In this document: one piece after another, positions 1-64,000 of the stretch
How the letters are laid out: the number at the start of each line of letters is the position of its first letter
Position numbering within the stretch: the first letter of the stretch is position 1
Assembly (NCBI GenBank): GCA_015956445.1
Contig: WIUZ02000003.1
Coordinates: 1,674,001 to 1,738,000, forward strand
Direction: 5' to 3'
From: Thelephora terrestris
Taxonomy: Eukaryota > Basidiomycota > Agaricomycetes > Thelephorales > Thelephoraceae
Length of the DNA stretch: 64,000 nucleotides
Notes under the pieces: generated by a model
The model's database searches: none
What the model saw: the letters and a program-made list of their open reading frames with translations, nothing else
Told to the model about the DNA's origin: nothing
Translations under genes and position numbers: made by a program

Positions 1-3000
1 ATATTCCCCTGCTTTCCTGATGCAGGAAACTTCTCCAACTAATGCCACTCAGGTACTCAGATCAAGGAAGAAAATGTGGTGACTAAATCCACTTACATGT
101 TCAGTGAGGTCATTTGAAGATTGAAAGGAATTGCTATTGGTTCCTTTGCTCCTCTGGTGGTCTGTCCAATCATTATGTGACTGCTTGTTTTCAAATGTCT
201 CTCATACAACAACAGATGACTTGAGGTTACACTGGATAAACACAGTGTCCTGATTAGAGGCATAGGTTACAGGGGTGGCAGCTTCAATTGAGACTTCTAA
301 GATTGAGTTTACTGACCCAAGCACCAAGACTTTCCGGACAATTGGGGTGCTGTCAATCTTCCAAAACTGGGTTGACCTTTGGGGGAGAATGAGGTTCCTA
401 CGAAATGATGGTTAATCCCAGAAAACACTGGATATGATACTGATATACCAGTGTTTGATATTGTCCAGGAACCTATCTGAGTCTGTAACCCCTGGTGAGA
501 AAATAATCTCTGGGATGGAAAAGGTCTTGCACTTGTCAGCATCAACCCTGGTGTACATCTGGAAATCAACAAGTTCATGCAATTTCAAGATCTGTTTGAT
601 GATTCTCTCCATTAGGGGCATCAATGATGGATCATCTGAAAACTTTGAGTAGAGTAGGGGGTAATGTTATGAATGTACATGCTTTCCACCTTATGAAAAG
701 TTTTGGTAAGCTCATTGATACTCTCAGCTGATAAATCACAAGCTTGGCTTTCAAGCTTGAACAAATGAGTAATGGAATGAGATAGAATGTGTCTATGCTA
801 AATATCAGCCAGCATCAGTGGGCAGAATAATAATGGAAATGACCTCCTGCAGCCAGCTGCTACATCTTCATGCCAGTTTTACAAAGCCTGACAAATTTCC
901 TCCTTTTCCTTGCCATTTGGCCTTGTGTAAGCCCTGGAGTGCAGAGTGCTTGATCCCAAATCTTCCTGGGGGATATGTAATGTCTGAGATGAAGCCTCCA
1001 GTTGAGAAACCTCTTCACAAATACCAAACCATACCTCTGACAGTGCAGGGAAATAGTCATTTTGATGACTGTCTGCCAAAAGAGGATAATATTCTTGTCT
1101 CCATTTATGACACACCACTGTGAAGCAAGCTCCTTGAGGCTAGAACCAGGTGGAAGGCAGGTTACTGATTGTGGTGATAAAAGCCCCTGAACAATCATCT
1201 CCAGGTTATCATTGGTTATTGGTACATGCTCCAGCAAGCTGTTGGATTAAGGCTCTTAGACCATCAACAAGGGTAACAGCAGAAAATGGTCACCCATTGC
1301 TTAACTCTATTGGCTGAAGGTCCACTCTTGCCCTCATCCTCATCCTCATTCTTATCCTCTGAAAATTTCTGGAGTGTCTGTGGGTTAATTATTGTTTCTG
1401 GGCCGGGTCTTTCTCCTCCCAGTTTTTGGTAGACAATTCCACTTGTTGAGAATAGGAGATCCCTGAATTTTTCTTCTTTTGACAGGAGAGTGAATCATAC
1501 AGGATCCTTGAGGGGAAGTGGGGCCTAGAGTAGACTGAGCTCTTCCTCTTTTTCTCCTATGAACAGAAGAATGGGGTGCTTGAGGGAAAGTAGGGCCTGG
1601 GGTGGGCTGAGCTCTTCTTTCCTCCCTTCTGTTAACAAGAAGCTAAATCCTATGAGATATCTGAAGGGAAGGGAGAGGAGGTAGAGGAGGGGATTCTGGG
1701 CCTGGAGTAGGTGATAGGGGAGGGGAGACTTGAGAACCTGACAGCTGCACTCCCCCGCTCTTAAGCATTGTCAGAACCAAATGAGGGTGTGAACTACTGC
1801 TCAACATACTTGTTAGAGCCAGTCCTATGGTATCTCTGAGTTACCCTGGTTTTGCAGCCTATGGCATAACTGGGCTGCATGAGAAAAATCATCAAGTGGG
1901 TGGGGTCCCAGCAGTGACTCAAGCTCTTGGAAAAGATCAACAACTGAGATGTGATCCATGAGGGCAGTGGAGAGAGGAAGCCACCCAGAGTGCCACAAGA
2001 AATGTAGAAAACAGGTAAAGATATGTCAGATGTGAGGAAGATGAAACAGATTTGATGATCAGATAAGCCTAGTCCACAGGTTTTGATAAGCAGGCTCAGC
2101 AAATATCAACTGAGTTGATATTTACCTGATGAAGGGGCTAAGATAGCTATCAAGTACATGGGTGTGGTAAAATAAAGAACTGACCTCAGCTGATGTAGAG
2201 AGTATCAGCTAGGGGGGGAGAGGAAAAAAATTCAGCAATCGGTGCATCACATTGATTGAGCAGCCAAAGTTATGGATTTCAAAAGAAAGGGACAGGGTAG
2301 ATCTATTTAGTACAAAAAATTAAGACCCAATGGTACAGAAATTTAATGTAAGTATGCCAATCAAGCATAATCTATGTTGGCATAGAAACATGGGTTGCAC
2401 ACACCAGACCCAGAGAGTAATATATCCCTCACCCTCATCAGCTTGATCACTGTTGATAATCCTAGTTTCTCCCCCTCCAATTCAGAAAGTGAATTTTGGT
2501 GTTGGCAGAGCTCCTGGTATGCCCCAGTTGGCCATTGAGGGACATTGTGTCAGATGGCGAGGACAATGCGGACTTGACCAAGCTGAGATTGGCGTATGTA
2601 CCAGAGCTGGATAACCAAAGAAGTTTCCAGGACTTAGAAACATAACTAGAACCAAAGCAAAATGAGCAAATAACATAAACGGAGACTGCATGTCTGCACA
2701 CACCTCTGACCTCTCTAATATTTCATTATTTTATCCTATCTGTCTCTTTCTGCAGAAGGGTGTCAGGCAACCCACAGGCAAAGCAGCTATAGTAGACGCA
2801 CATTAAGCCCCCTGGCACCAACTCTGATAATTGGGGTAATGAAACAGGACCCCTCCATGGCACAGAACTTGCTCATTTCTCAACTCAAAGACTTGATTTA
2901 TCCCCATCAGCAAAATCTCCTCCCACTACCAAGTGCTACGTGATACTACCCAAGCACTACCCAGGCTGGGTAGCAAGAATTTCAGGTAGCTTCATCTAAA

Positions 3001-3300
3001 ATTGGATATCTCCTTCTTTTCATGTTGGCAATGTTAGATTGATGCTTGCTTGCTAAACCCTCATACCCAAATGTTATCAATATCTCACCCAAATGTCTAG
3101 CTCTTCATACCTGAATGTCTTGGTTTTTATACAACATTTTATCTTGCTGGCATCTAAATGGGCTGTATTGCTCAACAATGACATATAGTAATTAGATCTA
3201 CTGCATGTAAGGGGGAAAAGGAGGTGTCCAGGCCAAGAAGAAAATCAAAATGAGCCAAAAGGGGTTGTGGCAAAACAAAAAAACAACGGCAGGGGACACA
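1..3300. other. degraded accessory DNA, no supported gene
   Basis: Only short interrupted frames occur here, mostly on the minus strand (for example 860-1237 and 412-624), and I recognise none. The segment 1490-1700 holds imperfect repeats of about 85 bp built on GGGCCT and GAGCTCTTC, and 1334-1362 is a short CCTCAT microsatellite. This looks like old transposon debris. Confidence 0.5.
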
Positions 3301-3301
3301 G

Positions 3302-3434
3302 CTTGAAGAAATTTGCCTGGATATTTTAAATGTATTTATTATGTACCAAGTGGATCTTTGCCAGGCAGATTTTACATTTCCTTACAATGTATCTACAATG
3401 TCCTGGGCCAAGAAACTGGGCTTTGTTCCCAGTG
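3302..3434. repeat. fragment of a CACTG palindromic element (G-type arm)
   Basis: This stretch closely matches the outer arm of palindrome G (27590-27726) and ends in the same terminal CCCAGTG. Only one arm is present, so it is a truncated relic. Confidence 0.65.
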
Positions 3435-3940
3435 TGTGGAACATCACCCAGGCCATGCTCCGGGATTCGGGGGCAAGCTTCTTGAGGAGCAAAAGTGTTG
3501 GAAAGCCCTGGCTGATCAAGAAGATGCCAAGCATGAAGATCTTGGCATACTCTAGGAAATTTCTCTGCATTTCCAGCCAAGATCTGTGCCTTGTAGGTTC
3601 ATCACCGGGGTCAAAGTACTGTTTGAGCACCATCTTTGGATCTGGCATAGTGATCAGTGTTAAAATACTGGGTGGCAAATCACTGTGGGGAGGGGTCAGC
3701 ATGGCAGCAGGGCAATCCTGAACAAGAGTGGAGTGATCCAGCATGATGGGAGATTGCACCATTGGGTGGTATGTGAGGAACGAGGGGTGGGCACTGGGCG
3801 TGCATTGTGTTAAACAGGTGTCTGACACGGGGGCAAGGGATCAACTACCCAGTAGATACTGTACCCATACAGCCAAAGCAGCAGTCAGCAGCCATCACTA
3901 GGTTTGCCAGCCCTCATCATTCTGCTGTCATTGCTGGTGC
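3435..3940. other. unrecognised stretch
   Basis: A 148-residue frame on the minus strand (3382-3828) overlaps this segment and the G-arm fragment. It has no motif I know. Because it runs into a MITE arm it is more likely chance or transposon debris than a gene. Confidence 0.3.
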
Positions 3941-3941
3941 T

Positions 3942-4100
3942 GTGGCCCCAATAAGGTTTTGTCATCAGTAATTTTTGGTTTTGTTGCCCCATAGGGCCTC
4001 ATCATTGGTAATTTTTGGTTTTTCTACCCCATAGGACCCTGTGATTGGCCTTTTGCCCCCATAAGATCCTGTGATTGGTAATTTTTGGTTTTGCCACCCC
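3942..4100. repeat. minisatellite, unit about 60 bp
   Basis: Three imperfect tandem copies contain the strings GGTAATTTTTGGTTTT and CCCCATAGG or CCCCATAAG. No coding frame is apparent. Confidence 0.6.
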
Positions 4101-4483
4101 CAGAGAGTCTTATAATCCATGCATTCAGATTTTTTCCCTGTCTTAGAGTTCTAACATCCACTACTTGTTATTGTGAGTTCCACAACCCTCTCATTACTAG
4201 TTGTGATGATTTCACTGTTTACCCCCTTTCATTTCCTTCATTTAACGCCTCATCATCAAGTCAATTGGTGCCCTGCCCTAAACACGGCGGTAAACTGTTT
4301 ATTATGCAATATGCCCTATGCTTAACGACTCAAAGTCCAATACGTGGAATGTGTTACTAGTCAAGATACCCCAGAAGATCCGAGGTATAATACGTGAACA
4401 TGTACCGGCGGACCTTCATACAAAGATCCTCCCTACCTGGCCCTCTGTTGCCCCTGGACGACTAGTAGATATTCAGGCTACCG

Positions 4484-4560
4484 ACAACAAGGGATGTATT
4501 AATAAGTGTCGTGCGTTGACCTCTTGCAGAAGTCAACCGGCTTATTAATCTGACCCTTGG
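4484..4560 (+). other. conserved box with hairpin inside E1
   Basis: ACAACAAGGGATG (4484-4496) and TGACCCTTGG (4551-4560) bracket a near-perfect hairpin: ATTAATAAG (4498-4506) pairs with CTTATTAAT (4541-4549) and GTTGAC (4515-4520) with GTCAAC (4532-4537). The same two edge strings bracket other middles in B1, B2 and E2. Confidence 0.6.
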
Positions 4561-4659
4561 ATTGGACTTATAAAAACCATTATGCTTTACAACTCATGGA
4601 TCACACGCAAAAGACAAGAAAGGAGATTGATTCCGGAAGCCATCGTACAGAAGACTTAT

Positions 4660-6450
4660 TTAATCAAGATCTCTGCGAATCCTCTGTACTGCTTCCAAGG
4701 CTGCCCTCACCAACTCCTCGTTCGCCCAGTTCGCCTGCCTAATCTCGTTCGGGTCTACGTCCGACAGGTCCCCGTAATCTGGAAGTTTGGTATCAGAGTT
4801 TGGTTCCGAATCAGGAACGAACTCGGCATACGGATCAAACTCCAGAGCCGGCCATTGGTTCCTCGGCAAAGTTGTATCTGTAACCATGACAAGAGGAGTC
4901 ATTCTCCTACAAGGAATGGGAGTATCCCTACAGACAACTCCAACATTCCTGTAGAACTCCTCCTCTTGAATCTCAACAACTTCGTCATCAATAGGAACCA
5001 ACCTGTTTTCATACTGGACCACCAAACGAGCAGGTGGAGACTCAGCACGCTCCGGAATCATCAACTCCTCTTCCTCAACTCGAACCTCCAGCTCATTACA
5101 CCTCCTCTGAAGATCACGGACCTCCCCAGTCAATTCCGAGACACGACGGGTAAGACGAGCCTAAAAAGGAAAAGGGTTAGATGAGAACAAATATCTTCTA
5201 CCCCTATCCCTTACCCTGTCATCCTCCAATTGACTGACTCGATCAACCAAATTCGGGATCAAGTCTGTCTGGGCAACCAGACCCCGGATCAAGTCCTTCA
5301 ACGTGATCACTTCTCCCTAAAGAAAGTTTGAGTTAGGCAGGTCAATTACTCCTGACCCAAACTTTCTTACCTTCAACCTATCAATTGCCATACCCTGTTG
5401 CTCTTGCTCATCTTCAGTCTTCAACATCCATTCTTGAAATCCAAGACAATCCTTCTCCAACTTCTCGATCTCTTCGCGGCAACCATCAACTCACTCATTG
5501 ACATGAGCAATCTCATCCATCAACATAACACCGATGTTGCTCGTGTGAACAACACTGGTGTCAAGGATTAAGTTGAAAGTCTTGTTTGCCTCGGTGATGA
5601 ACTTAACGCCACGACCTAAGAGTTTGGCCGAATAGGGGTTAGTCTCGATACGCGCCAACTTCTGCTGAGACACCCTTCGAGAGGCCTGGATGAAATCCCT
5701 GAAACCTAAAAGGACACTGGGGGCAGGGGCGCCTGGAATTGGTGATTACATCTTGATTACATGGTGAGTTCATGTGCACTTTTCAATGATTGTAATCACT
5801 GATTCCAGGTTGATTACATTTCAAATGTTACCTTGACATGTAATCCAGCCAATGTCCACCAATTACATTTGAAATGTTCTCAACAAATGTTTTTGGGATG
5901 TTTTTTACCTGTCAGCAAAAATGATACTGCAATGTAGTCAACATGTTCTTCAATCGTCCAAGATGTAATCTAAATGCGCTCAAAAACATGAGATGTTTTC
6001 ACAATGTGCCCAGTGGGCACATTCAGGAAACATTGCTTGGGAACATTTTGAGGAAATTTCAAATGGAGTTGGTGGGCACAGTTGAATTACATGTCAAGGT
6101 AACATTTGAAATGTAATCAACCTGGAATCAGTGATTACAATTATTGAAAAGTGCACATGAACTCACTATGTAATCAAGATGTAATCACCGATTCCAGGTG
6201 CCCCTGCCCCCAGTGGGAGTTAGTTCGCTTTCTTAAACCGGAATGCGCAACCAGACCCCCCACCTAAGTCGGTAAACCCTTCTTGAGGGTTGGTGGTGGC
6301 GGAACGGTCCATAACAGCTCCCAAAGAGGGATAAGGACGGGAACAATCCCCATGAGCATAGATAAAGCAGTCTTGGTTGAAGTTGTTCTCCTGAACAGGA
6401 GAAGGGTTGGAAGAACGACAGGAGGGAGTGTGGGTGTGAACTTGAGGCAT
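4660..6450 (-). CDS. antisense coiled-coil coding region of E1 (several blocks)
   Basis: Several minus-strand blocks resemble a multi-exon gene. A first block near 6450-6230 begins MPQVHTHTP. A second near 5700-5490 contains EANKTFNLILDTSVVH and the end MDEIAHVNE. Heptad-like blocks follow, and the last block (5133-4660) is acidic, starts with a coiled coil (REVRDLQRRCNELEVRVEEE) and ends VQRIRRDLD. The blocks recur in E2. MITE H1 lies between the first two blocks. Function is unknown; by analogy with A, B and C it is the antisense protein of this module. The region belongs to an old element and looks broken. Confidence 0.5.
5715..6215. mobile_element. palindromic MITE H1 (CACTG ends, 3-bp duplication)
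   Basis: Near-identical terminal inverted repeats of at least 130 bp start CACTGGGGGCAGGGG. Both sides carry the 3-bp duplication GGA (5712-5714 and 6216-6218). The other copy of module E has the empty site near 31950-31970 (AAAGGAGTTAGTT), which fixes both boundaries. There is no coding capacity. CACTG ends with a 3-bp duplication fit a CACTA (CMC/EnSpm-like) or PIF-like DNA transposon; the transposase source is not in the window. Confidence 0.85.
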
Positions 6451-6859
6451 GTCATTGGTGTGTAACAAAGGTGGTTTGTTGGGAGACTCAGTTATCCAAC
6501 CCCCTTTGGTTATATACCAAACGCCACACCCCTTCCACGACTCAGGAGTTGAGTCATCCTTTCTATTGTTTACTGCGCATGACCCACATGACATCATATG
6601 CTCCCCTTTTGCTATTGGCTATTACTCAGCCAACCTACATTTGTTTCCGAACATTCCCATGATACGTCATGCTTTGTAACTGCTTTGTAATGCTCTCAAA
6701 TTGCTATTGGCCGCCACACTTTTGTTTATCAGCTGATAATTTGTAGCATTAGTCACCAAGTAATGCACAGACCATGCAGTGCTGTGCATGGACCATGTTT
6801 GTTTGTGTTTGTATCATTAGTATAGTTACTTGTCACTGTCACGTCACAAATCTAGGAAG

Positions 6860-6867
6860 TATATATA
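6860..6867 (+). promoter_or_regulatory. TATA box of E1
   Basis: TATATATA lies 258 bp before the CTGACA end and about 410 bp from the start of the antisense coding region, which is the divergent layout of all these modules. The matching box in E2 is at 32592. Confidence 0.55.
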
Positions 6868-7204
6868 CTCAGAGTAGTTTAGCCTGTACTTCCTTAGATT
6901 TGTTATCATCAGACTCTCTGTGACCTCTACTGCTGTGTGCTAAGAGCAAGAGTATCTGAAGAACCTTGTCTCCTTCTTTCTCCTCTCTTCTACTCTATGT
7001 CAGTGAAGAGACTTCCAATATCCCTGGGTTTGTATCAGGGTGATTACTGTGTGTTTGACCCTTGATTACAATAGGTTTGGATACCAAGAGTGTTATTGAA
7101 CTGTAGAGGTTGTGTCGGCCTGACACTAGTTACATGAGGGACAAAGCATATCTTACTTCCTACTGCTTGGCCTACATAGAAGGTCCCTCTGCATCCCAAC
7201 TCAT

Positions 7205-9139
7205 TTATGCTGTTGTGGCATTTTGTACAGAGAACCCATGCTCAATGAATTGTGATGGGTCTGTTCTAACACATACCTCATTTTCCTCTGAGATCTCATC
7301 TGCTACACTGACAGCCATAAAATTGGCTATTGCCTCTGCCAGAGCCTTAAATGAGTCAATCTCATCACATATGATGGGATTATCTTCCTGATTATTAGGA
7401 ATATTGCCTTTGTCATCTTCCATCCCAATAGCCTCTGGTTTTTGAAGTGTGTCCATGAACTCTTAATATTTCATCCATTCTACAAGTGCCACCTCTGCCT
7501 CTTCACTTGTTAAAGAGTCATATAAGAAGTTTAAATCCTCTTCTCCAGTTGAATAGAGTCTAAAAGCTTAGAAGATAAAATGAGTAAGTGTTCACAATGT
7601 ATAATTGCATTAAGAGTACCTTTTGAACAATTTCTGGATTGTTAATAGCCATGTATCCATTTATCAACCACATCACTGAATGATCCCAAACCACCCCCAT
7701 CTGCTTATCAAAGGCAATTTGGTCAGGTGTGATGCCTGAGTTCAGCTAAACCATGGTCCATAATGTCACTGAGAGCAGATTGCTTGATTGCTGACTTGAG
7801 TATTCACTGGATTCCAACATCACATGGCTAAAATAAGCCAGTGCAATTGGCTGGAACAAAGTGAATGTGAATCCACAAATATGCCACATCCATCCAGCTC
7901 CGGAACTTGAGGGATTTGTACACTGAACAGCAGTTGATTTGCCAGATACATGTTTGGTTGGGGAGCTTGAGCTACTTTCGGTGGGATTCAAAGTATGGCA
8001 CAAGGATACCAGTAAAATAGTTCTTCATTGTCCAGATTGTTGATCAGTGGTTATCAGTTTTAGAGTATTTAAACCAAAACCTGAGCTCTTGTGTAGCTTT
8101 CTTGCATCTAGGAGCAGAGGGTGAAGGAGGGAAGCCGGTGACCGCCCATGGTAGATAGCCTGGAATGGGTTTACTTCCCCACTCATTGAGACCCCCACCA
8201 TAAGTGTAAATTCACACCACTCATCTAGGCCAACTAACTCAACCTTTTTGCTTCAAATGGGATTATAGGTCTTCTTGGACTCAGCTGAGAAGTAGACCAG
8301 AGTCTGATCAGAGTTGACCACAAATACGGCATGGATGTGGAACTTGAAGATTGACCAGGAAAACCGTAGAAATGTGTCTGTGAGGATTTGTGGGAAGTCA
8401 TTGGGGATCTTCTTCCCAGGGCGAGTTGCACGGTAGAGTGACCACTTCATTTAAATCTGTAGGAACCTCATGACATCGGCACTGAAAGTGGTTCCAGAGA
8501 TATTTGCCATGGACTTTCCATGTTACAACAACATCAAAGATCTGAGGTCCCTTTGCTTTGATGATTCCAATTAAAATGCCACAGATGGTTAGGAGGTGAA
8601 GGCAGATGGATGTGGCTTGGAGAGATGTTAAGGTGATCTTAATTTGTGAACATATGCCAGGATGGTCACAATATTTCATTCTTGGTTTAATAGTTGACAT
8701 CAGACTGCAGAAGGGTACTCACGAATACATCAAAACGGGCTTGAACCTCACCTGGGAGGAATCCCTTCTTAACTTCCTCAAGCACCTTCTTTGACTACAC
8801 AATCCTAGCCTTGATTAAGTGATCCCTCCATTCACCAATACATTAATGGGTGAGATGGTCAAAGCGAGAGTTTTGTTGTTGGCGCTATTTTACCAGTGCA
8901 GAGTGGTTTGGTTTTCCATTCTGTCGCTTTGCTGCCTGATCAATCAATGGAAAGAAGGCTGGGGATTTCCAGTTGATGTATATGGGAGGGGTAAATTCCT
9001 CCTTGGTTGGTTTGTAGACCTTACCAGCTTTTTCTGCCTTCTGTTGTTTTAATTTTGCCACAAACACTTTTCTTTGACGTGAGATGGCAGCGACATCAGC
9101 ACAAGCTGGAGGCTGGACTTCCTGGTTGGATTTTGTCAT
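7205..9139 (-). pseudogene. decayed DDE_1 (pogo/Tigger-like) transposase, relic 1
   Basis: On the minus strand, broken pieces line up in the order expected of a fungal DDE_1 transposase. A basic N-terminal piece (9139-8885) has KVFVAKLKQQKAEKAG. A middle piece near 8600-8500 has ILIGIIKAKGPQIFDV and VHGKYLWNHFQC. The catalytic-strand piece VNSDQT lies near 8301-8325, followed by YFSAESKKTYNPI. An acidic tail (7456-7205) may belong to it. Several frameshifts and stops interrupt it (frame changes near 8450 and 8260). The VNSDQT context is the usual first catalytic Asp region of this family. Confidence 0.6.
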
Positions 9140-9264
9140 GGTCTAAGAGATGGTGAAGTCATCATCATATAAAGCAAATACTCAAAAGATCAACTCACTT
9201 TAATCAACTCTCCATCACTGTCCCGGACACCATCCCTAATCTCAATCTTCTTAAACTTCAACCA

Positions 9265-9970
9265 ATGGTTCTGCTGATGGATATGATCGCTCTCTCATTT
9301 TTAAATGAGCTTCTTCTCCTTCTTTCTATTCCAGTGCTCTGCTGGATCAATTTTTCCCATAGAGTCAGCCCTTTTCTGCTTTGCCTACATAGCCTGTACA
9401 TTGGACTACAGCATATCCACCATGGGGTACAGAAACAGACTAAGACCTCCTTGACGTCACTTTGTGATACATTTGTTTGCCTGGATCTTTTCTCAACCTG
9501 TGGCATCATGTTTGGGATCATTGCTGCCAAGGCACCTGATATTTTCAATGTTACTGTCAGCCAGGTGGTGCATGGAAATTACATCTGGGATCACTTTCAA
9601 TGCAGGGAGTCATTTGTGAAGAAATTTTTAATGGAGAAAATGGGGTGGTCACCACGTCGATCAACTTATCCAGAGAAAAAAAACTCCAGAAAATATCACA
9701 GAGATCCTCACTGATGCTGCTCTTTGCCTCAATTCAACCATATTCCAGTTCCATGTCCCAAAGTTCCTCATAGTGAACTCTGATCAAACTGGAGTTCAGT
9801 ACTCAGCTGGTGGTTAAGAAACCTATGCTCCAATTGGGAGTAAACAGGTTGAGATAATTGGCAAGGATGAAAAGTGGTCATTTACACTTATGGTGGGCAT
9901 ATCTATAAGCAGAGAAGTGTTGCCATTTATGGGGGACCTTAATCTTATACCACCATGAGAGGGTAGAGTT
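9265..9970 (+). pseudogene. decayed DDE_1 (pogo/Tigger-like) transposase, relic 2
   Basis: The plus strand carries a homologue of relic 1: IMFGIIAAKAPDIFNV and VHGNYIWDHFQC (about 9500-9605), then SFVKKFLMEKMGWSPRR, then LIVNSDQTGVQYSAG near 9765-9810 and GSKQVEIIGKDEKWSF (about 9838-9885). A stop falls inside the catalytic region just after YSAGG, and the frame changes before it. The two relics face opposite ways, about 125 bp apart, and differ by many substitutions, so they are separate old insertions or an old inverted pair. Confidence 0.65.
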
Positions 9971-10309
9971 CCCATGCCCAGGCATGAAAAATTCAAGGAG
10001 TCACATCAGTGACCAGCCAGCTATCCTAGCACCCCCTCTCCCTAGCCTAGGGATGCAACAACCCACACAGGTGTGCTAACCACCAGTGGTCGTCCAACTG
10101 TCCTCGGTAGGGAAGACTAAACAAAATATAATGTGTGTCTCACACCTGCCCCCTTGGGACTGGCAGCAATTGCAGACAGGAGGCACCACAAGCAGGAGTT
10201 TAAATTTAACCTACCTGCCAACCTGGCTGCACGGCCCCCTCTTCTCCCCATGGCAAGAAAAAAATTAAGTAAAAGCTGTAAAAACCGCCAGACGAGGGAG
10301 ATCAACTCA
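9971..10309. other. no gene seen
   Basis: About 340 bp between the transposase relic and the next MITE. It has short frames only and no recognisable motif. Confidence 0.4.
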
Positions 10310-11376
10310 CACTGGGGACAGGGGTTAGTTTACTGAGTCAGTGAACAGTGAGTAAATTGCAAGAAAATGGAAAAAGAACCCAGCCAAATACTTGCCTGGC
10401 AAGCACAAAGCAAATTCACAATTTACTGAGCCAATTTACCTGCAATTTACTGGGTCATGTGACCACAGTTTCCCCATTAGGTAAATCTCAAAAAAATTCA
10501 CAATTTACTGAACAAATTTAACCATAATTTACTGGGCCACTTGCCCAATCAGTATGTTTTTAATTTGCTGAGTGATTTAATCACGATTGACTGGACTCAA
10601 CCAAACTGATTTACTGACGGCATACCTGATTGGTCAATTTAAAAAATACCCAAAAATTTACCTGGACATGTCATTGTCAGTAAACTGCAAGTTTTCTTTC
10701 AGTAAATTGCAAATAGACATAAAGTAAACCAGAAAACAGGTAAACTTTGAATTTACTTACAATTTACATGTGTTTTTGAGCAAAAGCCCTGGGTTCTTTC
10801 ACAATTTACTTTCCAATATGCCCATCACAAATCTGAGCCATTCATTGAGAGTTCTTTCATAAGGTACCCACTCATCTGATCACAATGTACTCAACCAGAT
10901 ACTCAATGGGTTCTTTGAGAGTTTGTGGTAAAACTGAAATTTACTCAGATTTTACCCAGGAGGTTAATTGTGCACAAATTCAAAACTTACCCACCAATTT
11001 GCCCACACTTTGATCAGTGGGTAAGTTTTAAAATTGTTCTCAAAAAGCTCATCAGTTTGCCCATGAGGCACTTCTTTGACAAAGCTTCAAGGGTTCTTTC
11101 ACACATTGCACAAAATGTGTCCACCACATTATTTGAGCCACTCGCCTAGAGTTCTTTCACAAATTACCCAGAAATTTGCCCACAACATGTTCAATCATGT
11201 ACATAGCGGTATTGTTGAGAGTTTGTCAAGAAAATGAGTGTATTAGATTCGAGGGAGGTGAAAAGAGTATGGGGGTGGGGGAAGCAAGACAACTGGGGGT
11301 AGCGGGGTCTGAGGAGCGGTGTTTGGAAGACAATGCTCATGAATAAGGTGATTAATGGGAGGCAGGTAATCAAGGT
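10310..11376. mobile_element. CACTG palindromic MITE complex, left part
   Basis: Begins CACTGGGGACAGGGG. Many short AATTTACT and TTTACTG motifs follow. From about 10850 the sequence (TTTACTCAGATTTTACCCA, TTCAAAACTTACCCAC) is the inverted match of 15240-15540, making two arms of one palindrome split by B1. The outer 540 bp has no partner arm here, so two related elements may be fused. Confidence 0.6.
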
Positions 11377-11562
11377 TGTCAGGAACATGGTATTTTTAAA
11401 CTTTTTATAACACACTCTTTCTTCGAACTCTTCTTACCATTTCTTATGTTTGAATGCCTCACGTTCATTATCCTTCACACCGATCATTCAAAAACACACA
11501 AACGCGCATACATTCACGGCAATACGGAACAACATGGCTATACTAATGCTTATACAACGTCC

Positions 11563-13301
11563 TCAAAAGTCGACTCGGTCTACGGCAGGCCTGAAGGTCA
11601 TCAACTGTCCATCCCGGAGATCGTAGTGCTGGCCCCTCCTCGCAAGGACCTCCCCGAACATGGCGTCACCATCTTCGGCACTCAGCTGAACGACTAGTTC
11701 AAGCCGATAGGAAGAGATGCCTTCGAGCGGACCGATCAGCCTCCCAGATGTCACCGAACTGCTGAATACCTGGTCCCACATCTCCATCACCGGGTGACTG
11801 CTCGACAGCACTATTGACGTAGTCGGCAAGTGACCCTCCGTCTCCCTCGTCGGACCCCTGGGTGGGATCCTGCCTTGCGAGGCGAAGCTGGTGTCGGAGT
11901 TGGATCTTGGACTCGACCTGTCGGTAAGGACGGTGGACCCGATATCGGAATCCTCGCTCCTCACCTCGACCAGAGAGGTCACCATCCGACTCGACTGGTC
12001 GAGGGTAAGGATTAGCCGACGCGGTCATACGATGAGCAGGACGGCGTCGAGAGCGTTTGCATCGTTGCCCCTTAGTCACCGGACGTACCTCGGCGACCCT
12101 CGGAGCATCTTCGGCTCGGTCAACCTCCATGACCTCATCCTCGATCTTCACCAACTGATGGATCGGCTGCAGGGCACAGCGCTCACAGTTCTCCTTGTCG
12201 GAAGCGACCAAAGTAGAAGCCAGAGCCAGAGTCGGGACGGGAACCGAGTTCTCGATCGGAGGTGTCGCATAGGACGACGGGTTAGGAGATGGGAGTACCA
12301 CCTCGTCGGCGTACTCCAACTTGAACGGAACATTGGCTGTCCCCTGACCAACCAATTTGGGACCCTCCTTACAGTTGCAGGTCTTGTCCTGCAAGGACTC
12401 AACTTGTGCTGTCAACACGGCCACCACGTTCTCAAGCTCTTCCGTCTAGAAGAAGCGTCAGCTTCCCTCATTTCGTCTTCAAGATGAGGAAAGCTACCTT
12501 TTCATCCCTCCTGGCCAATGCCCCCTTGATGTTGTTGTCCCGAACCTTCAACCCTGCGATTAACTCTTGATGGTTGGCGACCATTGCCTCCAACGCCTCG
12601 TTCGTTCCTTGTTGGAAGGCTGCCAAGGTCTCCTTCATCTGAAGACCCTCTGCTGACAGACGAAGGACATCTGCCTTCGCCTCCTTCACTTCGCGCTCCA
12701 ATCATTCAACCTAGGCAGTCTGATTAGTCGAGAGTCATACTCGAATATTCAGACGGAAAACCTACCCGGCTTTCTCCCTCCCGAACGAGCGACCACAAAA
12801 GGCTAGTGGAAGCGGTAGCATGGCGGACAGCCCGAGGAACGGTTGCTCCGTGCTCCAATAGGTCCTGATCGTAGATCCCCCTCTGCAGGGTGTACCAGAG
12901 CTCCTTCTTGATCGGATGCTCAAGCTCCCCGAACCTACCCCTCATCTGGAAGGCCACCTTCTCGGCGATGATCGTACAGACCCAGAGTTCATCGTCCCAG
13001 GTCAACCCCATCAAATGAGGCATTGTCTCCCTGAGACGTTCGGCGTCCACTTCCGTAACGACCTCCAAGATCTAGAAGCCGTTAGTTTGACATCAACGCC
13101 GAAAGAATGGACCTCTACCTAGAGGAAGGCATTAGTGCAAACATACGAAGCTCTAGGTCTCCCCCATACCTGGTCATCAGTGGTATAAGGAGTCCCCGCC
13201 GCACAGGCGTAGGTCTTGCGAGCGGCGGCACGACGGTCGATGCGAGAGATGGTGGAGATGCCGTTGGCGACTTTGTAGGTATGGTTGTTGGGGAAGGACA
13301 T
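11563..13301 (-). CDS. antisense coiled-coil coding region of B1 (several blocks)
   Basis: Minus-strand blocks run from 13301 (start MSFPNNHTYKVANG) through 13083-12724 (contains LTWDDELWV and KKELWYTLQRGIYD), 12712-12468 (coiled coil LEREVKEAKADVLRLSAEG) and 12450-11563. The last stretch is long, with CNCKEGP, RSRRRPAHRM and the end RPAVDRVDF. Block order, the DDELW and GIYD motifs and the REVKEAK coiled coil match the antisense protein of family C, so the two are homologous. B2 keeps the same blocks. I know no named family; a chromatin or nucleic-acid binding role is possible from the coiled coil and basic Cys/Arg patch but is inference. Confidence 0.55.
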
Positions 13302-13656
13302 GTTGTGGTAAGATGATGGGGAAGTTGTTGGTGTTGCTGATCAAGGATGGCTCCAAGAAGACGTCCTTCTTATAGCCTAGATCGGTGATCCTTCACGTGA
13401 CCTACCTCGACGAACCTCATTGGTCCGGGTCACATCAACTTCCGCCCCTGTACCATCATCGTTGGCTTACTACATCAAGCTGACACCTCGGCCCGCGGGA
13501 CGGCCTTGGAAGAACTTCGTTCCAGAACGCCTAGAACGCGCGCGCACTAAAAATAGGTCTCAAGACCCTGATGACCCCTTCATGACATCATGAACCCCTT
13601 TTACGACCCCTCATGACTTTACGATTATGATCAACCCTGGACCCTAGAACACACAC

Positions 13657-13972
13657 GTGGGCACGGGGTATCAACATTTGGACACTGTGCTTCTAATTGG
13701 ATAGTAACCCTATCTGATCTGGTTGCACTTTGGAAGCAGAGTAGGCCCGAGCCGAGAACGGCGGCCGAAGAATATAATTCCTGGTGCCACTTAGGAAGAA
13801 CGATATTCCCAGGTACTATGCCTAATCAAGACTGGGTCTGATCAAGCGATTACGGTTGCAACTCCCAGGTTACTGCCTGTCCGTTGGTATTATACCACCT
13901 ACCGACAACAAGGGATGTGTAGAGTTCCTTCGATCTCTAGCCAATCGCAGAAGCTCAGAGACGGTGCTCACC
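13657..13972 (+). other. variable cassette in B1
   Basis: Compared with B2 (41994-42284) this stretch is essentially unrelated although the DNA on both sides is nearly identical. Only the box ACAACAAGGGATG (13905-13917) inside it, and the edge TGACCCTTGG (13973-13982), are shared. Confidence 0.65.
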
Positions 13973-14248
13973 TGACCCTTGGGTGTGGTCTAGATTCAGG
14001 TACGAACTTTCATGACCCATGCCCCTTTTTCTTTTAGGACTAGTGTTATCTTTACCCCTATGTTTCATGCGGACATTCGTTATCTTTCATGCAACCCTTC
14101 ACATGCTAGTAAGGCCCTTTGTCCTTTATTCTCCCACGCATCATCTTTGTTCACTTCCCTTACTTAGCGTTCTCACACTCCTTATCTCCCTTTGTTCTGG
14201 ACTTGATAAGGGTATATTAGGGTATTGATGTCATGGCCACTCCTTTAG

Positions 14249-14254
14249 TATAAG
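14249..14254 (+). promoter_or_regulatory. TATA box of B1
   Basis: TATAAG in a stretch identical to B2 (42557), about 950 bp from the start of the antisense coding region and 450 bp before the CTGACA end. Confidence 0.5.
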
Positions 14255-14701
14255 TAGCAACTGTGGCTGTATCGTAGTACCTTAGTTTTGTTACCTCAGG
14301 AAATCCTCTGCCCTTCTCAGCCCAGTTGCAGTTAAGGACAAGTCAAAGTTTCTTGTTTGATCCAAGACATCCCCATCTGCTCTCCCTCCCGCTCTGCGCG
14401 TCAGCTGCGCCTCGTAACTATAGACTCCCAGCAGTCATATTAGAACACCTCGAGCGTCCAGTCGATCAACTGGTGGAGTCATCAATCCTGCTGTAGGGAT
14501 AAACCCTTGCTTGTTAAACTGAACGAAGTGCGGTTTAGGTTGGGTTTCTCTTTAGGATTTTGACCTGACTTGCAGTGACCTCGGACAACCTACCGGAAGA
14601 ATAGAGGCGTGATCGTTCTCTCACAAGCTAGTTGGACTAGTGAGTACTCTGCGGAGTCGGCTCAGTGCACTGGTAGTTGTTGGGGTAGAGTGGCCCTGAC
14701 A

Positions 14702-15541
14702 AAGGTTATTCGCAAGTGACAGGCCGGAGGAACAAATCTGGAAGCTGGGATGTTCAATATTGACAAGACCATCATTAGCCAAAGAGTAATGGGGAGTGTG
14801 GTTAAGGAGTGTATGGACAGTACTAGTAGGGCAAGTGTATAAGACTGGTGTGTTGTTAGATAAAAACTGGGTGCGACATATCAGCGCAATATTGGTGGAC
14901 AGATGGAATAAATTGAGATGGAACGCACCATTTTTTTGGGTTTTGGAGAGGTTTAGTGAGCAGGTGACTGGAGGCCTTCCTCCCATTGGAGGAGGCGCTT
15001 CCCAGGTACAGCGGGTCCAGGCTGGGGCATGATGTTGGGCCTAGCATGAGGACAAACAAGCTGGAGTGTGACATTGGCCCTAGCTCGAGGACAAACAGGC
15101 TGGGGTGTGATGTTGGGCCCAGTTTGAGGGTGAAGCCGGTATGGGTTGGCAACTGCAATGGTCAAGACAGAACAAGGGGCATTGGAGGAGGAGTTTTTTG
15201 TGATTTCATCAAAGAAAACCTGGCTGGTATGCTACTGAGTATGTTGTGAGCAAGTTTTGAAAGCACTCTTGATGAGTGGCTCAGAGCATGTGGTGGGCAC
15301 ATTTGGTGCAATTTGTGAAAGAACCCTTGGGGTTTTTCAAAGAAGTACCTCATGGGCAAACTGATGAGCTTGTTCAGAACAAATTCAAAACTTACCCACT
15401 GATCAAAGTGTATGCAAAGTGGTGTATAAGTTTTAGATTTGTTCACAATTAACCCACTGGGTAAAATCTGAGTAAATCGTTGACAAACTCCCAAAAAACC
15501 CTTAATTTGCCTGCTGGGTAAGTAGATGTCTGCCCCCAGTG
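14702..15541. mobile_element. CACTG palindromic MITE complex, right part
   Basis: Continues the element split by B1. Bases 15240-15540 are the inverted partner of about 10850-11180, and the end is CTGCCCCCAGTG. No clear 3-bp duplication remains between 10307-10309 (TCA) and 15542-15544 (GAT). Confidence 0.55.
15019..15130. repeat. minisatellite, three units of about 43 bp
   Basis: Imperfect units share TGGGCC or TGGCCC and GAGGACAAACA. On the minus strand they read as a repeated GPTSHPSLFVL-like peptide, but there is no sign of a real gene. Confidence 0.65.
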
Positions 15542-15759
15542 GATGCAAATCCACAAACTACATGAAGATCAAGTGCCCGTTCACCAAAAAAATCTCTGAG
15601 TTTATTCCCACTCCCCCCAATGAAAAACTTGTGAAAACCATGGTAAGCAGAGGTGACAGGAGAGGAAGCACCAGGGGTGCAGGAAGAGGCAGAGTGTAGC
15701 ACAACCGTCCTGCCAAAATTTTCCCCTCTATTACTCAAACCAACCATGAGCCTAAACTA

Positions 15760-16450
15760 ACTTGGTTAGAAACAAGAACAATATCTCTGAACAATTCTCC
15801 ACCCCTCACAAACACAAAGCCCAATGTGTGCTGGAACTTGAAAGCCAATGGGGTACATTGGCCGTCGAAGGCCCAAATATACTGACAGTTCATGGAACAG
15901 GAAAGCCCGAGATGACCAAAACAAAAAACGGCCAACTTAAAGAGAGCTGTCACAGCCGCTTGAACTCCCTGTAAATCCAGAGAAATGGAGACCCACATGC
16001 AGCATGCTCTCACCCCTGGGCAGGCTGGCAACCCGTTCCAAGGGGTATTGACCCCAACTACTACAAAAAATCAAATACTACGCAACCAAATTCTACCTAG
16101 TCTTAATTATGTCTATAATTTAGCACCCTTGGCCCCCAGAGAAAAACATGGCTTATCTATTGACCAACGCCCCAATGACAGGAGCCAGAGGATGGGAGAT
16201 GGATATTCCCCCACACGGGATGACCATCCCATCCCCACCAACCAAAATTGGCTGCAACAGGGCCCACAAAATGGCAATGAGGACAAACCTCCCTGGCAAG
16301 GCCCAATTGCCAGGCAGGCCCATCCCAAGATCTGCCAGCAAACAACCTGCAAATCACACAAACCAACTAAAACTGGGTGCACAGAGACAGCAATGCACCA
16401 AAAAACAACCACCTCAAAGTGGCTACACTAAATATATGAGGCAGAATAAG
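15760..16450 (+). pseudogene. 5' part of a LINE-like ORF2 (Tad1-like?), truncated
   Basis: A polar, Asn/Gln/Thr-rich stretch leads into KVATLNI at about 16416-16437, followed after a change of frame by further polar residues. KVATLN[IM]RG is the usual start of the apurinic endonuclease domain of LINE ORF2. The sequence is cut right after this motif by the MITE at 16459, and no endonuclease or reverse transcriptase continues beyond it. Assignment rests on one motif and its context. Confidence 0.4.
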
Positions 16451-16458
16451 CAATATTA

Positions 16459-17040
16459 CACTGGGGGTGAGGGAAACTTACCTGATGGGTAGATTGTGAG
16501 CTCATTGTGAGTTTTGAAACTATTCCCCCAGTTGTTACCCACCAGGTACATGTTGGGTACTTTTTGAAAGATACCATTGATTTTCCCGCATTTTGCCCAC
16601 TGGGTACATTGTGGATACTTTGTAAAAGTACCCACTCAGGAGCCCAGTGGGTATTTTTTGAGCAAAAGCCCTGGGTTTTTCCACAGTTCACTTTCCAATG
16701 TGCCCATTACAAACCTAAGCCACTCGTTGAGAGTTTTTTCACAAAGAACTCACAAGGAACTCACAGTGTGGCTTGATTTCTCCACAAGCTCCCAAAGAAC
16801 TCTCAATGAGTGGCTCAGGTTTGTGATGGGCACATTGGAAAGTAAATTGTGAAAGAACCCAGAGGTCTCGCTCAAAGAATACCCACTGGGTTCCTGAGTG
16901 GGTACTTTTACAAAGTACCCACCATGTACTCAGTGAGTAAAATGCAGGTGAATTAATGGATGACGACTGGGTAAATGGTTTCAAAACCCACAATGAACTC
17001 ACAATATACCCACTGGGTAAGTACCCCCTTGCCCCCGGTG
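16459..17040. mobile_element. palindromic MITE, CACTG type
   Basis: Starts CACTGGGGGTGAGGG and ends CTTGCCCCCGGTG. The arms mirror each other (GGGTAC and GTACCC motifs, CAATGAGTGGCTCAGG against CCTAAGCCACTCGTTG). Flanks are TTA and AGG, so no duplication is recognisable. It interrupts a LINE-like frame. Confidence 0.65.
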
Positions 17041-18640
17041 AGGGTCTTCTGCAAGATAAAATTGAGTGGCATCGGCGATGGTAGGCTTGCCTTTACCTTC
17101 TGCGATAGCAGCACGTATGCTGGGAGTGTAGCAGTCCGGAACACCTCAAAGATATCGTTGGAGAATTGGTGTGAGAGCTCTAGAGTGGACATTTGCGCCA
17201 GGGCCTTTATATTGACAAATATCCTTTGAAGCCACATTGAGTACCTGCCATGTGTAGCACTGACAGTGGAGGGATTCATGGCTAAGATCTGTTTTGCCAT
17301 GCAAATCCTCAAGGAGGAGTTGACAAACAAGTTGGATGTAGATGATGGGGATTTCTCTTTTGGTCCAGACCATTGAAGCAGCCTTTTTATCCTTACCCCG
17401 TTGCTTCTTTTGTTTTCCAACTTGGATTTCCTTCACCTGGCCTTTTTTCTAGTTCAGGAATTAATTGCTCATCGTGGTACACAGGTAACTGTACACTCGC
17501 CTGTGATTTGTTGAATACAGATACTGGGAAGGAGGTGAATGTGATGACTCACTGGTATTTTTGTGGATAATATGGCTTGAGGGTGTTGTTATTTTTGGTT
17601 TCTGTTAGATCCGGCCATGGGGGAGGGCCATACTCAGCCCACAGCTCATCATCCATGTACACGGTTCCTTGTTTCCATTGCCTCGCTGGGACAATGGCAT
17701 CAAATATGTAGCACATTGTTTCAGATTGATTTTCTAGGCACTGCTGAGGTTTCTGTGGACCAGTTCCATGACCAGTCCAGAGACATTTCTGGGGTCAATT
17801 TTGGCATCGGATGATGGATCCTCGGATTGAACTGGGAGGTGAGGAGGGTGAGGAACAGAAAGTAGGCAAGTAGATACAGACCCATAATCGATTGATGTAT
17901 CGCATGTATTGACCATTTCTGATTTCTCCCCCCAAGTCAAAGCGCTCACACACCTCCACAACCACCCTTCATGACCACACCTGATGCCACCAAAGCTAAC
18001 AAAGAATGTCAAGGCCAAAGCTAAGGCCAAAATAAGAACTTACTGCAACACTGCACAAATCGCATCCAAGTCTCATTGTGGTGGGCAGGGTTTTGAGTTA
18101 ACGAGTTTCAAGGGAGAACAGTGCATTGTCAACCGAAAATGGGCAACACAACGTAAGTCCTCCAACTTGATCCTATTGAAAACTGCTAACTGAGTCTACA
18201 GTCACACATGGGAGAGTTGAATGTCGCAGGATCCTAATTGACAAGGCAAAGGGCATTATCTACAGCAAGACTAACAAGGCTCTGTTCCGTGACTGAATCA
18301 ATGCCCTTAAGCCACTATTCATGGCCCCATCCACTCAGGTGGATTAGTACTCTCGGGAGAGGTACATAAAATTTATCTTGGGATCAATGGTGGTTGCAAT
18401 TATTGTACATAAAATTAGTGGAAACAGTGCAAAAAGTGACGGTTATTTTGTGGGAAGGAAAGTTTCATGAATTTCCTCATTGGGTGCTGGGCCAGGAGTT
18501 TTCACAGATTTTACGTCACCTTGCAACAACAGGTTCAAATGGGGCATACCATCAAACGGCATGGTTCTTTTGATAGCGACGTCCAAATTAAGCAAGTACC
18601 ACAAGAGTGGGTGATGGATTGCCTAAAAATAAAATACTGA
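17041..18640. other. unresolved transposon debris
   Basis: Two overlapping minus-strand frames (17436-17146 and 17420-16953) include VWTKREIPIIYIQLV, faintly like a Myb/SANT-type helix but not enough to assign. A 69-residue plus-strand frame (17984-18193) is Lys/Ala-rich at its start. I see no intact gene. Confidence 0.35.
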
Positions 18641-19140
18641 TGGCTGAGATAAGTTGATCATGTGACCAACTGGAAAAATGAATTTTTGATGGCTTACATA
18701 AGAATTTTAAAAAAGATTTTGGCATTGAATTTCTTTTTTTGAAATTTTTGATGGCTGAGATAAACAGGTCATGTGACTGAAAAAAGTGGGTGTTGCTTAT
18801 GTAATCAGATCATGTGATTGACCAAAAAGGGTAATTTTTGATGGCTTACATGAGTGTTTAAAAAATGCTCCTGGCAAAAATTACCAAAAAAGAATTTTTC
18901 TTTATAAGAAATTATATGCTAGATAATTTAGAAAAATGCCTGAGAAATCCGAAAAAATTCCCACAGATCTAGAAAGTGCCCAAAATAGCAAATAAATACA
19001 AGAAATGCTCAAATAAATTGTTTTCTGGCTGGAAAACCCTGGAAAATTTCCGAAATTTTTTCCAAAATCTCCAGAATATGTATAAATATTTTTTTAGAAT
19101 TAATTTAATTCTTTTCATCCATTAAGTAGCTCATAAATTT
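18640..19140. repeat. AT-rich stretch with dispersed GATGGCT repeats
   Basis: TTTTTGATGGCT occurs repeatedly (about 18684, 18745, 18836), followed by GAGATAA or TACAT and by TCATGTGA motifs. The rest is AT-rich and non-coding. Confidence 0.5.
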
Positions 19141-19227
19141 CATATTAGTGTATTTTCTGCCCCCCAAAAATACTAAATATACATAAAATCATCATTATAT
19201 CATAAAGTACAGACGTGTTTGTGGTCA

Positions 19228-19345
19228 TAACCTAGCCCTAAACCTAATCCTGGACCTAGCCTCACCTAACCTAATGCTAAAACTAAACCTAACCCTGACT
19301 CTAATTCTAGCCCTAGACCTAGCACTAGCTATAACATTAGCACTA
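19228..19345. repeat. degenerate telomere-like CCTAA array
   Basis: About 118 bp of run-on variants of CCCTAA: CCTAGCCCTAAACCTAATCC, then CTAACCTAATG, CTAAACCTAACCC and so on. It reads as a decayed C-rich telomere strand, or as a simple hexamer-like satellite. Confidence 0.55.
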
Positions 19346-19399
19346 GCCCTTGAGCTACAAGAACACAATTTGAACTCCAATCCCACACACTGTGCATCC

Positions 19400-20635
19400 A
19401 ACCATCACTTGAGCACATCCATCTGCTGGACCCACCAGTGAGTGGACCTACAACCCCACAGACCCACACACATGTAGCCCTACAACTCAGCAGATTGTCT
19501 ATTGGCCAAACCCAACGCAAATTACCCTCACTACATATTTCACAGAATACTGTGACTCAAGCAATATGGACACAAGGCAAGTTTATCTGCTCAGTTGGAC
19601 CCGTGAGCACCTGGGAACTTCGGTCAGTATATGCCATGCGTATGCTATGCAACGGAAGATGCCCCCACGCAGCACAGCTAGTCTTTCCCTTCACGGCAGC
19701 GGAGTTGGCAGAAGAAGACATAGTGTTGATGAAGATTGGCTGGTTAAGCAAGAGAGTAGAAGAGAGGTTGGTAGCAACGAAAGTTGCTGAGGAAGCAAGC
19801 CCACACTCCCCAACCTTAAATCCTATCCCAGCCAACCAATCATCAGTCTCCGGCTGGAACCAAGGTGCCACATCAGACTTAGTCCCCATGTCACGAAACT
19901 GCGCACAGACCAGCTGAGTCACTACTCAATTGGTGCTGATTCATTTGTTCCCATACACCAATTGTGCTTACCTTTTGGCCCATCCATTTGGCCTGCTTAC
20001 CACATTTCAGCTTAGTCGTCATACACCCTTTTTATCCCATATGATAACTTCATTCCCTCATGATTGTGTCTTATTCCGACCAACGTTCATTATTTTATGC
20101 CATCCTTGCCTCATTCTTTGTCTGTTTATGGAAGTTACTGGACTTTTAGTCATGCTCCCTCTTGCCCCACGCTCCCACACATTTACCACCTTTCCTATTT
20201 TTCTAAGTCCACTTTTAAAATATTTTCATAGCAGGTGCTCAGCCAAATTTCACATTAGTGGACGTGCTTAGTCACTCCTACAGCAGAAACCGTCACTACA
20301 GTATATAAGGACCTTTATTCCCTACTGTACAGAACAAGCTGATTATTGCAGGTTAACTTCTCTTCCTTAGTATGTCCTGAGCGACCCCTAGGCCTAGCAA
20401 AAGGCTATCTGTAAAATGTCAGAGGGAAGCCCAACATCTCTTTTTATATTGAACCAGCAAATCAAACCAAATACCTCTTTGAGGATAATCTAGTGAGTTC
20501 AATCTCCTAGTTCTTGTGGCTTGTTTGGGCAGAGATAGTCTAGCACTATCCTCATAGCCTTGTTGGTTGCCTAGTGGGGACACCTGAACTGTATAGAGTC
20601 GCTCAGCTGTAGCTAGGGCAAGAGTGGCCCTGATA
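19400..20635 (+). mobile_element. probable LTR-like module F (left end not found)
   Basis: The right end is AGAGTGGCCCTGATA, the terminus of B and C with one base different, and lies exactly where E2 begins to match E1. A plus-strand TATATAAGG is at 20302. A 121-residue minus-strand frame (19922-19557) sits where these modules carry their antisense protein. I could not find the TGT end or a duplication, so the left limit is approximate. It looks old. Confidence 0.45.
20302..20310 (+). promoter_or_regulatory. TATA box of module F
   Basis: TATATAAGG, the same string as in family A, about 330 bp before the module end. Confidence 0.5.
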
Positions 20636-21618
20636 CCCCCTTTTATTTCCTTTATTTTCTGTTTCATCACCACTAAGTCAGTTGGTGCCCTGCCCTAAAG
20701 ACGGTGATAAATTGTTTATTATGCAGTATGCCCTATGCTTAATGATTCAAAGTCCCAAGCGTGGAACGTGTTACTAGTCAAGATACCCCAGAAGACCCAA
20801 GGTATAATACGTGAACATGTACCGGCAGATCCTCTTACGAAGATCCCCCCTACCTGGCCCTCTGTTGCCTCCTGAAGGCTAGCAAAAATTCAGACTACCG
20901 ACAACAAGGGATATATTAATGAGTGTTGCACATTGACTGCTCACAGAAGTCAACCGGCTTATTAATCTGACCCTTGGATTGGACTTACGAAAACCATTAT
21001 GCTTTATGACTTATGGATCATGCACAAAAGACAAGAAAGAAGATTGATTCCAGGAGCCATCATACAAGAGGATTATTTAGTCAACATCTCGGCAAATCCT
21101 CTGAACGATTTCAAAGGTGTTCCTCACCAACTCCTCGTTCACCCAATTCTGCTCCCTAATCTCGTTCAGGTCCACGTCCGACAGATCCTCATAATCTGGA
21201 AGCTCTGTATCAGAATTTGGTTTGGAGTCCGGAACAAACTTGGCATACGGATCAAATTCTAAAGCTGGCCATTGATTCTGAGGAAGGGTCGTATCAGTGA
21301 CTGTGATAAGAGGAGTTAACACTGGGGACAAACCCCAGTTTCCCGGCCCAGGACATTGTAAATACATTGTAAGGAAGTGGAAAATGTGCCTGGCGATGAC
21401 CCACCTGGTACATCATAAATACATTCAAAATGTCCAGGCCAATTTCCTTAGAGAGTTGCCAGCACAGGAAATGCTCAGTACATTCATGGTGTTCCTGGTC
21501 ATGTGTGTCAGGGCCACTCTTCGCCCTTCAGGTACCAGTGCTGTTGGCGAGTCGCAACTCCAACCAACAAGAAACAATGGGGCAAAGGGGGAACGACTTC
21601 CCTATATCCACCCAAAGT

Positions 21619-21819
21619 CTACGTGGTCCAAAACGCGATGGACGAGCGTTCTCCGGTAGGTTGTCCGAATTCACAGCAGGAGTGCCGAGCCTCTATCAGG
21701 TAAATCCCTATTGTCTTCTGAGGGCAGATACAAGAGCCCGAGGATGGCGCCTCAAACTGATGACTTGATCCAAAGAGCAGTGCGGAACTCGATGTCGTGT
21801 CCGAGCTCGCTTCAAACAC
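21619..21819 (-). CDS. short conserved frame downstream of the C1 TATA box
   Basis: The frame contains QFEAPSSGS, then EARHSCCEFGQPTGE. The corresponding stretch in C2 (34510-34400, minus) keeps the same words, so it is probably translated or was until recently. Its position after the TATA box corresponds to the 207-residue frame of family A. Product unknown. Confidence 0.4.
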   Translation of the reverse strand: MFEASSDTTSSSALLFGSSHQFEAPSSGSCICPQKTIGIYLIEARHSCCEFGQPTGERSSIAFWTT

Positions 21820-21977
21820 CGGTTAAGGATCAAGACTGAGTGAGAGAGGAGAGCGAACGGTTCAAGGAGTTACTCGATAAGCTCTTCAGTGGCCTACAGC
21901 AAATACACCGATGCTGCAAGGAGAAGAGGACTTCCCGAGATATCAAAGATGGGGAATCCTCAGCTACTCTACTGGTA

Positions 21978-21985
21978 CTTATATA
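21978..21985 (-). promoter_or_regulatory. TATA box of C1
   Basis: TATATAAG on the minus strand, about 450 bp from the start of the divergent coding region at 22434. The C2 counterpart is CTATATAGG at about 36975-36983. Confidence 0.5.
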
Positions 21986-22433
21986 GGAGAGTGGCCGGAA
22001 CATAGATAACCCTATCTAATAATAAATCGGAGCAAAGAAGGGCCGAGAGTAAGCTGGAACAGTAAGCGGCCCGGGATGTAGAATAGAAATGATAAAGGAA
22101 TGACTAATGGGTCAGGGTTCGTGAGAGAATAAGAAAGGGGTCATGACGTCGTGTGGGAAAGGAATGACAAAGGATAATATCACATGCAAAGACAAACCAA
22201 TGAGAGGACAACGCGTCAGCTCGTCTGATCGGGACAACAAAAGACCGAGTGGGGCTTGAATGTTGAGGGCGAATGTATGAGGAGTCTGGACCGGTGAAAC
22301 GATGGGCCGAGCCAATGGCGAATAGGACGCGAGCGCTGTCGATGGTCGAATAAAGCGTAGTGCGAACCGGCCATTGGATCCATCAAACTCCCTTCTTCCC
22401 AAACCAACAATCTCACCAACCAACTACTCATCC

Positions 22434-24187
22434 ACTATGCCCATGATCTCCGATCGTGTCTTCCGTGCTGAGAACAGCACTGCTACCATCGAGTCTGCGG
22501 ATCCGCGTTCCGTGCAGAACAAGAGCTACTTCCTCCCGAACGCCAACGTGGCGTATCCCAGTTATCGCGAGGTGCGACGTCACGTGTCGCTGTTTGCTGG
22601 CAACAACTGACATCGCATCGTAGATCTTCGCGGTTGCCGCCAAGGTGGATGCCCGACAACTGGAGGCGACGATAGCCAAGCCTCCCAACTACTTGACCAT
22701 AGATGACGAGTTGTGGTACCACAACTTGATCGACCACAAGTTACAGGAGTCTATGCGCGGGGTCACGTTCGACACCGAGTTGCGTATGCCATGGGAGACT
22801 CCGGTGGCGTCATCGTTGTGGGGTCTTCTGAAGATGGGAATCTACGATCTGGGAAACGGCGAAGGAAGGTGGCCGGGTGCGACTCGTTCACAACATTATA
22901 CAGCAGCCGTTGGTCACCGCCTTTGGTTCCTTTTGAGGACGGAACAGAAAGCGGTGAGTCGGTCTGTGCATCCCGCTTGTGGGATAACACTGACAGGCTT
23001 GTAGAATGAGCGGCTGAAGCGTGAAGTGAAGGAAGCGAAGGATGATGCCCGTAGGATGTACTCGGAAGCGTTGGACACGAAGAAGACGCTGCTCCTGATG
23101 AACGATACGCTTCGCGTCACGTTCGAGAGCGAGATGCTGGCGATGCACAAAGAACACAACCGGTTGGTCGAGTCCTTGAAGGAACGGGATGACACCATCC
23201 AGCGAGACCTGATCGAGGTCGACCGACGGTTTAACCGTCATAGAAGGGCTCTGAATGAGCTTGACACCAAGGTTGGTGCGACTTCTCCTGGTCTTTGTCC
23301 AAGAGAGCTCATGCCACTCCTAGGTTGATACGTTGGACGACGCCTTGCCGTTGCTGGGCGCTCGGGTGGAGTCCATGAGTGAGCGGTTGTGCCATTGCCG
23401 CACTCGTTCGGTGGCCGCAGTTCGCGACGAGTCCGAGGACGAGTCGATACCGGATCGGATGGCTTCTCCCATAGGTGGGATGTCGGTTGACATGTTTGGC
23501 TTTGTCCACTGACATCCTTTTTAGCTTCCGACGGTTCGTACCGCACACCTGCGCACACTGATGGCGGGGAGGAGGTCGTTCGCGAGACGTCCGAGGAGAC
23601 GGCCGTGAATCCGGTTAGCAGTTCTCCTGAGTTGGAGTACGCGGGGGAGAACGAGGTGGCCGTTCCGATTCCGCCTCCTTCGATCTTGCCGGTGCGTGGT
23701 CAATGTTCTATCTGTGCTCGTCGTTGGGTTCCTTATCACGGGGCACTTCGTCCAGCGCACCGTATGCGTCCCAGTAATCCCAACGTCGTCCGCCAGGGTG
23801 GAGACATTGAATCCACCGTCTTATTCCGATGCGACGATGCTACAGTGTCGCGTGGATCGCGGCGAACTGATTCCGGTGGAGTCCGTCGACGTGAACGGCT
23901 TAACCGACCTTACGCTCTTGTCGGTCCAGCGTGCAGCGGAGGCCGTTCGCCTGGTGGCTCAACTGACCGAGAGAGTGGAGGGTTGGTCAGTCCAGAGGAC
24001 TCTGGATCAGACTACGGTCGATTCAGCGAGGAACCGCCTTCGCGCCGAGGTTCAGTTGGTCGTCGCTCATCATCTGGAGGAAGCTCGGGTGGTCGAGATG
24101 GTCGACGAGGAAGTCGACGAGAATGCCTCGGAGGGGACGGAGGAGGAGGTTGCCAGTGCTGAGGAGTACTGGCAGACCAGGTCTTGA
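22434..24187 (+). CDS. coiled-coil coding region of C1 (several blocks)
   Basis: A first block starts MPMISDRVFRAENS at 22434. The second (about 22630-22960) has LTIDDELWYHNLIDHKL and LKMGIYDLGNGEG. The third (about 23008-23275) is a coiled coil opening LKREVKEAKDDARRMY and including HNRLVESLKERDD. Later blocks have MSERLCHCRTRS, CSICARRW, RPAHRMRPSNPN and a Ser/Gly/Arg-rich tail. The blocks are separated as in an intron-bearing gene and are matched in C2. Homology to the B antisense protein is clear in the DDELW, GIYD, REVKEAK and PAHRM motifs. Function unknown. Confidence 0.6.
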
Positions 24188-24650
24188 CGACTAGGGTTTG
24201 TGCGCCTTAGTCCTCGTCCATAGAGTCTGGGCGGATTCAACTCCGTCGGTTTGGTAGCCTTGTGTCTTCGTTGTGCGCCGTGTGTAATATCATCAGTGTC
24301 CCTGTCTGTGTTCCTTGATGACGTGTGAGTCGTGATAAGGGAAATGACAAGATAGGAAAGGGGTATAGGTAAGGAAAGTGGGCGAAAGTTGGGTGTAAAA
24401 ATGGTTTGAAAAAGGAATAAAATTCAGCACGCTGACAATGTGATCTCAGTGTTCCCATTAGGTAATCCATGGGAACATCATGAATTTCCCCAAAGAAATA
24501 CCCATGATGTCCCTGAGTGGCTCATTGAAAGAAAACCCTGAGTGAACCTGTCACGAATGCGTGACATGTTGACAAAGATCACACGGATTATTCAAGACAT
24601 TGGTCTTATTTTCAGCCATAATAATAGTACAAAGGGAGGTAGAGAAAAGG

Positions 24651-25521
24651 CTAGACAAGGAGGAAAGGGTCTACACTACACACACAGTCCTGATCAAAAG
24701 GACAACGGTGAGCAAAGTGGAAAGGATTATATATACTCTGAGGGCAGTAAGAATAAGCTCTCGTTACTGGATCCTGCCAGCAGTCCCGACGACTCAACAC
24801 ATCGTGTTGACAACCCGCATACATCTCCCGCCTCACATCTGCCAAACCCTCACTCACTAACTCGAACCCATACTGGTCCTGCAGACTCGCCACTTCCAAC
24901 TTCAGCCACATTCAAACCTGGCGAGCCTTGCTCGACGGGTGACACCGCTGTCCAGAACAAGTCATTGGACTCTTGCACGGCTTCTTTGTGGACCTCTCCA
25001 CCATCTGAAGGACTGGAGCAGGACTCCAGGGAGGGGATTGAGGGAGAGGAACGCCCTGATCCTGGCGGAGTCGGAGGGATGACGGGGGAGGACTGAGGAG
25101 GGTCGGTACAGTAGGCGCCCCAACATTGATGTCCGAAATATTGGTAGAGAGATGCCTGGAAAGGTCCCCAATGTTCCAAGGCAAAGTGAGTAAAGTCCTC
25201 GTTAAGACTACCCACGACAACGTACAACAGATCCAGACGCTTCTCCAACTTCACAATCCTACTCTCCCTCTCTCGCTCCATGGCATCCAATAAAGGCAAA
25301 ACATCAGGAGCACACATAACAGTTCTGTTGGGGTCTTCGTACCCAGCCTGGTCCCAAAACTGAGGAGGGGCGTGGCGGGCAGTCAAGAAGTCCACGGCAA
25401 CCTTATTATCATGGGCAATGTTGGCGGGGGTGTCGTACAGATGCTGTTCAACGTTGTAGGGGGTATCGGCCTCATAAGGAGAGGCGGAAACAAAGGGGGT
25501 GGCAGCAGCATTGAGAGACAT
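24651..25521 (-). CDS. antisense coiled-coil / Cys-His protein region of A1
   Basis: The first block (25521-24850) starts MSLNAAATPF and has EQHLYDTPANIAHDN, PQFWDQAGYEDP, a coiled coil (RESRIVKLEKRLDLLYVV) and YFGHQCWGAYC. A second block in another frame (24911-24651) overlaps its end and holds DCWQDPVTRAYSYCPQS with spaced Cys and His and the end DPFLLV. Both blocks are open in all four A copies. No known family is recognised. Coiled-coil pairing is likely, and zinc binding by the Cys/His block is possible. Confidence 0.55.
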
Positions 25522-25996
25522 GGTGATAGAAAGTTGTTTAAGAGGGAAAGTTGTGGAAGTGGTAAGAGACAATGAGGGGAAAAGACCAAGAAACCTCACA
25601 GACTAAATACACCCAAATCAATGAAATACTCAAAAGGGTAACAACAATGCACCATTACTCATTATTATCCCAAAGGGGATAAACAAACCCTTAACCCCAA
25701 TCAATCCCATCAATCCCGGGAGAAATCCCCACCGATCATGAGAAATCCCCATCACTCCTCTATTGCTACCACGAAACACGAGAAATCCCCATCACCCTTC
25801 TATTGCTACCTTGAAACATGGGAAATCCCCATGGTATCCCTATTGACTCATCCCCTATTGTTCCCCTATTTGTATTTACCATTAGTCGTTCTAAGTCTTG
25901 TTTCTCTAACTCAGCCACCCTGCCCTAAACTACACACAGACCATGTTGACTCGTGTTTGACTCATTTTACGATTATTAATCATGTAAGGAATTGGG

Positions 25997-26003
25997 TATA
26001 TAA
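25997..26003 (+). promoter_or_regulatory. TATA box of A1
   Basis: TATATAA within GGGTATATAAGGAAGAGCG, a string kept in all four A copies, about 150 bp before the 207-residue frame. Confidence 0.6.
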
Positions 26004-26149
26004 GGAAGAGCGTTCACTCCTTTCTTTTCCCCATTCTCAATCTCTTCTGTACTCACCTACCAACTGCTCAATAAACAAAGTAAGCTGAGGAATTCTCCTC
26101 ATGTCTTACTCTATCTGACTCATCTAAGCAGGAATCCTCCTGCCAGTGT

Positions 26150-26773
26150 ATGTTCAGCGCCCCTAACCCCTTCCCTTCTACTAGTCCTATCCAACATCTG
26201 GTTATACCCAACGCTCAACGCTCTATCTGGGAGAATAAACTCATTAGGAGTCTTCAAGTTAATAGGACCTCTGGTCTATTAGCTCATCACCCATACTACC
26301 GCCCCTTCACTGCTCTCGACGCCAGAGTAACTACTCCTCCGTTTTTGCTTGGAGCTGATCATCAATTCCTCTGGAAATCTGATTTTACTGAAAGTGTGCT
26401 AGCCACCATCTATTTCAGCATCAGCCCAGCTTTCTATTTTCCCACTCCCCGAATTAATTTAACTACCAATGTCCATACTCACTGCCCAGCTATCATCATT
26501 CTTTGGTGGGACATCCCAACTGATCTACCTTTCACTGTTATAGAATATCTCAACAGCTTTGAGCAACTCAGCGATCAAGACTTCGAGTCTTTCATTCAAC
26601 ACCTAGTTGAATTCTGCAGCGATTACAACTTGCCCATCCATCCCTATCAATTCGAGTCACCACTCGCTCTTGATATCCCACCTCCTCTCGTCTCCACTCC
26701 AGGGACCCCCTTCCTCAAAACACGTCCCGATACACCCTACTCCACTAATCCTCTAGCGCCCCACAAACAGTAA
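26150..26773 (+). CDS. 207-residue sense protein of module A1
   Basis: A single open frame of 207 residues starts MFSAPNPFPSTSPIQ and includes FLLGADHQFLW, ATIYFSISPAFYFP, PAIIILWWDIPTD and LDIPPPLVSTPGTPF. All four A copies keep exactly this length. It begins about 150 bp after a TATA box and stops about 20 bp before the element's CTGACA end. The Pro-rich ends and aromatic middle suggest a small folded core, but I recognise no family. Its place in the element would make it the leader-region product of an LTR. Confidence 0.65.
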   Translation: MFSAPNPFPSTSPIQHLVIPNAQRSIWENKLIRSLQVNRTSGLLAHHPYYRPFTALDARVTTPPFLLGADHQFLWKSDFTESVLATIYFSISPAFYFPTPRINLTTNVHTHCPAIIILWWDIPTDLPFTVIEYLNSFEQLSDQDFESFIQHLVEFCSDYNLPIHPYQFESPLALDIPPPLVSTPGTPFLKTRPDTPYSTNPLAPHKQ

Positions 26774-28736
26774 GCAGGCCTTCAACCCTGACAGAACCCA
26801 CAGTTTCCCAGGTCATGTGACCTTGATGTCCTGATTAGGTAATCTGAGGGTAAACCATGAATTTTCCCAGAGAAAATAACCATGGTGTTCCTGAGTGGCT
26901 CATTCAGTGTTCTTTCCAGTGTTCCCAGTGGAGTGATCACAGTGTTCCGAGTCAGTAAAATTCAAATTGAGCCTTAATGGTGCACCGGAAGTGTACCAGT
27001 GTGGTATATCCTGAAAGTACTAAGGCTTTTGACCATGATGTACCAAAATTCGGCAAACCATCAGGAAACTGTGGGAACACTGGAAGGAAACTGGGGATGC
27101 TGGGAGCATCATAAACCCATTCAAAATGTTACCAATTTCTCAGTTTCCTTTCAGTGTTCCCACAGTTTCCTGATGGTTTGCCGAATTTTGGTACATCATG
27201 GTCGAAGGCCTTAGTACTTTCAGGATATACCACACTGGTACACTTCCGGTGCACCATTAAGGCTCAATTTGAATTTTACTGACTCGGAACACTGTGATCA
27301 CTCCACTGGGAACACTGGAAAGAACACTGAATGAGCCACTCAGGAACACCATGGTTATTTTCTCTGGGAAAATTCATGGTTTACCCTCAGATTACCTAAT
27401 CAGGACATCAAGGTCACATGACCTGGGAAACTGTGGGTTTACTCAGGGTTTTCTTTCAATGAGCCACTCAGGGACATCATGGGTATTTCTTTGGGAAAAT
27501 TCATGATGTTCCCATGGATTACCTAATGGGAACACTGAGATCACATGACCAGGAACACCATGAATGTACTGAGCATTTCCTGTGCTGGCAACTCTCTAAG
27601 GAAATTGGCCTGGACATTTTGAATGTATTTATGATGTACCAGGTGGGTCATCGCCAGGCACATTTTCCATTTCCTTACAATGTATTTACAATGTCTCGGG
27701 CCGGAAAACTGGGTTTGTCCCCAGTGTAACCCCCTACCACAAGGACAAGGAGTATCCCTATGGACAACTCTGACATTCCTATAGAACTCCTCTTCATGGA
27801 TCTCGATGACCTCATCATTGATAGGGATTAATTGGCCTTTGACCAGGACCACAAACTGAGCAGGTGGAGACTCAGCCTGCTCCAGAATCATTGGCTCCTC
27901 TTCCTCAACTCGAACCTCCTCGCCTTGACACTTCCTCTGGAGATCACGGACTTCTCTGGTCAACTCCGAGAGACAACAGGTAAGATGGACCTAAAAAGGG
28001 AAGGGTTAGAATGATTACAAACATCTTCTACCCCTACCCCTACCCTGTCGTCCTCCATCCTTCCAGTCTGAGCAATCAGACCCTGGACCAGGTCCTTCAA
28101 CATAATCATCTCCCCCTTCAACAAATTGATATCAGCAGCTTGTTTCTCAGTAGCATCGTCCATCAACATGGTCCATTCATGGAGCTTTGAGACATCCTTC
28201 TCAATGTTCTCAATCTCTTCACGATGAGAATCAATATGCTCATTGACATGAGCAATCTCATCCATGAGCATGGTACCAATATTACCAGTATGAGTAACGC
28301 TGGCTTCCAAGATTGAGTTTTAGGTTTCATTTGTCTCAGTGACAAACTCCACCCCACAACATCAGCAAAACTGTTCACACTTTGGAGATCTTTGAAGTTG
28401 AAAAAGTGCCAAAAGCGGCAAAAGCTTCACGCCCTTTTTGAAGACCTTTGAAGATTGGTCTCGGTCTTGAAAACACCATCAAAGTGCCTAGGTCACTTTT
28501 AAGTACCCCAAAGTGGACAAAAGACACAATGAAATCGGGCTCAAAGCAGTCCACTTTACTCGCTTGAATGCACATTTGCTGCACTTTGCGGACGTTATAG
28601 GGGAAATTTTTTTGTATTAATCAACCAACTATGTCACGAACGCGTGACATAGTAGTCAAGATCACACAAATAATTCAAGACATTGGTCTCATTCGCAGTA
28701 ATAATAGTACAAGGGGAGCTAACAAAAACTACAAAC

Positions 28737-29640
28737 TTAGACCAGAACAAACGGGTCTACGTCACATGCACAGTCCTGAGCAAACGGGCAACGATGAGCG
28801 AAGTGATGAGGGTTATGCACACTCTCGGGACAATACGAATACGCCCGCGTTACCGGATCCTGCCAACACTCCCTACACCCCAACACATCATGATATAGAC
28901 TATCATGCATCTCCCACTTCATGTCCGACAAGGCGGCGCTCACTAAGGCGAACCCATAGCGGTCTTGGAGACCCGCCACTTCCACCTTCAACTTCATCCG
29001 AACTTGACGTGACTTGTCGGAGGGACGACAGCGTTGACCAGAACGAGTCATCGGATTCTTGCGGTTCTTCTTCTTCTGGGACCTCTCCACCATCTGGCGA
29101 ACTGGGGCAGGACTCCAGGGAGGGGATGGAGGGAGAGGAACACCCTGATCCTGGCGGTGGTGAAGGGACGACTGGGGACTTGCAAGGGGGGTCGGTGCAA
29201 TAAGCCCCGTGACATTGGTGTCCGAAATATCGGAAGAGAGATGCCTGGAAAGGTCCCCAATGTTCCAAAGCAAAATGAGAGAAGTCATCATTCAAACTGT
29301 TCATGATGACGTACATGAGGTCCACACGCTTCTCCAACTTCGCAATCCGATCCTCCCATTCCCTCTCCATGGCGTCCAACAAAAGAACGGCTCCAGGGTG
29401 AGCAGCTTGAACACGAGGCCCAGAAAGCCTGGGGTCCTCGTAACCAGCCTGTTCCCAGAACTCGGCGGGGGCGTTATGGGCGGTGAGGAAGCTAATGGCA
29501 ACCTGGTTGTCGTGGGCGATGTTGGCAGGGGAGTCATACAAATGTTGCTCCACGTCGTAGGGAGCATTCGCCTCGAAGGACGGGGTGAAGGGGGTGGCGG
29601 CAGCATTGAGCACGGCGTTGTTGGCAACGAAAGAAGACAT
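28737..29640 (-). CDS. antisense coiled-coil / Cys-His protein region of A2
   Basis: The first block (29640-28903) starts MSSFVANNAVLNAAATPF and has EQHLYDSPANIAHDN, AEFWEQAGYEDP, a coiled coil (EDRIAKLEKRVDLMYV) and YFGHQCHGAYC. Its second half is Pro/Ser/Gly-rich and acidic. The overlapping second block runs to 28737 and ends DVDPFVLV with GCRECWQDPVTRAYSYCP and NPHHFAHRCPF. The gene starts about 500 bp from the divergent TATA box. Confidence 0.6.
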
Positions 29641-30143
29641 AGCAGTAGTGGATATTTGGAGAAGGTGGTACTGGTGTTTGGTGGGAGTGGAGAAGAGACG
29701 ATGAGGGGAACGATCATTAATCCCCCTGACTTAAATACATCCTGACTCAAAGAAAACCAAAAAGAGAAAACAACAACCCATTATCCATTAACGTCCTCAT
29801 TAGGACAAACGAACCCTCAACTCCAATCACGATCCCATCAATTCAGAGAAATCCCCATCGATCATGGGAAATCCCCATTTGTCCTCTACTGCCACCGTGA
29901 AACGAGAGAAATCCCCACCGATCATGAGAAATCCCCATCAGTCTTCTATTACCACCATCGATCGTGAGAAATCCCCATTATGCTCCTAATGACTCCTTTA
30001 CTATTGTTCTCCTATTTCACTTCGTTATTTGTCGCTCCAAAGTCCCACTTCTCTGACTCATCTACCCTGCCCTAAACTACGCACAGACCATGTTGATCCC
30101 TGTTTGGTTCGTTGTAAAATAATGACTCCTGTAGAGGATTGGG

Positions 30144-30150
30144 TATATAA
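30144..30150 (+). promoter_or_regulatory. TATA box of A2
   Basis: TATATAA followed by a pyrimidine-rich stretch (CCTTTCTTTTCCCC), a typical fungal start-site context. Confidence 0.6.
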
Positions 30151-30294
30151 GGAAGAGCGTTCGCTCCTTTCTTTTCCCCATTCTCAATCTCTTCTGTACT
30201 CCTCTACCCACAACCTGAATACAAGTAAGCTGAGGAATTCTCCTCATGCCTTATCCTTTCTGACTCATTTCAGCAGAAATCCTCCTGCCAGTGT

Positions 30295-30918
30295 ATGTTC
30301 AGAGCCCCTAACCCTTTCCCCTCTACAAGTCCAGTTCAGCGACCAGTCGTCCCTGACGCTAGGAGATCTATCTGGGAGTATAAACTCATCAGAAGTCTTC
30401 AAGTAAACCGAACCACCGGCTTACTCACCCATTTCCCTTACTACCGCCCCTTTGCAGCTCTCGACACTGGAGTCACTACTCCCCCTTTTCTCCTAGGAGC
30501 AGATCATCAATTCCTTTGGAATTCAGATCTTACGGAGAGCGTCCTTGCGACTGTCTACTTCGGTATTAGTCCAGCCTTTTATTTTCCCTCCCCACGTGTT
30601 CATCTCACCACTAACATCCATACCCATTCTCCTGCTATCATCGTTCTTTGGTGGGAGATCCCAACTGAATTACCTTATTCAGTTATAGAATATCTCGTCA
30701 GCTTCGAACGTCTTAGCGACCAGGACTTCAAACCTTTTGTGCAGCAACTCAGCCAGTTCTGCCAGGACTACCACTCACCCGTGCATCCTTATCAGACAGA
30801 GTCACCTCTCTCTCTCGATATCCCCCCTCCCCTCGTTTCCACACCCGGAACCCCCTTCAAAACTAGACCCGACACCCCTCACCCCTCCGCTAATCCTCTA
30901 GCGCCCCACAAACAGTAA
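30295..30918 (+). CDS. 207-residue sense protein of module A2
   Basis: Starts MFRAPNPFPSTSPVQ; includes FLLGADHQFLWNSD, PAIIVLWWEIPTELPY and HPYQTESPLSLDIP; ends NPLAPHKQ. Compared with A3, most base differences are silent third-position changes (for example through TGLLTHFPYYRPFAALD), which suggests selection on the protein rather than mere youth. Function unknown. Confidence 0.7.
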   Translation: MFRAPNPFPSTSPVQRPVVPDARRSIWEYKLIRSLQVNRTTGLLTHFPYYRPFAALDTGVTTPPFLLGADHQFLWNSDLTESVLATVYFGISPAFYFPSPRVHLTTNIHTHSPAIIVLWWEIPTELPYSVIEYLVSFERLSDQDFKPFVQQLSQFCQDYHSPVHPYQTESPLSLDIPPPLVSTPGTPFKTRPDTPHPSANPLAPHKQ

Positions 30919-32591
30919 GCAGGCCCACAACCCTGACAAACTACATACAAGTAACTATGTATTGGCCACACTCGAAGGGAGGGAAGAGAGCAAAGTTCGT
31001 GCGATCGAGGCGGAAGTTTGGCAATTGAGACAACGTGTTTGGTAGGAAGCGGTGCTGGCCCTTGGCCTTGACCACCAGGGAGCTATGCTGATGACCGGTG
31101 GGATGCTCTGGGAAATACAGATGAGTGAGCATTGGGAGGGAATAAAGTGGATGGATTGTGACCAGGCACACTGCATACCAGGTGGGTGCTCACTTTGTAG
31201 CGGCAGTCATTTTTGTTGCAGCCATTGTTGGAATGGCGGATGATAATGTCTGCCAACTCCTTCTCCCTGCCAATGGTCTTAAATGGGGTGTCTTACAAGG
31301 GATCAGTGCGGCCACAGAATGAGGAGGGCAGGGATTGTACATTACTTTGGTGGTGGTCCCCATGACATTGTCCAACACAGGTCTTTCACAGATGTCCTAC
31401 AGAGGTTCCGTTTTGTATGGGGAACTAATGAAGGGGTGAGTTTGGGTGAGGGTTGGCATATGAGGAGGTGACTGACGCGCTTGGTGAAAAAACGATGAAG
31501 GCCCCATCACGGCAGGGATTCTGAAGTGGCTGCACCCACAGAGCATCAGCCAAATGAGGACCAGTGGGGATCCACAATGTTGAACGTTGAATAGGAGCAG
31601 CGTCGAAAGTCGGTGTAGTGCACAGGAGGAGTGCGTGTGAGGACTTAACCATTTTTTGAGTGCTATTTAGCTTACCGTACCCAAATCTCTTTGAATCCCA
31701 CATGCTCAGTTTCCAACTTTGTTGCGCTTGTAGTACTTCAGCTCACTTTTGGCCACTTTCAGGAACTTTTTGCTGGAGGAACATTCTTGGCCTCAGTTTT
31801 GGTCACTTTTGACACTTTGGTGGGCTTTTCTGCCTTTCAAAAAAAACTGTTTTGCTGATGGAGATAAGAGCTCCATGGTATAGGCATTGGTCTCGACATG
31901 CACCAACTTGCAGTGAGACACCCTTCGAGATACCTGAATAAAATCCCTGAACCCTATAAAGGAGTTAGTTCAAATCTACAAACAAGATTTGAACACACCC
32001 CACCTAAATCAGTAAACCCTTCGGTAGGGTCGGCAATGGCGGAGCGATCCATAACTTCTCCTAAAGGAGGATAAGGGCGGGACCGATCACGACGAGCCTG
32101 ATTGATGTTGAAGCTACTCTCCTGCACAGGAGAGTAAGAGGTACAACAAGTGGGAACACAAGTTTGAGCACGAGGCATGTTGGCTGTGTGTGTAACAAAG
32201 GATGGTTTGTTGGAAGACCTAGTCATCCAACCCCCTTTGGTTATATACCAAATGCCACACCCCTTCCACGACTCAGGAGCTGATTCATCTTTTCTATTGT
32301 TTGCTGCACATGACCCACATGACATCATATGCTCCTATCCCTAGTCATATGCTCCCCTTTTGCTATTGGCTGTTATTCAGCTAACCCACATTCATTTCCG
32401 CTGTCTTTGTCATGCTCTCAAATTGCTATTTTCTGTTATTGTTTTGCATGAGTCATCATGACTCATTTGTATTACTAAGAGTCTTAGTCATCCTGTGCAC
32501 AGACCAGGCTGTGCTGCATACGGACCTTGTATGACTCTGTTTGTATATTAATATAGTCACTAGTCACAAGTCACGTCACAAGTCTAGGTAG

Positions 32592-32599
32592 TATATATA
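32592..32599 (+). promoter_or_regulatory. TATA box of E2
   Basis: TATATATA in the same context as E1 (CTAGG.AGTATATATAC). Confidence 0.5.
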
Positions 32600-32634
32600 C
32601 CCGAGGGAGTTTAGCTTGTACTTCCCTAGATCCA

Positions 32635-33040
32635 GAACAGTGTTAAGCATCTGTTGCCATCAGCTTTGTATTTATTTGGTTAATTCTGATGCCCAAGAGC
32701 TCCACTGGGTCACTGGCCTCACTCCAACCACCGATATCAAGGTTGCCTGCTACCTCCCTCTAACTGGAACCTTTATCCTCACTCTGTTTGACCCTAGGTT
32801 GCCTGATATCATGCATATATTATTTTGGTCACAAGGTAAGTTTTTATTATTATCCCAAAGTCTACTATGTAAACAAGTGACCCTCTCAGCCCCATCTGTG
32901 TTCGTCTTGAGATCGGTGTCCGCTCCCCGTTCCTTCGAGCCATCCCTTTCGAACCACGGACAATTGTAAGCTGTGATGTGGGTTATTTTGATGCCCAAAT
33001 TTGTTCGAGCCTCAAACTGAATGCCGTGGCGAAGCCCAGC
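32635..33040. other. about 400 bp foreign insert in E2
   Basis: E1 runs straight from CTTAGAT to TTGTTATCATCAGACTC, whereas E2 holds about 400 extra bases here. I find neither clear terminal repeats nor a known gene. A 117-residue plus-strand frame (32616-32969) spans the insert and the E2 flank, so it is probably chance. Confidence 0.5.
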
Positions 33041-33279
33041 AAGACTTGTTTGTTATCATCAGACTCTCCATGACCTCTCCTGCTGTGTGCTAAGAGCAAG
33101 AGTGCCTGAAGACCTTTTGTCTCCATCCTTCTCCTTTCTTCTATCTAGTCTGTGAAGAGACTTCCAATATCCTTGGGTTTGCATAAAGGCTCTTACTGTG
33201 TGTTTGACCCTTTATTGTGATAGGTTTTGATAGTAAGAGTACTATTGAACTGCAGAGGTCACGTCGGCCTGAAATAACT

Positions 33280-33445
33280 AGTCTTGCTGTTACGATAGTG
33301 CCTTGAATGCATTGTGCGTTTTGTTGTTTGAATGATGGGGGAGTGAAGGAAAGGGAGTGTGAAACATTCAAACAATAACAAAAGGTAAGAAGAGTTCAAA
33401 GAAAGAGCGTGTTATGAAAGTTTTAAAAATACCATGTTCCTGACA
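33280..33445 (-). mobile_element. B-family terminal fragment
   Basis: Read on the minus strand it begins TGTCAGGAACATGGTATTTT, the left terminus of B, and follows B for about 160 bp with substitutions before stopping. It is a truncated old copy with no duplication. Confidence 0.65.
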
Positions 33446-33702
33446 TTGGGTGTCAGATTAACCAAACAAATACAAGGCTGATGATGACAGATGCTCAACA
33501 CTGTCTTGGATTGTTGGGTCAGTAGGGTCGGAGCAGAGCTGTTTGTTTGCAGGGAGCTGGTTCCATTTTGTCATGGACAAAGACCCTCCTCCGTCAGTTG
33601 TCAGGGATTGGTTGTTGGGGATCAAGTTTTGCCTCGTTGTAGAAGCCACGTGAACTTGTAGGGTGAATGTCTCACTTGCCTTCCCACACACTGATTTTCT
33701 TG
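33446..33702. other. no gene seen
   Basis: About 255 bp between the B fragment and the start of C2 similarity. A 95-residue minus-strand frame here has no recognisable content. Confidence 0.4.
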
Positions 33703-33784
33703 AAAAATCAATGGGGCAAAGGGGGAACGACTTCCCTATATCCACCCAAAGTCTATGTGGTCCAAAACGCGATGGACGAGCGTT

Positions 33785-34398
33785 TGTCAGGGTTACCAGC
33801 CTAAGCTTGTTCTGATGTCAGAGGATCAGTGTTGGGGATGGAAAGGGGGTTGGAGGAGATGTCTAAGGAGGTGGTATGTAGGGGCAGAGGGAGATGGATG
33901 TGGGGATAGAGGGGTTTGTTCTCTTGATTGATACCTGTAACCAATGAGAAGATGTTAGGAGTGTATTGAAGGTTCACACTTCAGGCAATTGATTTGCCCA
34001 TCAAATGAATAAAAGGGTGAGAATAGAGTATGGTTTATACTCTGATATATTGAAACTAATGATAGTGATTACAAAGAAGATTGAGGATGGGAAAAGAGAA
34101 AGGTCTGAGACACCTTTCCTTATATATATTCCCATCCAACAAGTCACATGATACTATTTGGTACTGTTTGGACATCTATCTTTGGCCTTGTTTGGTTGTG
34201 CAACAAATCATGTGATAAGTCACATGATGGTTTCCCACACATAGCCTTGATCATGCTCCCATCACCTGACATATTCTGATCACCTGACACTCTCTGCTGA
34301 ACCACTTACTGCCCTCAGGCTGCTTTGATGGGTCTTGATGGCATGAATTTCATTAACTACCTGGCTGATCTTTTGTTCCCAGAAGTGGATTCGTGACA
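33785..34398 (-). mobile_element. short LTR-like element D
   Basis: A 614-bp element. In its own sense (minus) it starts TGTCACGAATCC and ends GGTAACCCTGACA. Flanks are GCGTT (33780-33784) and GTGTT (34399-34403), a 5-bp duplication with one C-to-T difference; C1 shows the empty site near 21650. It has a minus-strand TATATATAA near 34129 but no coding frame. The ends are those of family A, so it may be a short relative. Confidence 0.75.
34120..34129 (-). promoter_or_regulatory. TATA box of element D
   Basis: TATATATAAGG on the minus strand, followed by a pyrimidine-rich tract as in family A. Confidence 0.5.
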
Positions 34399-34697
34399 GT
34401 GTTCTCCGGTAGGTTGTCCAAATTCACAGCAGGAGTGCCGAGCCTCTATCTGACAAGTCCCTATCGTCGTCTGAGGGCAGATGTAAGAGCCCGAGGATGG
34501 TGCCTCAAACTGTTGCTTGATGAAGAGAGCGGCGAGGAACTCCTTTTCGTAAGTGCGTTCGCTGATTCTTGATGCAAGGCTGAGAGAGAGTGTGTCACGA
34601 ACACGTGACATAGTAGCCAAGATCACACAAATAATTCAAGACATTGGTCTCATTCGCAGTAATAAAAGTACAAAAGAGTCTAACCAATATTACAAAC

Positions 34698-35594
34698 TCA
34701 AACTAGGACAAAAGGATCTACATCGCAAGAACAGTCCTGGGAAAATGGGCAACGATGAGCGAAATGATGAGGGTTGTGTACGCTCTGAGGGCAAGACGAA
34801 TACACCCGAGTTACCGGGTCTTGCCAACACTCCCTACATCCCAATACATCATGGAACAAACTATCATGCATCTCCCGCTTCATGTCTGTCAAAGCCACGC
34901 TCACTAATGCGAACCCATAACAGTCCTGGAGACCCGCTACCTCCACTTTCAGCTTCATTCAAACCTGACGTGACTTGTCGGAGGGACGACAGTGTTGACC
35001 AGTATGAGTCATCAGATTCTTGCACTCTTTCTTCTTCTGGGTCCTCGCCACCATCTGACGGCTCAGAACAGGACTCCAAGGAGGGGACTGAGGAAGAAGA
35101 ACTCCCTGATCCTGGAAACGGCGGAGGGACGACAGGGGAGTGAGGAGCTGCATTGGTGCAGTACGCTCCATGGCACCGATGGCCGAAATATCGGAGGAGA
35201 GATTCCTGAAAGGGTTTCCAATGTTCCAAGGCAAAGTGAGAGAAGTCTTCATTGAGACTGTTAATGACGACATACATGACATCCATCCTCTTCTCCAACT
35301 TCAGGATCCTATCCTCCCTCTCTTTCTCCATGGTGTCCTGCATGGGAGTGACCCCTGGAGCCCATCGTCGAGTACGGTTGGGATCTTCGTACCCAGCTTG
35401 TTCCCAGAACTCGGCAGGAGCGTTGTGAGCCGTCAAGAAGTCGATTGTGACCTCATTGTCGTGAGCAATGTTGGCGGGGGAATCGTATAGGTGCTGCTCC
35501 ACGTTGAGAGGAACATCTGTCTCAAAGGACGGAGAGAAGTCGAAGGGTGGCAGCGGCGTTGAGCAGGGCGTTGTTGGCAGCGTAGGCAGACATA
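34698..35594 (-). CDS. antisense coiled-coil / Cys-His protein region of A3
   Basis: Blocks correspond to those of A2 and A4: FSPSFETDVPLNVEQHLYD, AEFWEQAGYEDPNR, the coiled coil EDRILKLEKRMDVMYVVI, YFGHRCHGAYC, and the overlapping Cys/His block (34958-34698) with GCRECWQDPVTRVYSSCP. It is nearly intact, with about one break. Confidence 0.55.
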
Positions 35595-36038
35595 GTAGTA
35601 GAAACGTTTGAAGAAGTGGAGTAGTGGTAATTGAGGGAGAGGAAAAGAGACGATGAGGGGAAAAGACCAATAATCCCCCTGGATTATATACAACTGACTC
35701 AATAGGAGGTCCAAAAGGGAAGACAATGAATCATTATCCATTCAAACCCCGCTTAGGATAAACGAACCCTTAGCCCCAATCACGATCCCATCAAATTCAG
35801 AGAAATCCCCATCACGCTTCTATTACCACTATGAAACGAGAGAAATCCCCATCGATCAAGAGAAATCCCCACTAGGCTTCTAAATGACTCATTCGCTATT
35901 GTTCCCCTATTTCGCACTCAATGTCGGTCGTTCTAAGTTCCCCTTCTCTGACTCATTCACCCTACCCTAAAGTACGCACAGACCACGTTGATCCCTGTTT
36001 GGTTCGTTGTAGAATTATGACTCCTGTAGAGGACTGGG

Positions 36039-36045
36039 TATATAA
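36039..36045 (+). promoter_or_regulatory. TATA box of A3
   Basis: TATATAA in GGGTATATAAGGAAGAGCG, 150 bp before the sense frame. Confidence 0.6.
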
Positions 36046-36195
36046 GGAAGAGCGTTCGCTCCTTTCTTTTCCCCATTCTCAATCTCTTCTGTACTCCTCT
36101 ATCAATACTCTCAATAAACAAAGTAAGCTGAGGAATCCTCCCCACGTCTTACTTCCTTTCTGACTCATTCAAAGCAGGAATTCTCCTGCCAGTGT

Positions 36196-36819
36196 ATGTT
36201 CAGTGCCCCCAATCCATTCCCCTCTACTAGCCCTATTCAACGTCTGGTTGTACCCGACACCAGGAGATCTATCTGGGAGTATAAGCTCATCAGAAGTCTT
36301 CAAGTAAACCAAACTACCGGTCTACTAACCCACTTCCCTTACTATCGTCCTTTTGCGGCTCTCGACTCCGGAGTTACCACTCCCCCTTTCCTCTTAGGAG
36401 CTGATCATCAATTCCTTTGGAATTCGGATCTCACTGGTAGTGTTCTAGCAACCGTCTACTTTAGTATAAGTCCAGCCTTCCATTTTCCTAACCCTCGCAT
36501 CCATCTTACCACTAACACCCATACCCACTCCCCTGCCATCATTGTCTTGTGGTGGGAGATCCCAACTGAATTACCATATTCAGTTTTAGAATACCTCGTC
36601 AGTTTCGAACGCCTCAGTGATCAAAACTTCGACCCGTTCATTCAACAACTGAGTCAATTCTGTCAAGACTACCACTCGGCCGTCCACCCTTATCAAACCG
36701 AGTCGCCACTCGCTCTTGATATTCCTCCTCCCCTCGTCTCCACACCCGGAACCCCTTTCAACACTCGACCAGACACTCCCTATCCGTCCTCTAATCCTCT
36801 AGCGTCCCCAGAACAGTAA
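36196..36819 (+). CDS. 207-residue sense protein of module A3
   Basis: Starts MFSAPNPFPSTSPIQ; includes FLLGADHQFLWNSD, LTGSVLATVYFSISPAFHF, PAIIVLWWEIPTELPY and QFCQDYHSAVHPYQ; ends NPLASPEQ. It has the same length and block order as in A1, A2 and A4. Confidence 0.7.
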   Translation: MFSAPNPFPSTSPIQRLVVPDTRRSIWEYKLIRSLQVNQTTGLLTHFPYYRPFAALDSGVTTPPFLLGADHQFLWNSDLTGSVLATVYFSISPAFHFPNPRIHLTTNTHTHSPAIIVLWWEIPTELPYSVLEYLVSFERLSDQNFDPFIQQLSQFCQDYHSAVHPYQTESPLALDIPPPLVSTPGTPFNTRPDTPYPSSNPLASPEQ

Positions 36820-37607
36820 GCAGGCCTACAACCCTGACAGAGAGGAGAGTGAATGTGTTCAAAGAGGCACTCGATAAGCTCTTCAGTGGCCTACAGCAAA
36901 TACACTGATGCTGCAAGGAGAAGAGGACTTCCTGAGATATCAAAGATAGGGAATCCTCAGCTACTCTACTGGTACCTATATAGGAGAGTGGCCAGGGCAG
37001 AGATAATCCTATCTAATAATAACTTGGAGCAAGGAAGGGCCGAGAGTAAGCCAGAACAATAAGCGGCCCGGAACATAGAATAGAAATTATAAAGGAATGA
37101 GTAATGGGTCAGGGTTTGTGAGAAAATAAGAAAGGGGTCATGACGTCGTGTGGGAAAGGAATGACAAAGGACAATATCACATGCGAATACTAACCAATAA
37201 GAAGACGATGCGTCAGCTCATTCGATCGGGATAACAAAAGACCGAGTGGGGCTTGAGTGGTGTAACCGTTGCCAGGACAAATGTATGGGGAGTCTGGACC
37301 GGGGAAACGATGGGCCGATCCAATGGCAAATAGGACGCAAGTGCTGACAAAGGTCGGATAAAGTGTAGTGCGAGCCAGCCATTGGATCCATCAAACTCCC
37401 TTCTTCCCAAACTAACATTACTGTCAGGAACATGGTATTTTTAAACTTTTTATAACACACTCTTTCTTCGAACTCTTCTTACCACTTCTTATGTTTTGAA
37501 TGCTTCACACTCCTTATCCTTCACACCAACCATTCAAAACACACAAACGCGCATACATTCACGGCAACACAGAACAACATGGCTATACTAATGCTTATAC
37601 AACGTCC

Positions 37608-40600
37608 TCAAAAGTCGACTCTATCTACGGCAGGCCTAAAGGTCATCAACTGTCCATCCCGGAGATCGTAGTGCTGGCCCCTCCTCGCAAGGACCTCTCC
37701 GAACATGGCATCACCATCTTCGGCACTCAGCTGAACGACTAGTTCAAGCCGATAGGAAGAGACTCCTTCGAGCGGACCGATCAGCCTCCCAGATGTCACC
37801 GAACTCTGGAACACCTGGTCCCACATCTCCATCACCGGGTGATTGCTCGGCAGCACTATCGATACAGTCGACGAGCGACCCTCCGTCTCCCTCGTCGGAC
37901 CCCTGGGTGGGATCCTGTCTTGCGAGTCGAAGCTGGTGGCAAAGCTGGATCTCCGACTCGACCTGTCAGTAGGGACGGTTGACCCGGTAGCGGAAGGATC
38001 GTCCCTCATCTCGCCCAGACTGGTCACCATCCGACTCAACTGGACACAGGTATGGGTTAGCCGAAGGAGCCATGCGATGAGCAACACGGCGTCGAGAGCG
38101 TTTGCAACGCTGCCCTGTTGTCACCGGACGTACCTCTATGGCCCTCGGAACATCTTCGGCCCGGTCAACCTCCATGACCTCATCTTCGATCTTGACCAGC
38201 TGACTGATCGGCTGCAACGGGCAACGCCAACAGTTCTCCTTGTCGGACTCGGCCAACGTAGAAGCCAGAGCCGGAGTCGGGACGGGAACCGAGTTCTCTA
38301 CCGGAGGCATCGCATAGGACGACGGGTTAGGCGATGGGAGTACCACCTCATCGGCATACTCCAGCTCGAACGGAACATCGGCAGTTCCCTGACCGACCAA
38401 TACCGGACCTTCCTTGCAGTTACAGGTCTTATCCTGTAAGGACGCGACCTGCGCAGTCAACACGGCCACCACGTCTTCGAGCTGTTCAGTCTAGAAGAAC
38501 CTCTCAGTCATTGCATAAACCTGCAAAGGCTGAAAGCACCTTTTCATCCCTTCTGGCCAGCGCCCCCTTGATATTATTGTCCCTGACCTTCAACCCGGCA
38601 ACCAACTCTTGATGGTTAGCAACCATCGCCTCCAACGCCTCATTTGTCCCCTGCTGGAAGGCGGCCAGAGTCTCCTTCATCAGAAGACCCTCCGCTGATA
38701 GACGAAGGACGTCTGCCTTCGCTTCCTTCACCTCGCGCTCCAATCGTTCAACCTAGGCAGTTTGGTTAGTCGAGAGTCATACTCGAATATCCAAACGGAG
38801 AACCTACCTTGCTCTCCCCCCCCCGAACGAGCGACCACAACAGCGTCGTAGAAGCGGTGGCATGGTGGACGGCCCGAGGAATGGTTGCCCCGTGCTCCAA
38901 CAACTCCTGATCGTAGATCCCCCTCTGCAGGGTGTACCAGAGCTCCTTCTTAATCGGATGCTCCAGCTCCCCGAACCTACCCCTCATCTGGAAGATCACC
39001 TTCTTGGCGATCATGGACCGGACCCAGAGCTCATTGTCCCAGGTCAACCCCATCAAATGTGGGATCGTCTCCCTGAGACGTTCGGCGTCCACCTCCTTGA
39101 CGATCTCCAAGATCTAGAAGCCGTTAGTTGGACATCAACGCCCAAAAGAACGGAACCTCTACCTAGAGGAAGGCGTTAGTGTCAGGGTTGTGGGCCTGCT
39201 TACTGTTTAGGGGACGCTAGAGGATTAGCGGATGGGTGAGGAGTATCGGGTCGAACTCTGAAAGGAGTCCCGGGTGTAGATGTGAGGGAAGGGGGGATGT
39301 CGAGAGTGAGTGGAGACTCGGTTTGATAGGGATGGAAGGGCGAGTGATAGTCTTGGCAGAACTGACTCAGTCGCTGAATGAAGGGGTCGAAGTCTTGATC
39401 GCTAAGACGTTCGAAGCTCACGAGATATTCTAAAACAGAATAAGGGAGTTCAGTTGGGATCTCCCACCACAAGACAATAATAGCAGGAGAGTGGGTGTGG
39501 ACGTTAGTGGTAAGATGGATGCGGGGATTGGGAAAATAGAAGGCCGGACTTATACTGAAGTAGACGGTTGCAAGAACGCTCTCAGTGGTGTCTGAGTTCC
39601 AAAGGAACTGATGATCAGCCCCTAAGAGGAATGGGGGAGTAGTGACTCCAGAGTCAAGTGCCACGAAGGGACGATAATAAGGGAAATGGGTAAGTAGACC
39701 GGCGGTTCGGTTTACTTGAAGACTCCTGATGAGTTTATACTCCCAGACAGATCTTCTGACGTCAGGTATAACCGGGCGTTGAATAGGACTGGTAGAGGGG
39801 AAGGGGTTTGGAGCTCTGAACATACACTAGCAGGAGAATTCCTGCTTTGATAGAGTCAGAAAGAAGTAACACGTGAGGAGAATTCCTCAGCTTACTTTGT
39901 TTATTGAGAGGGGTGCTAGTAGAGGAGTACAGAAGAGATTGAGAATGGGGAAAAGAAAGGAGTGAACGCTCTTCCTTATATACCCAATCCTCTACAGGAG
40001 TCATTATTCTACAGCGAACCAAACTAGGGTCAACATGGTCTGTGCGTAATTTAGGGCAGGGTGAATGAGTCAGAATGAGGGGACTTAGAACGATAGATGG
40101 TAATTATTAATATGGGAACAATAGGGGTCCAAGCTGATGGAAGCATTCGGGGATTTCTTGTGTTTCATGGTAGCAATAGAAGCGTGATGGGGATTTCCCA
40201 TGATCGATGGGGATTTCTCTGGATCAATGGTAGCAATAGAAGCGTGGTGGGGATTTCTCAGGGTTTGATGGGATCGTGATTGGGGCTAAGGGTTCGTTTA
40301 TCCTAATTGGGACTTAATGCATGATGTCTTATTGTTTTCCTTTCTTGGCATTCTTTTGAGTCAGTCGTATATAATCCAGGGGGATTATTGGTCTTTTCCT
40401 CCCATCGTCTCTTTTCCCACCCCACCAATACTACTACTACTTCTCCTCTCAAATTGTCTTTGCTACTATGTCTGCCTATACTGCCAACACCGCTCTGCTC
40501 AACGCTGCCGCCACCCCCTTTGATCTCTCTCCGTCCTTCGAGACGGATACTCCTTTCGTCGCAGAGCAACACCTTTACGACACTCCCGCCAACATCACCC

Positions 40601-41638
40601 ATGACAATCAGATTGCCGTGGACTTCTTGACCGCCCACAATGCGCCTGCCAAATTCTGGGAGCAGGCAGGGTATGAGGACCCCAACAGGACTCGCAGATG
40701 GGCTCCTGGAGTCACTCCAATGCAGGACGCGATGGAACAAGAGAGGGAGGACAGGATCTTGAAGTTGGAGAAGAGGATGGATGTCATGTATGTTGTCATC
40801 AACAGTCTCAATGAAGACTTCTCTCACTTTGCTTTGGAACACTGGAAACCTTTCCAGGAATCTCTCCTCAGGTACTTCGGTCATCGATGCCATGGAGCGT
40901 ACTGCACCGATGCAGCTCCTCACTCCCCCGTCGTCCCTCCGCCGTCTCCAGGACCAGGGAGTCCCTCTTCCTCAGTCCCCTCCTTGGAGTCCTGTTCCGA
41001 GTCATCAGTTGGTGGAGAGGACCCAGAAGAAGAGTCGCAAGAGTCCGATGACTCGTACTGGTCAATGTTGTCGTCCCTCCGACAAGTCATGGCAGGTTCG
41101 GATGAAGTTGAAGGTGGAGGTAGCGGGTCTCCAGGACCGTTATGGGTTCGCATTAGTGAGCGCGGCGTTGACGGACGTGAAGCGGGAGATGCATGATAGT
41201 CTGTTTCATGATGTGTTGGGGTGTAGGGAGTGTTGGCAGGATCCGGTAACACGAGTATACTCATATTGTCCCCAGAGCGTACATAACCCGCACCACTTCG
41301 CTCATCGTTGTCCATTCGCTCAGGATTGTGCTTGTGATGTGGACCTGTTTGTTCTTGTTTGAGTTTGTAGTTTTTATTAGTTCCCTTTGTACTTTTATAA
41401 CTGCGAATAAGACCAATGTCTTGAATTATCTGTGCGATTTTGGTTACTATGTCACGCGTTCGTGACAGTTAGTGCTAACACGAAAAGCTCTAGACCTCCC
41501 CCATACCTGATCATCCGTGGTATAGGGAGTCCCCGCCGCATTGGCATAGGTCTTGCGGGCGGCAGCACGGCGGTCAATACGGGAGATGGTGGAGATGCCG
41601 TTGGCGACCTTGTAGGTATGGTTGTTGGGGAAAGACAT
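37608..41638 (-). CDS. antisense coiled-coil coding region of B2, interrupted by A4
   Basis: Same blocks as B1: a first block at 41638-41447 (MSFPNNHTYKVANG), then 39110-38766 (LTWDNELWV, KKELWYTLQRGIYD), 38743-38504 (coiled coil LEREVKEAKADVLRLSAEG) and 38472-37608 (CNCKEGP, RSRRRVAHRM, end RPAVDRVDF). Module A4 (39180-41467) sits between the first and second blocks. Confidence 0.5.
39200..39823 (-). CDS. 207-residue sense protein of module A4
   Basis: Starts MFRAPNPFPSTSPIQ; includes TAGLLTHFPYYRPFVALD, FLLGADHQFLWNSD, PAIIVLWWEIPTELPY and HPYQTESPLTLDIPP. It is whole and preceded by a TATA box at 39982-39976 on the minus strand. Confidence 0.7.
   Translation of the reverse strand: MFRAPNPFPSTSPIQRPVIPDVRRSVWEYKLIRSLQVNRTAGLLTHFPYYRPFVALDSGVTTPPFLLGADHQFLWNSDTTESVLATVYFSISPAFYFPNPRIHLTTNVHTHSPAIIVLWWEIPTELPYSVLEYLVSFERLSDQDFDPFIQRLSQFCQDYHSPFHPYQTESPLTLDIPPSLTSTPGTPFRVRPDTPHPSANPLASPKQ
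39976..39982 (-). promoter_or_regulatory. TATA box of A4
   Basis: TATATAA on the minus strand, in the context shared by all A copies. Confidence 0.6.
40468..41362 (+). CDS. antisense coiled-coil / Cys-His protein region of A4
   Basis: The first block (40468-41196, 242 residues) starts MSAYTANTALLNAAATPF and has EQHLYDTPANITHDN, AKFWEQAGYEDPNR, the coiled coil EDRILKLEKRMDVMYVVI and YFGHRCHGAYC. The overlapping Cys/His block ends at 41362 with GCRECWQDPVTRVYSYCP, NPHHFAHRCPF and DVDLFVLV. It is whole and the best representative of the family in the window. Confidence 0.65.
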
Positions 41639-41993
41639 GTTGGTAAGATGTGGGGAAGTTGCTGGTGTTGCTGATCAAGGATGGCTCCAAGAAGACGTCC
41701 TTCTTATAGCCTAGATCGGTGATCCTTCACGTGACCTACCTCGACGAACCTCATTGGTCCGGGTCACATCAACTTCCGCCATTGTACCATCATCGTTGGC
41801 TTACTACATCAAGCTGACACCTCTGCCCGTGGGACGGCCTTGGAAGAACTTCGTTCCGGAACGCCTAGAATGCGCGCGCACTAAAAATAGGTCTCAAGAC
41901 CCTGATGACCCCTTTATGACATCATGAACCCCTTTTACGACCCCTCATGACCTTACGATTACGATCAACCCTGGACCCTGATCACACACGTGG

Positions 41994-42284
41994 ACAGTCA
42001 CATCACAGTCTCCTAACCGGAGGAAGGAATCACTGTTATTCGGAAGGAGTGCCTTAGACTCCTTTTGTTTAGCCAAGCGAATGTGGAAGTAGCCGTTAGC
42101 GGGAAACACCGGCGAATCTGTAATCCCTCATGTCCCATGAGTCTAGGCCCACGCTCCTCATGTTTGGACGCACATTGAGGTTGCCACTAGTCCGTGATGC
42201 TGTTACCGCCTGCAGACAACAAGGGATGCTGTATGGTCTCTATCTTTGGCCTCTCCAAAGGAAGCATCCAAGAAGATTTTCACC
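41994..42284 (+). other. variable cassette in B2
   Basis: Counterpart of B1 13657-13972 but unrelated in sequence, apart from the internal box ACAACAAGGGATG (42216-42228; here preceded by GCAG) and the following edge TGACCCTTGG (42285-42294). Confidence 0.65.
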
Positions 42285-42556
42285 TGACCCTTGGGTGTGA
42301 TCCCCAGGTACGAACTTTCATGACCCCATGCCCCTTTTTCTTTTAGGACTAGTGTTATCTTTACCCCTATGTTTCATGCGGACATTTGTTATCTCTTATG
42401 CAATCCTTCACATGCTAGTAAGGCCCTTTGTCCTTTATTCTCCCACGCATCATACTTGTTCGCTTCCCTTACTTAGCGTTCTCACACTCCTTATCTCCCT
42501 TTGTTTGGACTTGATAAGGGTATATTAGGGTATTGACGTCATGGCCACTCCTTTAG

Positions 42557-42562
42557 TATAAG
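42557..42562 (+). promoter_or_regulatory. TATA box of B2
   Basis: TATAAG in the same context as B1 (TTTAGTATAAGTAGCAACTG). Confidence 0.5.
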
Positions 42563-43040
42563 TAGCAACTGTGGCTGTATCGTAGTACCTTAGTTTTGTT
42601 ACCTCAGGAAATCCTCTGCCCTTCTCAGCCCAGTTGCAGTTAAGGACAAGTCAGAGTTTCTTGTTTGATCCAAGACATCCCCCATCTGCTCTCCCTCCCG
42701 CTCTGCGCGTCAACTGCGCCTCGTAACTATAGAACCCCAGCGTTCATATTAGAACACCTCGAGCGTCCAGTCGATCACTTGGTGGAGTCATCAATCCTGT
42801 TGTAGGGATAAACCTTCGCGTGTTAAACTGAACGAAGTACGGTTTAGGTTGGGTTTTTCTTTAGGATTTCGACCTGACTTGTAGTGACCTCAGACAACCT
42901 ACCGGAAGAATAGAGACGTGATCGTTCTCTCACAAGCTAGTTGGACTAGTGAGTACTCTGCAGAGTCGGCTCAGTGCACTGGTGGTTGTTGGGGTAGAGT
43001 GGCCCTGACAATTACCACCAAACAACCATTCCACTCGCCA

Positions 43041-44744
43041 TGCCAATGATCTCTGATCGTGGCTTCCGTGCTGAGAACAGCACCGCTACCATCAAGTTCG
43101 CGGATCCACGAGCTGTGCAGAACAAGCGGTACTTCCTTCCTGCAGCTAGGGTGGCGTACCCCAGTTATCGAGAGGTGCAACGTCACGTGTCGCTGTTTGC
43201 TGGCAACAACTGATATCGCTTTCGCAGATCTTTGCAGCTGCAGACAAGGTGGATGCTCGTCAATTGGAGGTGACGATTGTCAATCCTCCTCGGTACTTGA
43301 CCATGGACGACGAATTGTGGTTTCACAACTTGATTGACCACAAGTTGCAAGAGTCGATGTGCAGGGTGACGTTTGACACCGAGCTGCACATGCCATGGGA
43401 AACTCCGGTATCATCCACCCTGTGGGGTCTTCTTCGAATGGGGATCTATGACCTGGGGGATGGCGAAGGAAGATGGCCTGGAGCTACTCGCTCGCAAAAT
43501 TACACAGCAGCCATTGGTCATCGCTCTGGTTCCTATTGCGGACGGAACAGAAAGCAGTGAGTCGATCTGTGCATCCTGCTTGTGGGATAACACTGATTGG
43601 CTTGTTAGAACGAACACCTGAAACGCGAGGTGAAGGAAGCAAAAGATGATGCCCATAGGATGTACCAGGAGATGTTGGACACCAAGAAGTCTCTCTTGCT
43701 TATGAACAACACACTTCGGGTGACGTTCGAGAGTGAGATGTTGGCGATGCGAGAGGAACACAACCGATTGGTCGAGTCGTTAAAGGAACGGGACGACAGT
43801 GTCCAGAAGGACTTGATTGAGGTCGACCGACGGCTCAACCGTCATAGAAGGGCTTTGAACGAGTTGGACACCAAGTTTGGTGTGATGTTCCCCCGTAATG
43901 ATGGAGGAAACTCATTCCACTTCTTAGGTTGATACGTTGGACGACGCTCTACCATTGCTGGGCGCCAGGGTCGACTCCATGAGTGAGCGACTATGCCATT
44001 GCTGTACTCGTTCAGTGGCTGCCGTCTGTGATGACTCCAAGGATGAGTCAATTCCAGACCGGATGGCTTTGCCGGCTTCTGACAGGTCATACCATATGCC
44101 GACGCGTACTGAGGGCGGGGAGGAGGTCGTTCGCGAGACGTCTGAGGAGACGGCCGTCAACCCAGTCAGCAGTTCGCCCGAGTTGGAGTACGAGGAAGAG
44201 AATGAGGTGGCTGTTCCAGTTCCTCCTCCTTCAGTCTCTCCGGTGTGTGGACAGCGCTCCATTCGTAGTTGTTGATGGGTTCCTTACAACGGTGCTCATC
44301 GTCCAGCCCATAGGATGCAACCAAGCAATCCCAATGTCTTCTTTGAAGGAGTCCTCGAGTCCACCTTCTTATTCCAATGCGATGATGCTTCAATGCCGGT
44401 TGGATCGCAGTGAGCTGATTCCCGTGGAGTCCGTTGACGTGAACGAGTTAACGAGCCTTACACTCTCATCGGTCCGGCATGCAGCGGAGGCCATACGGTT
44501 GGTGACTCAGCTGACCGAGAGGATGGAGGATTGGTCAGCACAGAGGACTCAGAGTTGGGACCAGACCTTGGTCGATTTAGCGAGGAGCCGCCTTCGCGCC
44601 AAAGTTCAGCTGGCCGTCACTCATTGTCTGGAGGAAGCTCAGGTCATCGAGATGGTCGACGAGGAAGTCGTCGAGAGTGCCTCGGAGGGGACGGAGGAGG
44701 AGGAGGTTGCCAGTGCTGAGGAGTACTGGCAGACTAGGTCTTGA
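43041..44744 (+). CDS. coiled-coil coding region of C2 (several blocks)
   Basis: The blocks follow C1: start MPMISDRGFRAENSTA; LTMDDELWFHNLIDHKL and LRMGIYDLGDGEG; the coiled coil LKREVKEAKDDAHRMY with HNRLVESLKERDD; MSERLCHCCTRSVAAV; CGQRSIR; and an acidic end with EEEVASAEEYWQTRS. It looks largely intact, with perhaps a few breaks. B2 has landed 30 bp upstream of its start, cutting it from its original divergent promoter region. Confidence 0.55.
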
Positions 44745-45006
44745 CGGATAGGGTCTGTACACCTTAGTCCTCGTCCATAGAGTCCGTGTGGATTCAACTC
44801 CGTCGGTGGTTCGTCTTATGTCTTCGTTGTGGTTGGCCGTCCATAATATCATCATGCTTGTCTGTGTCCTTTTGATGACGTGTGAGTCGTGATAAGGGAA
44901 ATTGATAAGATAAGAAAGAGGGGGTAAGGAAAGTAGGCGAAAGTTGGGTGTAAAAAATGGTTCAAAAAGGGAATAAAATTCAGCACCCTGACATCAATCA
45001 TGGAAC

Positions 45007-46042
45007 ATCAGCAAAACAGCTTTTTTCACAAAGTGAAAAAGACGATCAAAGTGTGAAAAGCGGTCAAAATACAGGCAAAAAATTGTTTGGTAGTGAAAGG
45101 TAATCAAAAGTGGCCACAAGTGAACCAAAGTGCGATGGCAAGTAAAACAGACACCTGAGCACACGCAGCATTCAGACACAGGGTCTGTGCATGGGTAAAG
45201 TTGGGCATACCGGCAACATGTAACCCTTAAACATGGTCACATGTATGCCAGCTGTCTTCAACTCCTTCTCTGTCTCGCACCTCGTCCTCATAGCATTTCC
45301 ATCTCCATCACTCCTCCCAAGGCCCGCGCAGCCGGCTGGGGCGCGCTCACCACAACAGACTCACAGCAGGGATCACGTACCCTGGCTCAGTTCAACATGA
45401 TGCTCAGATTTGGTACGTTACCTTCCGCTCATTTTGCTCGACAAGAGGGACATTGCAAGTTTCCCCAATTTGTTCATCTCACCTAAAATTCACTTGCTTC
45501 ATAGGACCTCAGTACTTCAGCGCTCAGTGGCAGCCGTCCTCGACCCACCTGCTGTTTCGGTTTGTCCTGGCTCGATCCTCGCGGTCCTTCACACGTCACT
45601 CTGTCTCTCACATTGATCAAAGTTAAAAACATCACAGTCAGTCGCTTCCCTTTGGTTATTTTGAGTCACAGATTACTGACCATTGCTTCCAGGTGCCTGA
45701 ACCTCCTTCATATTTAGTCGCATAGAATCTCACCAACCTTTGATAGTGCCTAGTTCAATAGTAGTCTCGTAACGCATAGCATGTAGTCTGGGGCCGGCAA
45801 CCCAATGATATTCATTTAATCACAAAAAACCCGAACTGAACACAAAGTGAGAAAGAGCCTGATAAAGTGAGAGTCACTTTGCCGCACTTCTCAGCCACTT
45901 TGCCGCACTTTTCGATCGCTTTCAAAGACTTCAAAGACGGTCGGGCCACTTCAAAGATCTTCAAAAAGGGCGTGAAGCTTTCGGCACTTGGTGACTTTTA
46001 ATCACTTCAAAGATCTCTGAAGAGAGTCCGGTTTTGCTGATG
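45007..46042. mobile_element. element J2 with CATCAGCAAAAC ends
   Basis: Terminal inverted repeats CATCAGCAAAAC; the right subterminal part (CACTTCAAAGATCTTCAAAAAGG) is the inverted match of the J1 left part. It is 1.04 kb long, lies directly beside the end of C2, and has no intact transposase. The flanks share only AA, so the duplication is unclear. Confidence 0.55.
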
Positions 46043-46477
46043 AAGCAGTGTGTTGAAGGCTCCGGTTGTGACGGTGTATGTGGACCCTTTCAAGGCGAGG
46101 GATTAGAATGGAAGGTGCAGACGGTGATCATTGTACCATTTTCGTAGCATGCATGCAACCAGAAGGCGGAAAAGTCCATTGAAGACCTACCAGCGTTCAG
46201 TTTATAGTTCAGCGTGGTCGTAATGGAGTCGGAATCATTAAGATGTTCCGCTCAGCAAAGATTGGAGAGGTACTACGTATCAGTGACTACCCGGATATAA
46301 TTACATCAGCAATTGCACACTACATGCGCAAATAGGAAGAACAAATTTCTGAGCACGAACGAGTAGCGGGACCACGAGCGAAGAAGTCTATAAATACATA
46401 AATAGATTCGCCGATTCCCAGAGCGATTTCCGGAGGCCCCAGAAACGCAAGACAATGTCGGATGTAGCCGTTCACCG
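46043..46477. other. intergenic, 3' flank of DUF6535-like gene 1
   Basis: No gene. The stretch around 46190-46290 resembles 52250-52340 and 54220-54300, so the duplicated units of the gene array begin here. Confidence 0.45.
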
Positions 46478-47057
46478 TTAAGCCTTTCCTCCAAGCTTCT
46501 TCACAATACGAAGAGTGGTTACGCTCGGCAAAAGTGGTATCTGCAAGATAAGGGCTACGAAAAGCCAAAAGAACACTCCCGAGAGCAACAAATATATCAC
46601 AAAGAATACCCAACGGGTGAACCAATCCACGACCTTGTTCTTCCAGTTCAACGCGTTGCTGTCCGTGAGGAACTTGATGAGCATCGCATACAATCCGCAT
46701 AGGAGAGTGGCGGCAAGGCAGGCGTATAGAGTGAACTGGGCAAAAACGAGTGTGGCCGGAGCACCAGACCAGGTAGGAAGAGTAGGGTGAGGGCCGCTTC
46801 CGGGAAGAGACCCGTTCGTGGCGGTGTAGACGAGGACGCGTAGGAGAGCGGTGGCGTCATCGGCCGAACTTTCTTGAAGCTGGGGCTGGATGTAGATGAC
46901 AAAGGAGGTGATCGTTGCGGCGAGTAGACCGACCTGTACCCGGGTCAGCGCACGCGGGCATTCAAAATTTACAGAACTCACAATCACGAGGAGGATGTTC
47001 AGCTCTTCGTTGCGCCTCTTCCCGGCATCGTCAACGGTCATCACCTTTGAGGGTCTC
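46478..47057 (-). CDS. DUF6535-like membrane protein gene 1 (start codon lost?)
   Basis: The two main exons are 47057-46982 and 46933-46478, separated by a 48-bp intron (GTGAGT..TACAG). They encode EELNILLVI, then VGLLAATITSFVIYIQPQ (membrane segment 1), ATLVFAQFTLYACLAATLLC (segment 2), MLIKFLTDSNALNWKNKVVDW, and RWVFFVIYLLLSGVFFWLF (segment 3). The layout and the GLLAA.ITSF.IY start match fungal DUF6535 proteins. In genes 4 and 5 translation starts in a small upstream exon ATGTC[CT]GAGAG; here that place (about 47327) reads ATATCCCCGAG, so the usual start is missing. An ATG at 47044 could still start a shorter protein. Confidence 0.55.
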
Positions 47058-47812
47058 CTGCCGACTCGAGAATTAACAACCCAACATGTCAGCGCTGAGA
47101 TTACAACCGCACCCCGATAGAGTACCGCCCTCGAGGGCGGTTAGGGAGCTGGAATGTTGATACAACTGTGGTCTGGGGCCCAAATGATAAGCCAGGTAAT
47201 TGATGACCAGTTTGGACTGTGGACGAACCGTGGTGCCCAATAGACTGGCTGTCCGGGACCAACACTTCTCCGGTTGGGAAAGATTAGATTAGAGGGAGGA
47301 ATTTGTGGGGTCTCATTGAACTCACCTCGGGGATATGTTTGGGAATGTTGCTGTGGACGAAGACATACGGGTAAATGAGCGATGGCTGCAGGAAGGAATA
47401 GCAGTGAATAGCGAGTAGGTGGGGAATGTGTCTATTATATACCACAGCCAGCAGCGAGGTAATGCAATCTAACCACGACGGGTGGTCGTGATGCAAACCC
47501 AGAGGCAGACCGTCACTGCAATGGAGAAGCAACTCTGATCTGGTATAGAGCCATCAGCAAATCGTGGAATCCTGACGATCAGATTGACCTAGCTTCGCCT
47601 CAGAAGTCAAGGTGCAGTGCTAACTCTCCAAGTATAAGACCAAGTCGTGTCGGTCTCATTCTCTCCGGCCAAGAGAATCTAATGAATCACCTTCACGTTG
47701 AATCGAGATGAGACCGTGGCGCACTCGACGAAAGATTGGCAGTTAGGGATACCCGATCACTGGGGGCTGGATTCTGGATCTCCCAGTCCTCCGCTTCCAT
47801 TCACTTTCCCGT
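47058..47812. other. intergenic, upstream of gene 1
   Basis: Holds the decayed first-exon site of gene 1 near 47327 and its 5' flank, which resembles the flanks of genes 4 and 5 (CCGCT or CATCGCTCATTTACCC region, TATAATAGACAC-like TATA on the minus strand near 47430). No other gene is seen. Confidence 0.4.
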
Positions 47813-48208
47813 TCAATCATCCCCCAAACGGCAGTCAAACGCGGCGCTCTGTCTCCCGCATCTCCCCAGTTCCCGCTCAGGTTTCATCTTTTCCCTTGAT
47901 CTGGCTGAGATTCGCATTTTCGCGCCCTCACGGCACAACCTGATCAGTATCCACACACCGCCTACCTCAAGGGTTTCACTTGGCACTTCACGGTGGCCCC
48001 CCGTCGTTCTAACCAAGTGTGTTCGATTGGCGTCTTGGACGTCTTCAGAGTAAGTTGTGGATCCTGGTGGCATACGTTGTACCCTTCCGCTGCCCGGAAA
48101 CAAGGTATGAAGATCACGGGAGAGTGTGTTTGAGAGAGAGCCTACCTCATACAAATCCAGCAGATCGGTGAATTTCATTATTCGAAGCCTAGTGATCTTC
48201 ACACTCAA
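47813..48208 (-). CDS. hypothetical small protein, unassigned
   Basis: A 131-residue open frame starting MSVKITRLRIMKFTDLLDLYE. A GT..AG pair (donor after LLDLYE) could remove about 56 bp and shorten it. There is no known motif and it has no counterpart in the other units, so it may be chance. Confidence 0.2.
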   Translation of the reverse strand: MSVKITRLRIMKFTDLLDLYEVGSLSNTLSRDLHTLFPGSGRVQRMPPGSTTYSEDVQDANRTHLVRTTGGHREVPSETLEVGGVWILIRLCREGAKMRISARSREKMKPERELGRCGRQSAAFDCRLGDD

Positions 48209-48356
48209 GCGTCATAACGATCACCTCTGAAGTACGGGATTTTCGCCCTACCAACAATCATGCACATCGTCGGAGGAAGCACTGACACCGAGTTGGATAC
48301 ACTTGAGAGAGAATACATGGGTAAGGCATAATCGATAAGCATATGGTAAGCTCCGT

Positions 48357-49207
48357 CTAAGGCAACGCTGCAGATATTCGCTTCAATAAACCCCGGGAAT
48401 TTGCATACCAAAGGTTCAAAAACGCCAAAAAAATAAATATCAGGTAGAATGGCATAATAGCGAGGGCAGTAACAAGGACAACCCGGGAGACCACGACGCT
48501 GACCTTCCAGAGGTACACTGTAAGAGCGCAGTAAGCGAACAAGAGCCCGAACTGGAGGTTGAAAGGGAGTAGCAAAAGGAGGAAACGCAAAGCGAACCAC
48601 GACACCCTAATATCCGAGAGACTCTCTTCTCCTACCTCAATGTCACCTGAGTCGACGAGATCATATGTGTCCGACAACTGTTTGGCGAGTAGCGCAAACA
48701 ATACGGATGAGAGTGTGAAGGCGAGACTGAGGTATAGGAGGACTTGGGTTGCGATAATCTCGTTTGAAGGCCCAGTCCAGTCTGGAACCGCAGGGACGGT
48801 GGTACCAAAAGCGGTCTTGTTCATATTGTAGAGGATGACACGGAGGAGGGCGGCCGAATCTTCACCGGGATCCTGCTGGAGTTGAGGTTGGATGAAGACG
48901 ACGAAGGCTGAAATCACGGCGGAGAGTAGACCGGCCTGTACTCCCCCGAGATTAGTGCACATATATTTACACGACCCACAAAAACTCGAGCTCACAACTA
49001 TGAGTATAATGTTTAGATCATCGCTGCGTTTCTTGAAAAACTCTTCGCTGCTGAATCTAGACTTAATCTGCTGCATTTCCATGGCTGGAAGCCGTTCCCC
49101 GTTGCTTTCGTCATCTCTACTTGAGGGCCAAACGCAAGTTAGGCGCAAGAAACCATAGAGCCTCGATGTACTCACGCCACAACTTGGATTTCTCCTACGC
49201 CCGACAT
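48357..49207 (-). CDS. DUF6535-like membrane protein gene 2
   Basis: Three exons, 49207-49176, 49116-48996 and 48935-48357, with introns of 59 and 60 bp (GTGAGT..AGTAG, GTGAGC..TACAG), give 243 residues. The protein starts MSGVGEIQVVA, is polar to about residue 42, then has four membrane segments: LIVAGLLSAVISAFVVF, ATQVLLYLSLAFTLSSVLF, LLLLPFNLQFGLLFAYCALTV and VLVTALAIMPFYLIFIFLAF. That is the normal four-helix DUF6535 plan. I chose the ATG at 49207 because gene 3 has the same 32-bp first exon (MSGLEEIKID). Function of the family is unknown. Confidence 0.7.
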
Positions 49208-49232
49208 ACTGAGGGATATCACTGAGGGTCAC

Positions 49233-49698
49233 TGGGACGCGGATAGAGAAGTGGAAGTTTGCGGAAGGAGGTTCGGCGGTAATTGAAAGTCAAGTGGTTA
49301 TTTGAGGAGGGGAAACGATGGGCAAGGATGCACAGATGACAGCTGGCCGCGAGGAAGACCCAGATAATTCGCTTCACTTTCCTTATAGCGTACACATAAA
49401 GTAATCAGGAGCGTGTAGAACACATGGACCATTTTCATGTAGGCACAGTATCGATGCAAGGCAGATAAGGTTACATCAGCGCGACAGTGGCAGCGGTTCC
49501 AATTTTCCAAGACGCCGGCCTAAGGCGTGTTGCACTGATAAGGTGGGGAGTCGTGTTGAGCTTAGTCACGGTCCGGCAGTCAGGTTCGAGCAAGCACAGG
49601 CACGACGTCCACATTACATATACGGGATCTTGGCCCCAAAATGAGAAGGAGGGGGGAGACAAGAGCAAACTTCATGTGATCGCGATCACGTTCTCATG
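49233..49698. other. intergenic between genes 2 and 3
   Basis: Upstream region of gene 2 (5' flank on the minus strand). Short frames only; no gene seen. Confidence 0.4.
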
Positions 49699-49790
49699 CT
49701 CCTCGCCGCCGCCGCGACACTCTCATAAGGATTATACGCGATTCTCGTCAAGTTCCTCACGGACAGCAACGTTTCCGGTATCGATAACAG
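49699..49790 (+). pseudogene. inverted broken fragment of a DUF6535-like gene
   Basis: On the plus strand, opposite to all its relatives, the codons read LLAAAATLS, stop (TAA at 49726), then GLYAILVKFLTDSNVS. This matches LAATLLCGLYAMLIKFLTDSNAL of gene 1. Nothing of the rest of the gene is recognisable beside it. Confidence 0.65.
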
Positions 49791-49921
49791 AAAGATCGTT
49801 TTCGATAAATGAACAAAAGTGATGACAACAGTATTCACAATAACCCAAGAAGAACATACATCAGCCGCAGAGCCTAGTGGCTTCGTCCCCCCATGGTGGG
49901 CGGAGACGGGGAGATTCAAGG

Positions 49922-50694
49922 CTACCTACCCGCTGTGAGATGGGAAGCGTAGAATGACAAGATACCAAGGGTGACGATCGGGACAAGGGTAGCGATCATG
50001 AAGTTAACCATCCAGAGATAGACCGAAAGGGCAAAACCAAAAAAAACGATCGCGGACTGCAGCAGAAAGGACGATGTAGAAAGAACAACATCGATGTCAA
50101 GGGTGAACCGCCTGAGCCTATGCTGACCTTGCCCAATGCCGGGACCCCACAAGCGGGTTGAGGGATGTTGGCTCATCAGTCGGTTAGCGAAGAGGGACAG
50201 AAATGCAGAAGCGAGTGTGGCAGAAAGACCAATGTATAGGAGGGCCTGGGTCACGATTGTCGAGCGTGGAATAGCACTCCAGTGTGGGACTCGAGTGCCA
50301 TCGCCTCCAAAGAAGGTGTCGTACATCCCGAGGAGGAGCATGAGTGGGAAAGTTGCAGGTTCCTCAGTGGAATCTGATTGGAGTTGAGGAAGAGTGTAGA
50401 TTATGAAGGCGGAAATCATGGTGGAGAGTAGACCGGCCTGTACTCCGTCAGCGCATAAGAAAGTGCAGACACCGGGGGACTCACAATTGTTATGGTGTTT
50501 TTCAAGCGTTCGTCGCGCTGCTTCATGAAATCCACCTTGGAACTCCGAGAGTCAGACCGCCACTGCTCCCAGATTGCGTTTTCCTGACCACCGCTTCCGT
50601 CCTCTCGGCTATAGGAGCAGCGCGCGTCAGAAAACCGGGATGACAAAATCCCGATGGTTTACCTGTCGATCTTGATCTCTTCCAGACCGGACAT
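49922..50694 (-). CDS. DUF6535-like membrane protein gene 3
   Basis: Three exons, 50694-50663, 50608-50485 and 50437-49922, with introns of 54 and 47 bp, encode 223 residues. It starts MSGLEEIKIDSRED; WEQWRSDSR and KNTITI lead into membrane segment 1 (AGLLSTMISAFIIYTLPQ). Later segments are VTQALLYIGLSATLASAFLS, FLLQSAIVFFGFALSVYLW and ATLVPIVTLGILSFY. The four-helix plan fits DUF6535. It is more diverged from genes 1, 4 and 5 than they are from each other. A TAG just after SHLTAGR ends it. Confidence 0.7.
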
Positions 50695-51900
50695 GTTAGA
50701 GGATACGACTAGGGCCAAGAGAAGTGTGGGTTGTGGGGTGGTGGTAGTAGCGAGGAGAAGATGGGCATCGACCGGATAATCGACAGCCGACTGCAAGGGA
50801 AAGCCAGATATCATCACGTCATAGGTCAGGGAAACAGTGCGGGCTCGACCGAGGGCGAACGCATGGCTCAATTGCTAACGTGGAGAGGGCGAAGATTTGT
50901 GGTTAGTTGATGGGCCGTTAGACAGGTCCATTCCAGCGCGCTGGTCAAGTTTTCGGCGGCGACTCAAAATCGGTTGGAAACATCGGTGATGGATCCGTTA
51001 ACGGGTCCTCACGTGGTTCTAATCAATTTTCAGGCTTTCGACCATCTATTGGTGGAATGGATGCAAGACGGGGCCCGTCTTGAGGTGTGGAGGTGAAAAA
51101 ATTGACTCCAAAAAATACCCTACGGGTTCCGCACCCGGTTTTGCAGTGTAAAACCTGTGCCACAAGGACCAGGTCAGCGTGCGCTTTCCTCTCAGAAAGT
51201 CTTACGGTGAACGGTCAAATACTGCGGTCGCACTCGGCGAGTTTTCTCAACTCGTAGGTATCTCCTCCCCTTGATGTCGTGTGTGGAACAACACATTGAT
51301 CACTGTTGCCAGATTCCCCCGCTTTGCCGCCTGGCTGGCGGCAGCAGTATGACTCAAAGTAACGTTATCTTCTTCCTTCCCCGCTACAGACTCAACATCT
51401 TTCCCCGCAGCTATAAGCCATGGTATATTTTCCCGTGGCCTCCGACTTAGACGATAATCTAAACGCGGCCGATTTCTAGGTTTTATCCCCTCTTTAAGTC
51501 GGACTCATCCTTCTGGCCAACCTCCTCCGGCTTCCGGCCCACCGCTAACCCAACGCCAACCCCCTTCGGGGCCACTTGCACCCCAGGACAAGTATAGTTC
51601 GCACAATGACAGTAGGATGCTCCTCCTTCGGATTTCTCTGATAAGCTTGACCACCTCGAGATGGTAATCAACCCTGACCACAGCCAGTCGCTTGTTCGGC
51701 GGTTTTCCTGGTAACCACCATGGATCCAGCAATGGGAAGCAGATCCGTGGTCCTGGGTTTGGTGGCTATGGTCAACCTTATCTCCCCACGCGAACCGCCC
51801 ACGTCCAAGGTGAACCCAAGAATCACCGTGGAATGGGAGGGCTGGGATGTTAGGTCATTGTTCAGTCTCCCCCCGACCTGCATTCTAATCTAGTCCTTAT
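50695..51900. other. intergenic, no supported gene
   Basis: The upstream region of gene 3 followed by GC-rich DNA with several overlapping short frames on the minus strand (51483-51883). None has a recognisable motif. Confidence 0.4.
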
Positions 51901-51916
51901 CCGGTCTCCCATACAC

Positions 51917-52298
51917 TCATCCAGCTGCTGGTGCTGGTGCCGGTCTGCTTGGCCTTCTCGTTGCAGATGACGCGGCTTGTCTAAGGTTCTGCGCGTCCCA
52001 CAATATGCGGACTTCTTCGAGGTAAGGGTAGAACGCGAAGATCGCAATCAACCCACTCCCTCCTGAGTGATGGAAAATGGTAGGACTTACGCGCTTCAAA
52101 GATGTCGATGGTTGTTAGCAACCTACAGGCAATATTCTGCCAGCGTATAATCTTACCGGATAGAATCGTCAAATAACCGATGAGCAGGACGGTCGAAGCC
52201 ATTCCAGAACGACAAGTGGAAGCCCACAATATGATACTAGTGCTCATTGTAATCAGAGGTTGGCAGTCCAGCGTAGTCGTTAACGGTATCGATTTCAA
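51917..52298 (-). CDS. putative small membrane protein, partial
   Basis: Minus-strand frames suggest a short hydrophobic protein: GMASTVLLIGYLTILS (52200-52160), RLLTTIDIFEAR (52120-52085), then after a possible very short intron SGLIAIFAFYPYLEEVRILWD. Splice signals exist (GTAAGA..TGTAG, GTAAGT..CTCAG), but the second intron would be only 28 bp, which is improbable. I do not recognise a family; it could be a relic. Confidence 0.25.
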
Positions 52299-52299
52299 T

Positions 52300-54240
52300 C
52301 AGGCTCAATATGATGCTCCGCTCAGCGCTTTATGGGAGTGTGCTATAATTAGCCACCTGAATTCAACGTCTGCGTAATACACGACCAATCACACATGTGG
52401 AGGTATCAATCAATTCACTCTTCAGAGAGAATGAGAAGCGGTTCGGGAACAATGAAAAAGATTCGAAAATAAATATAAAATCCATGGGGTCAAGCAGACA
52501 ACCGGAGCGACCCCCGGAGATCTCCGAACTGCACGAGCGTTCCGTCGGATGGGCATCAGTAACCCCATAGAGCGGAGTACTTGCCAGAAAGTGAACCTTA
52601 TAGTGTATCAGCGCGTCAAATTGACGAAATACTACGCGAGAACGAGCCTCGGAAGGCGTCCGCTGCTCTCGCAGCGGTTTTCTCGGTGCGCTGCCGTGAG
52701 TCTCCGCGTCTCGCCTTGGAACCGGCTCTGTTTCGTCCGGCGGCTCTCCTGACTCTGGTCCTGGTCTTGAGAAAGGAAAAGTGCGCTTGAGTTCCATGTT
52801 GTATACGACGTACCCCCAATGGGACCCTGAAATTGCAACCATAGCTGGCGTGGAGCATTGGAATTGAGGCGTTGGAAGGTGATCCTAGCTTCTGTTACAG
52901 ACTGTCGCACTTTAGAAGCGGCTAGCACGTTGATGATCGACAGTGTGGTAAATTATGCCGACCCTTCCCTTTCGAAATGAAGGAAAGGATCGCAACTGGT
53001 CACACCAGGTTTCAAGGGACGAACACGAGGAGAAGGGCGGGTCTCGAAGGCGTCAAAGGTTCCTGAAAATTCAGCGAGAGCTGGAAATCGGATGGCATTT
53101 CTTTAAGCCTGTTTCTCTAAGATACAAGTTGAAGCTTTCTGAAAGATGATTAGTTGGAAAAGCGTGATAACTATCAGGTCACGCGGGACTCGCCCTCAAT
53201 CAGTGACGCGAGGAATGGAACGCGATGGGCGGAGATGAGCGGATTTCAGCTGACCTGGAAAACAAGCAGATACTCTCGGGGAAGTAGCGTGAATCAGGTA
53301 TAGACCGGATATGCACTTCGATCGCAGTGGGCCGAAGAAGAACACGCCCCCGATCATTAGCGATAAGTAGGTAAGTTTATCTCATCGTTCAGTTAGTTTT
53401 TTGAAGTGTTGATCCGAAAAAGGGAAGGCGGTGAGCGCGGAATATGTGACAGTTGGCCGTGAGCAAAGCCAGATATCCTCATTGCAAACGTCTGGGAAGC
53501 AGCGTCACTTTGTATAGAGATCCAACCGAGAACATGCAGAAACGTGCCTGGATTTGGTGATGATCCGAGGGACCGCACTGTTGATAACTAGTCCAGAAAT
53601 ACGTCCACCTGACCGTGCAGCCTGAGGTAGGTCCATTTTTCTCAAGCGCCTGTCCAAGCCGTGCATGTTGGCAGGACACGTGATCGAGGTGAAATCAGTC
53701 GGTCTATTTTGGACAACCCACACGGGGAGGATCGTGGAAGGGGTGTGGGGGCCTAGCGGAAACATTACCGGGTAAAGCATCTGTTTCTCGCAGTCGTCCA
53801 ATACCGATCATACAAGACTCTGATCTTCCCGGCTCGAGCACCTCCCGAAATATGAAGCCCCAGTCATTCGAGCCTGAACCATCATACGGGCCGTCACTTG
53901 GTGAATTGAGAAGGTGATGGGCGTGGGATACTGGGCAGTTGTACGAGGAAGGGGGCGATGGCATGACAGCCAGCCGTGAGGAGAATTCAGACACCTTCAT
54001 TTCAGGGAAGAAACACCGACTCTATATCAAGTCAATACCCTAGAAAGTAGCTGAAACGACTGGTAATCGTGGTGAGCTTACCGAGTACAGACGGTTGGGG
54101 TCGCAAGTAGATCTACGATGTCTACATGAGGTAGGATCGTGGTTTCGAAATGGGGACGAGGGGAAGTGGGGGAAAACTCGACCGTGGGTAAACGCGATCG
54201 TTTGAGCTCCGCACGAGCGTATCCATTACATAGCGGGACC
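52300..54240. repeat. truncated array unit 0
   Basis: Bases 52280-52580 match the 3' flank of gene 4 (ACCGGAGCGA, GGAGATCTCC, TTCCGTC), and from about 53290 on the sequence follows the 5' flank of genes 4 and 5 (GGTATAGACCGGATATCCACTTC-like, AAGGGAAGGCG, CAGATATCCTC). The gene body between them is missing or replaced (52600-53250). It is the remains of another duplication unit. Confidence 0.55.
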
Positions 54241-57190
54241 TAATTTCAATCAGGTTCATTTGGTAGGCTCTGCTTAGCATGGATGGGAGTGGTATATCTT
54301 AGTAATTGCCCGAATACAATCAAGTACACGGCTGCGTAAAACGTGAGCATTGCGCATATCATGCGGGCGCATCGAACCATTCGACACCCCAGATTTCGAA
54401 CAAACCGAAAGCGACTGGGGAGCGAGGAGGGTCAAAGTATGGTAGAAAAAAGACAATCTTTTGTACATAGGTACAGAATCAGAACACCGGAGCGATATCC
54501 GGAGATCTCCAAAATAGACGGCAATTCCGTCAGATATCAACAACCACTCTATAGTAGCTTCTTGAAATGGGGGATGGCTTGAGTCGGCAAGAAGGGTACC
54601 TGCAAAGTCAGAGCCACAAAAGTCCAAAAGAACACGCCCGAGAGAATTAAATAGATTACGAAAAACACCCAACGTGTGAACCCATCCACGATCCTGTTCT
54701 TCCAGCCCAACGCGTTGCTGTCCGTGAGGAACTTGATGAGCATCGCGTACATTCCACACATGAGCGTGCCGGCGAGGCAGGCGTATAGTATTATTTGGGC
54801 GATGGTGAGTATGATCGGAGCACCAGGCCAGGTCGGAAGCTCAGGGACAGGCTGTCCCGTGAAGATGGACTGGTTCGCGTTGTAGAGGAGAATACGCAGA
54901 AGAGCGGCGGTGTCGTCGATGGAGTTCTCTTGAAGCTGGGGTTGGAGGTAGACTATGAAGGCTGTGATCGTGGCCGCGAGCAAACCCACCTGCATCGGCG
55001 TCAGCGCATGCGGGCTTCAATCAAAACTCGTGAACGCACGATCACAAGGAGGATGTTCAATTCATCATTCCTCTTCCTCACAGCTTCATCTTCATCCTTC
55101 AGCACCGACTTGCGCTTGTTGCTAGATTCAGAAGTCAATCAAATGGTTTGGCAGCGATAAATGTTGGAACTGCACCCTGATTTACCATCCTCAAGGGTGT
55201 AAGCGGTGGTGCGCTGGGACATACCAGGTCTAAGGCCGTGATGATAAGCCAGGTAATCGGGGGCTAATTTCTACATATACAAACCGTGTCGATTGAGCAG
55301 TTTCCTCCTCTACTTGGACAGAGTTTGGCCTGTAGGGACAAAAGCGATTCAGAGAGAGAGTAATCGTAGAATTCCTTCGGTGGGTTCACCTCTCGGACAT
55401 GTTCAAGAATAATTCTGGGTACGGTGAGGAATAGGCAGGTGAGCGGTGGTTGCGGGAAGGAAGAGCAGCGAACGGCGAGTGAATTATATATCATGGCCGG
55501 CTACGAGGCAATGCCAGATAATGACACATCGCAACATGCCGGCACATTGAGCGGTATTCATCGGCCATTCGAAGATCTGAATAAATGAGTGGCTGGAAAC
55601 TTATCGCGAGGACAAGCCCAGAAACGCTCTCTCTCATGGAAGCGGCTTTGATTCGGTATAGACCGGATATCCACTTCAATCGGAGCGAGTAGAAACCGGT
55701 CACGCGCCCGGTTTTTGGCAATCGGCAAAGCGCCGTGCAGCCTCGGGTAGTTGATCTTTCCAGGTGGCAATTCGAAGAAGGGAAGGCGATGGGCGATGAA
55801 CGATATCAGGGACCCGAGGTATGGGGAGCGATGGGCACTGAATGCATGACAGTTGGTCGAGAAACCGGATATCCTCATTGCAAAAGCTGGGAAGCTTGGC
55901 CTGAAAGCTTGTAGAAAACGTGGGTCCGTTTTCAAGGGTCCGCGTTGTTCGAATAGTCTGAAGGTGAATCCAGCTGACTATGAAGCCTGACAGGTTCCAT
56001 CCTTCCCGGGCATCACCTGTTCAAGCAAGTTGTTGATGTTAAAAAAATGGATGATCGCGGTGAAGTTAGTGATGCTTTGACAACGAGGTACGCACGTTGA
56101 GCCCATGGGACGGGATCGCCGTTTGTGGACGTGAAGTAGATTGTGTTTGCGGAAACGTGGTCGAATTCGATTGCAAGTTCGTCACGATCTTAGCTTCAAC
56201 TGTCGCGGTAGACTCCTCGTGTTCGCGCTTTCTTTACAGGCCAAAGTTTTTAGTAATCATACCACGAAATAGGGTCTCTTGAAGGACCAGTCAGAAATGC
56301 TGGTCCTAATCAATCCCCTCTGAAGTCCAGCCAGCTCCATTTGTCGCCTTCACGTCCTGTCAAAATTCCATATGAATGGATGCGAAGGACACACGGCAGC
56401 CGCTCGGTGATACGAGGAAGTCGAATGTTGAACGTCGGGCAGTAGTACGAAGTATGAGGGTTGGTGATGGGCGCCGGGCGAGCGACAGTCGTGAGAAATG
56501 CCAGATATCCTCATTTCACAAGTCAGGGTCTACCCCATGAGTACCAGAAAGAGATGCGATCAGGTCGGGAGCGAGTGTAAGGTACATGTGTCCTTTTCGT
56601 AGTGGATGAGAACCAGTTTGAGGGCAAGGTTGGAGTCCGATCCTCCTACCAAGACGCCAGCCAAAGGCGTGTACGTTGAAACGACAGGCCTTTGATCAAA
56701 GAGCGGGTGACATTTCGATACTTAGACTCCAACCAAGCTTTGTTAAACTTTTGGGCCTCGCCATCCCAGCGTGCCCGGGAGAGGTTCCTGAACGGAACCC
56801 ACTCCAATTATCAGATCGCTCCCAGGAAGCTACAACACATCCCTGGCGTTAAACATCGGTCATTGGCGACTCTGGAAGCCCGGAGATTTGACGAACTACA
56901 TGGATTTGTGACCTGCTGGAGGCCAATCAACAAAATGGCAATGCCACGATGCCAAGTGGCAGAGCCCTGACGTTTCATTGAATGTTCTCTGGAAAGCGGT
57001 CTATTGGAACACCGGCCGCTAGAGGTTTGGCAGTAAGGTACGCGGATGAATGCGTGTGGATGCACAATGTCCACACGAGGCGGGATCGTGGGCCCCGGGC
57101 CCGAGCGAGAAGGTGTGAGGGGGAGAGCTCGACCGTGAGTAAACGCGATCGCTACTACTTGGTGTTCTCACGCTCGTGGACAAGCAAATG
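54241..57190. repeat. tandem duplication unit 1 (about 2.9 kb)
   Basis: Homologous along its length to unit 2 with offsets of 2.89-2.93 kb: gene 4 against gene 5, the block TCGATTGCAAGTT at 56170 against 59060, and the end CGTGAGTAAACGCGATCG at 57133 against CGTGGGTAAGCGCGATCG at 60059. The unit contains one gene and about 1.8 kb of 5' flank. Confidence 0.7.
54549..55400 (-). CDS. DUF6535-like membrane protein gene 4
   Basis: Four exons, 55400-55390, 55329-55285, 55121-55040 and 54989-54549, encode 192 residues. It starts MSERPNSVQVEEE; RNDELNILLVI leads into VGLLAATITAFIVYLQPQ (segment 1), then IILTIAQIILYACLAGTLMC (segment 2), MLIKFLTDSNALGWKNR and RWVFFVIYLILSGVFFWTF (segment 3), ending IPHFKKLL. 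The last intron is 50 bp. It lacks the fourth segment seen in genes 2 and 3. It is close to gene 5, as expected for a recent tandem duplicate. DUF6535 membership is by pattern; function unknown. Confidence 0.7.
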
Positions 57191-60130
57191 ACTTATGGTG
57201 ACTTAAGTTACAGCAAAGAGTTTCCAAGTCATCAAAGTCATTGACAAGTCAATGATCCGCACAACACTGCCATGTGGGCGCATCAAATCATCCAACACCT
57301 CAGCACGAACCAAAGACGACTGAGGAGCGACGAAGGTCAAAATGTATTGGAAACAAAGACAAAAAAGTTTGTAAATATAGACTAGACCACCTGAGTGATT
57401 TCCGGAGATCTCCAAAATGGACGGCACTTCCGTCGGATTTCATAAACCACACTATATTAGCTTCTTGAAATGGGGGATGGCTTTACTCGGCAAGAAGGGC
57501 ACCTGCAAGGTCAGAGCCACGAAAGTCCAAAAGAATACGGCCGAGAGAAGTAAATAGATCACGAAAAACACCCAACGGGTAAACCCGTCCACGATCCTGT
57601 TCTTCCAGCCCAACGCGTTGCTGTCCGTGAGGAACTTGATGAGCATCGCGTACAACCCGCACATGAGTGTGCCGGCGAGGCAGGCGTATAACATAATTTG
57701 GGCAATGGTGAGTATGATCGGAGCACCAGGCCAGGTCGGAAGCTCAGGGACAGATTCTCCCGTGAAGATGGACTGGTTCGTGTTGTAGAGGAGGAGACGC
57801 AGAAGAGCGGCGGTGTCGTCAGTAGAATTTTCTTGAAGCTGAGGTTGGATGTAGACTATGAAAGATGTGATCGTGGCCGCGAGCAAACCCACCTGTATTG
57901 ACGTCAGCGCATGCGAGTTTCCAAAATTCGCAGAACTCACGATTACGAGGAGGATGTTCAATTCATTATTCCGCTTACTCGCAGCTTCATCTTCATCCTT
58001 CAACACCGACTTGCGCTGGTTGCTAGATTCAGAAGTCAGTCAAATGATATGTCAGCGGTGAACATTGGAACTGCACCCTGATACACCATCTTCAAGGGTC
58101 TTAGCATCGGTGGTGGCCCGGGACATATCAGGTCTAAGACCGCAACGATCAGCCAGCTAGTCGGCGGCTAATTTCTTCAGTATACAAACCGTGGCTCTAC
58201 TTGGACAGAGTTTGGCCTGTAGGGACAAAAGCGATTCAGAGAGAGTAATCGTGGAATCCCATCGATGGATTCACCTCTCAGACATGTTCAAGAATGATGC
58301 TAGGTACGGTGAGGAGTAGGCAGGTGAGCGGTGGTTGCGGGAAGGAAGGGTAGCGAACGGCGAGGAGATTATATATCGTGGCCAGCCACGAGGGAATGCC
58401 AGATAATGACACATCTCAACATGCCCGCCTATTGAATTGGTATTCAATCGGCCGTTCGAAGAACGAAAGGCGATGGGCGGAAATGAGTGGCTGAGAACTT
58501 ACCGCAGGGACAGGCTCAGAAACTCTCTCTTCAACTCATGGAAGCGGCGTTGATTAGGTATAGACCGGATATCCACTTCAATCGGAGTGAGTAGAAGCCG
58601 GTCATGCGCCCGGTTGTTGGCGATCGGCAAAGCGCCGCGCAGCCTCGTGTAGTTGATCTTTCCAGGTGGTGATTCGAAGAAGGGAAGGCGATGGGCGATG
58701 AACTTTATCAATGACCCGAGCTGTGGGGAGCGATTGGCACTGAGTGCATGGCAGTTGGTCGAGAAACCGGATATCCTCGTTGCAAAAGCTTGGCCTGAAA
58801 GCTTGTAGAAAACGTGTGTCCGTTTTCAAAGGTACCCATTGTTTGAGTAGTCCGAATATGAGTCCAGCTAACTATGAAGCCTGGCAGGTTCCATCCTTCC
58901 CAGGCATCACCTGTTCAAGCAAGTCGCTGATGTTAAAAGGATGTATTATCACGGTGAAATGAGCGATGCTTTGATAGTGAGGTGCACACGATGTGCCCAC
59001 GGGGCGGGATCGTCGTTTGTGGACGTGAAGTGAATTGGGTTGGCGGAAACGTGGTGGAATTCGATTGCAAGTTTGTCACGATCTTAGCTTCAACTGTCGC
59101 GGTAGACTCCTCGTGTAAGCGCTTCCTTGGACAGCCCAAGGAATGTTCGCACACACCTTTCGGTAGTCATACCACAAAATCGGATCTCTTGGAGCTCCAG
59201 TCAGAGATTCTGGCCCTAATCAATCGCCTCTGGAGTCCAGCCAGCTCCATTTGTTACCTTGACGTCCTGTCGGCAACCCACTGTATGAATAGAGGGGAAC
59301 AACATACGAGCAGCCGATCGGTGATACGAGAAAGCTGAACGTTGAACATCGGGCAGTGGTACGAAGTATGAGGGTTGGTGATGGGCGCCGGGCGAGCGAC
59401 AGTCGTGAGAAAGTCAGATATCCTCGTTTCACAAGTCAGGGTCTACCCCGTGAGTACCGGACAGAGATGCGATCAAGTCGAGAGCGTGTGTGAGGCACGT
59501 GTGTCCGTTTCGTAAAGAATCGAGGCCCTAGGGTCCAGAGCCTTATGGTTGACGATGTCAGTTTGAGAGCAAGGTTGGGGTCCGATCCTCCATCCAAGAC
59601 GCTGATCAAGGGCGAGTACGTTGAAGCCATAGAGCGGGTGTTATTTGGACACTTACACTCCACCTTTAACCTTTGGGCCTCGATATCCCAGCGCGTCCGG
59701 AGAGGTTCCTCAGCAGAACCCAGTACAATTATCAGATCACTCCCAAGAGGCTACACCATCCCTGGCGTTAGCCCTCGATTATTGGCGACTCTATAAGCCC
59801 GAAGATTAGACGAACCAGACGGATTTGTGAACCGCCGGAGCCCAATCAAGGAACTCACCAGTGTCGCGAAGCCAAGTTACAGAGCCCCGACATTTCATTT
59901 AAGGTTCCCTGGAGAGCGGTCTGTCGAAACGACACCTACCCCCTGAAATGGAAGTTTGGCAGCTAAGTACGCGGATGAATGCTTGTGGATGCACGAGGCG
60001 GGACCCTGGCTGGTCTTTGTTCCCGAATCAGAGCGAGGAAGGAGGAAAAGGTTCGGCCGTGGGTAAGCGCGATCGTCAAGCTTTCCCTGCAATCCTTTCC
60101 ACTTCATTGCCCTGGCCCCGACAAGTCTGA
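57191..60130. repeat. tandem duplication unit 2 (about 2.9 kb)
   Basis: Second full unit of the array, containing gene 5 and its long 5' flank. It ends just before the unrelated gene at 60181. Within the 5' flank a conserved plus-strand frame (58982-59338, with GNVVEFDCKFVTILASTVAV) has a shorter match at 56097-56282, so a small gene on either strand cannot be excluded. Confidence 0.7.
57452..58285 (-). CDS. DUF6535-like membrane protein gene 5
   Basis: Four exons, 58285-58275, 58216-58190, 58022-57941 and 57892-57452, encode 186 residues. It starts MSERPNSVQVEPRNQRKS; NNELNILLVI leads into VGLLAATITSFIVYIQPQ, then ILTIAQIMLYACLAGTLMC, MLIKFLTDSNALGWKNR and RWVFFVIYLLLSAVFFWTF, ending IPHFKKLI. 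The last intron is exactly 48 bp without an in-frame stop, so unspliced RNA would also be readable and would add 16 residues just before segment 1. It is a three-segment version of the DUF6535 plan. Role unknown. Confidence 0.7.
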
Positions 60131-60180
60131 ATCGTTCCTTTTGTCCTCATCGTTCTGGACTCAATAACTGGCCAAAAACC

Positions 60181-61417
60181 ATGCTAGCAAACACCTACTC
60201 GCTGCCTCCGCTACTCGTCCCGCAACACCCCACCACGTCCTCCCAGCTTGACCTACCCGCCGAAACCTCTGTCTTTTCTTCACCACTGATGTTGGCTCTC
60301 CTGATTGCCCTCGGTCTCTACTTGTTCTGGACCATCTCTGCCAACCGATTCGACGAGACTCTACGCGAGGACAAACACTCAGAGGCTCTCACCGCCCTCA
60401 TGGCGATCTTCACCCCAACAAAGTCATCCTGGCCTAGCGACATCCTCGACGCGACGCGGCACGCCTCCGTATCTCGCCCGGGCCGTGGCTCCGCTTCATC
60501 TCTTAAGACTCGTACCTCTGGTTCTGGTATCGGTATCGCAAAAGGGGAAATCCGGCTGAGATTCTCTGTCGTGTACGGACACATTCTTAACGGTGACTTG
60601 GAACTGCAATCTACGGCTAGCGTGGACCTCGTCAAAGCGATGTTGCTGGAACGCGACGGCGTGGAGGTGGACGGGTGGAAGATCAAGGTCGTCGTTGAGT
60701 GGAAGTGGGTTTGGAGGGTTAGTTTGTGGATCGTCAAGGGGCTTGGATCGAGGCTTGTGAACTTGCCGGACCTATGGAATGATGTTGATCAGGACCTGTT
60801 GGGTACAGTATTTTCTCTCATGTTTTCCGCTTTACTGAGCTTCGACCCGATCAGCACGCGCGAAAGCTCCTTCTCCCCGACTTGTCTATGCCCTCGACTC
60901 ACTCCCCACACACCAACACGATAGGTTCGCTCGACAGTTATACCAGACGCTACGATCCAAGCTCTCGCCCGAGCTCCACGCCAACGTCGCCGAGGAGGGT
61001 GACAAGCACGCGACTGTGACTTTTTCCACGATATCTGCTCCCTTGGTTCTCCTTTCAACTGTTACGCTCTGCGGGCTACCTTTCTTTCTCCGCGTACCTC
61101 CAGCGGAGCCTACTCCCGTTCTAGTCGGCCTGAGACGCGCCATTAAAACCCTGAGCTCTGTCGGTGCTGGTTCACGGACTTCTGTAGAAAATGGGAGATT
61201 CGTGGTAACATCTATTGAAGATACCTCTGCAGCGTACGCAGGCGTGTTGTCGGAGACCATTAAAAGGATGGAAGGCGACAATGACTACAGACAAAAGTCG
61301 GTTGACGAGCTGGGGGTCCGGGGGTGGAGGAAAGAGATGTTTTGCCTTGAGTTTGAGGCTGCGCTGTACAGGGCCGGATTGATGAAATACTGGGAGGTTC
61401 TTGTCTGCGTGTCTTGA
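60181..61417 (+). CDS. unidentified single-pass membrane protein
   Basis: Two exons (60181-60802 and 60855-61417) around a 52-bp intron (GTACAG..ATCAG, with a CTGAG branch-like site) encode 394 residues. An AAAAACCATG context favours the start at 60181. A membrane segment, LMLALLIALGLYLFW, lies at residues 36-50. It is followed by a charged, probably cytosolic domain with IRLRFSVVYGHILNGDLEL, LERDGVEVDGWKIKVVVEWKWVW and, after the intron, RLVYALDSLPTHQHDRFARQ. A second hydrophobic patch is PLVLLSTVTLCGLPFFLRV. I do not recognise the family. It converges on RIB4, with 112 bp between stop codons. Confidence 0.7.
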
Positions 61418-61529
61418 GCCACTTTCCTACGTGCTCGTCGTCGTCTCTAGTGAGGTATTACATTTTTGGGCGGACTTCTCAAAGCACGTATACAGCTTTC
61501 CGTTTCTACTTGTAAAGCGGTACGTGACC

Positions 61530-62266
<737 letters not shown>

Positions 62267-62491
62267 GTGGCTTATATCCTTTGGATATCGAAGATTGGTG
62301 GATGTGGGCCGAGAGAGGGTGGTAGGTCGCGTTGAGGGGTAGAAAAAAAGTGGGAGGGGCGCCGGCTGCGTCAGGTCAAAAGTCGATCGGGAATCGCTGC
62401 TAGTTCTGGCTACAGCCGCCACGAGGCGGATGATAACGAACAGACCTTACTACGGAATGAAACAAAAAATATGCTAGGATCCCTCTCAAAA

Positions 62492-63063
62492 CTAGCGACC
62501 GCTGAGGAGAGCGGTAACCTTCGCGTCGAACCCTTCTGTCCGTATCGGCATCTCCGGCGTATGGAACGGGTTCTTCATCACGGCTTCGGCATAGATCTCG
62601 TACACTTTTTGTAACATCGCGTCTACCGTTGGCTCGACGAGCGAAGTGAGGAGGATGAATTTTGTTCCTGGAATACGACGATTTGGGTGTGAGCGCGCGT
62701 GTGGAGGGTGGTGCGGGTGGGGTGGGTACGTACCTGTGTGGGTGAGGAGGACGTTCAGCTTGAACGACTCTCCTTCGATCACTTGGGCGCCGGAACTGGG
62801 GCCGCTGGGGGACAGCCTGCTTGTGATTGCGTGGATTCCGTGTAGCGTACCGGCGAGGACGAGGTACTCGTTGGCCGTTAGGTGGGGTAGACCATCTACA
62901 AGGCAACAAGCGTCAATTCGAGTCCGGATTTGGGAGAAGAGAGACGACCTCCGAAGTTGCGCTGGTAAACGAGACCCCCAGCTTTGTTGATAACCTCCAC
63001 GATTTATCAGAGTAGGTTCATTGTGAGATGAAAGAGGAATACCCAGAGGCCGTGGATGGCCAT
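62492..63063 (-). CDS. TRS23: TRAPP complex subunit Trs23 (TRAPPC4)
   Basis: A core TRAPP subunit, part of the Rab/Ypt1 exchange factor for ER-to-Golgi tethering. Four exons, 63063-63043, 62994-62949, 62895-62734 and 62667-62492, with introns of 48, 53 and 66 bp, give 134 residues. The first exon is only seven codons (MAIHGLW). Signatures in order are VINKAGGLVYQRNF, LTANEYLVLAGTLHGIHAI, GAQVIEGESFKLNVL, TGTKFILLTSL, VYEIYAEAVMKNPF and TPEMPIRTEGFDAKV. Length is normal for fungal Trs23. It lies 225 bp from RIB4 on the same strand and diverges from IPK1. Confidence 0.95.
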
Positions 63064-63313
63064 GATGGTGATCGGCAAGAGGAACCTTGAGACGACCGAA
63101 AGGCGGATTCACCTCTCTTGTTACCGCCACCATCGCCGTTTTTGAAGATGTGTGGTCGCTCTCTCCGGTCCGCCGTTCACCACATACGCCGGCCGCACGA
63201 CTAGGCTAGAGTGAAGGTGCGAGCTCCGTTCAGAACAACCGGCTGGGAGGACCCCGAGCCATCCATTTCCTTCACCCGTTCTCCTCGAGCCCCGATCCCG
63301 GGAACTCTCCCAC
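63064..63313. promoter_or_regulatory. divergent promoter region of TRS23 and IPK1
   Basis: The 250 bp between the two start codons must serve both genes. I see no clear TATA box, but pyrimidine-rich tracts face the IPK1 side, as is usual for housekeeping fungal genes. Confidence 0.5.
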
Positions 63314-64000
63314 ATGTTCTTCCCGACCATGACTGAGATCCTCAACCCCGACAAACCACACGCCAATTCGCAGGTCATTGCACCAGCTCCCACCCCCTCA
63401 TCTGACGCCAATACCTCAATATTCGATACAGATCCGCGTCACTGGACGTACATCGCAGAAGGAGGCTCAACCATCGTTTTCTCCTACGACGGTCCTCCCA
63501 ATCCCCACGTCGACGGAACCGTCATCCGGCTCAGAAAATCTCTTCCCCGCTCCGACTCGACACCCTCCACCTCCGGGACGACCAGTCAAGATGCGGACGA
63601 TCCGACCGTCGATTTCCAGCAACACGTAATTTCACGCCTCGTCCCATCAGGGTTCCTTCCGCATCTCGAACACGTTCAAGTCGAACGAGGGTGGTTGGAG
63701 AGGATGGTCGGTCTTCATGACGACCGGCGACCGGCGAAGCGACGGGCGAAGGACGGGATTGACGTTGAGCGCACAAGGGCCGTTTTAGCGACAGACTTGA
63801 TTGGGAGTAAGGGATGGGCTGTAGAAATCAAGGTGCATCCCAGATTACGACGCCTCTTCCGCATCCTTCCGCATCTAACTACGATAATGCTTGCTGCATA
63901 CAGCCGAAGTGGGGATTTAAGCCTAACACAGCTTTCCTCGCGCCTGCCTCCCATCCCGTAAAGTCGCGTGTGTGCAGGTTTTGTATGAAGAAACACGCGG
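63314..64000 (+). CDS. IPK1: inositol-pentakisphosphate 2-kinase, 5' part (runs off the window)
   Basis: Makes inositol hexakisphosphate from inositol pentakisphosphate. Exon 1 is 63314-63832, the intron 63833-63903 (GTGCAT..TACAG), and exon 2 continues past 64000. Signatures are WTYIAEGGSTIVFSYDG (residues 44-60), a nucleotide-binding start, then GTVIRLRKS, and AVEIK followed across the intron by PKWGFKPNT and RVCRFCMKKH, the family's EIKPK(W/C)GF and SR(F/Y)CMH-like motifs. An alternative start is the ATG at 63329. The first about 40 residues are low-complexity. Confidence 0.9.

Follow-up and report, generated by a model that had tools for sequence, protein, structure and literature searches.

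Long terminal repeats (LTRs) normally hold regulatory DNA only, and recombination between the two LTRs normally kills an element. The superantigen of MMTV and Nef of HIV/SIV are coded wholly or partly in the U3 of an LTR, on the sense strand and without introns within the LTR part, and have an immune function. HBZ of HTLV-1 is coded mainly outside the LTR. It is an antisense, LTR-driven product of the bZIP type, whose spliced and unspliced forms give different proteins that differ at the N-terminus (PMC10186651). In plants, the Ty3/gypsy elements Retand, Grande (gene23) and RIRE2 carry an extra, conserved antisense ORF, in some cases with Smc domains; two reports place the plant ORF between pol and the 3' LTR, give gene23 of Grande its own promoter and describe a TRP28 domain as usual in the Retand ORF (PMC7264820, PMC11963269). 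Here a stretch of 64,000 nucleotides from Thelephora terrestris (the window) was analysed together with related sequences elsewhere in the genome. In two families of chromoviruses, C and E, the U3 of the LTR was found to hold a complete, intron-containing antisense gene, which diverges from the sense promoter and is under purifying selection.

Results

A preliminary description of the window had proposed four families of LTR-like modules (A, B, C and E) with TG..CA ends and 5-bp target site duplications (TSDs), and direct reading of the boundaries bore this out. Module A (4202..7125, + strand) is a solo, LTR-like module running from TGTGATG to CCTGACA, and its flanks, when read, gave the duplication CTAGT. 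Two further modules are solo LTRs, C1 (11377..14701, +; TSD AAGGT) from a Ty3/gypsy chromovirus with known complete parents and E1 (21506..24437, -; TSD ATGTG) from its sister chromovirus, for which one complete parent is known. B1 (24549..26793, +) and B2 (28632..30938, +) have the duplications GAACC and AACTA. An older E copy, E' (E2; 34398..44993, -), is split by B3 (34593..36839, +), which has the duplication GAGAG if a 2-base TG repeat at the left tip is allowed, and by C2 (37422..43010, +; TSD ATTAC), itself interrupted by B4 (39180..41467, -; TSD GTTAG). Among 20 further B copies fetched, a perfect 5-bp duplication was found automatically in 12 and by eye in 2 more, and the remaining 6 were without a recognisable left end or matching duplication. 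When an RT-coding element containing B was compared with a copy without B, the junctions overlapped by exactly 5 bp, CCACC. Both A and B thus have the TG..CA ends and 5-bp duplications of an LTR.

The layout proposed for the modules, an antisense coding region, a divergent gap and a sense TATA box pointing to the CTGACA end, was present in all four families, so that A and B share the layout of C and E. The sense TATA box lies on the + strand at 6860..6867 in A, at 14249..14254 in C1 and at 25997, 30144..30151 and 36039 in B1, B2 and B3, and on the - strand at 21974-21985 in E1 and 39969-39985 in B4. In A, B and C, a TATA-like box also precedes the antisense ATG by about 65-97 nt; an obvious antisense TATA was looked for in E and none was seen. 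The antisense genes of C1 and E2 are broken, and A holds a foldback insertion.

The parents, unseen in the window, were found outside it for C and E but not for the A and B copies examined. Three complete Ty3/gypsy chromoviruses were recovered from the T. terrestris genome, two C elements (on genome sequences C56 and C12) and one E element (on C5). In each, two direct, unusually large TG..CA LTRs, of 3.3 kb in C and 2.9 kb in E, surround gag-pol, with TSDs of CTGCC, GTGCA and CAGTT. The LTR pairs differ at 0/3300 and 0/3301 positions in the C elements and at 1/2932 in the E element. According to Pfam, the elements encode gag, PR, RT, RNaseH, IN (in the order PR-RT-RNaseH-IN) and a C-terminal chromodomain (PF00385; E-value 1.7e-16 in C and 2.8e-11 in E), and a Tf2-1-like SH3 was also found in pol. 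The integrase core of E scored 25.5 bits, below the cut-off of 32.6, and its integrase zinc domain scored above the cut-off. Because direct-repeat pairs flank gag-pol, C and E are the LTRs of two sister Ty3/gypsy chromoviruses, whose pol proteins are 62.5% and gag proteins 28.5% identical. The proposal that the modules are LTRs, which was to be settled by such pairs, therefore stands for C and E only, A and B being putative LTRs. The primer binding site (PBS) of the three elements is complementary over 12, 12 and 11 nt to LTR sequence lying about 34 nt past the TATA; matches this long were reached by 0, 5 and 3 of 1000 random internal 24-mers, respectively. In C1, the self-priming sequence TAGTTTTGTTAC begins 34 nt after the TATA start. 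If the transcript starts there, as is likely, the primer site of C and E would fit self-priming of the Tf1 type.

The antisense gene of C, as laid out in C1 (11563..13301, -), has five exons (13301-13170, 13071-12766, 12710-12498, 12445-12089 and from 11994) and codes for 479 aa; in the C1 copy a stop codon stands where exon 3 begins. That of E, in E1 (22437..24187, +), has six exons (22437-22571, 22624-22953, 23005-23271, 23324-23474, 23525-23691 and 23756-24187) and codes for 493 aa, or 506 aa if intron 5 is retained; the E1 protein is equal in length to the NCBI model P0001 and identical to it at 476/493 residues. The genome annotation calls these genes hypothetical proteins, and one cluster alone has 51 members, near-identical copies. 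Introns of 50-101 nt, like ordinary small fungal ones, interrupt both genes. All four introns have GT..AG borders in 7/7 aligned C LTR sequences (5 distinct), as do all five in 4/5 E sequences. The 479-aa frame is intact in five of the seven C sequences (3 distinct: C2, Cfa and Cfb), and the E gene is intact in 4/5 sequences, two of which come from a single element as its LTR pair. Broken genes were seen in C1, in E2 and in the fragment L097.

Coding status was judged by substitution rhythm and dN/dS. Pairs with dS <=0.03 or with <70% of codons were excluded, as were gap and stop codons; the two LTRs of an element entered as separate rows, and pairs are non-independent. As a ratio of means, dN/dS was 0.02-0.10 for E exons 1-5 and 0.02-0.14 for C exons 1-4, which indicates strong purifying selection, with only mild constraint on the last exon (0.45 in E, 0.56 in C), and it was above 1 in the shifted frames, except one frame in each last exon. 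The C and E antisense proteins are homologous (E-value 1.8e-30; 108 bits, with none of 200 shuffles scoring above 27.7) and 31% identical, a rate of divergence close to that of gag. Judged from this homology and from the pol and gag identities, the antisense gene is older than the C/E split. Retention of the last intron makes a second, conserved C-terminus readable in both families. The retained-intron tail of E matches a JGI protein over the full tail length at 54%, and that of C has a partial match (E-value 2.8e-5). The C tail has a charge of -4 when spliced and +3 when retained, a small difference, so that only E and B show a clear charge switch. The proposal of an antisense accessory gene thus proved sound in C and E, and a protein gene lying antisense inside an LTR was not found in the literature searched for exactly such a case. 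It is very likely that a real, selected, LTR-borne accessory gene is present.

In A, a spliced antisense coiled-coil gene (4660..6450, -) shows a 3-base rhythm across three A copies, with exon borders not fixed; a foldback insertion of about 500 bp at 5715-6215 interrupts it and is absent from another A copy. The antisense gene of B2 (28737..29640, -) combines a 245-aa ORF (29640-28903) with a C-terminus of spliced type that lies in a different frame and reaches 28737, with guessed splice sites, and B antisense exons gave dN/dS of 0.12 and 0.10. B carries a second gene, on the sense strand and absent from the preliminary description. It codes for 207 aa and in B2 lies between the TATA box and the CTGACA end (30295..30918, +), with counterparts in B1 (26150..26773, +), B3 (36196..36819, +) and B4 (39200..39823, -). 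Its dN/dS is 0.06, and the protein has four homologs of equal length.

Genome-wide searches for the parents of A and B gave 245 first-look candidates for A and 349 for B2, of which 40 each were scored; overall, no search scored more than 40 of its 245-352 candidates. No examined copy belongs to a complete element, and no direct pair flanking an internal region was seen in the sampled flanks and loci. The right flanks entered a shared leader in 0/20 sampled A and 0/20 sampled B copies, and none aligned in register. Other A and B subfamilies, used as queries, gave no direct pair among the candidates scored, and PBS-based patterns, which rested on guessed start sites, gave zero matches. Neither A nor B lay beside RT at 13 representative RT loci, probed over stretches of 8.4-8.6 kb at five and over 3 kb downstream of RT at eight; at one of these loci a C LTR adjoins an RNase-H-like frame. 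Several apparent pairs were rejected. Two B copies 7.5 kb apart on genome sequence C1 (not module C1) enclose A and B pieces, and two 11 kb apart on C23 are 85% alike, the second having its own TSD, GGTTC. Two A copies 144 bp apart on C21 have separate TSDs and are 86% alike, two on C59 both sit in C sequence, and a same-strand A neighbour at L103 is a separate insertion. A B copy 0.5 kb upstream of an RT (C6, C33) is a solo B module within an RT-coding element, which is LINE-like by RT length.

These results bear on whether A and B are LTRs at all. They could instead be self-contained mobile units, with two genes in B, or be moved in trans by machinery of the C/E type, their ends being merely LTR-like. 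The absent leader, the separately inserted neighbours on L103 and C23 and the RT loci favour this, as do two solo B copies that are 99.3% identical yet sit at two sites, each with a different perfect TSD. On the other hand, the ends, the duplications and the TATA position are as in C and E, which show about 60-70 LTR candidates for each RT match in the corresponding score group (462:8 and 211:3; groups set by score, with three members verified), so that missing a complete B in this sample is not improbable. We consider such an origin of A and B possible but unlikely.

Discussion

Taken as a whole, the observations are probably best explained by a selected antisense gene borne by the LTR, whose product may be a nuclear regulator of the element. 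The sense and antisense promoters would form a divergent pair, and the host would splice and translate the antisense mRNA. As the genomic RNA is the sense strand, the antisense introns would escape splicing during retrotransposition and the gene would survive each round intact, reverse transcription placing a copy at both ends of the element. The protein would have a long coiled coil, by which it is probably an oligomer, a conserved N-terminal region and alternative tails. Its task may be to regulate transcription of the sense strand, export of RNA or silencing of the family, much as HBZ does or as has been proposed for the plant antisense ORFs. That it acts in trans from the nucleus is a tentative suggestion, the location being guessed and the function deduced. 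Solo LTRs left by recombination would persist as free-standing copies of the gene. More speculatively, and with rather low probability, some retrotransposons would have shifted a trans-acting regulator, antisense and intron-containing, into the LTR, so that a self-promoted gene outlives LTR-LTR recombination and hundreds of such genes police or protect each family. B would be the most advanced case, a two-gene LTR-like cassette, seen here in solo copies only, that still spreads by the machinery of another element.

The protein might instead have a structural accessory role in the cytoplasm, joining Gag particles or moving the ribonucleoprotein. In the structure model of E, the coiled coil is the sole confident part (helix predicted at residues 133-277; pLDDT 77-93 per ten-residue block over 151-270), the antisense protein evolves at a speed similar to gag, and a bdelloid element has a coiled-coil ORF3 (PMC5408684). 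However, no zinc knuckle or other Pfam domain was found, and a position antisense to and away from gag-pol better fits independent expression, which makes a structural role rather doubtful. The proteins matched no Pfam family above its cut-off, searches of solved structures gave no meaningful match, modelling gave an uninformative structure for the sense protein of B (mean pLDDT 38), and Rfam gave only sub-threshold microRNA matches. The A and B antisense proteins have no detectable homology to those of C and E, so that a function shared by the four families is conjectural. The idea of one system in four families, put forward in the preliminary description, thus holds for the layout but not for protein ancestry.

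The ordinary fungal appearance of the introns would suit a host gene captured once into the LTR and carried passively. We reject this reading as very improbable in view of the selection on the protein among element copies; the many near-identical copies (the 51-member cluster), the absence of any named relative outside Thelephora among 8 and 47 protein matches and the analogues in A and B also speak against it. Equally improbable is that the antisense RNA alone matters, through dsRNA/siRNA control or by interfering with the promoter. Retroelement antisense transcripts can work as RNA (PMC7264820), but the conserved splice sites and a constraint specific to the frame, dN/dS being far under 1 in the coding frame and over 1 in most of the shifted ones, point to the protein. 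An origin of the modules as DNA transposons or as artefacts of the assembly is practically ruled out: complete elements with LTR pairs around gag-pol refute it for C and E, and the empty site of a B copy also speaks against it.

The antisense LTR gene appears to be a retrotransposon accessory gene not previously described. If LTRs can carry genes, solo LTRs are possible sources of an element-coded factor and more than relics, and the unexplained antisense ORFs of plants and retroviruses would gain a case with measured selection on the protein. The C/E system offers intact elements and many solo copies for testing. Its elements resemble Tf1 and Tcn1-like elements in a pol with a chromodomain and Tf2-1-like SH3 and in a PBS complementary to the likely transcript start; for the fungal self-priming chromoviruses of PMC2864245 an antisense gene is not mentioned, the word 'antisense' occurring 0 times in its text. 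The MMTV superantigen and Nef share the coding in U3 of the LTR, but the C/E gene is antisense and has introns. Compared with HBZ, the C/E gene lies wholly within U3, its C-terminus varies instead of the N-terminus, and no bZIP or other Pfam family scored above its cut-off, E having a long predicted helix only. Like the plant antisense ORFs, it is a conserved protein gene antisense to gag-pol; no TRP28 domain of the Retand type reached the Pfam cut-off. The plant ORF, lying between pol and the 3' LTR, is internal and so would not survive the formation of a solo LTR, whereas the T. terrestris gene, with its 4-5 introns, is inside the LTR, present in both LTRs and kept in solo LTRs.

The modules in the window

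The modules with 5-bp duplications reported in the preliminary description were borne out by self-comparison and direct reading of the window (C23:1674001-1738000; genome of 40.6 Mb in 60 contigs, Thelephora terrestris being covered by the genome paper PMC7550596). The stretch from 34.4 to 45.0 kb is a nested tower, in which copies B3 and C2 split an E copy and B4 splits C2. A first look genome-wide gave 245 candidates for A, 349 for B, 462 for C and 211 for E, of which 40 were scored per family search; these numbers are candidates, not copy numbers.

Other repeats were also seen. A foldback element of about 500 bp lies within the antisense gene of module A (window 5715-6215; L067:270-776; arms 91-96% complementary); it is missing from the A copy in stretch L023, and a 95% identical foldback copy is present on contig C60. 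A near-perfect long foldback adjoins B1 (window 26784-27450; 310-nt arms, 98%, 47-nt loop), and related MITE-like pieces lie at 16574-16959 and 24438-24548; Rfam returned only sub-threshold microRNA matches for the MITE-like foldbacks. The paired motif GACAACAAGGGAT...CTGACCCTTGG, with a CAAGGG/CCCTTG stem and a changed interior, recurs in A and C modules (window 4483-4560, 13904-13982, 20900-20977 and 42215-42294). About 300 bp around the C-module motif vary between copies, and the motif may represent a structured RNA or a site of swapping. Outside the LTR cluster, a region of about 2.7 kb is repeated in tandem with 82% identity (window 54360-57065 and 57271-59994), with a part at 46524-47022.

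Complete C and E elements

The C and E modules are LTRs, as the preliminary description suggested. Reverse transcriptase (RT) matches on contigs C56 and C12 are each enclosed by a same-strand C pair 9.3 kb apart, and one on contig C5 by an E pair 8.8 kb apart; reading of these stretches revealed direct pairs around gag-pol, with target site duplications (TSDs) CTGCC, GTGCA and CAGTT. The LTRs are 3300 and 3301 bp long in the C elements and 2932 bp in the E element. Since the two LTRs of an element differ at only 0, 0 and 1 positions, insertion was recent. In the E element and one of the C elements, the first ORF gave Pfam matches to a CCHC knuckle and, below threshold, to gag, and pol matched protease, RT, RNase H, integrase, a Tf2-1-like SH3 domain and a chromodomain; the integrase core of the E element scores below the Pfam cut-off. 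The second C element has a stop within the pol reading frame.

Within the 24 nt 3' of the 5' LTR, 12 nt (C) or 11 nt (E) are complementary to a part of the LTR that lies about 34 nt downstream of the sense TATA box. Equal matches occurred in 0, 5 and 3 per 1000 random internal 24-mers of the three elements. Read as Tf1-type self-priming, the complement in C would have R begin near window 14283 of copy C1, and so would place the antisense gene within U3.

The antisense gene of E and C

In E, the antisense gene is made up of six exons separated by five introns of 50-64 nt. The predicted spliced product of copy E1 is 493 aa long, the length of NCBI model P0001, which represents a cluster of 51 sequences, and is identical to it at 476/493 positions. 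The NCBI proteins that match the antisense gene come from T. terrestris. The gene is intact in four of five E sequences, two of them LTRs of one element, with GT..AG at all five introns, and is broken in the older copy E2. The C gene has five exons and encodes 479 aa, intact in 5/7 LTR sequences (3 distinct) and broken in C1 and fragment L097; all four intron borders are GT..AG in 7/7 (5 distinct). AlphaFold2, run with six sequences, gave the E protein a mean pLDDT of 50, the single confident feature being a helix at residues 133-277 (pLDDT 77-93 over 151-270).

An alignment of the C and E proteins spans 314 columns with 31% identity (E 1.8e-30, 108 bits, versus 27.7 bits at most in 200 shuffles). 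Set beside C-E identities of 62.5% in pol and 28.5% in gag, this alignment indicates that the gene predates the split of the two lineages and evolves at about the gag rate.

Antisense exons of all four families showed a 3-base substitution rhythm (in A based on three copies) with frame shifts at predicted introns. The divergent gap showed no consistent rhythm in either B or C. The dN/dS values (Nei-Gojobori, ratio of means, pairs with dS > 0.03) were 0.10, 0.06, 0.06, 0.02 and 0.10 for E exons 1-5 and 0.45 for exon 6, and 0.04, 0.11, 0.02 and 0.14 for C exons 1-4 and 0.56 for exon 5. In shifted frames, those of B included, every value for which pairs remained exceeded 1, apart from one frame per last exon.

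Two predicted C-termini

The last exon is mildly constrained both in the spliced frame (0.45 in E, 0.56 in C) and in the frame reached via the retained last intron (0.46 and 0.50), the third frame being unconstrained (1.03 and 1.16). The retained-intron form is 506 aa long in 4/5 E sequences. In C, it is 465 aa long in each of the four LTRs from complete elements, and in C2 it stops at 391. The retained-intron tail of E matches JGI protein P0007 across all 156 residues (54%), as well as part of its C counterpart (E 2.8e-5), whereas no alignment was obtained between the spliced tails of the two families. Net charges of spliced versus retained tails are -14 versus +12 in E and -4 versus +3 in C. 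A comparable overlap in B is a 93-codon stretch with a two-frame substitution pattern, frame 0 being open in 21/22 copies; with B splice sites guessed, the unspliced tail has charge -10 and the other +5. From these patterns, we read splicing or retention of the last intron as yielding two predicted products from one gene.

Families A and B

A and B were found as solo copies with TSDs. Pattern searches, sampled flanks, RT loci, subfamily searches and same-strand neighbours yielded no complete A or B element. Since C has about 60 LTR candidates per RT match in its score group (462 to 8), the failure to find one in the sample argues only weakly against its existence. Two B solos at two loci are 99.3% identical with different TSDs, and B therefore moved recently. 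A solo B with an exact 5-bp duplication also sits in an RT-coding element, on contig C6 and again at one end of C33 (L092, L093); these stretches are 99% identical, a duplicated or haplotig contig end, and L094 is a copy without B. Similarly spaced B copies of equal identity on genome (G000) contigs C1 (about 164-197 kb; 32.9 kb) and C17 (about 198-231 kb; 32.6 kb) suggest segmental duplication or unmerged haplotypes.

Between its TATA box and its CTGACA end, B carries a sense ORF that is exactly 207 aa long in 20/24 copies, including 4/4 in the window. Among 25 aligned copies, dN/dS was 0.06 for the sense gene and 0.12 and 0.10 for antisense exons 1 and 2. True in-frame stops were present in 2/23, 2/22 and 4/22 copies with enough sequence, respectively. 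Four 207-aa homologs of the sense protein (71-82% identity) are on JGI contigs of 1.0-2.5 kb, and the antisense protein has 47 matches with identity down to 46%. The contigs of about 1 kb carrying sense relatives P0009, P0011, P0012 and P0016 may be assembled transcripts; if so, B is expressed in soil fungi.

The suggestion of one accessory system across the four families held in part: the spliced, coiled-coil, LTR-antisense design is common to all, but the A and B proteins showed no detectable relation to those of C and E (hhalign probability 0.1 for B-E; best A-E BLAST 0.21). The shared design may reflect either common descent beyond recognition or repeated invention.

Proposed mechanism and known systems

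Two divergent promoters in U3 would drive the element and the accessory gene in opposite directions. The introns of the antisense gene could not be spliced out of sense genomic RNA and so would persist through retrotransposition, which fits well a gene of 4-5 introns kept in LTRs identical between ends. Every complete element holds two gene copies, of which a solo LTR formed by recombination would keep one. The protein would act in trans. Our first choice is a nuclear regulator, by analogy with HBZ (PMC10186651) and with plant antisense ORFs, for which PMC7264820 and PMC11963269 propose a regulatory role. Association of the protein with the particle is our second choice.

Sense coding borne in LTRs is already known, as is the mechanism of Tf1-type self-priming. 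The complement after the 5' LTR in C and E fits the arrangement of the latter, self-priming being described in PMC2864245. Among the papers listed in text searches of the open literature, none was seen to describe an LTR that harbours a protein-coding gene on its antisense strand, and an earlier account may exist. As such, antisense accessory ORFs of retroelements are already known (PMC7264820, PMC11963269 and PMC10186651).
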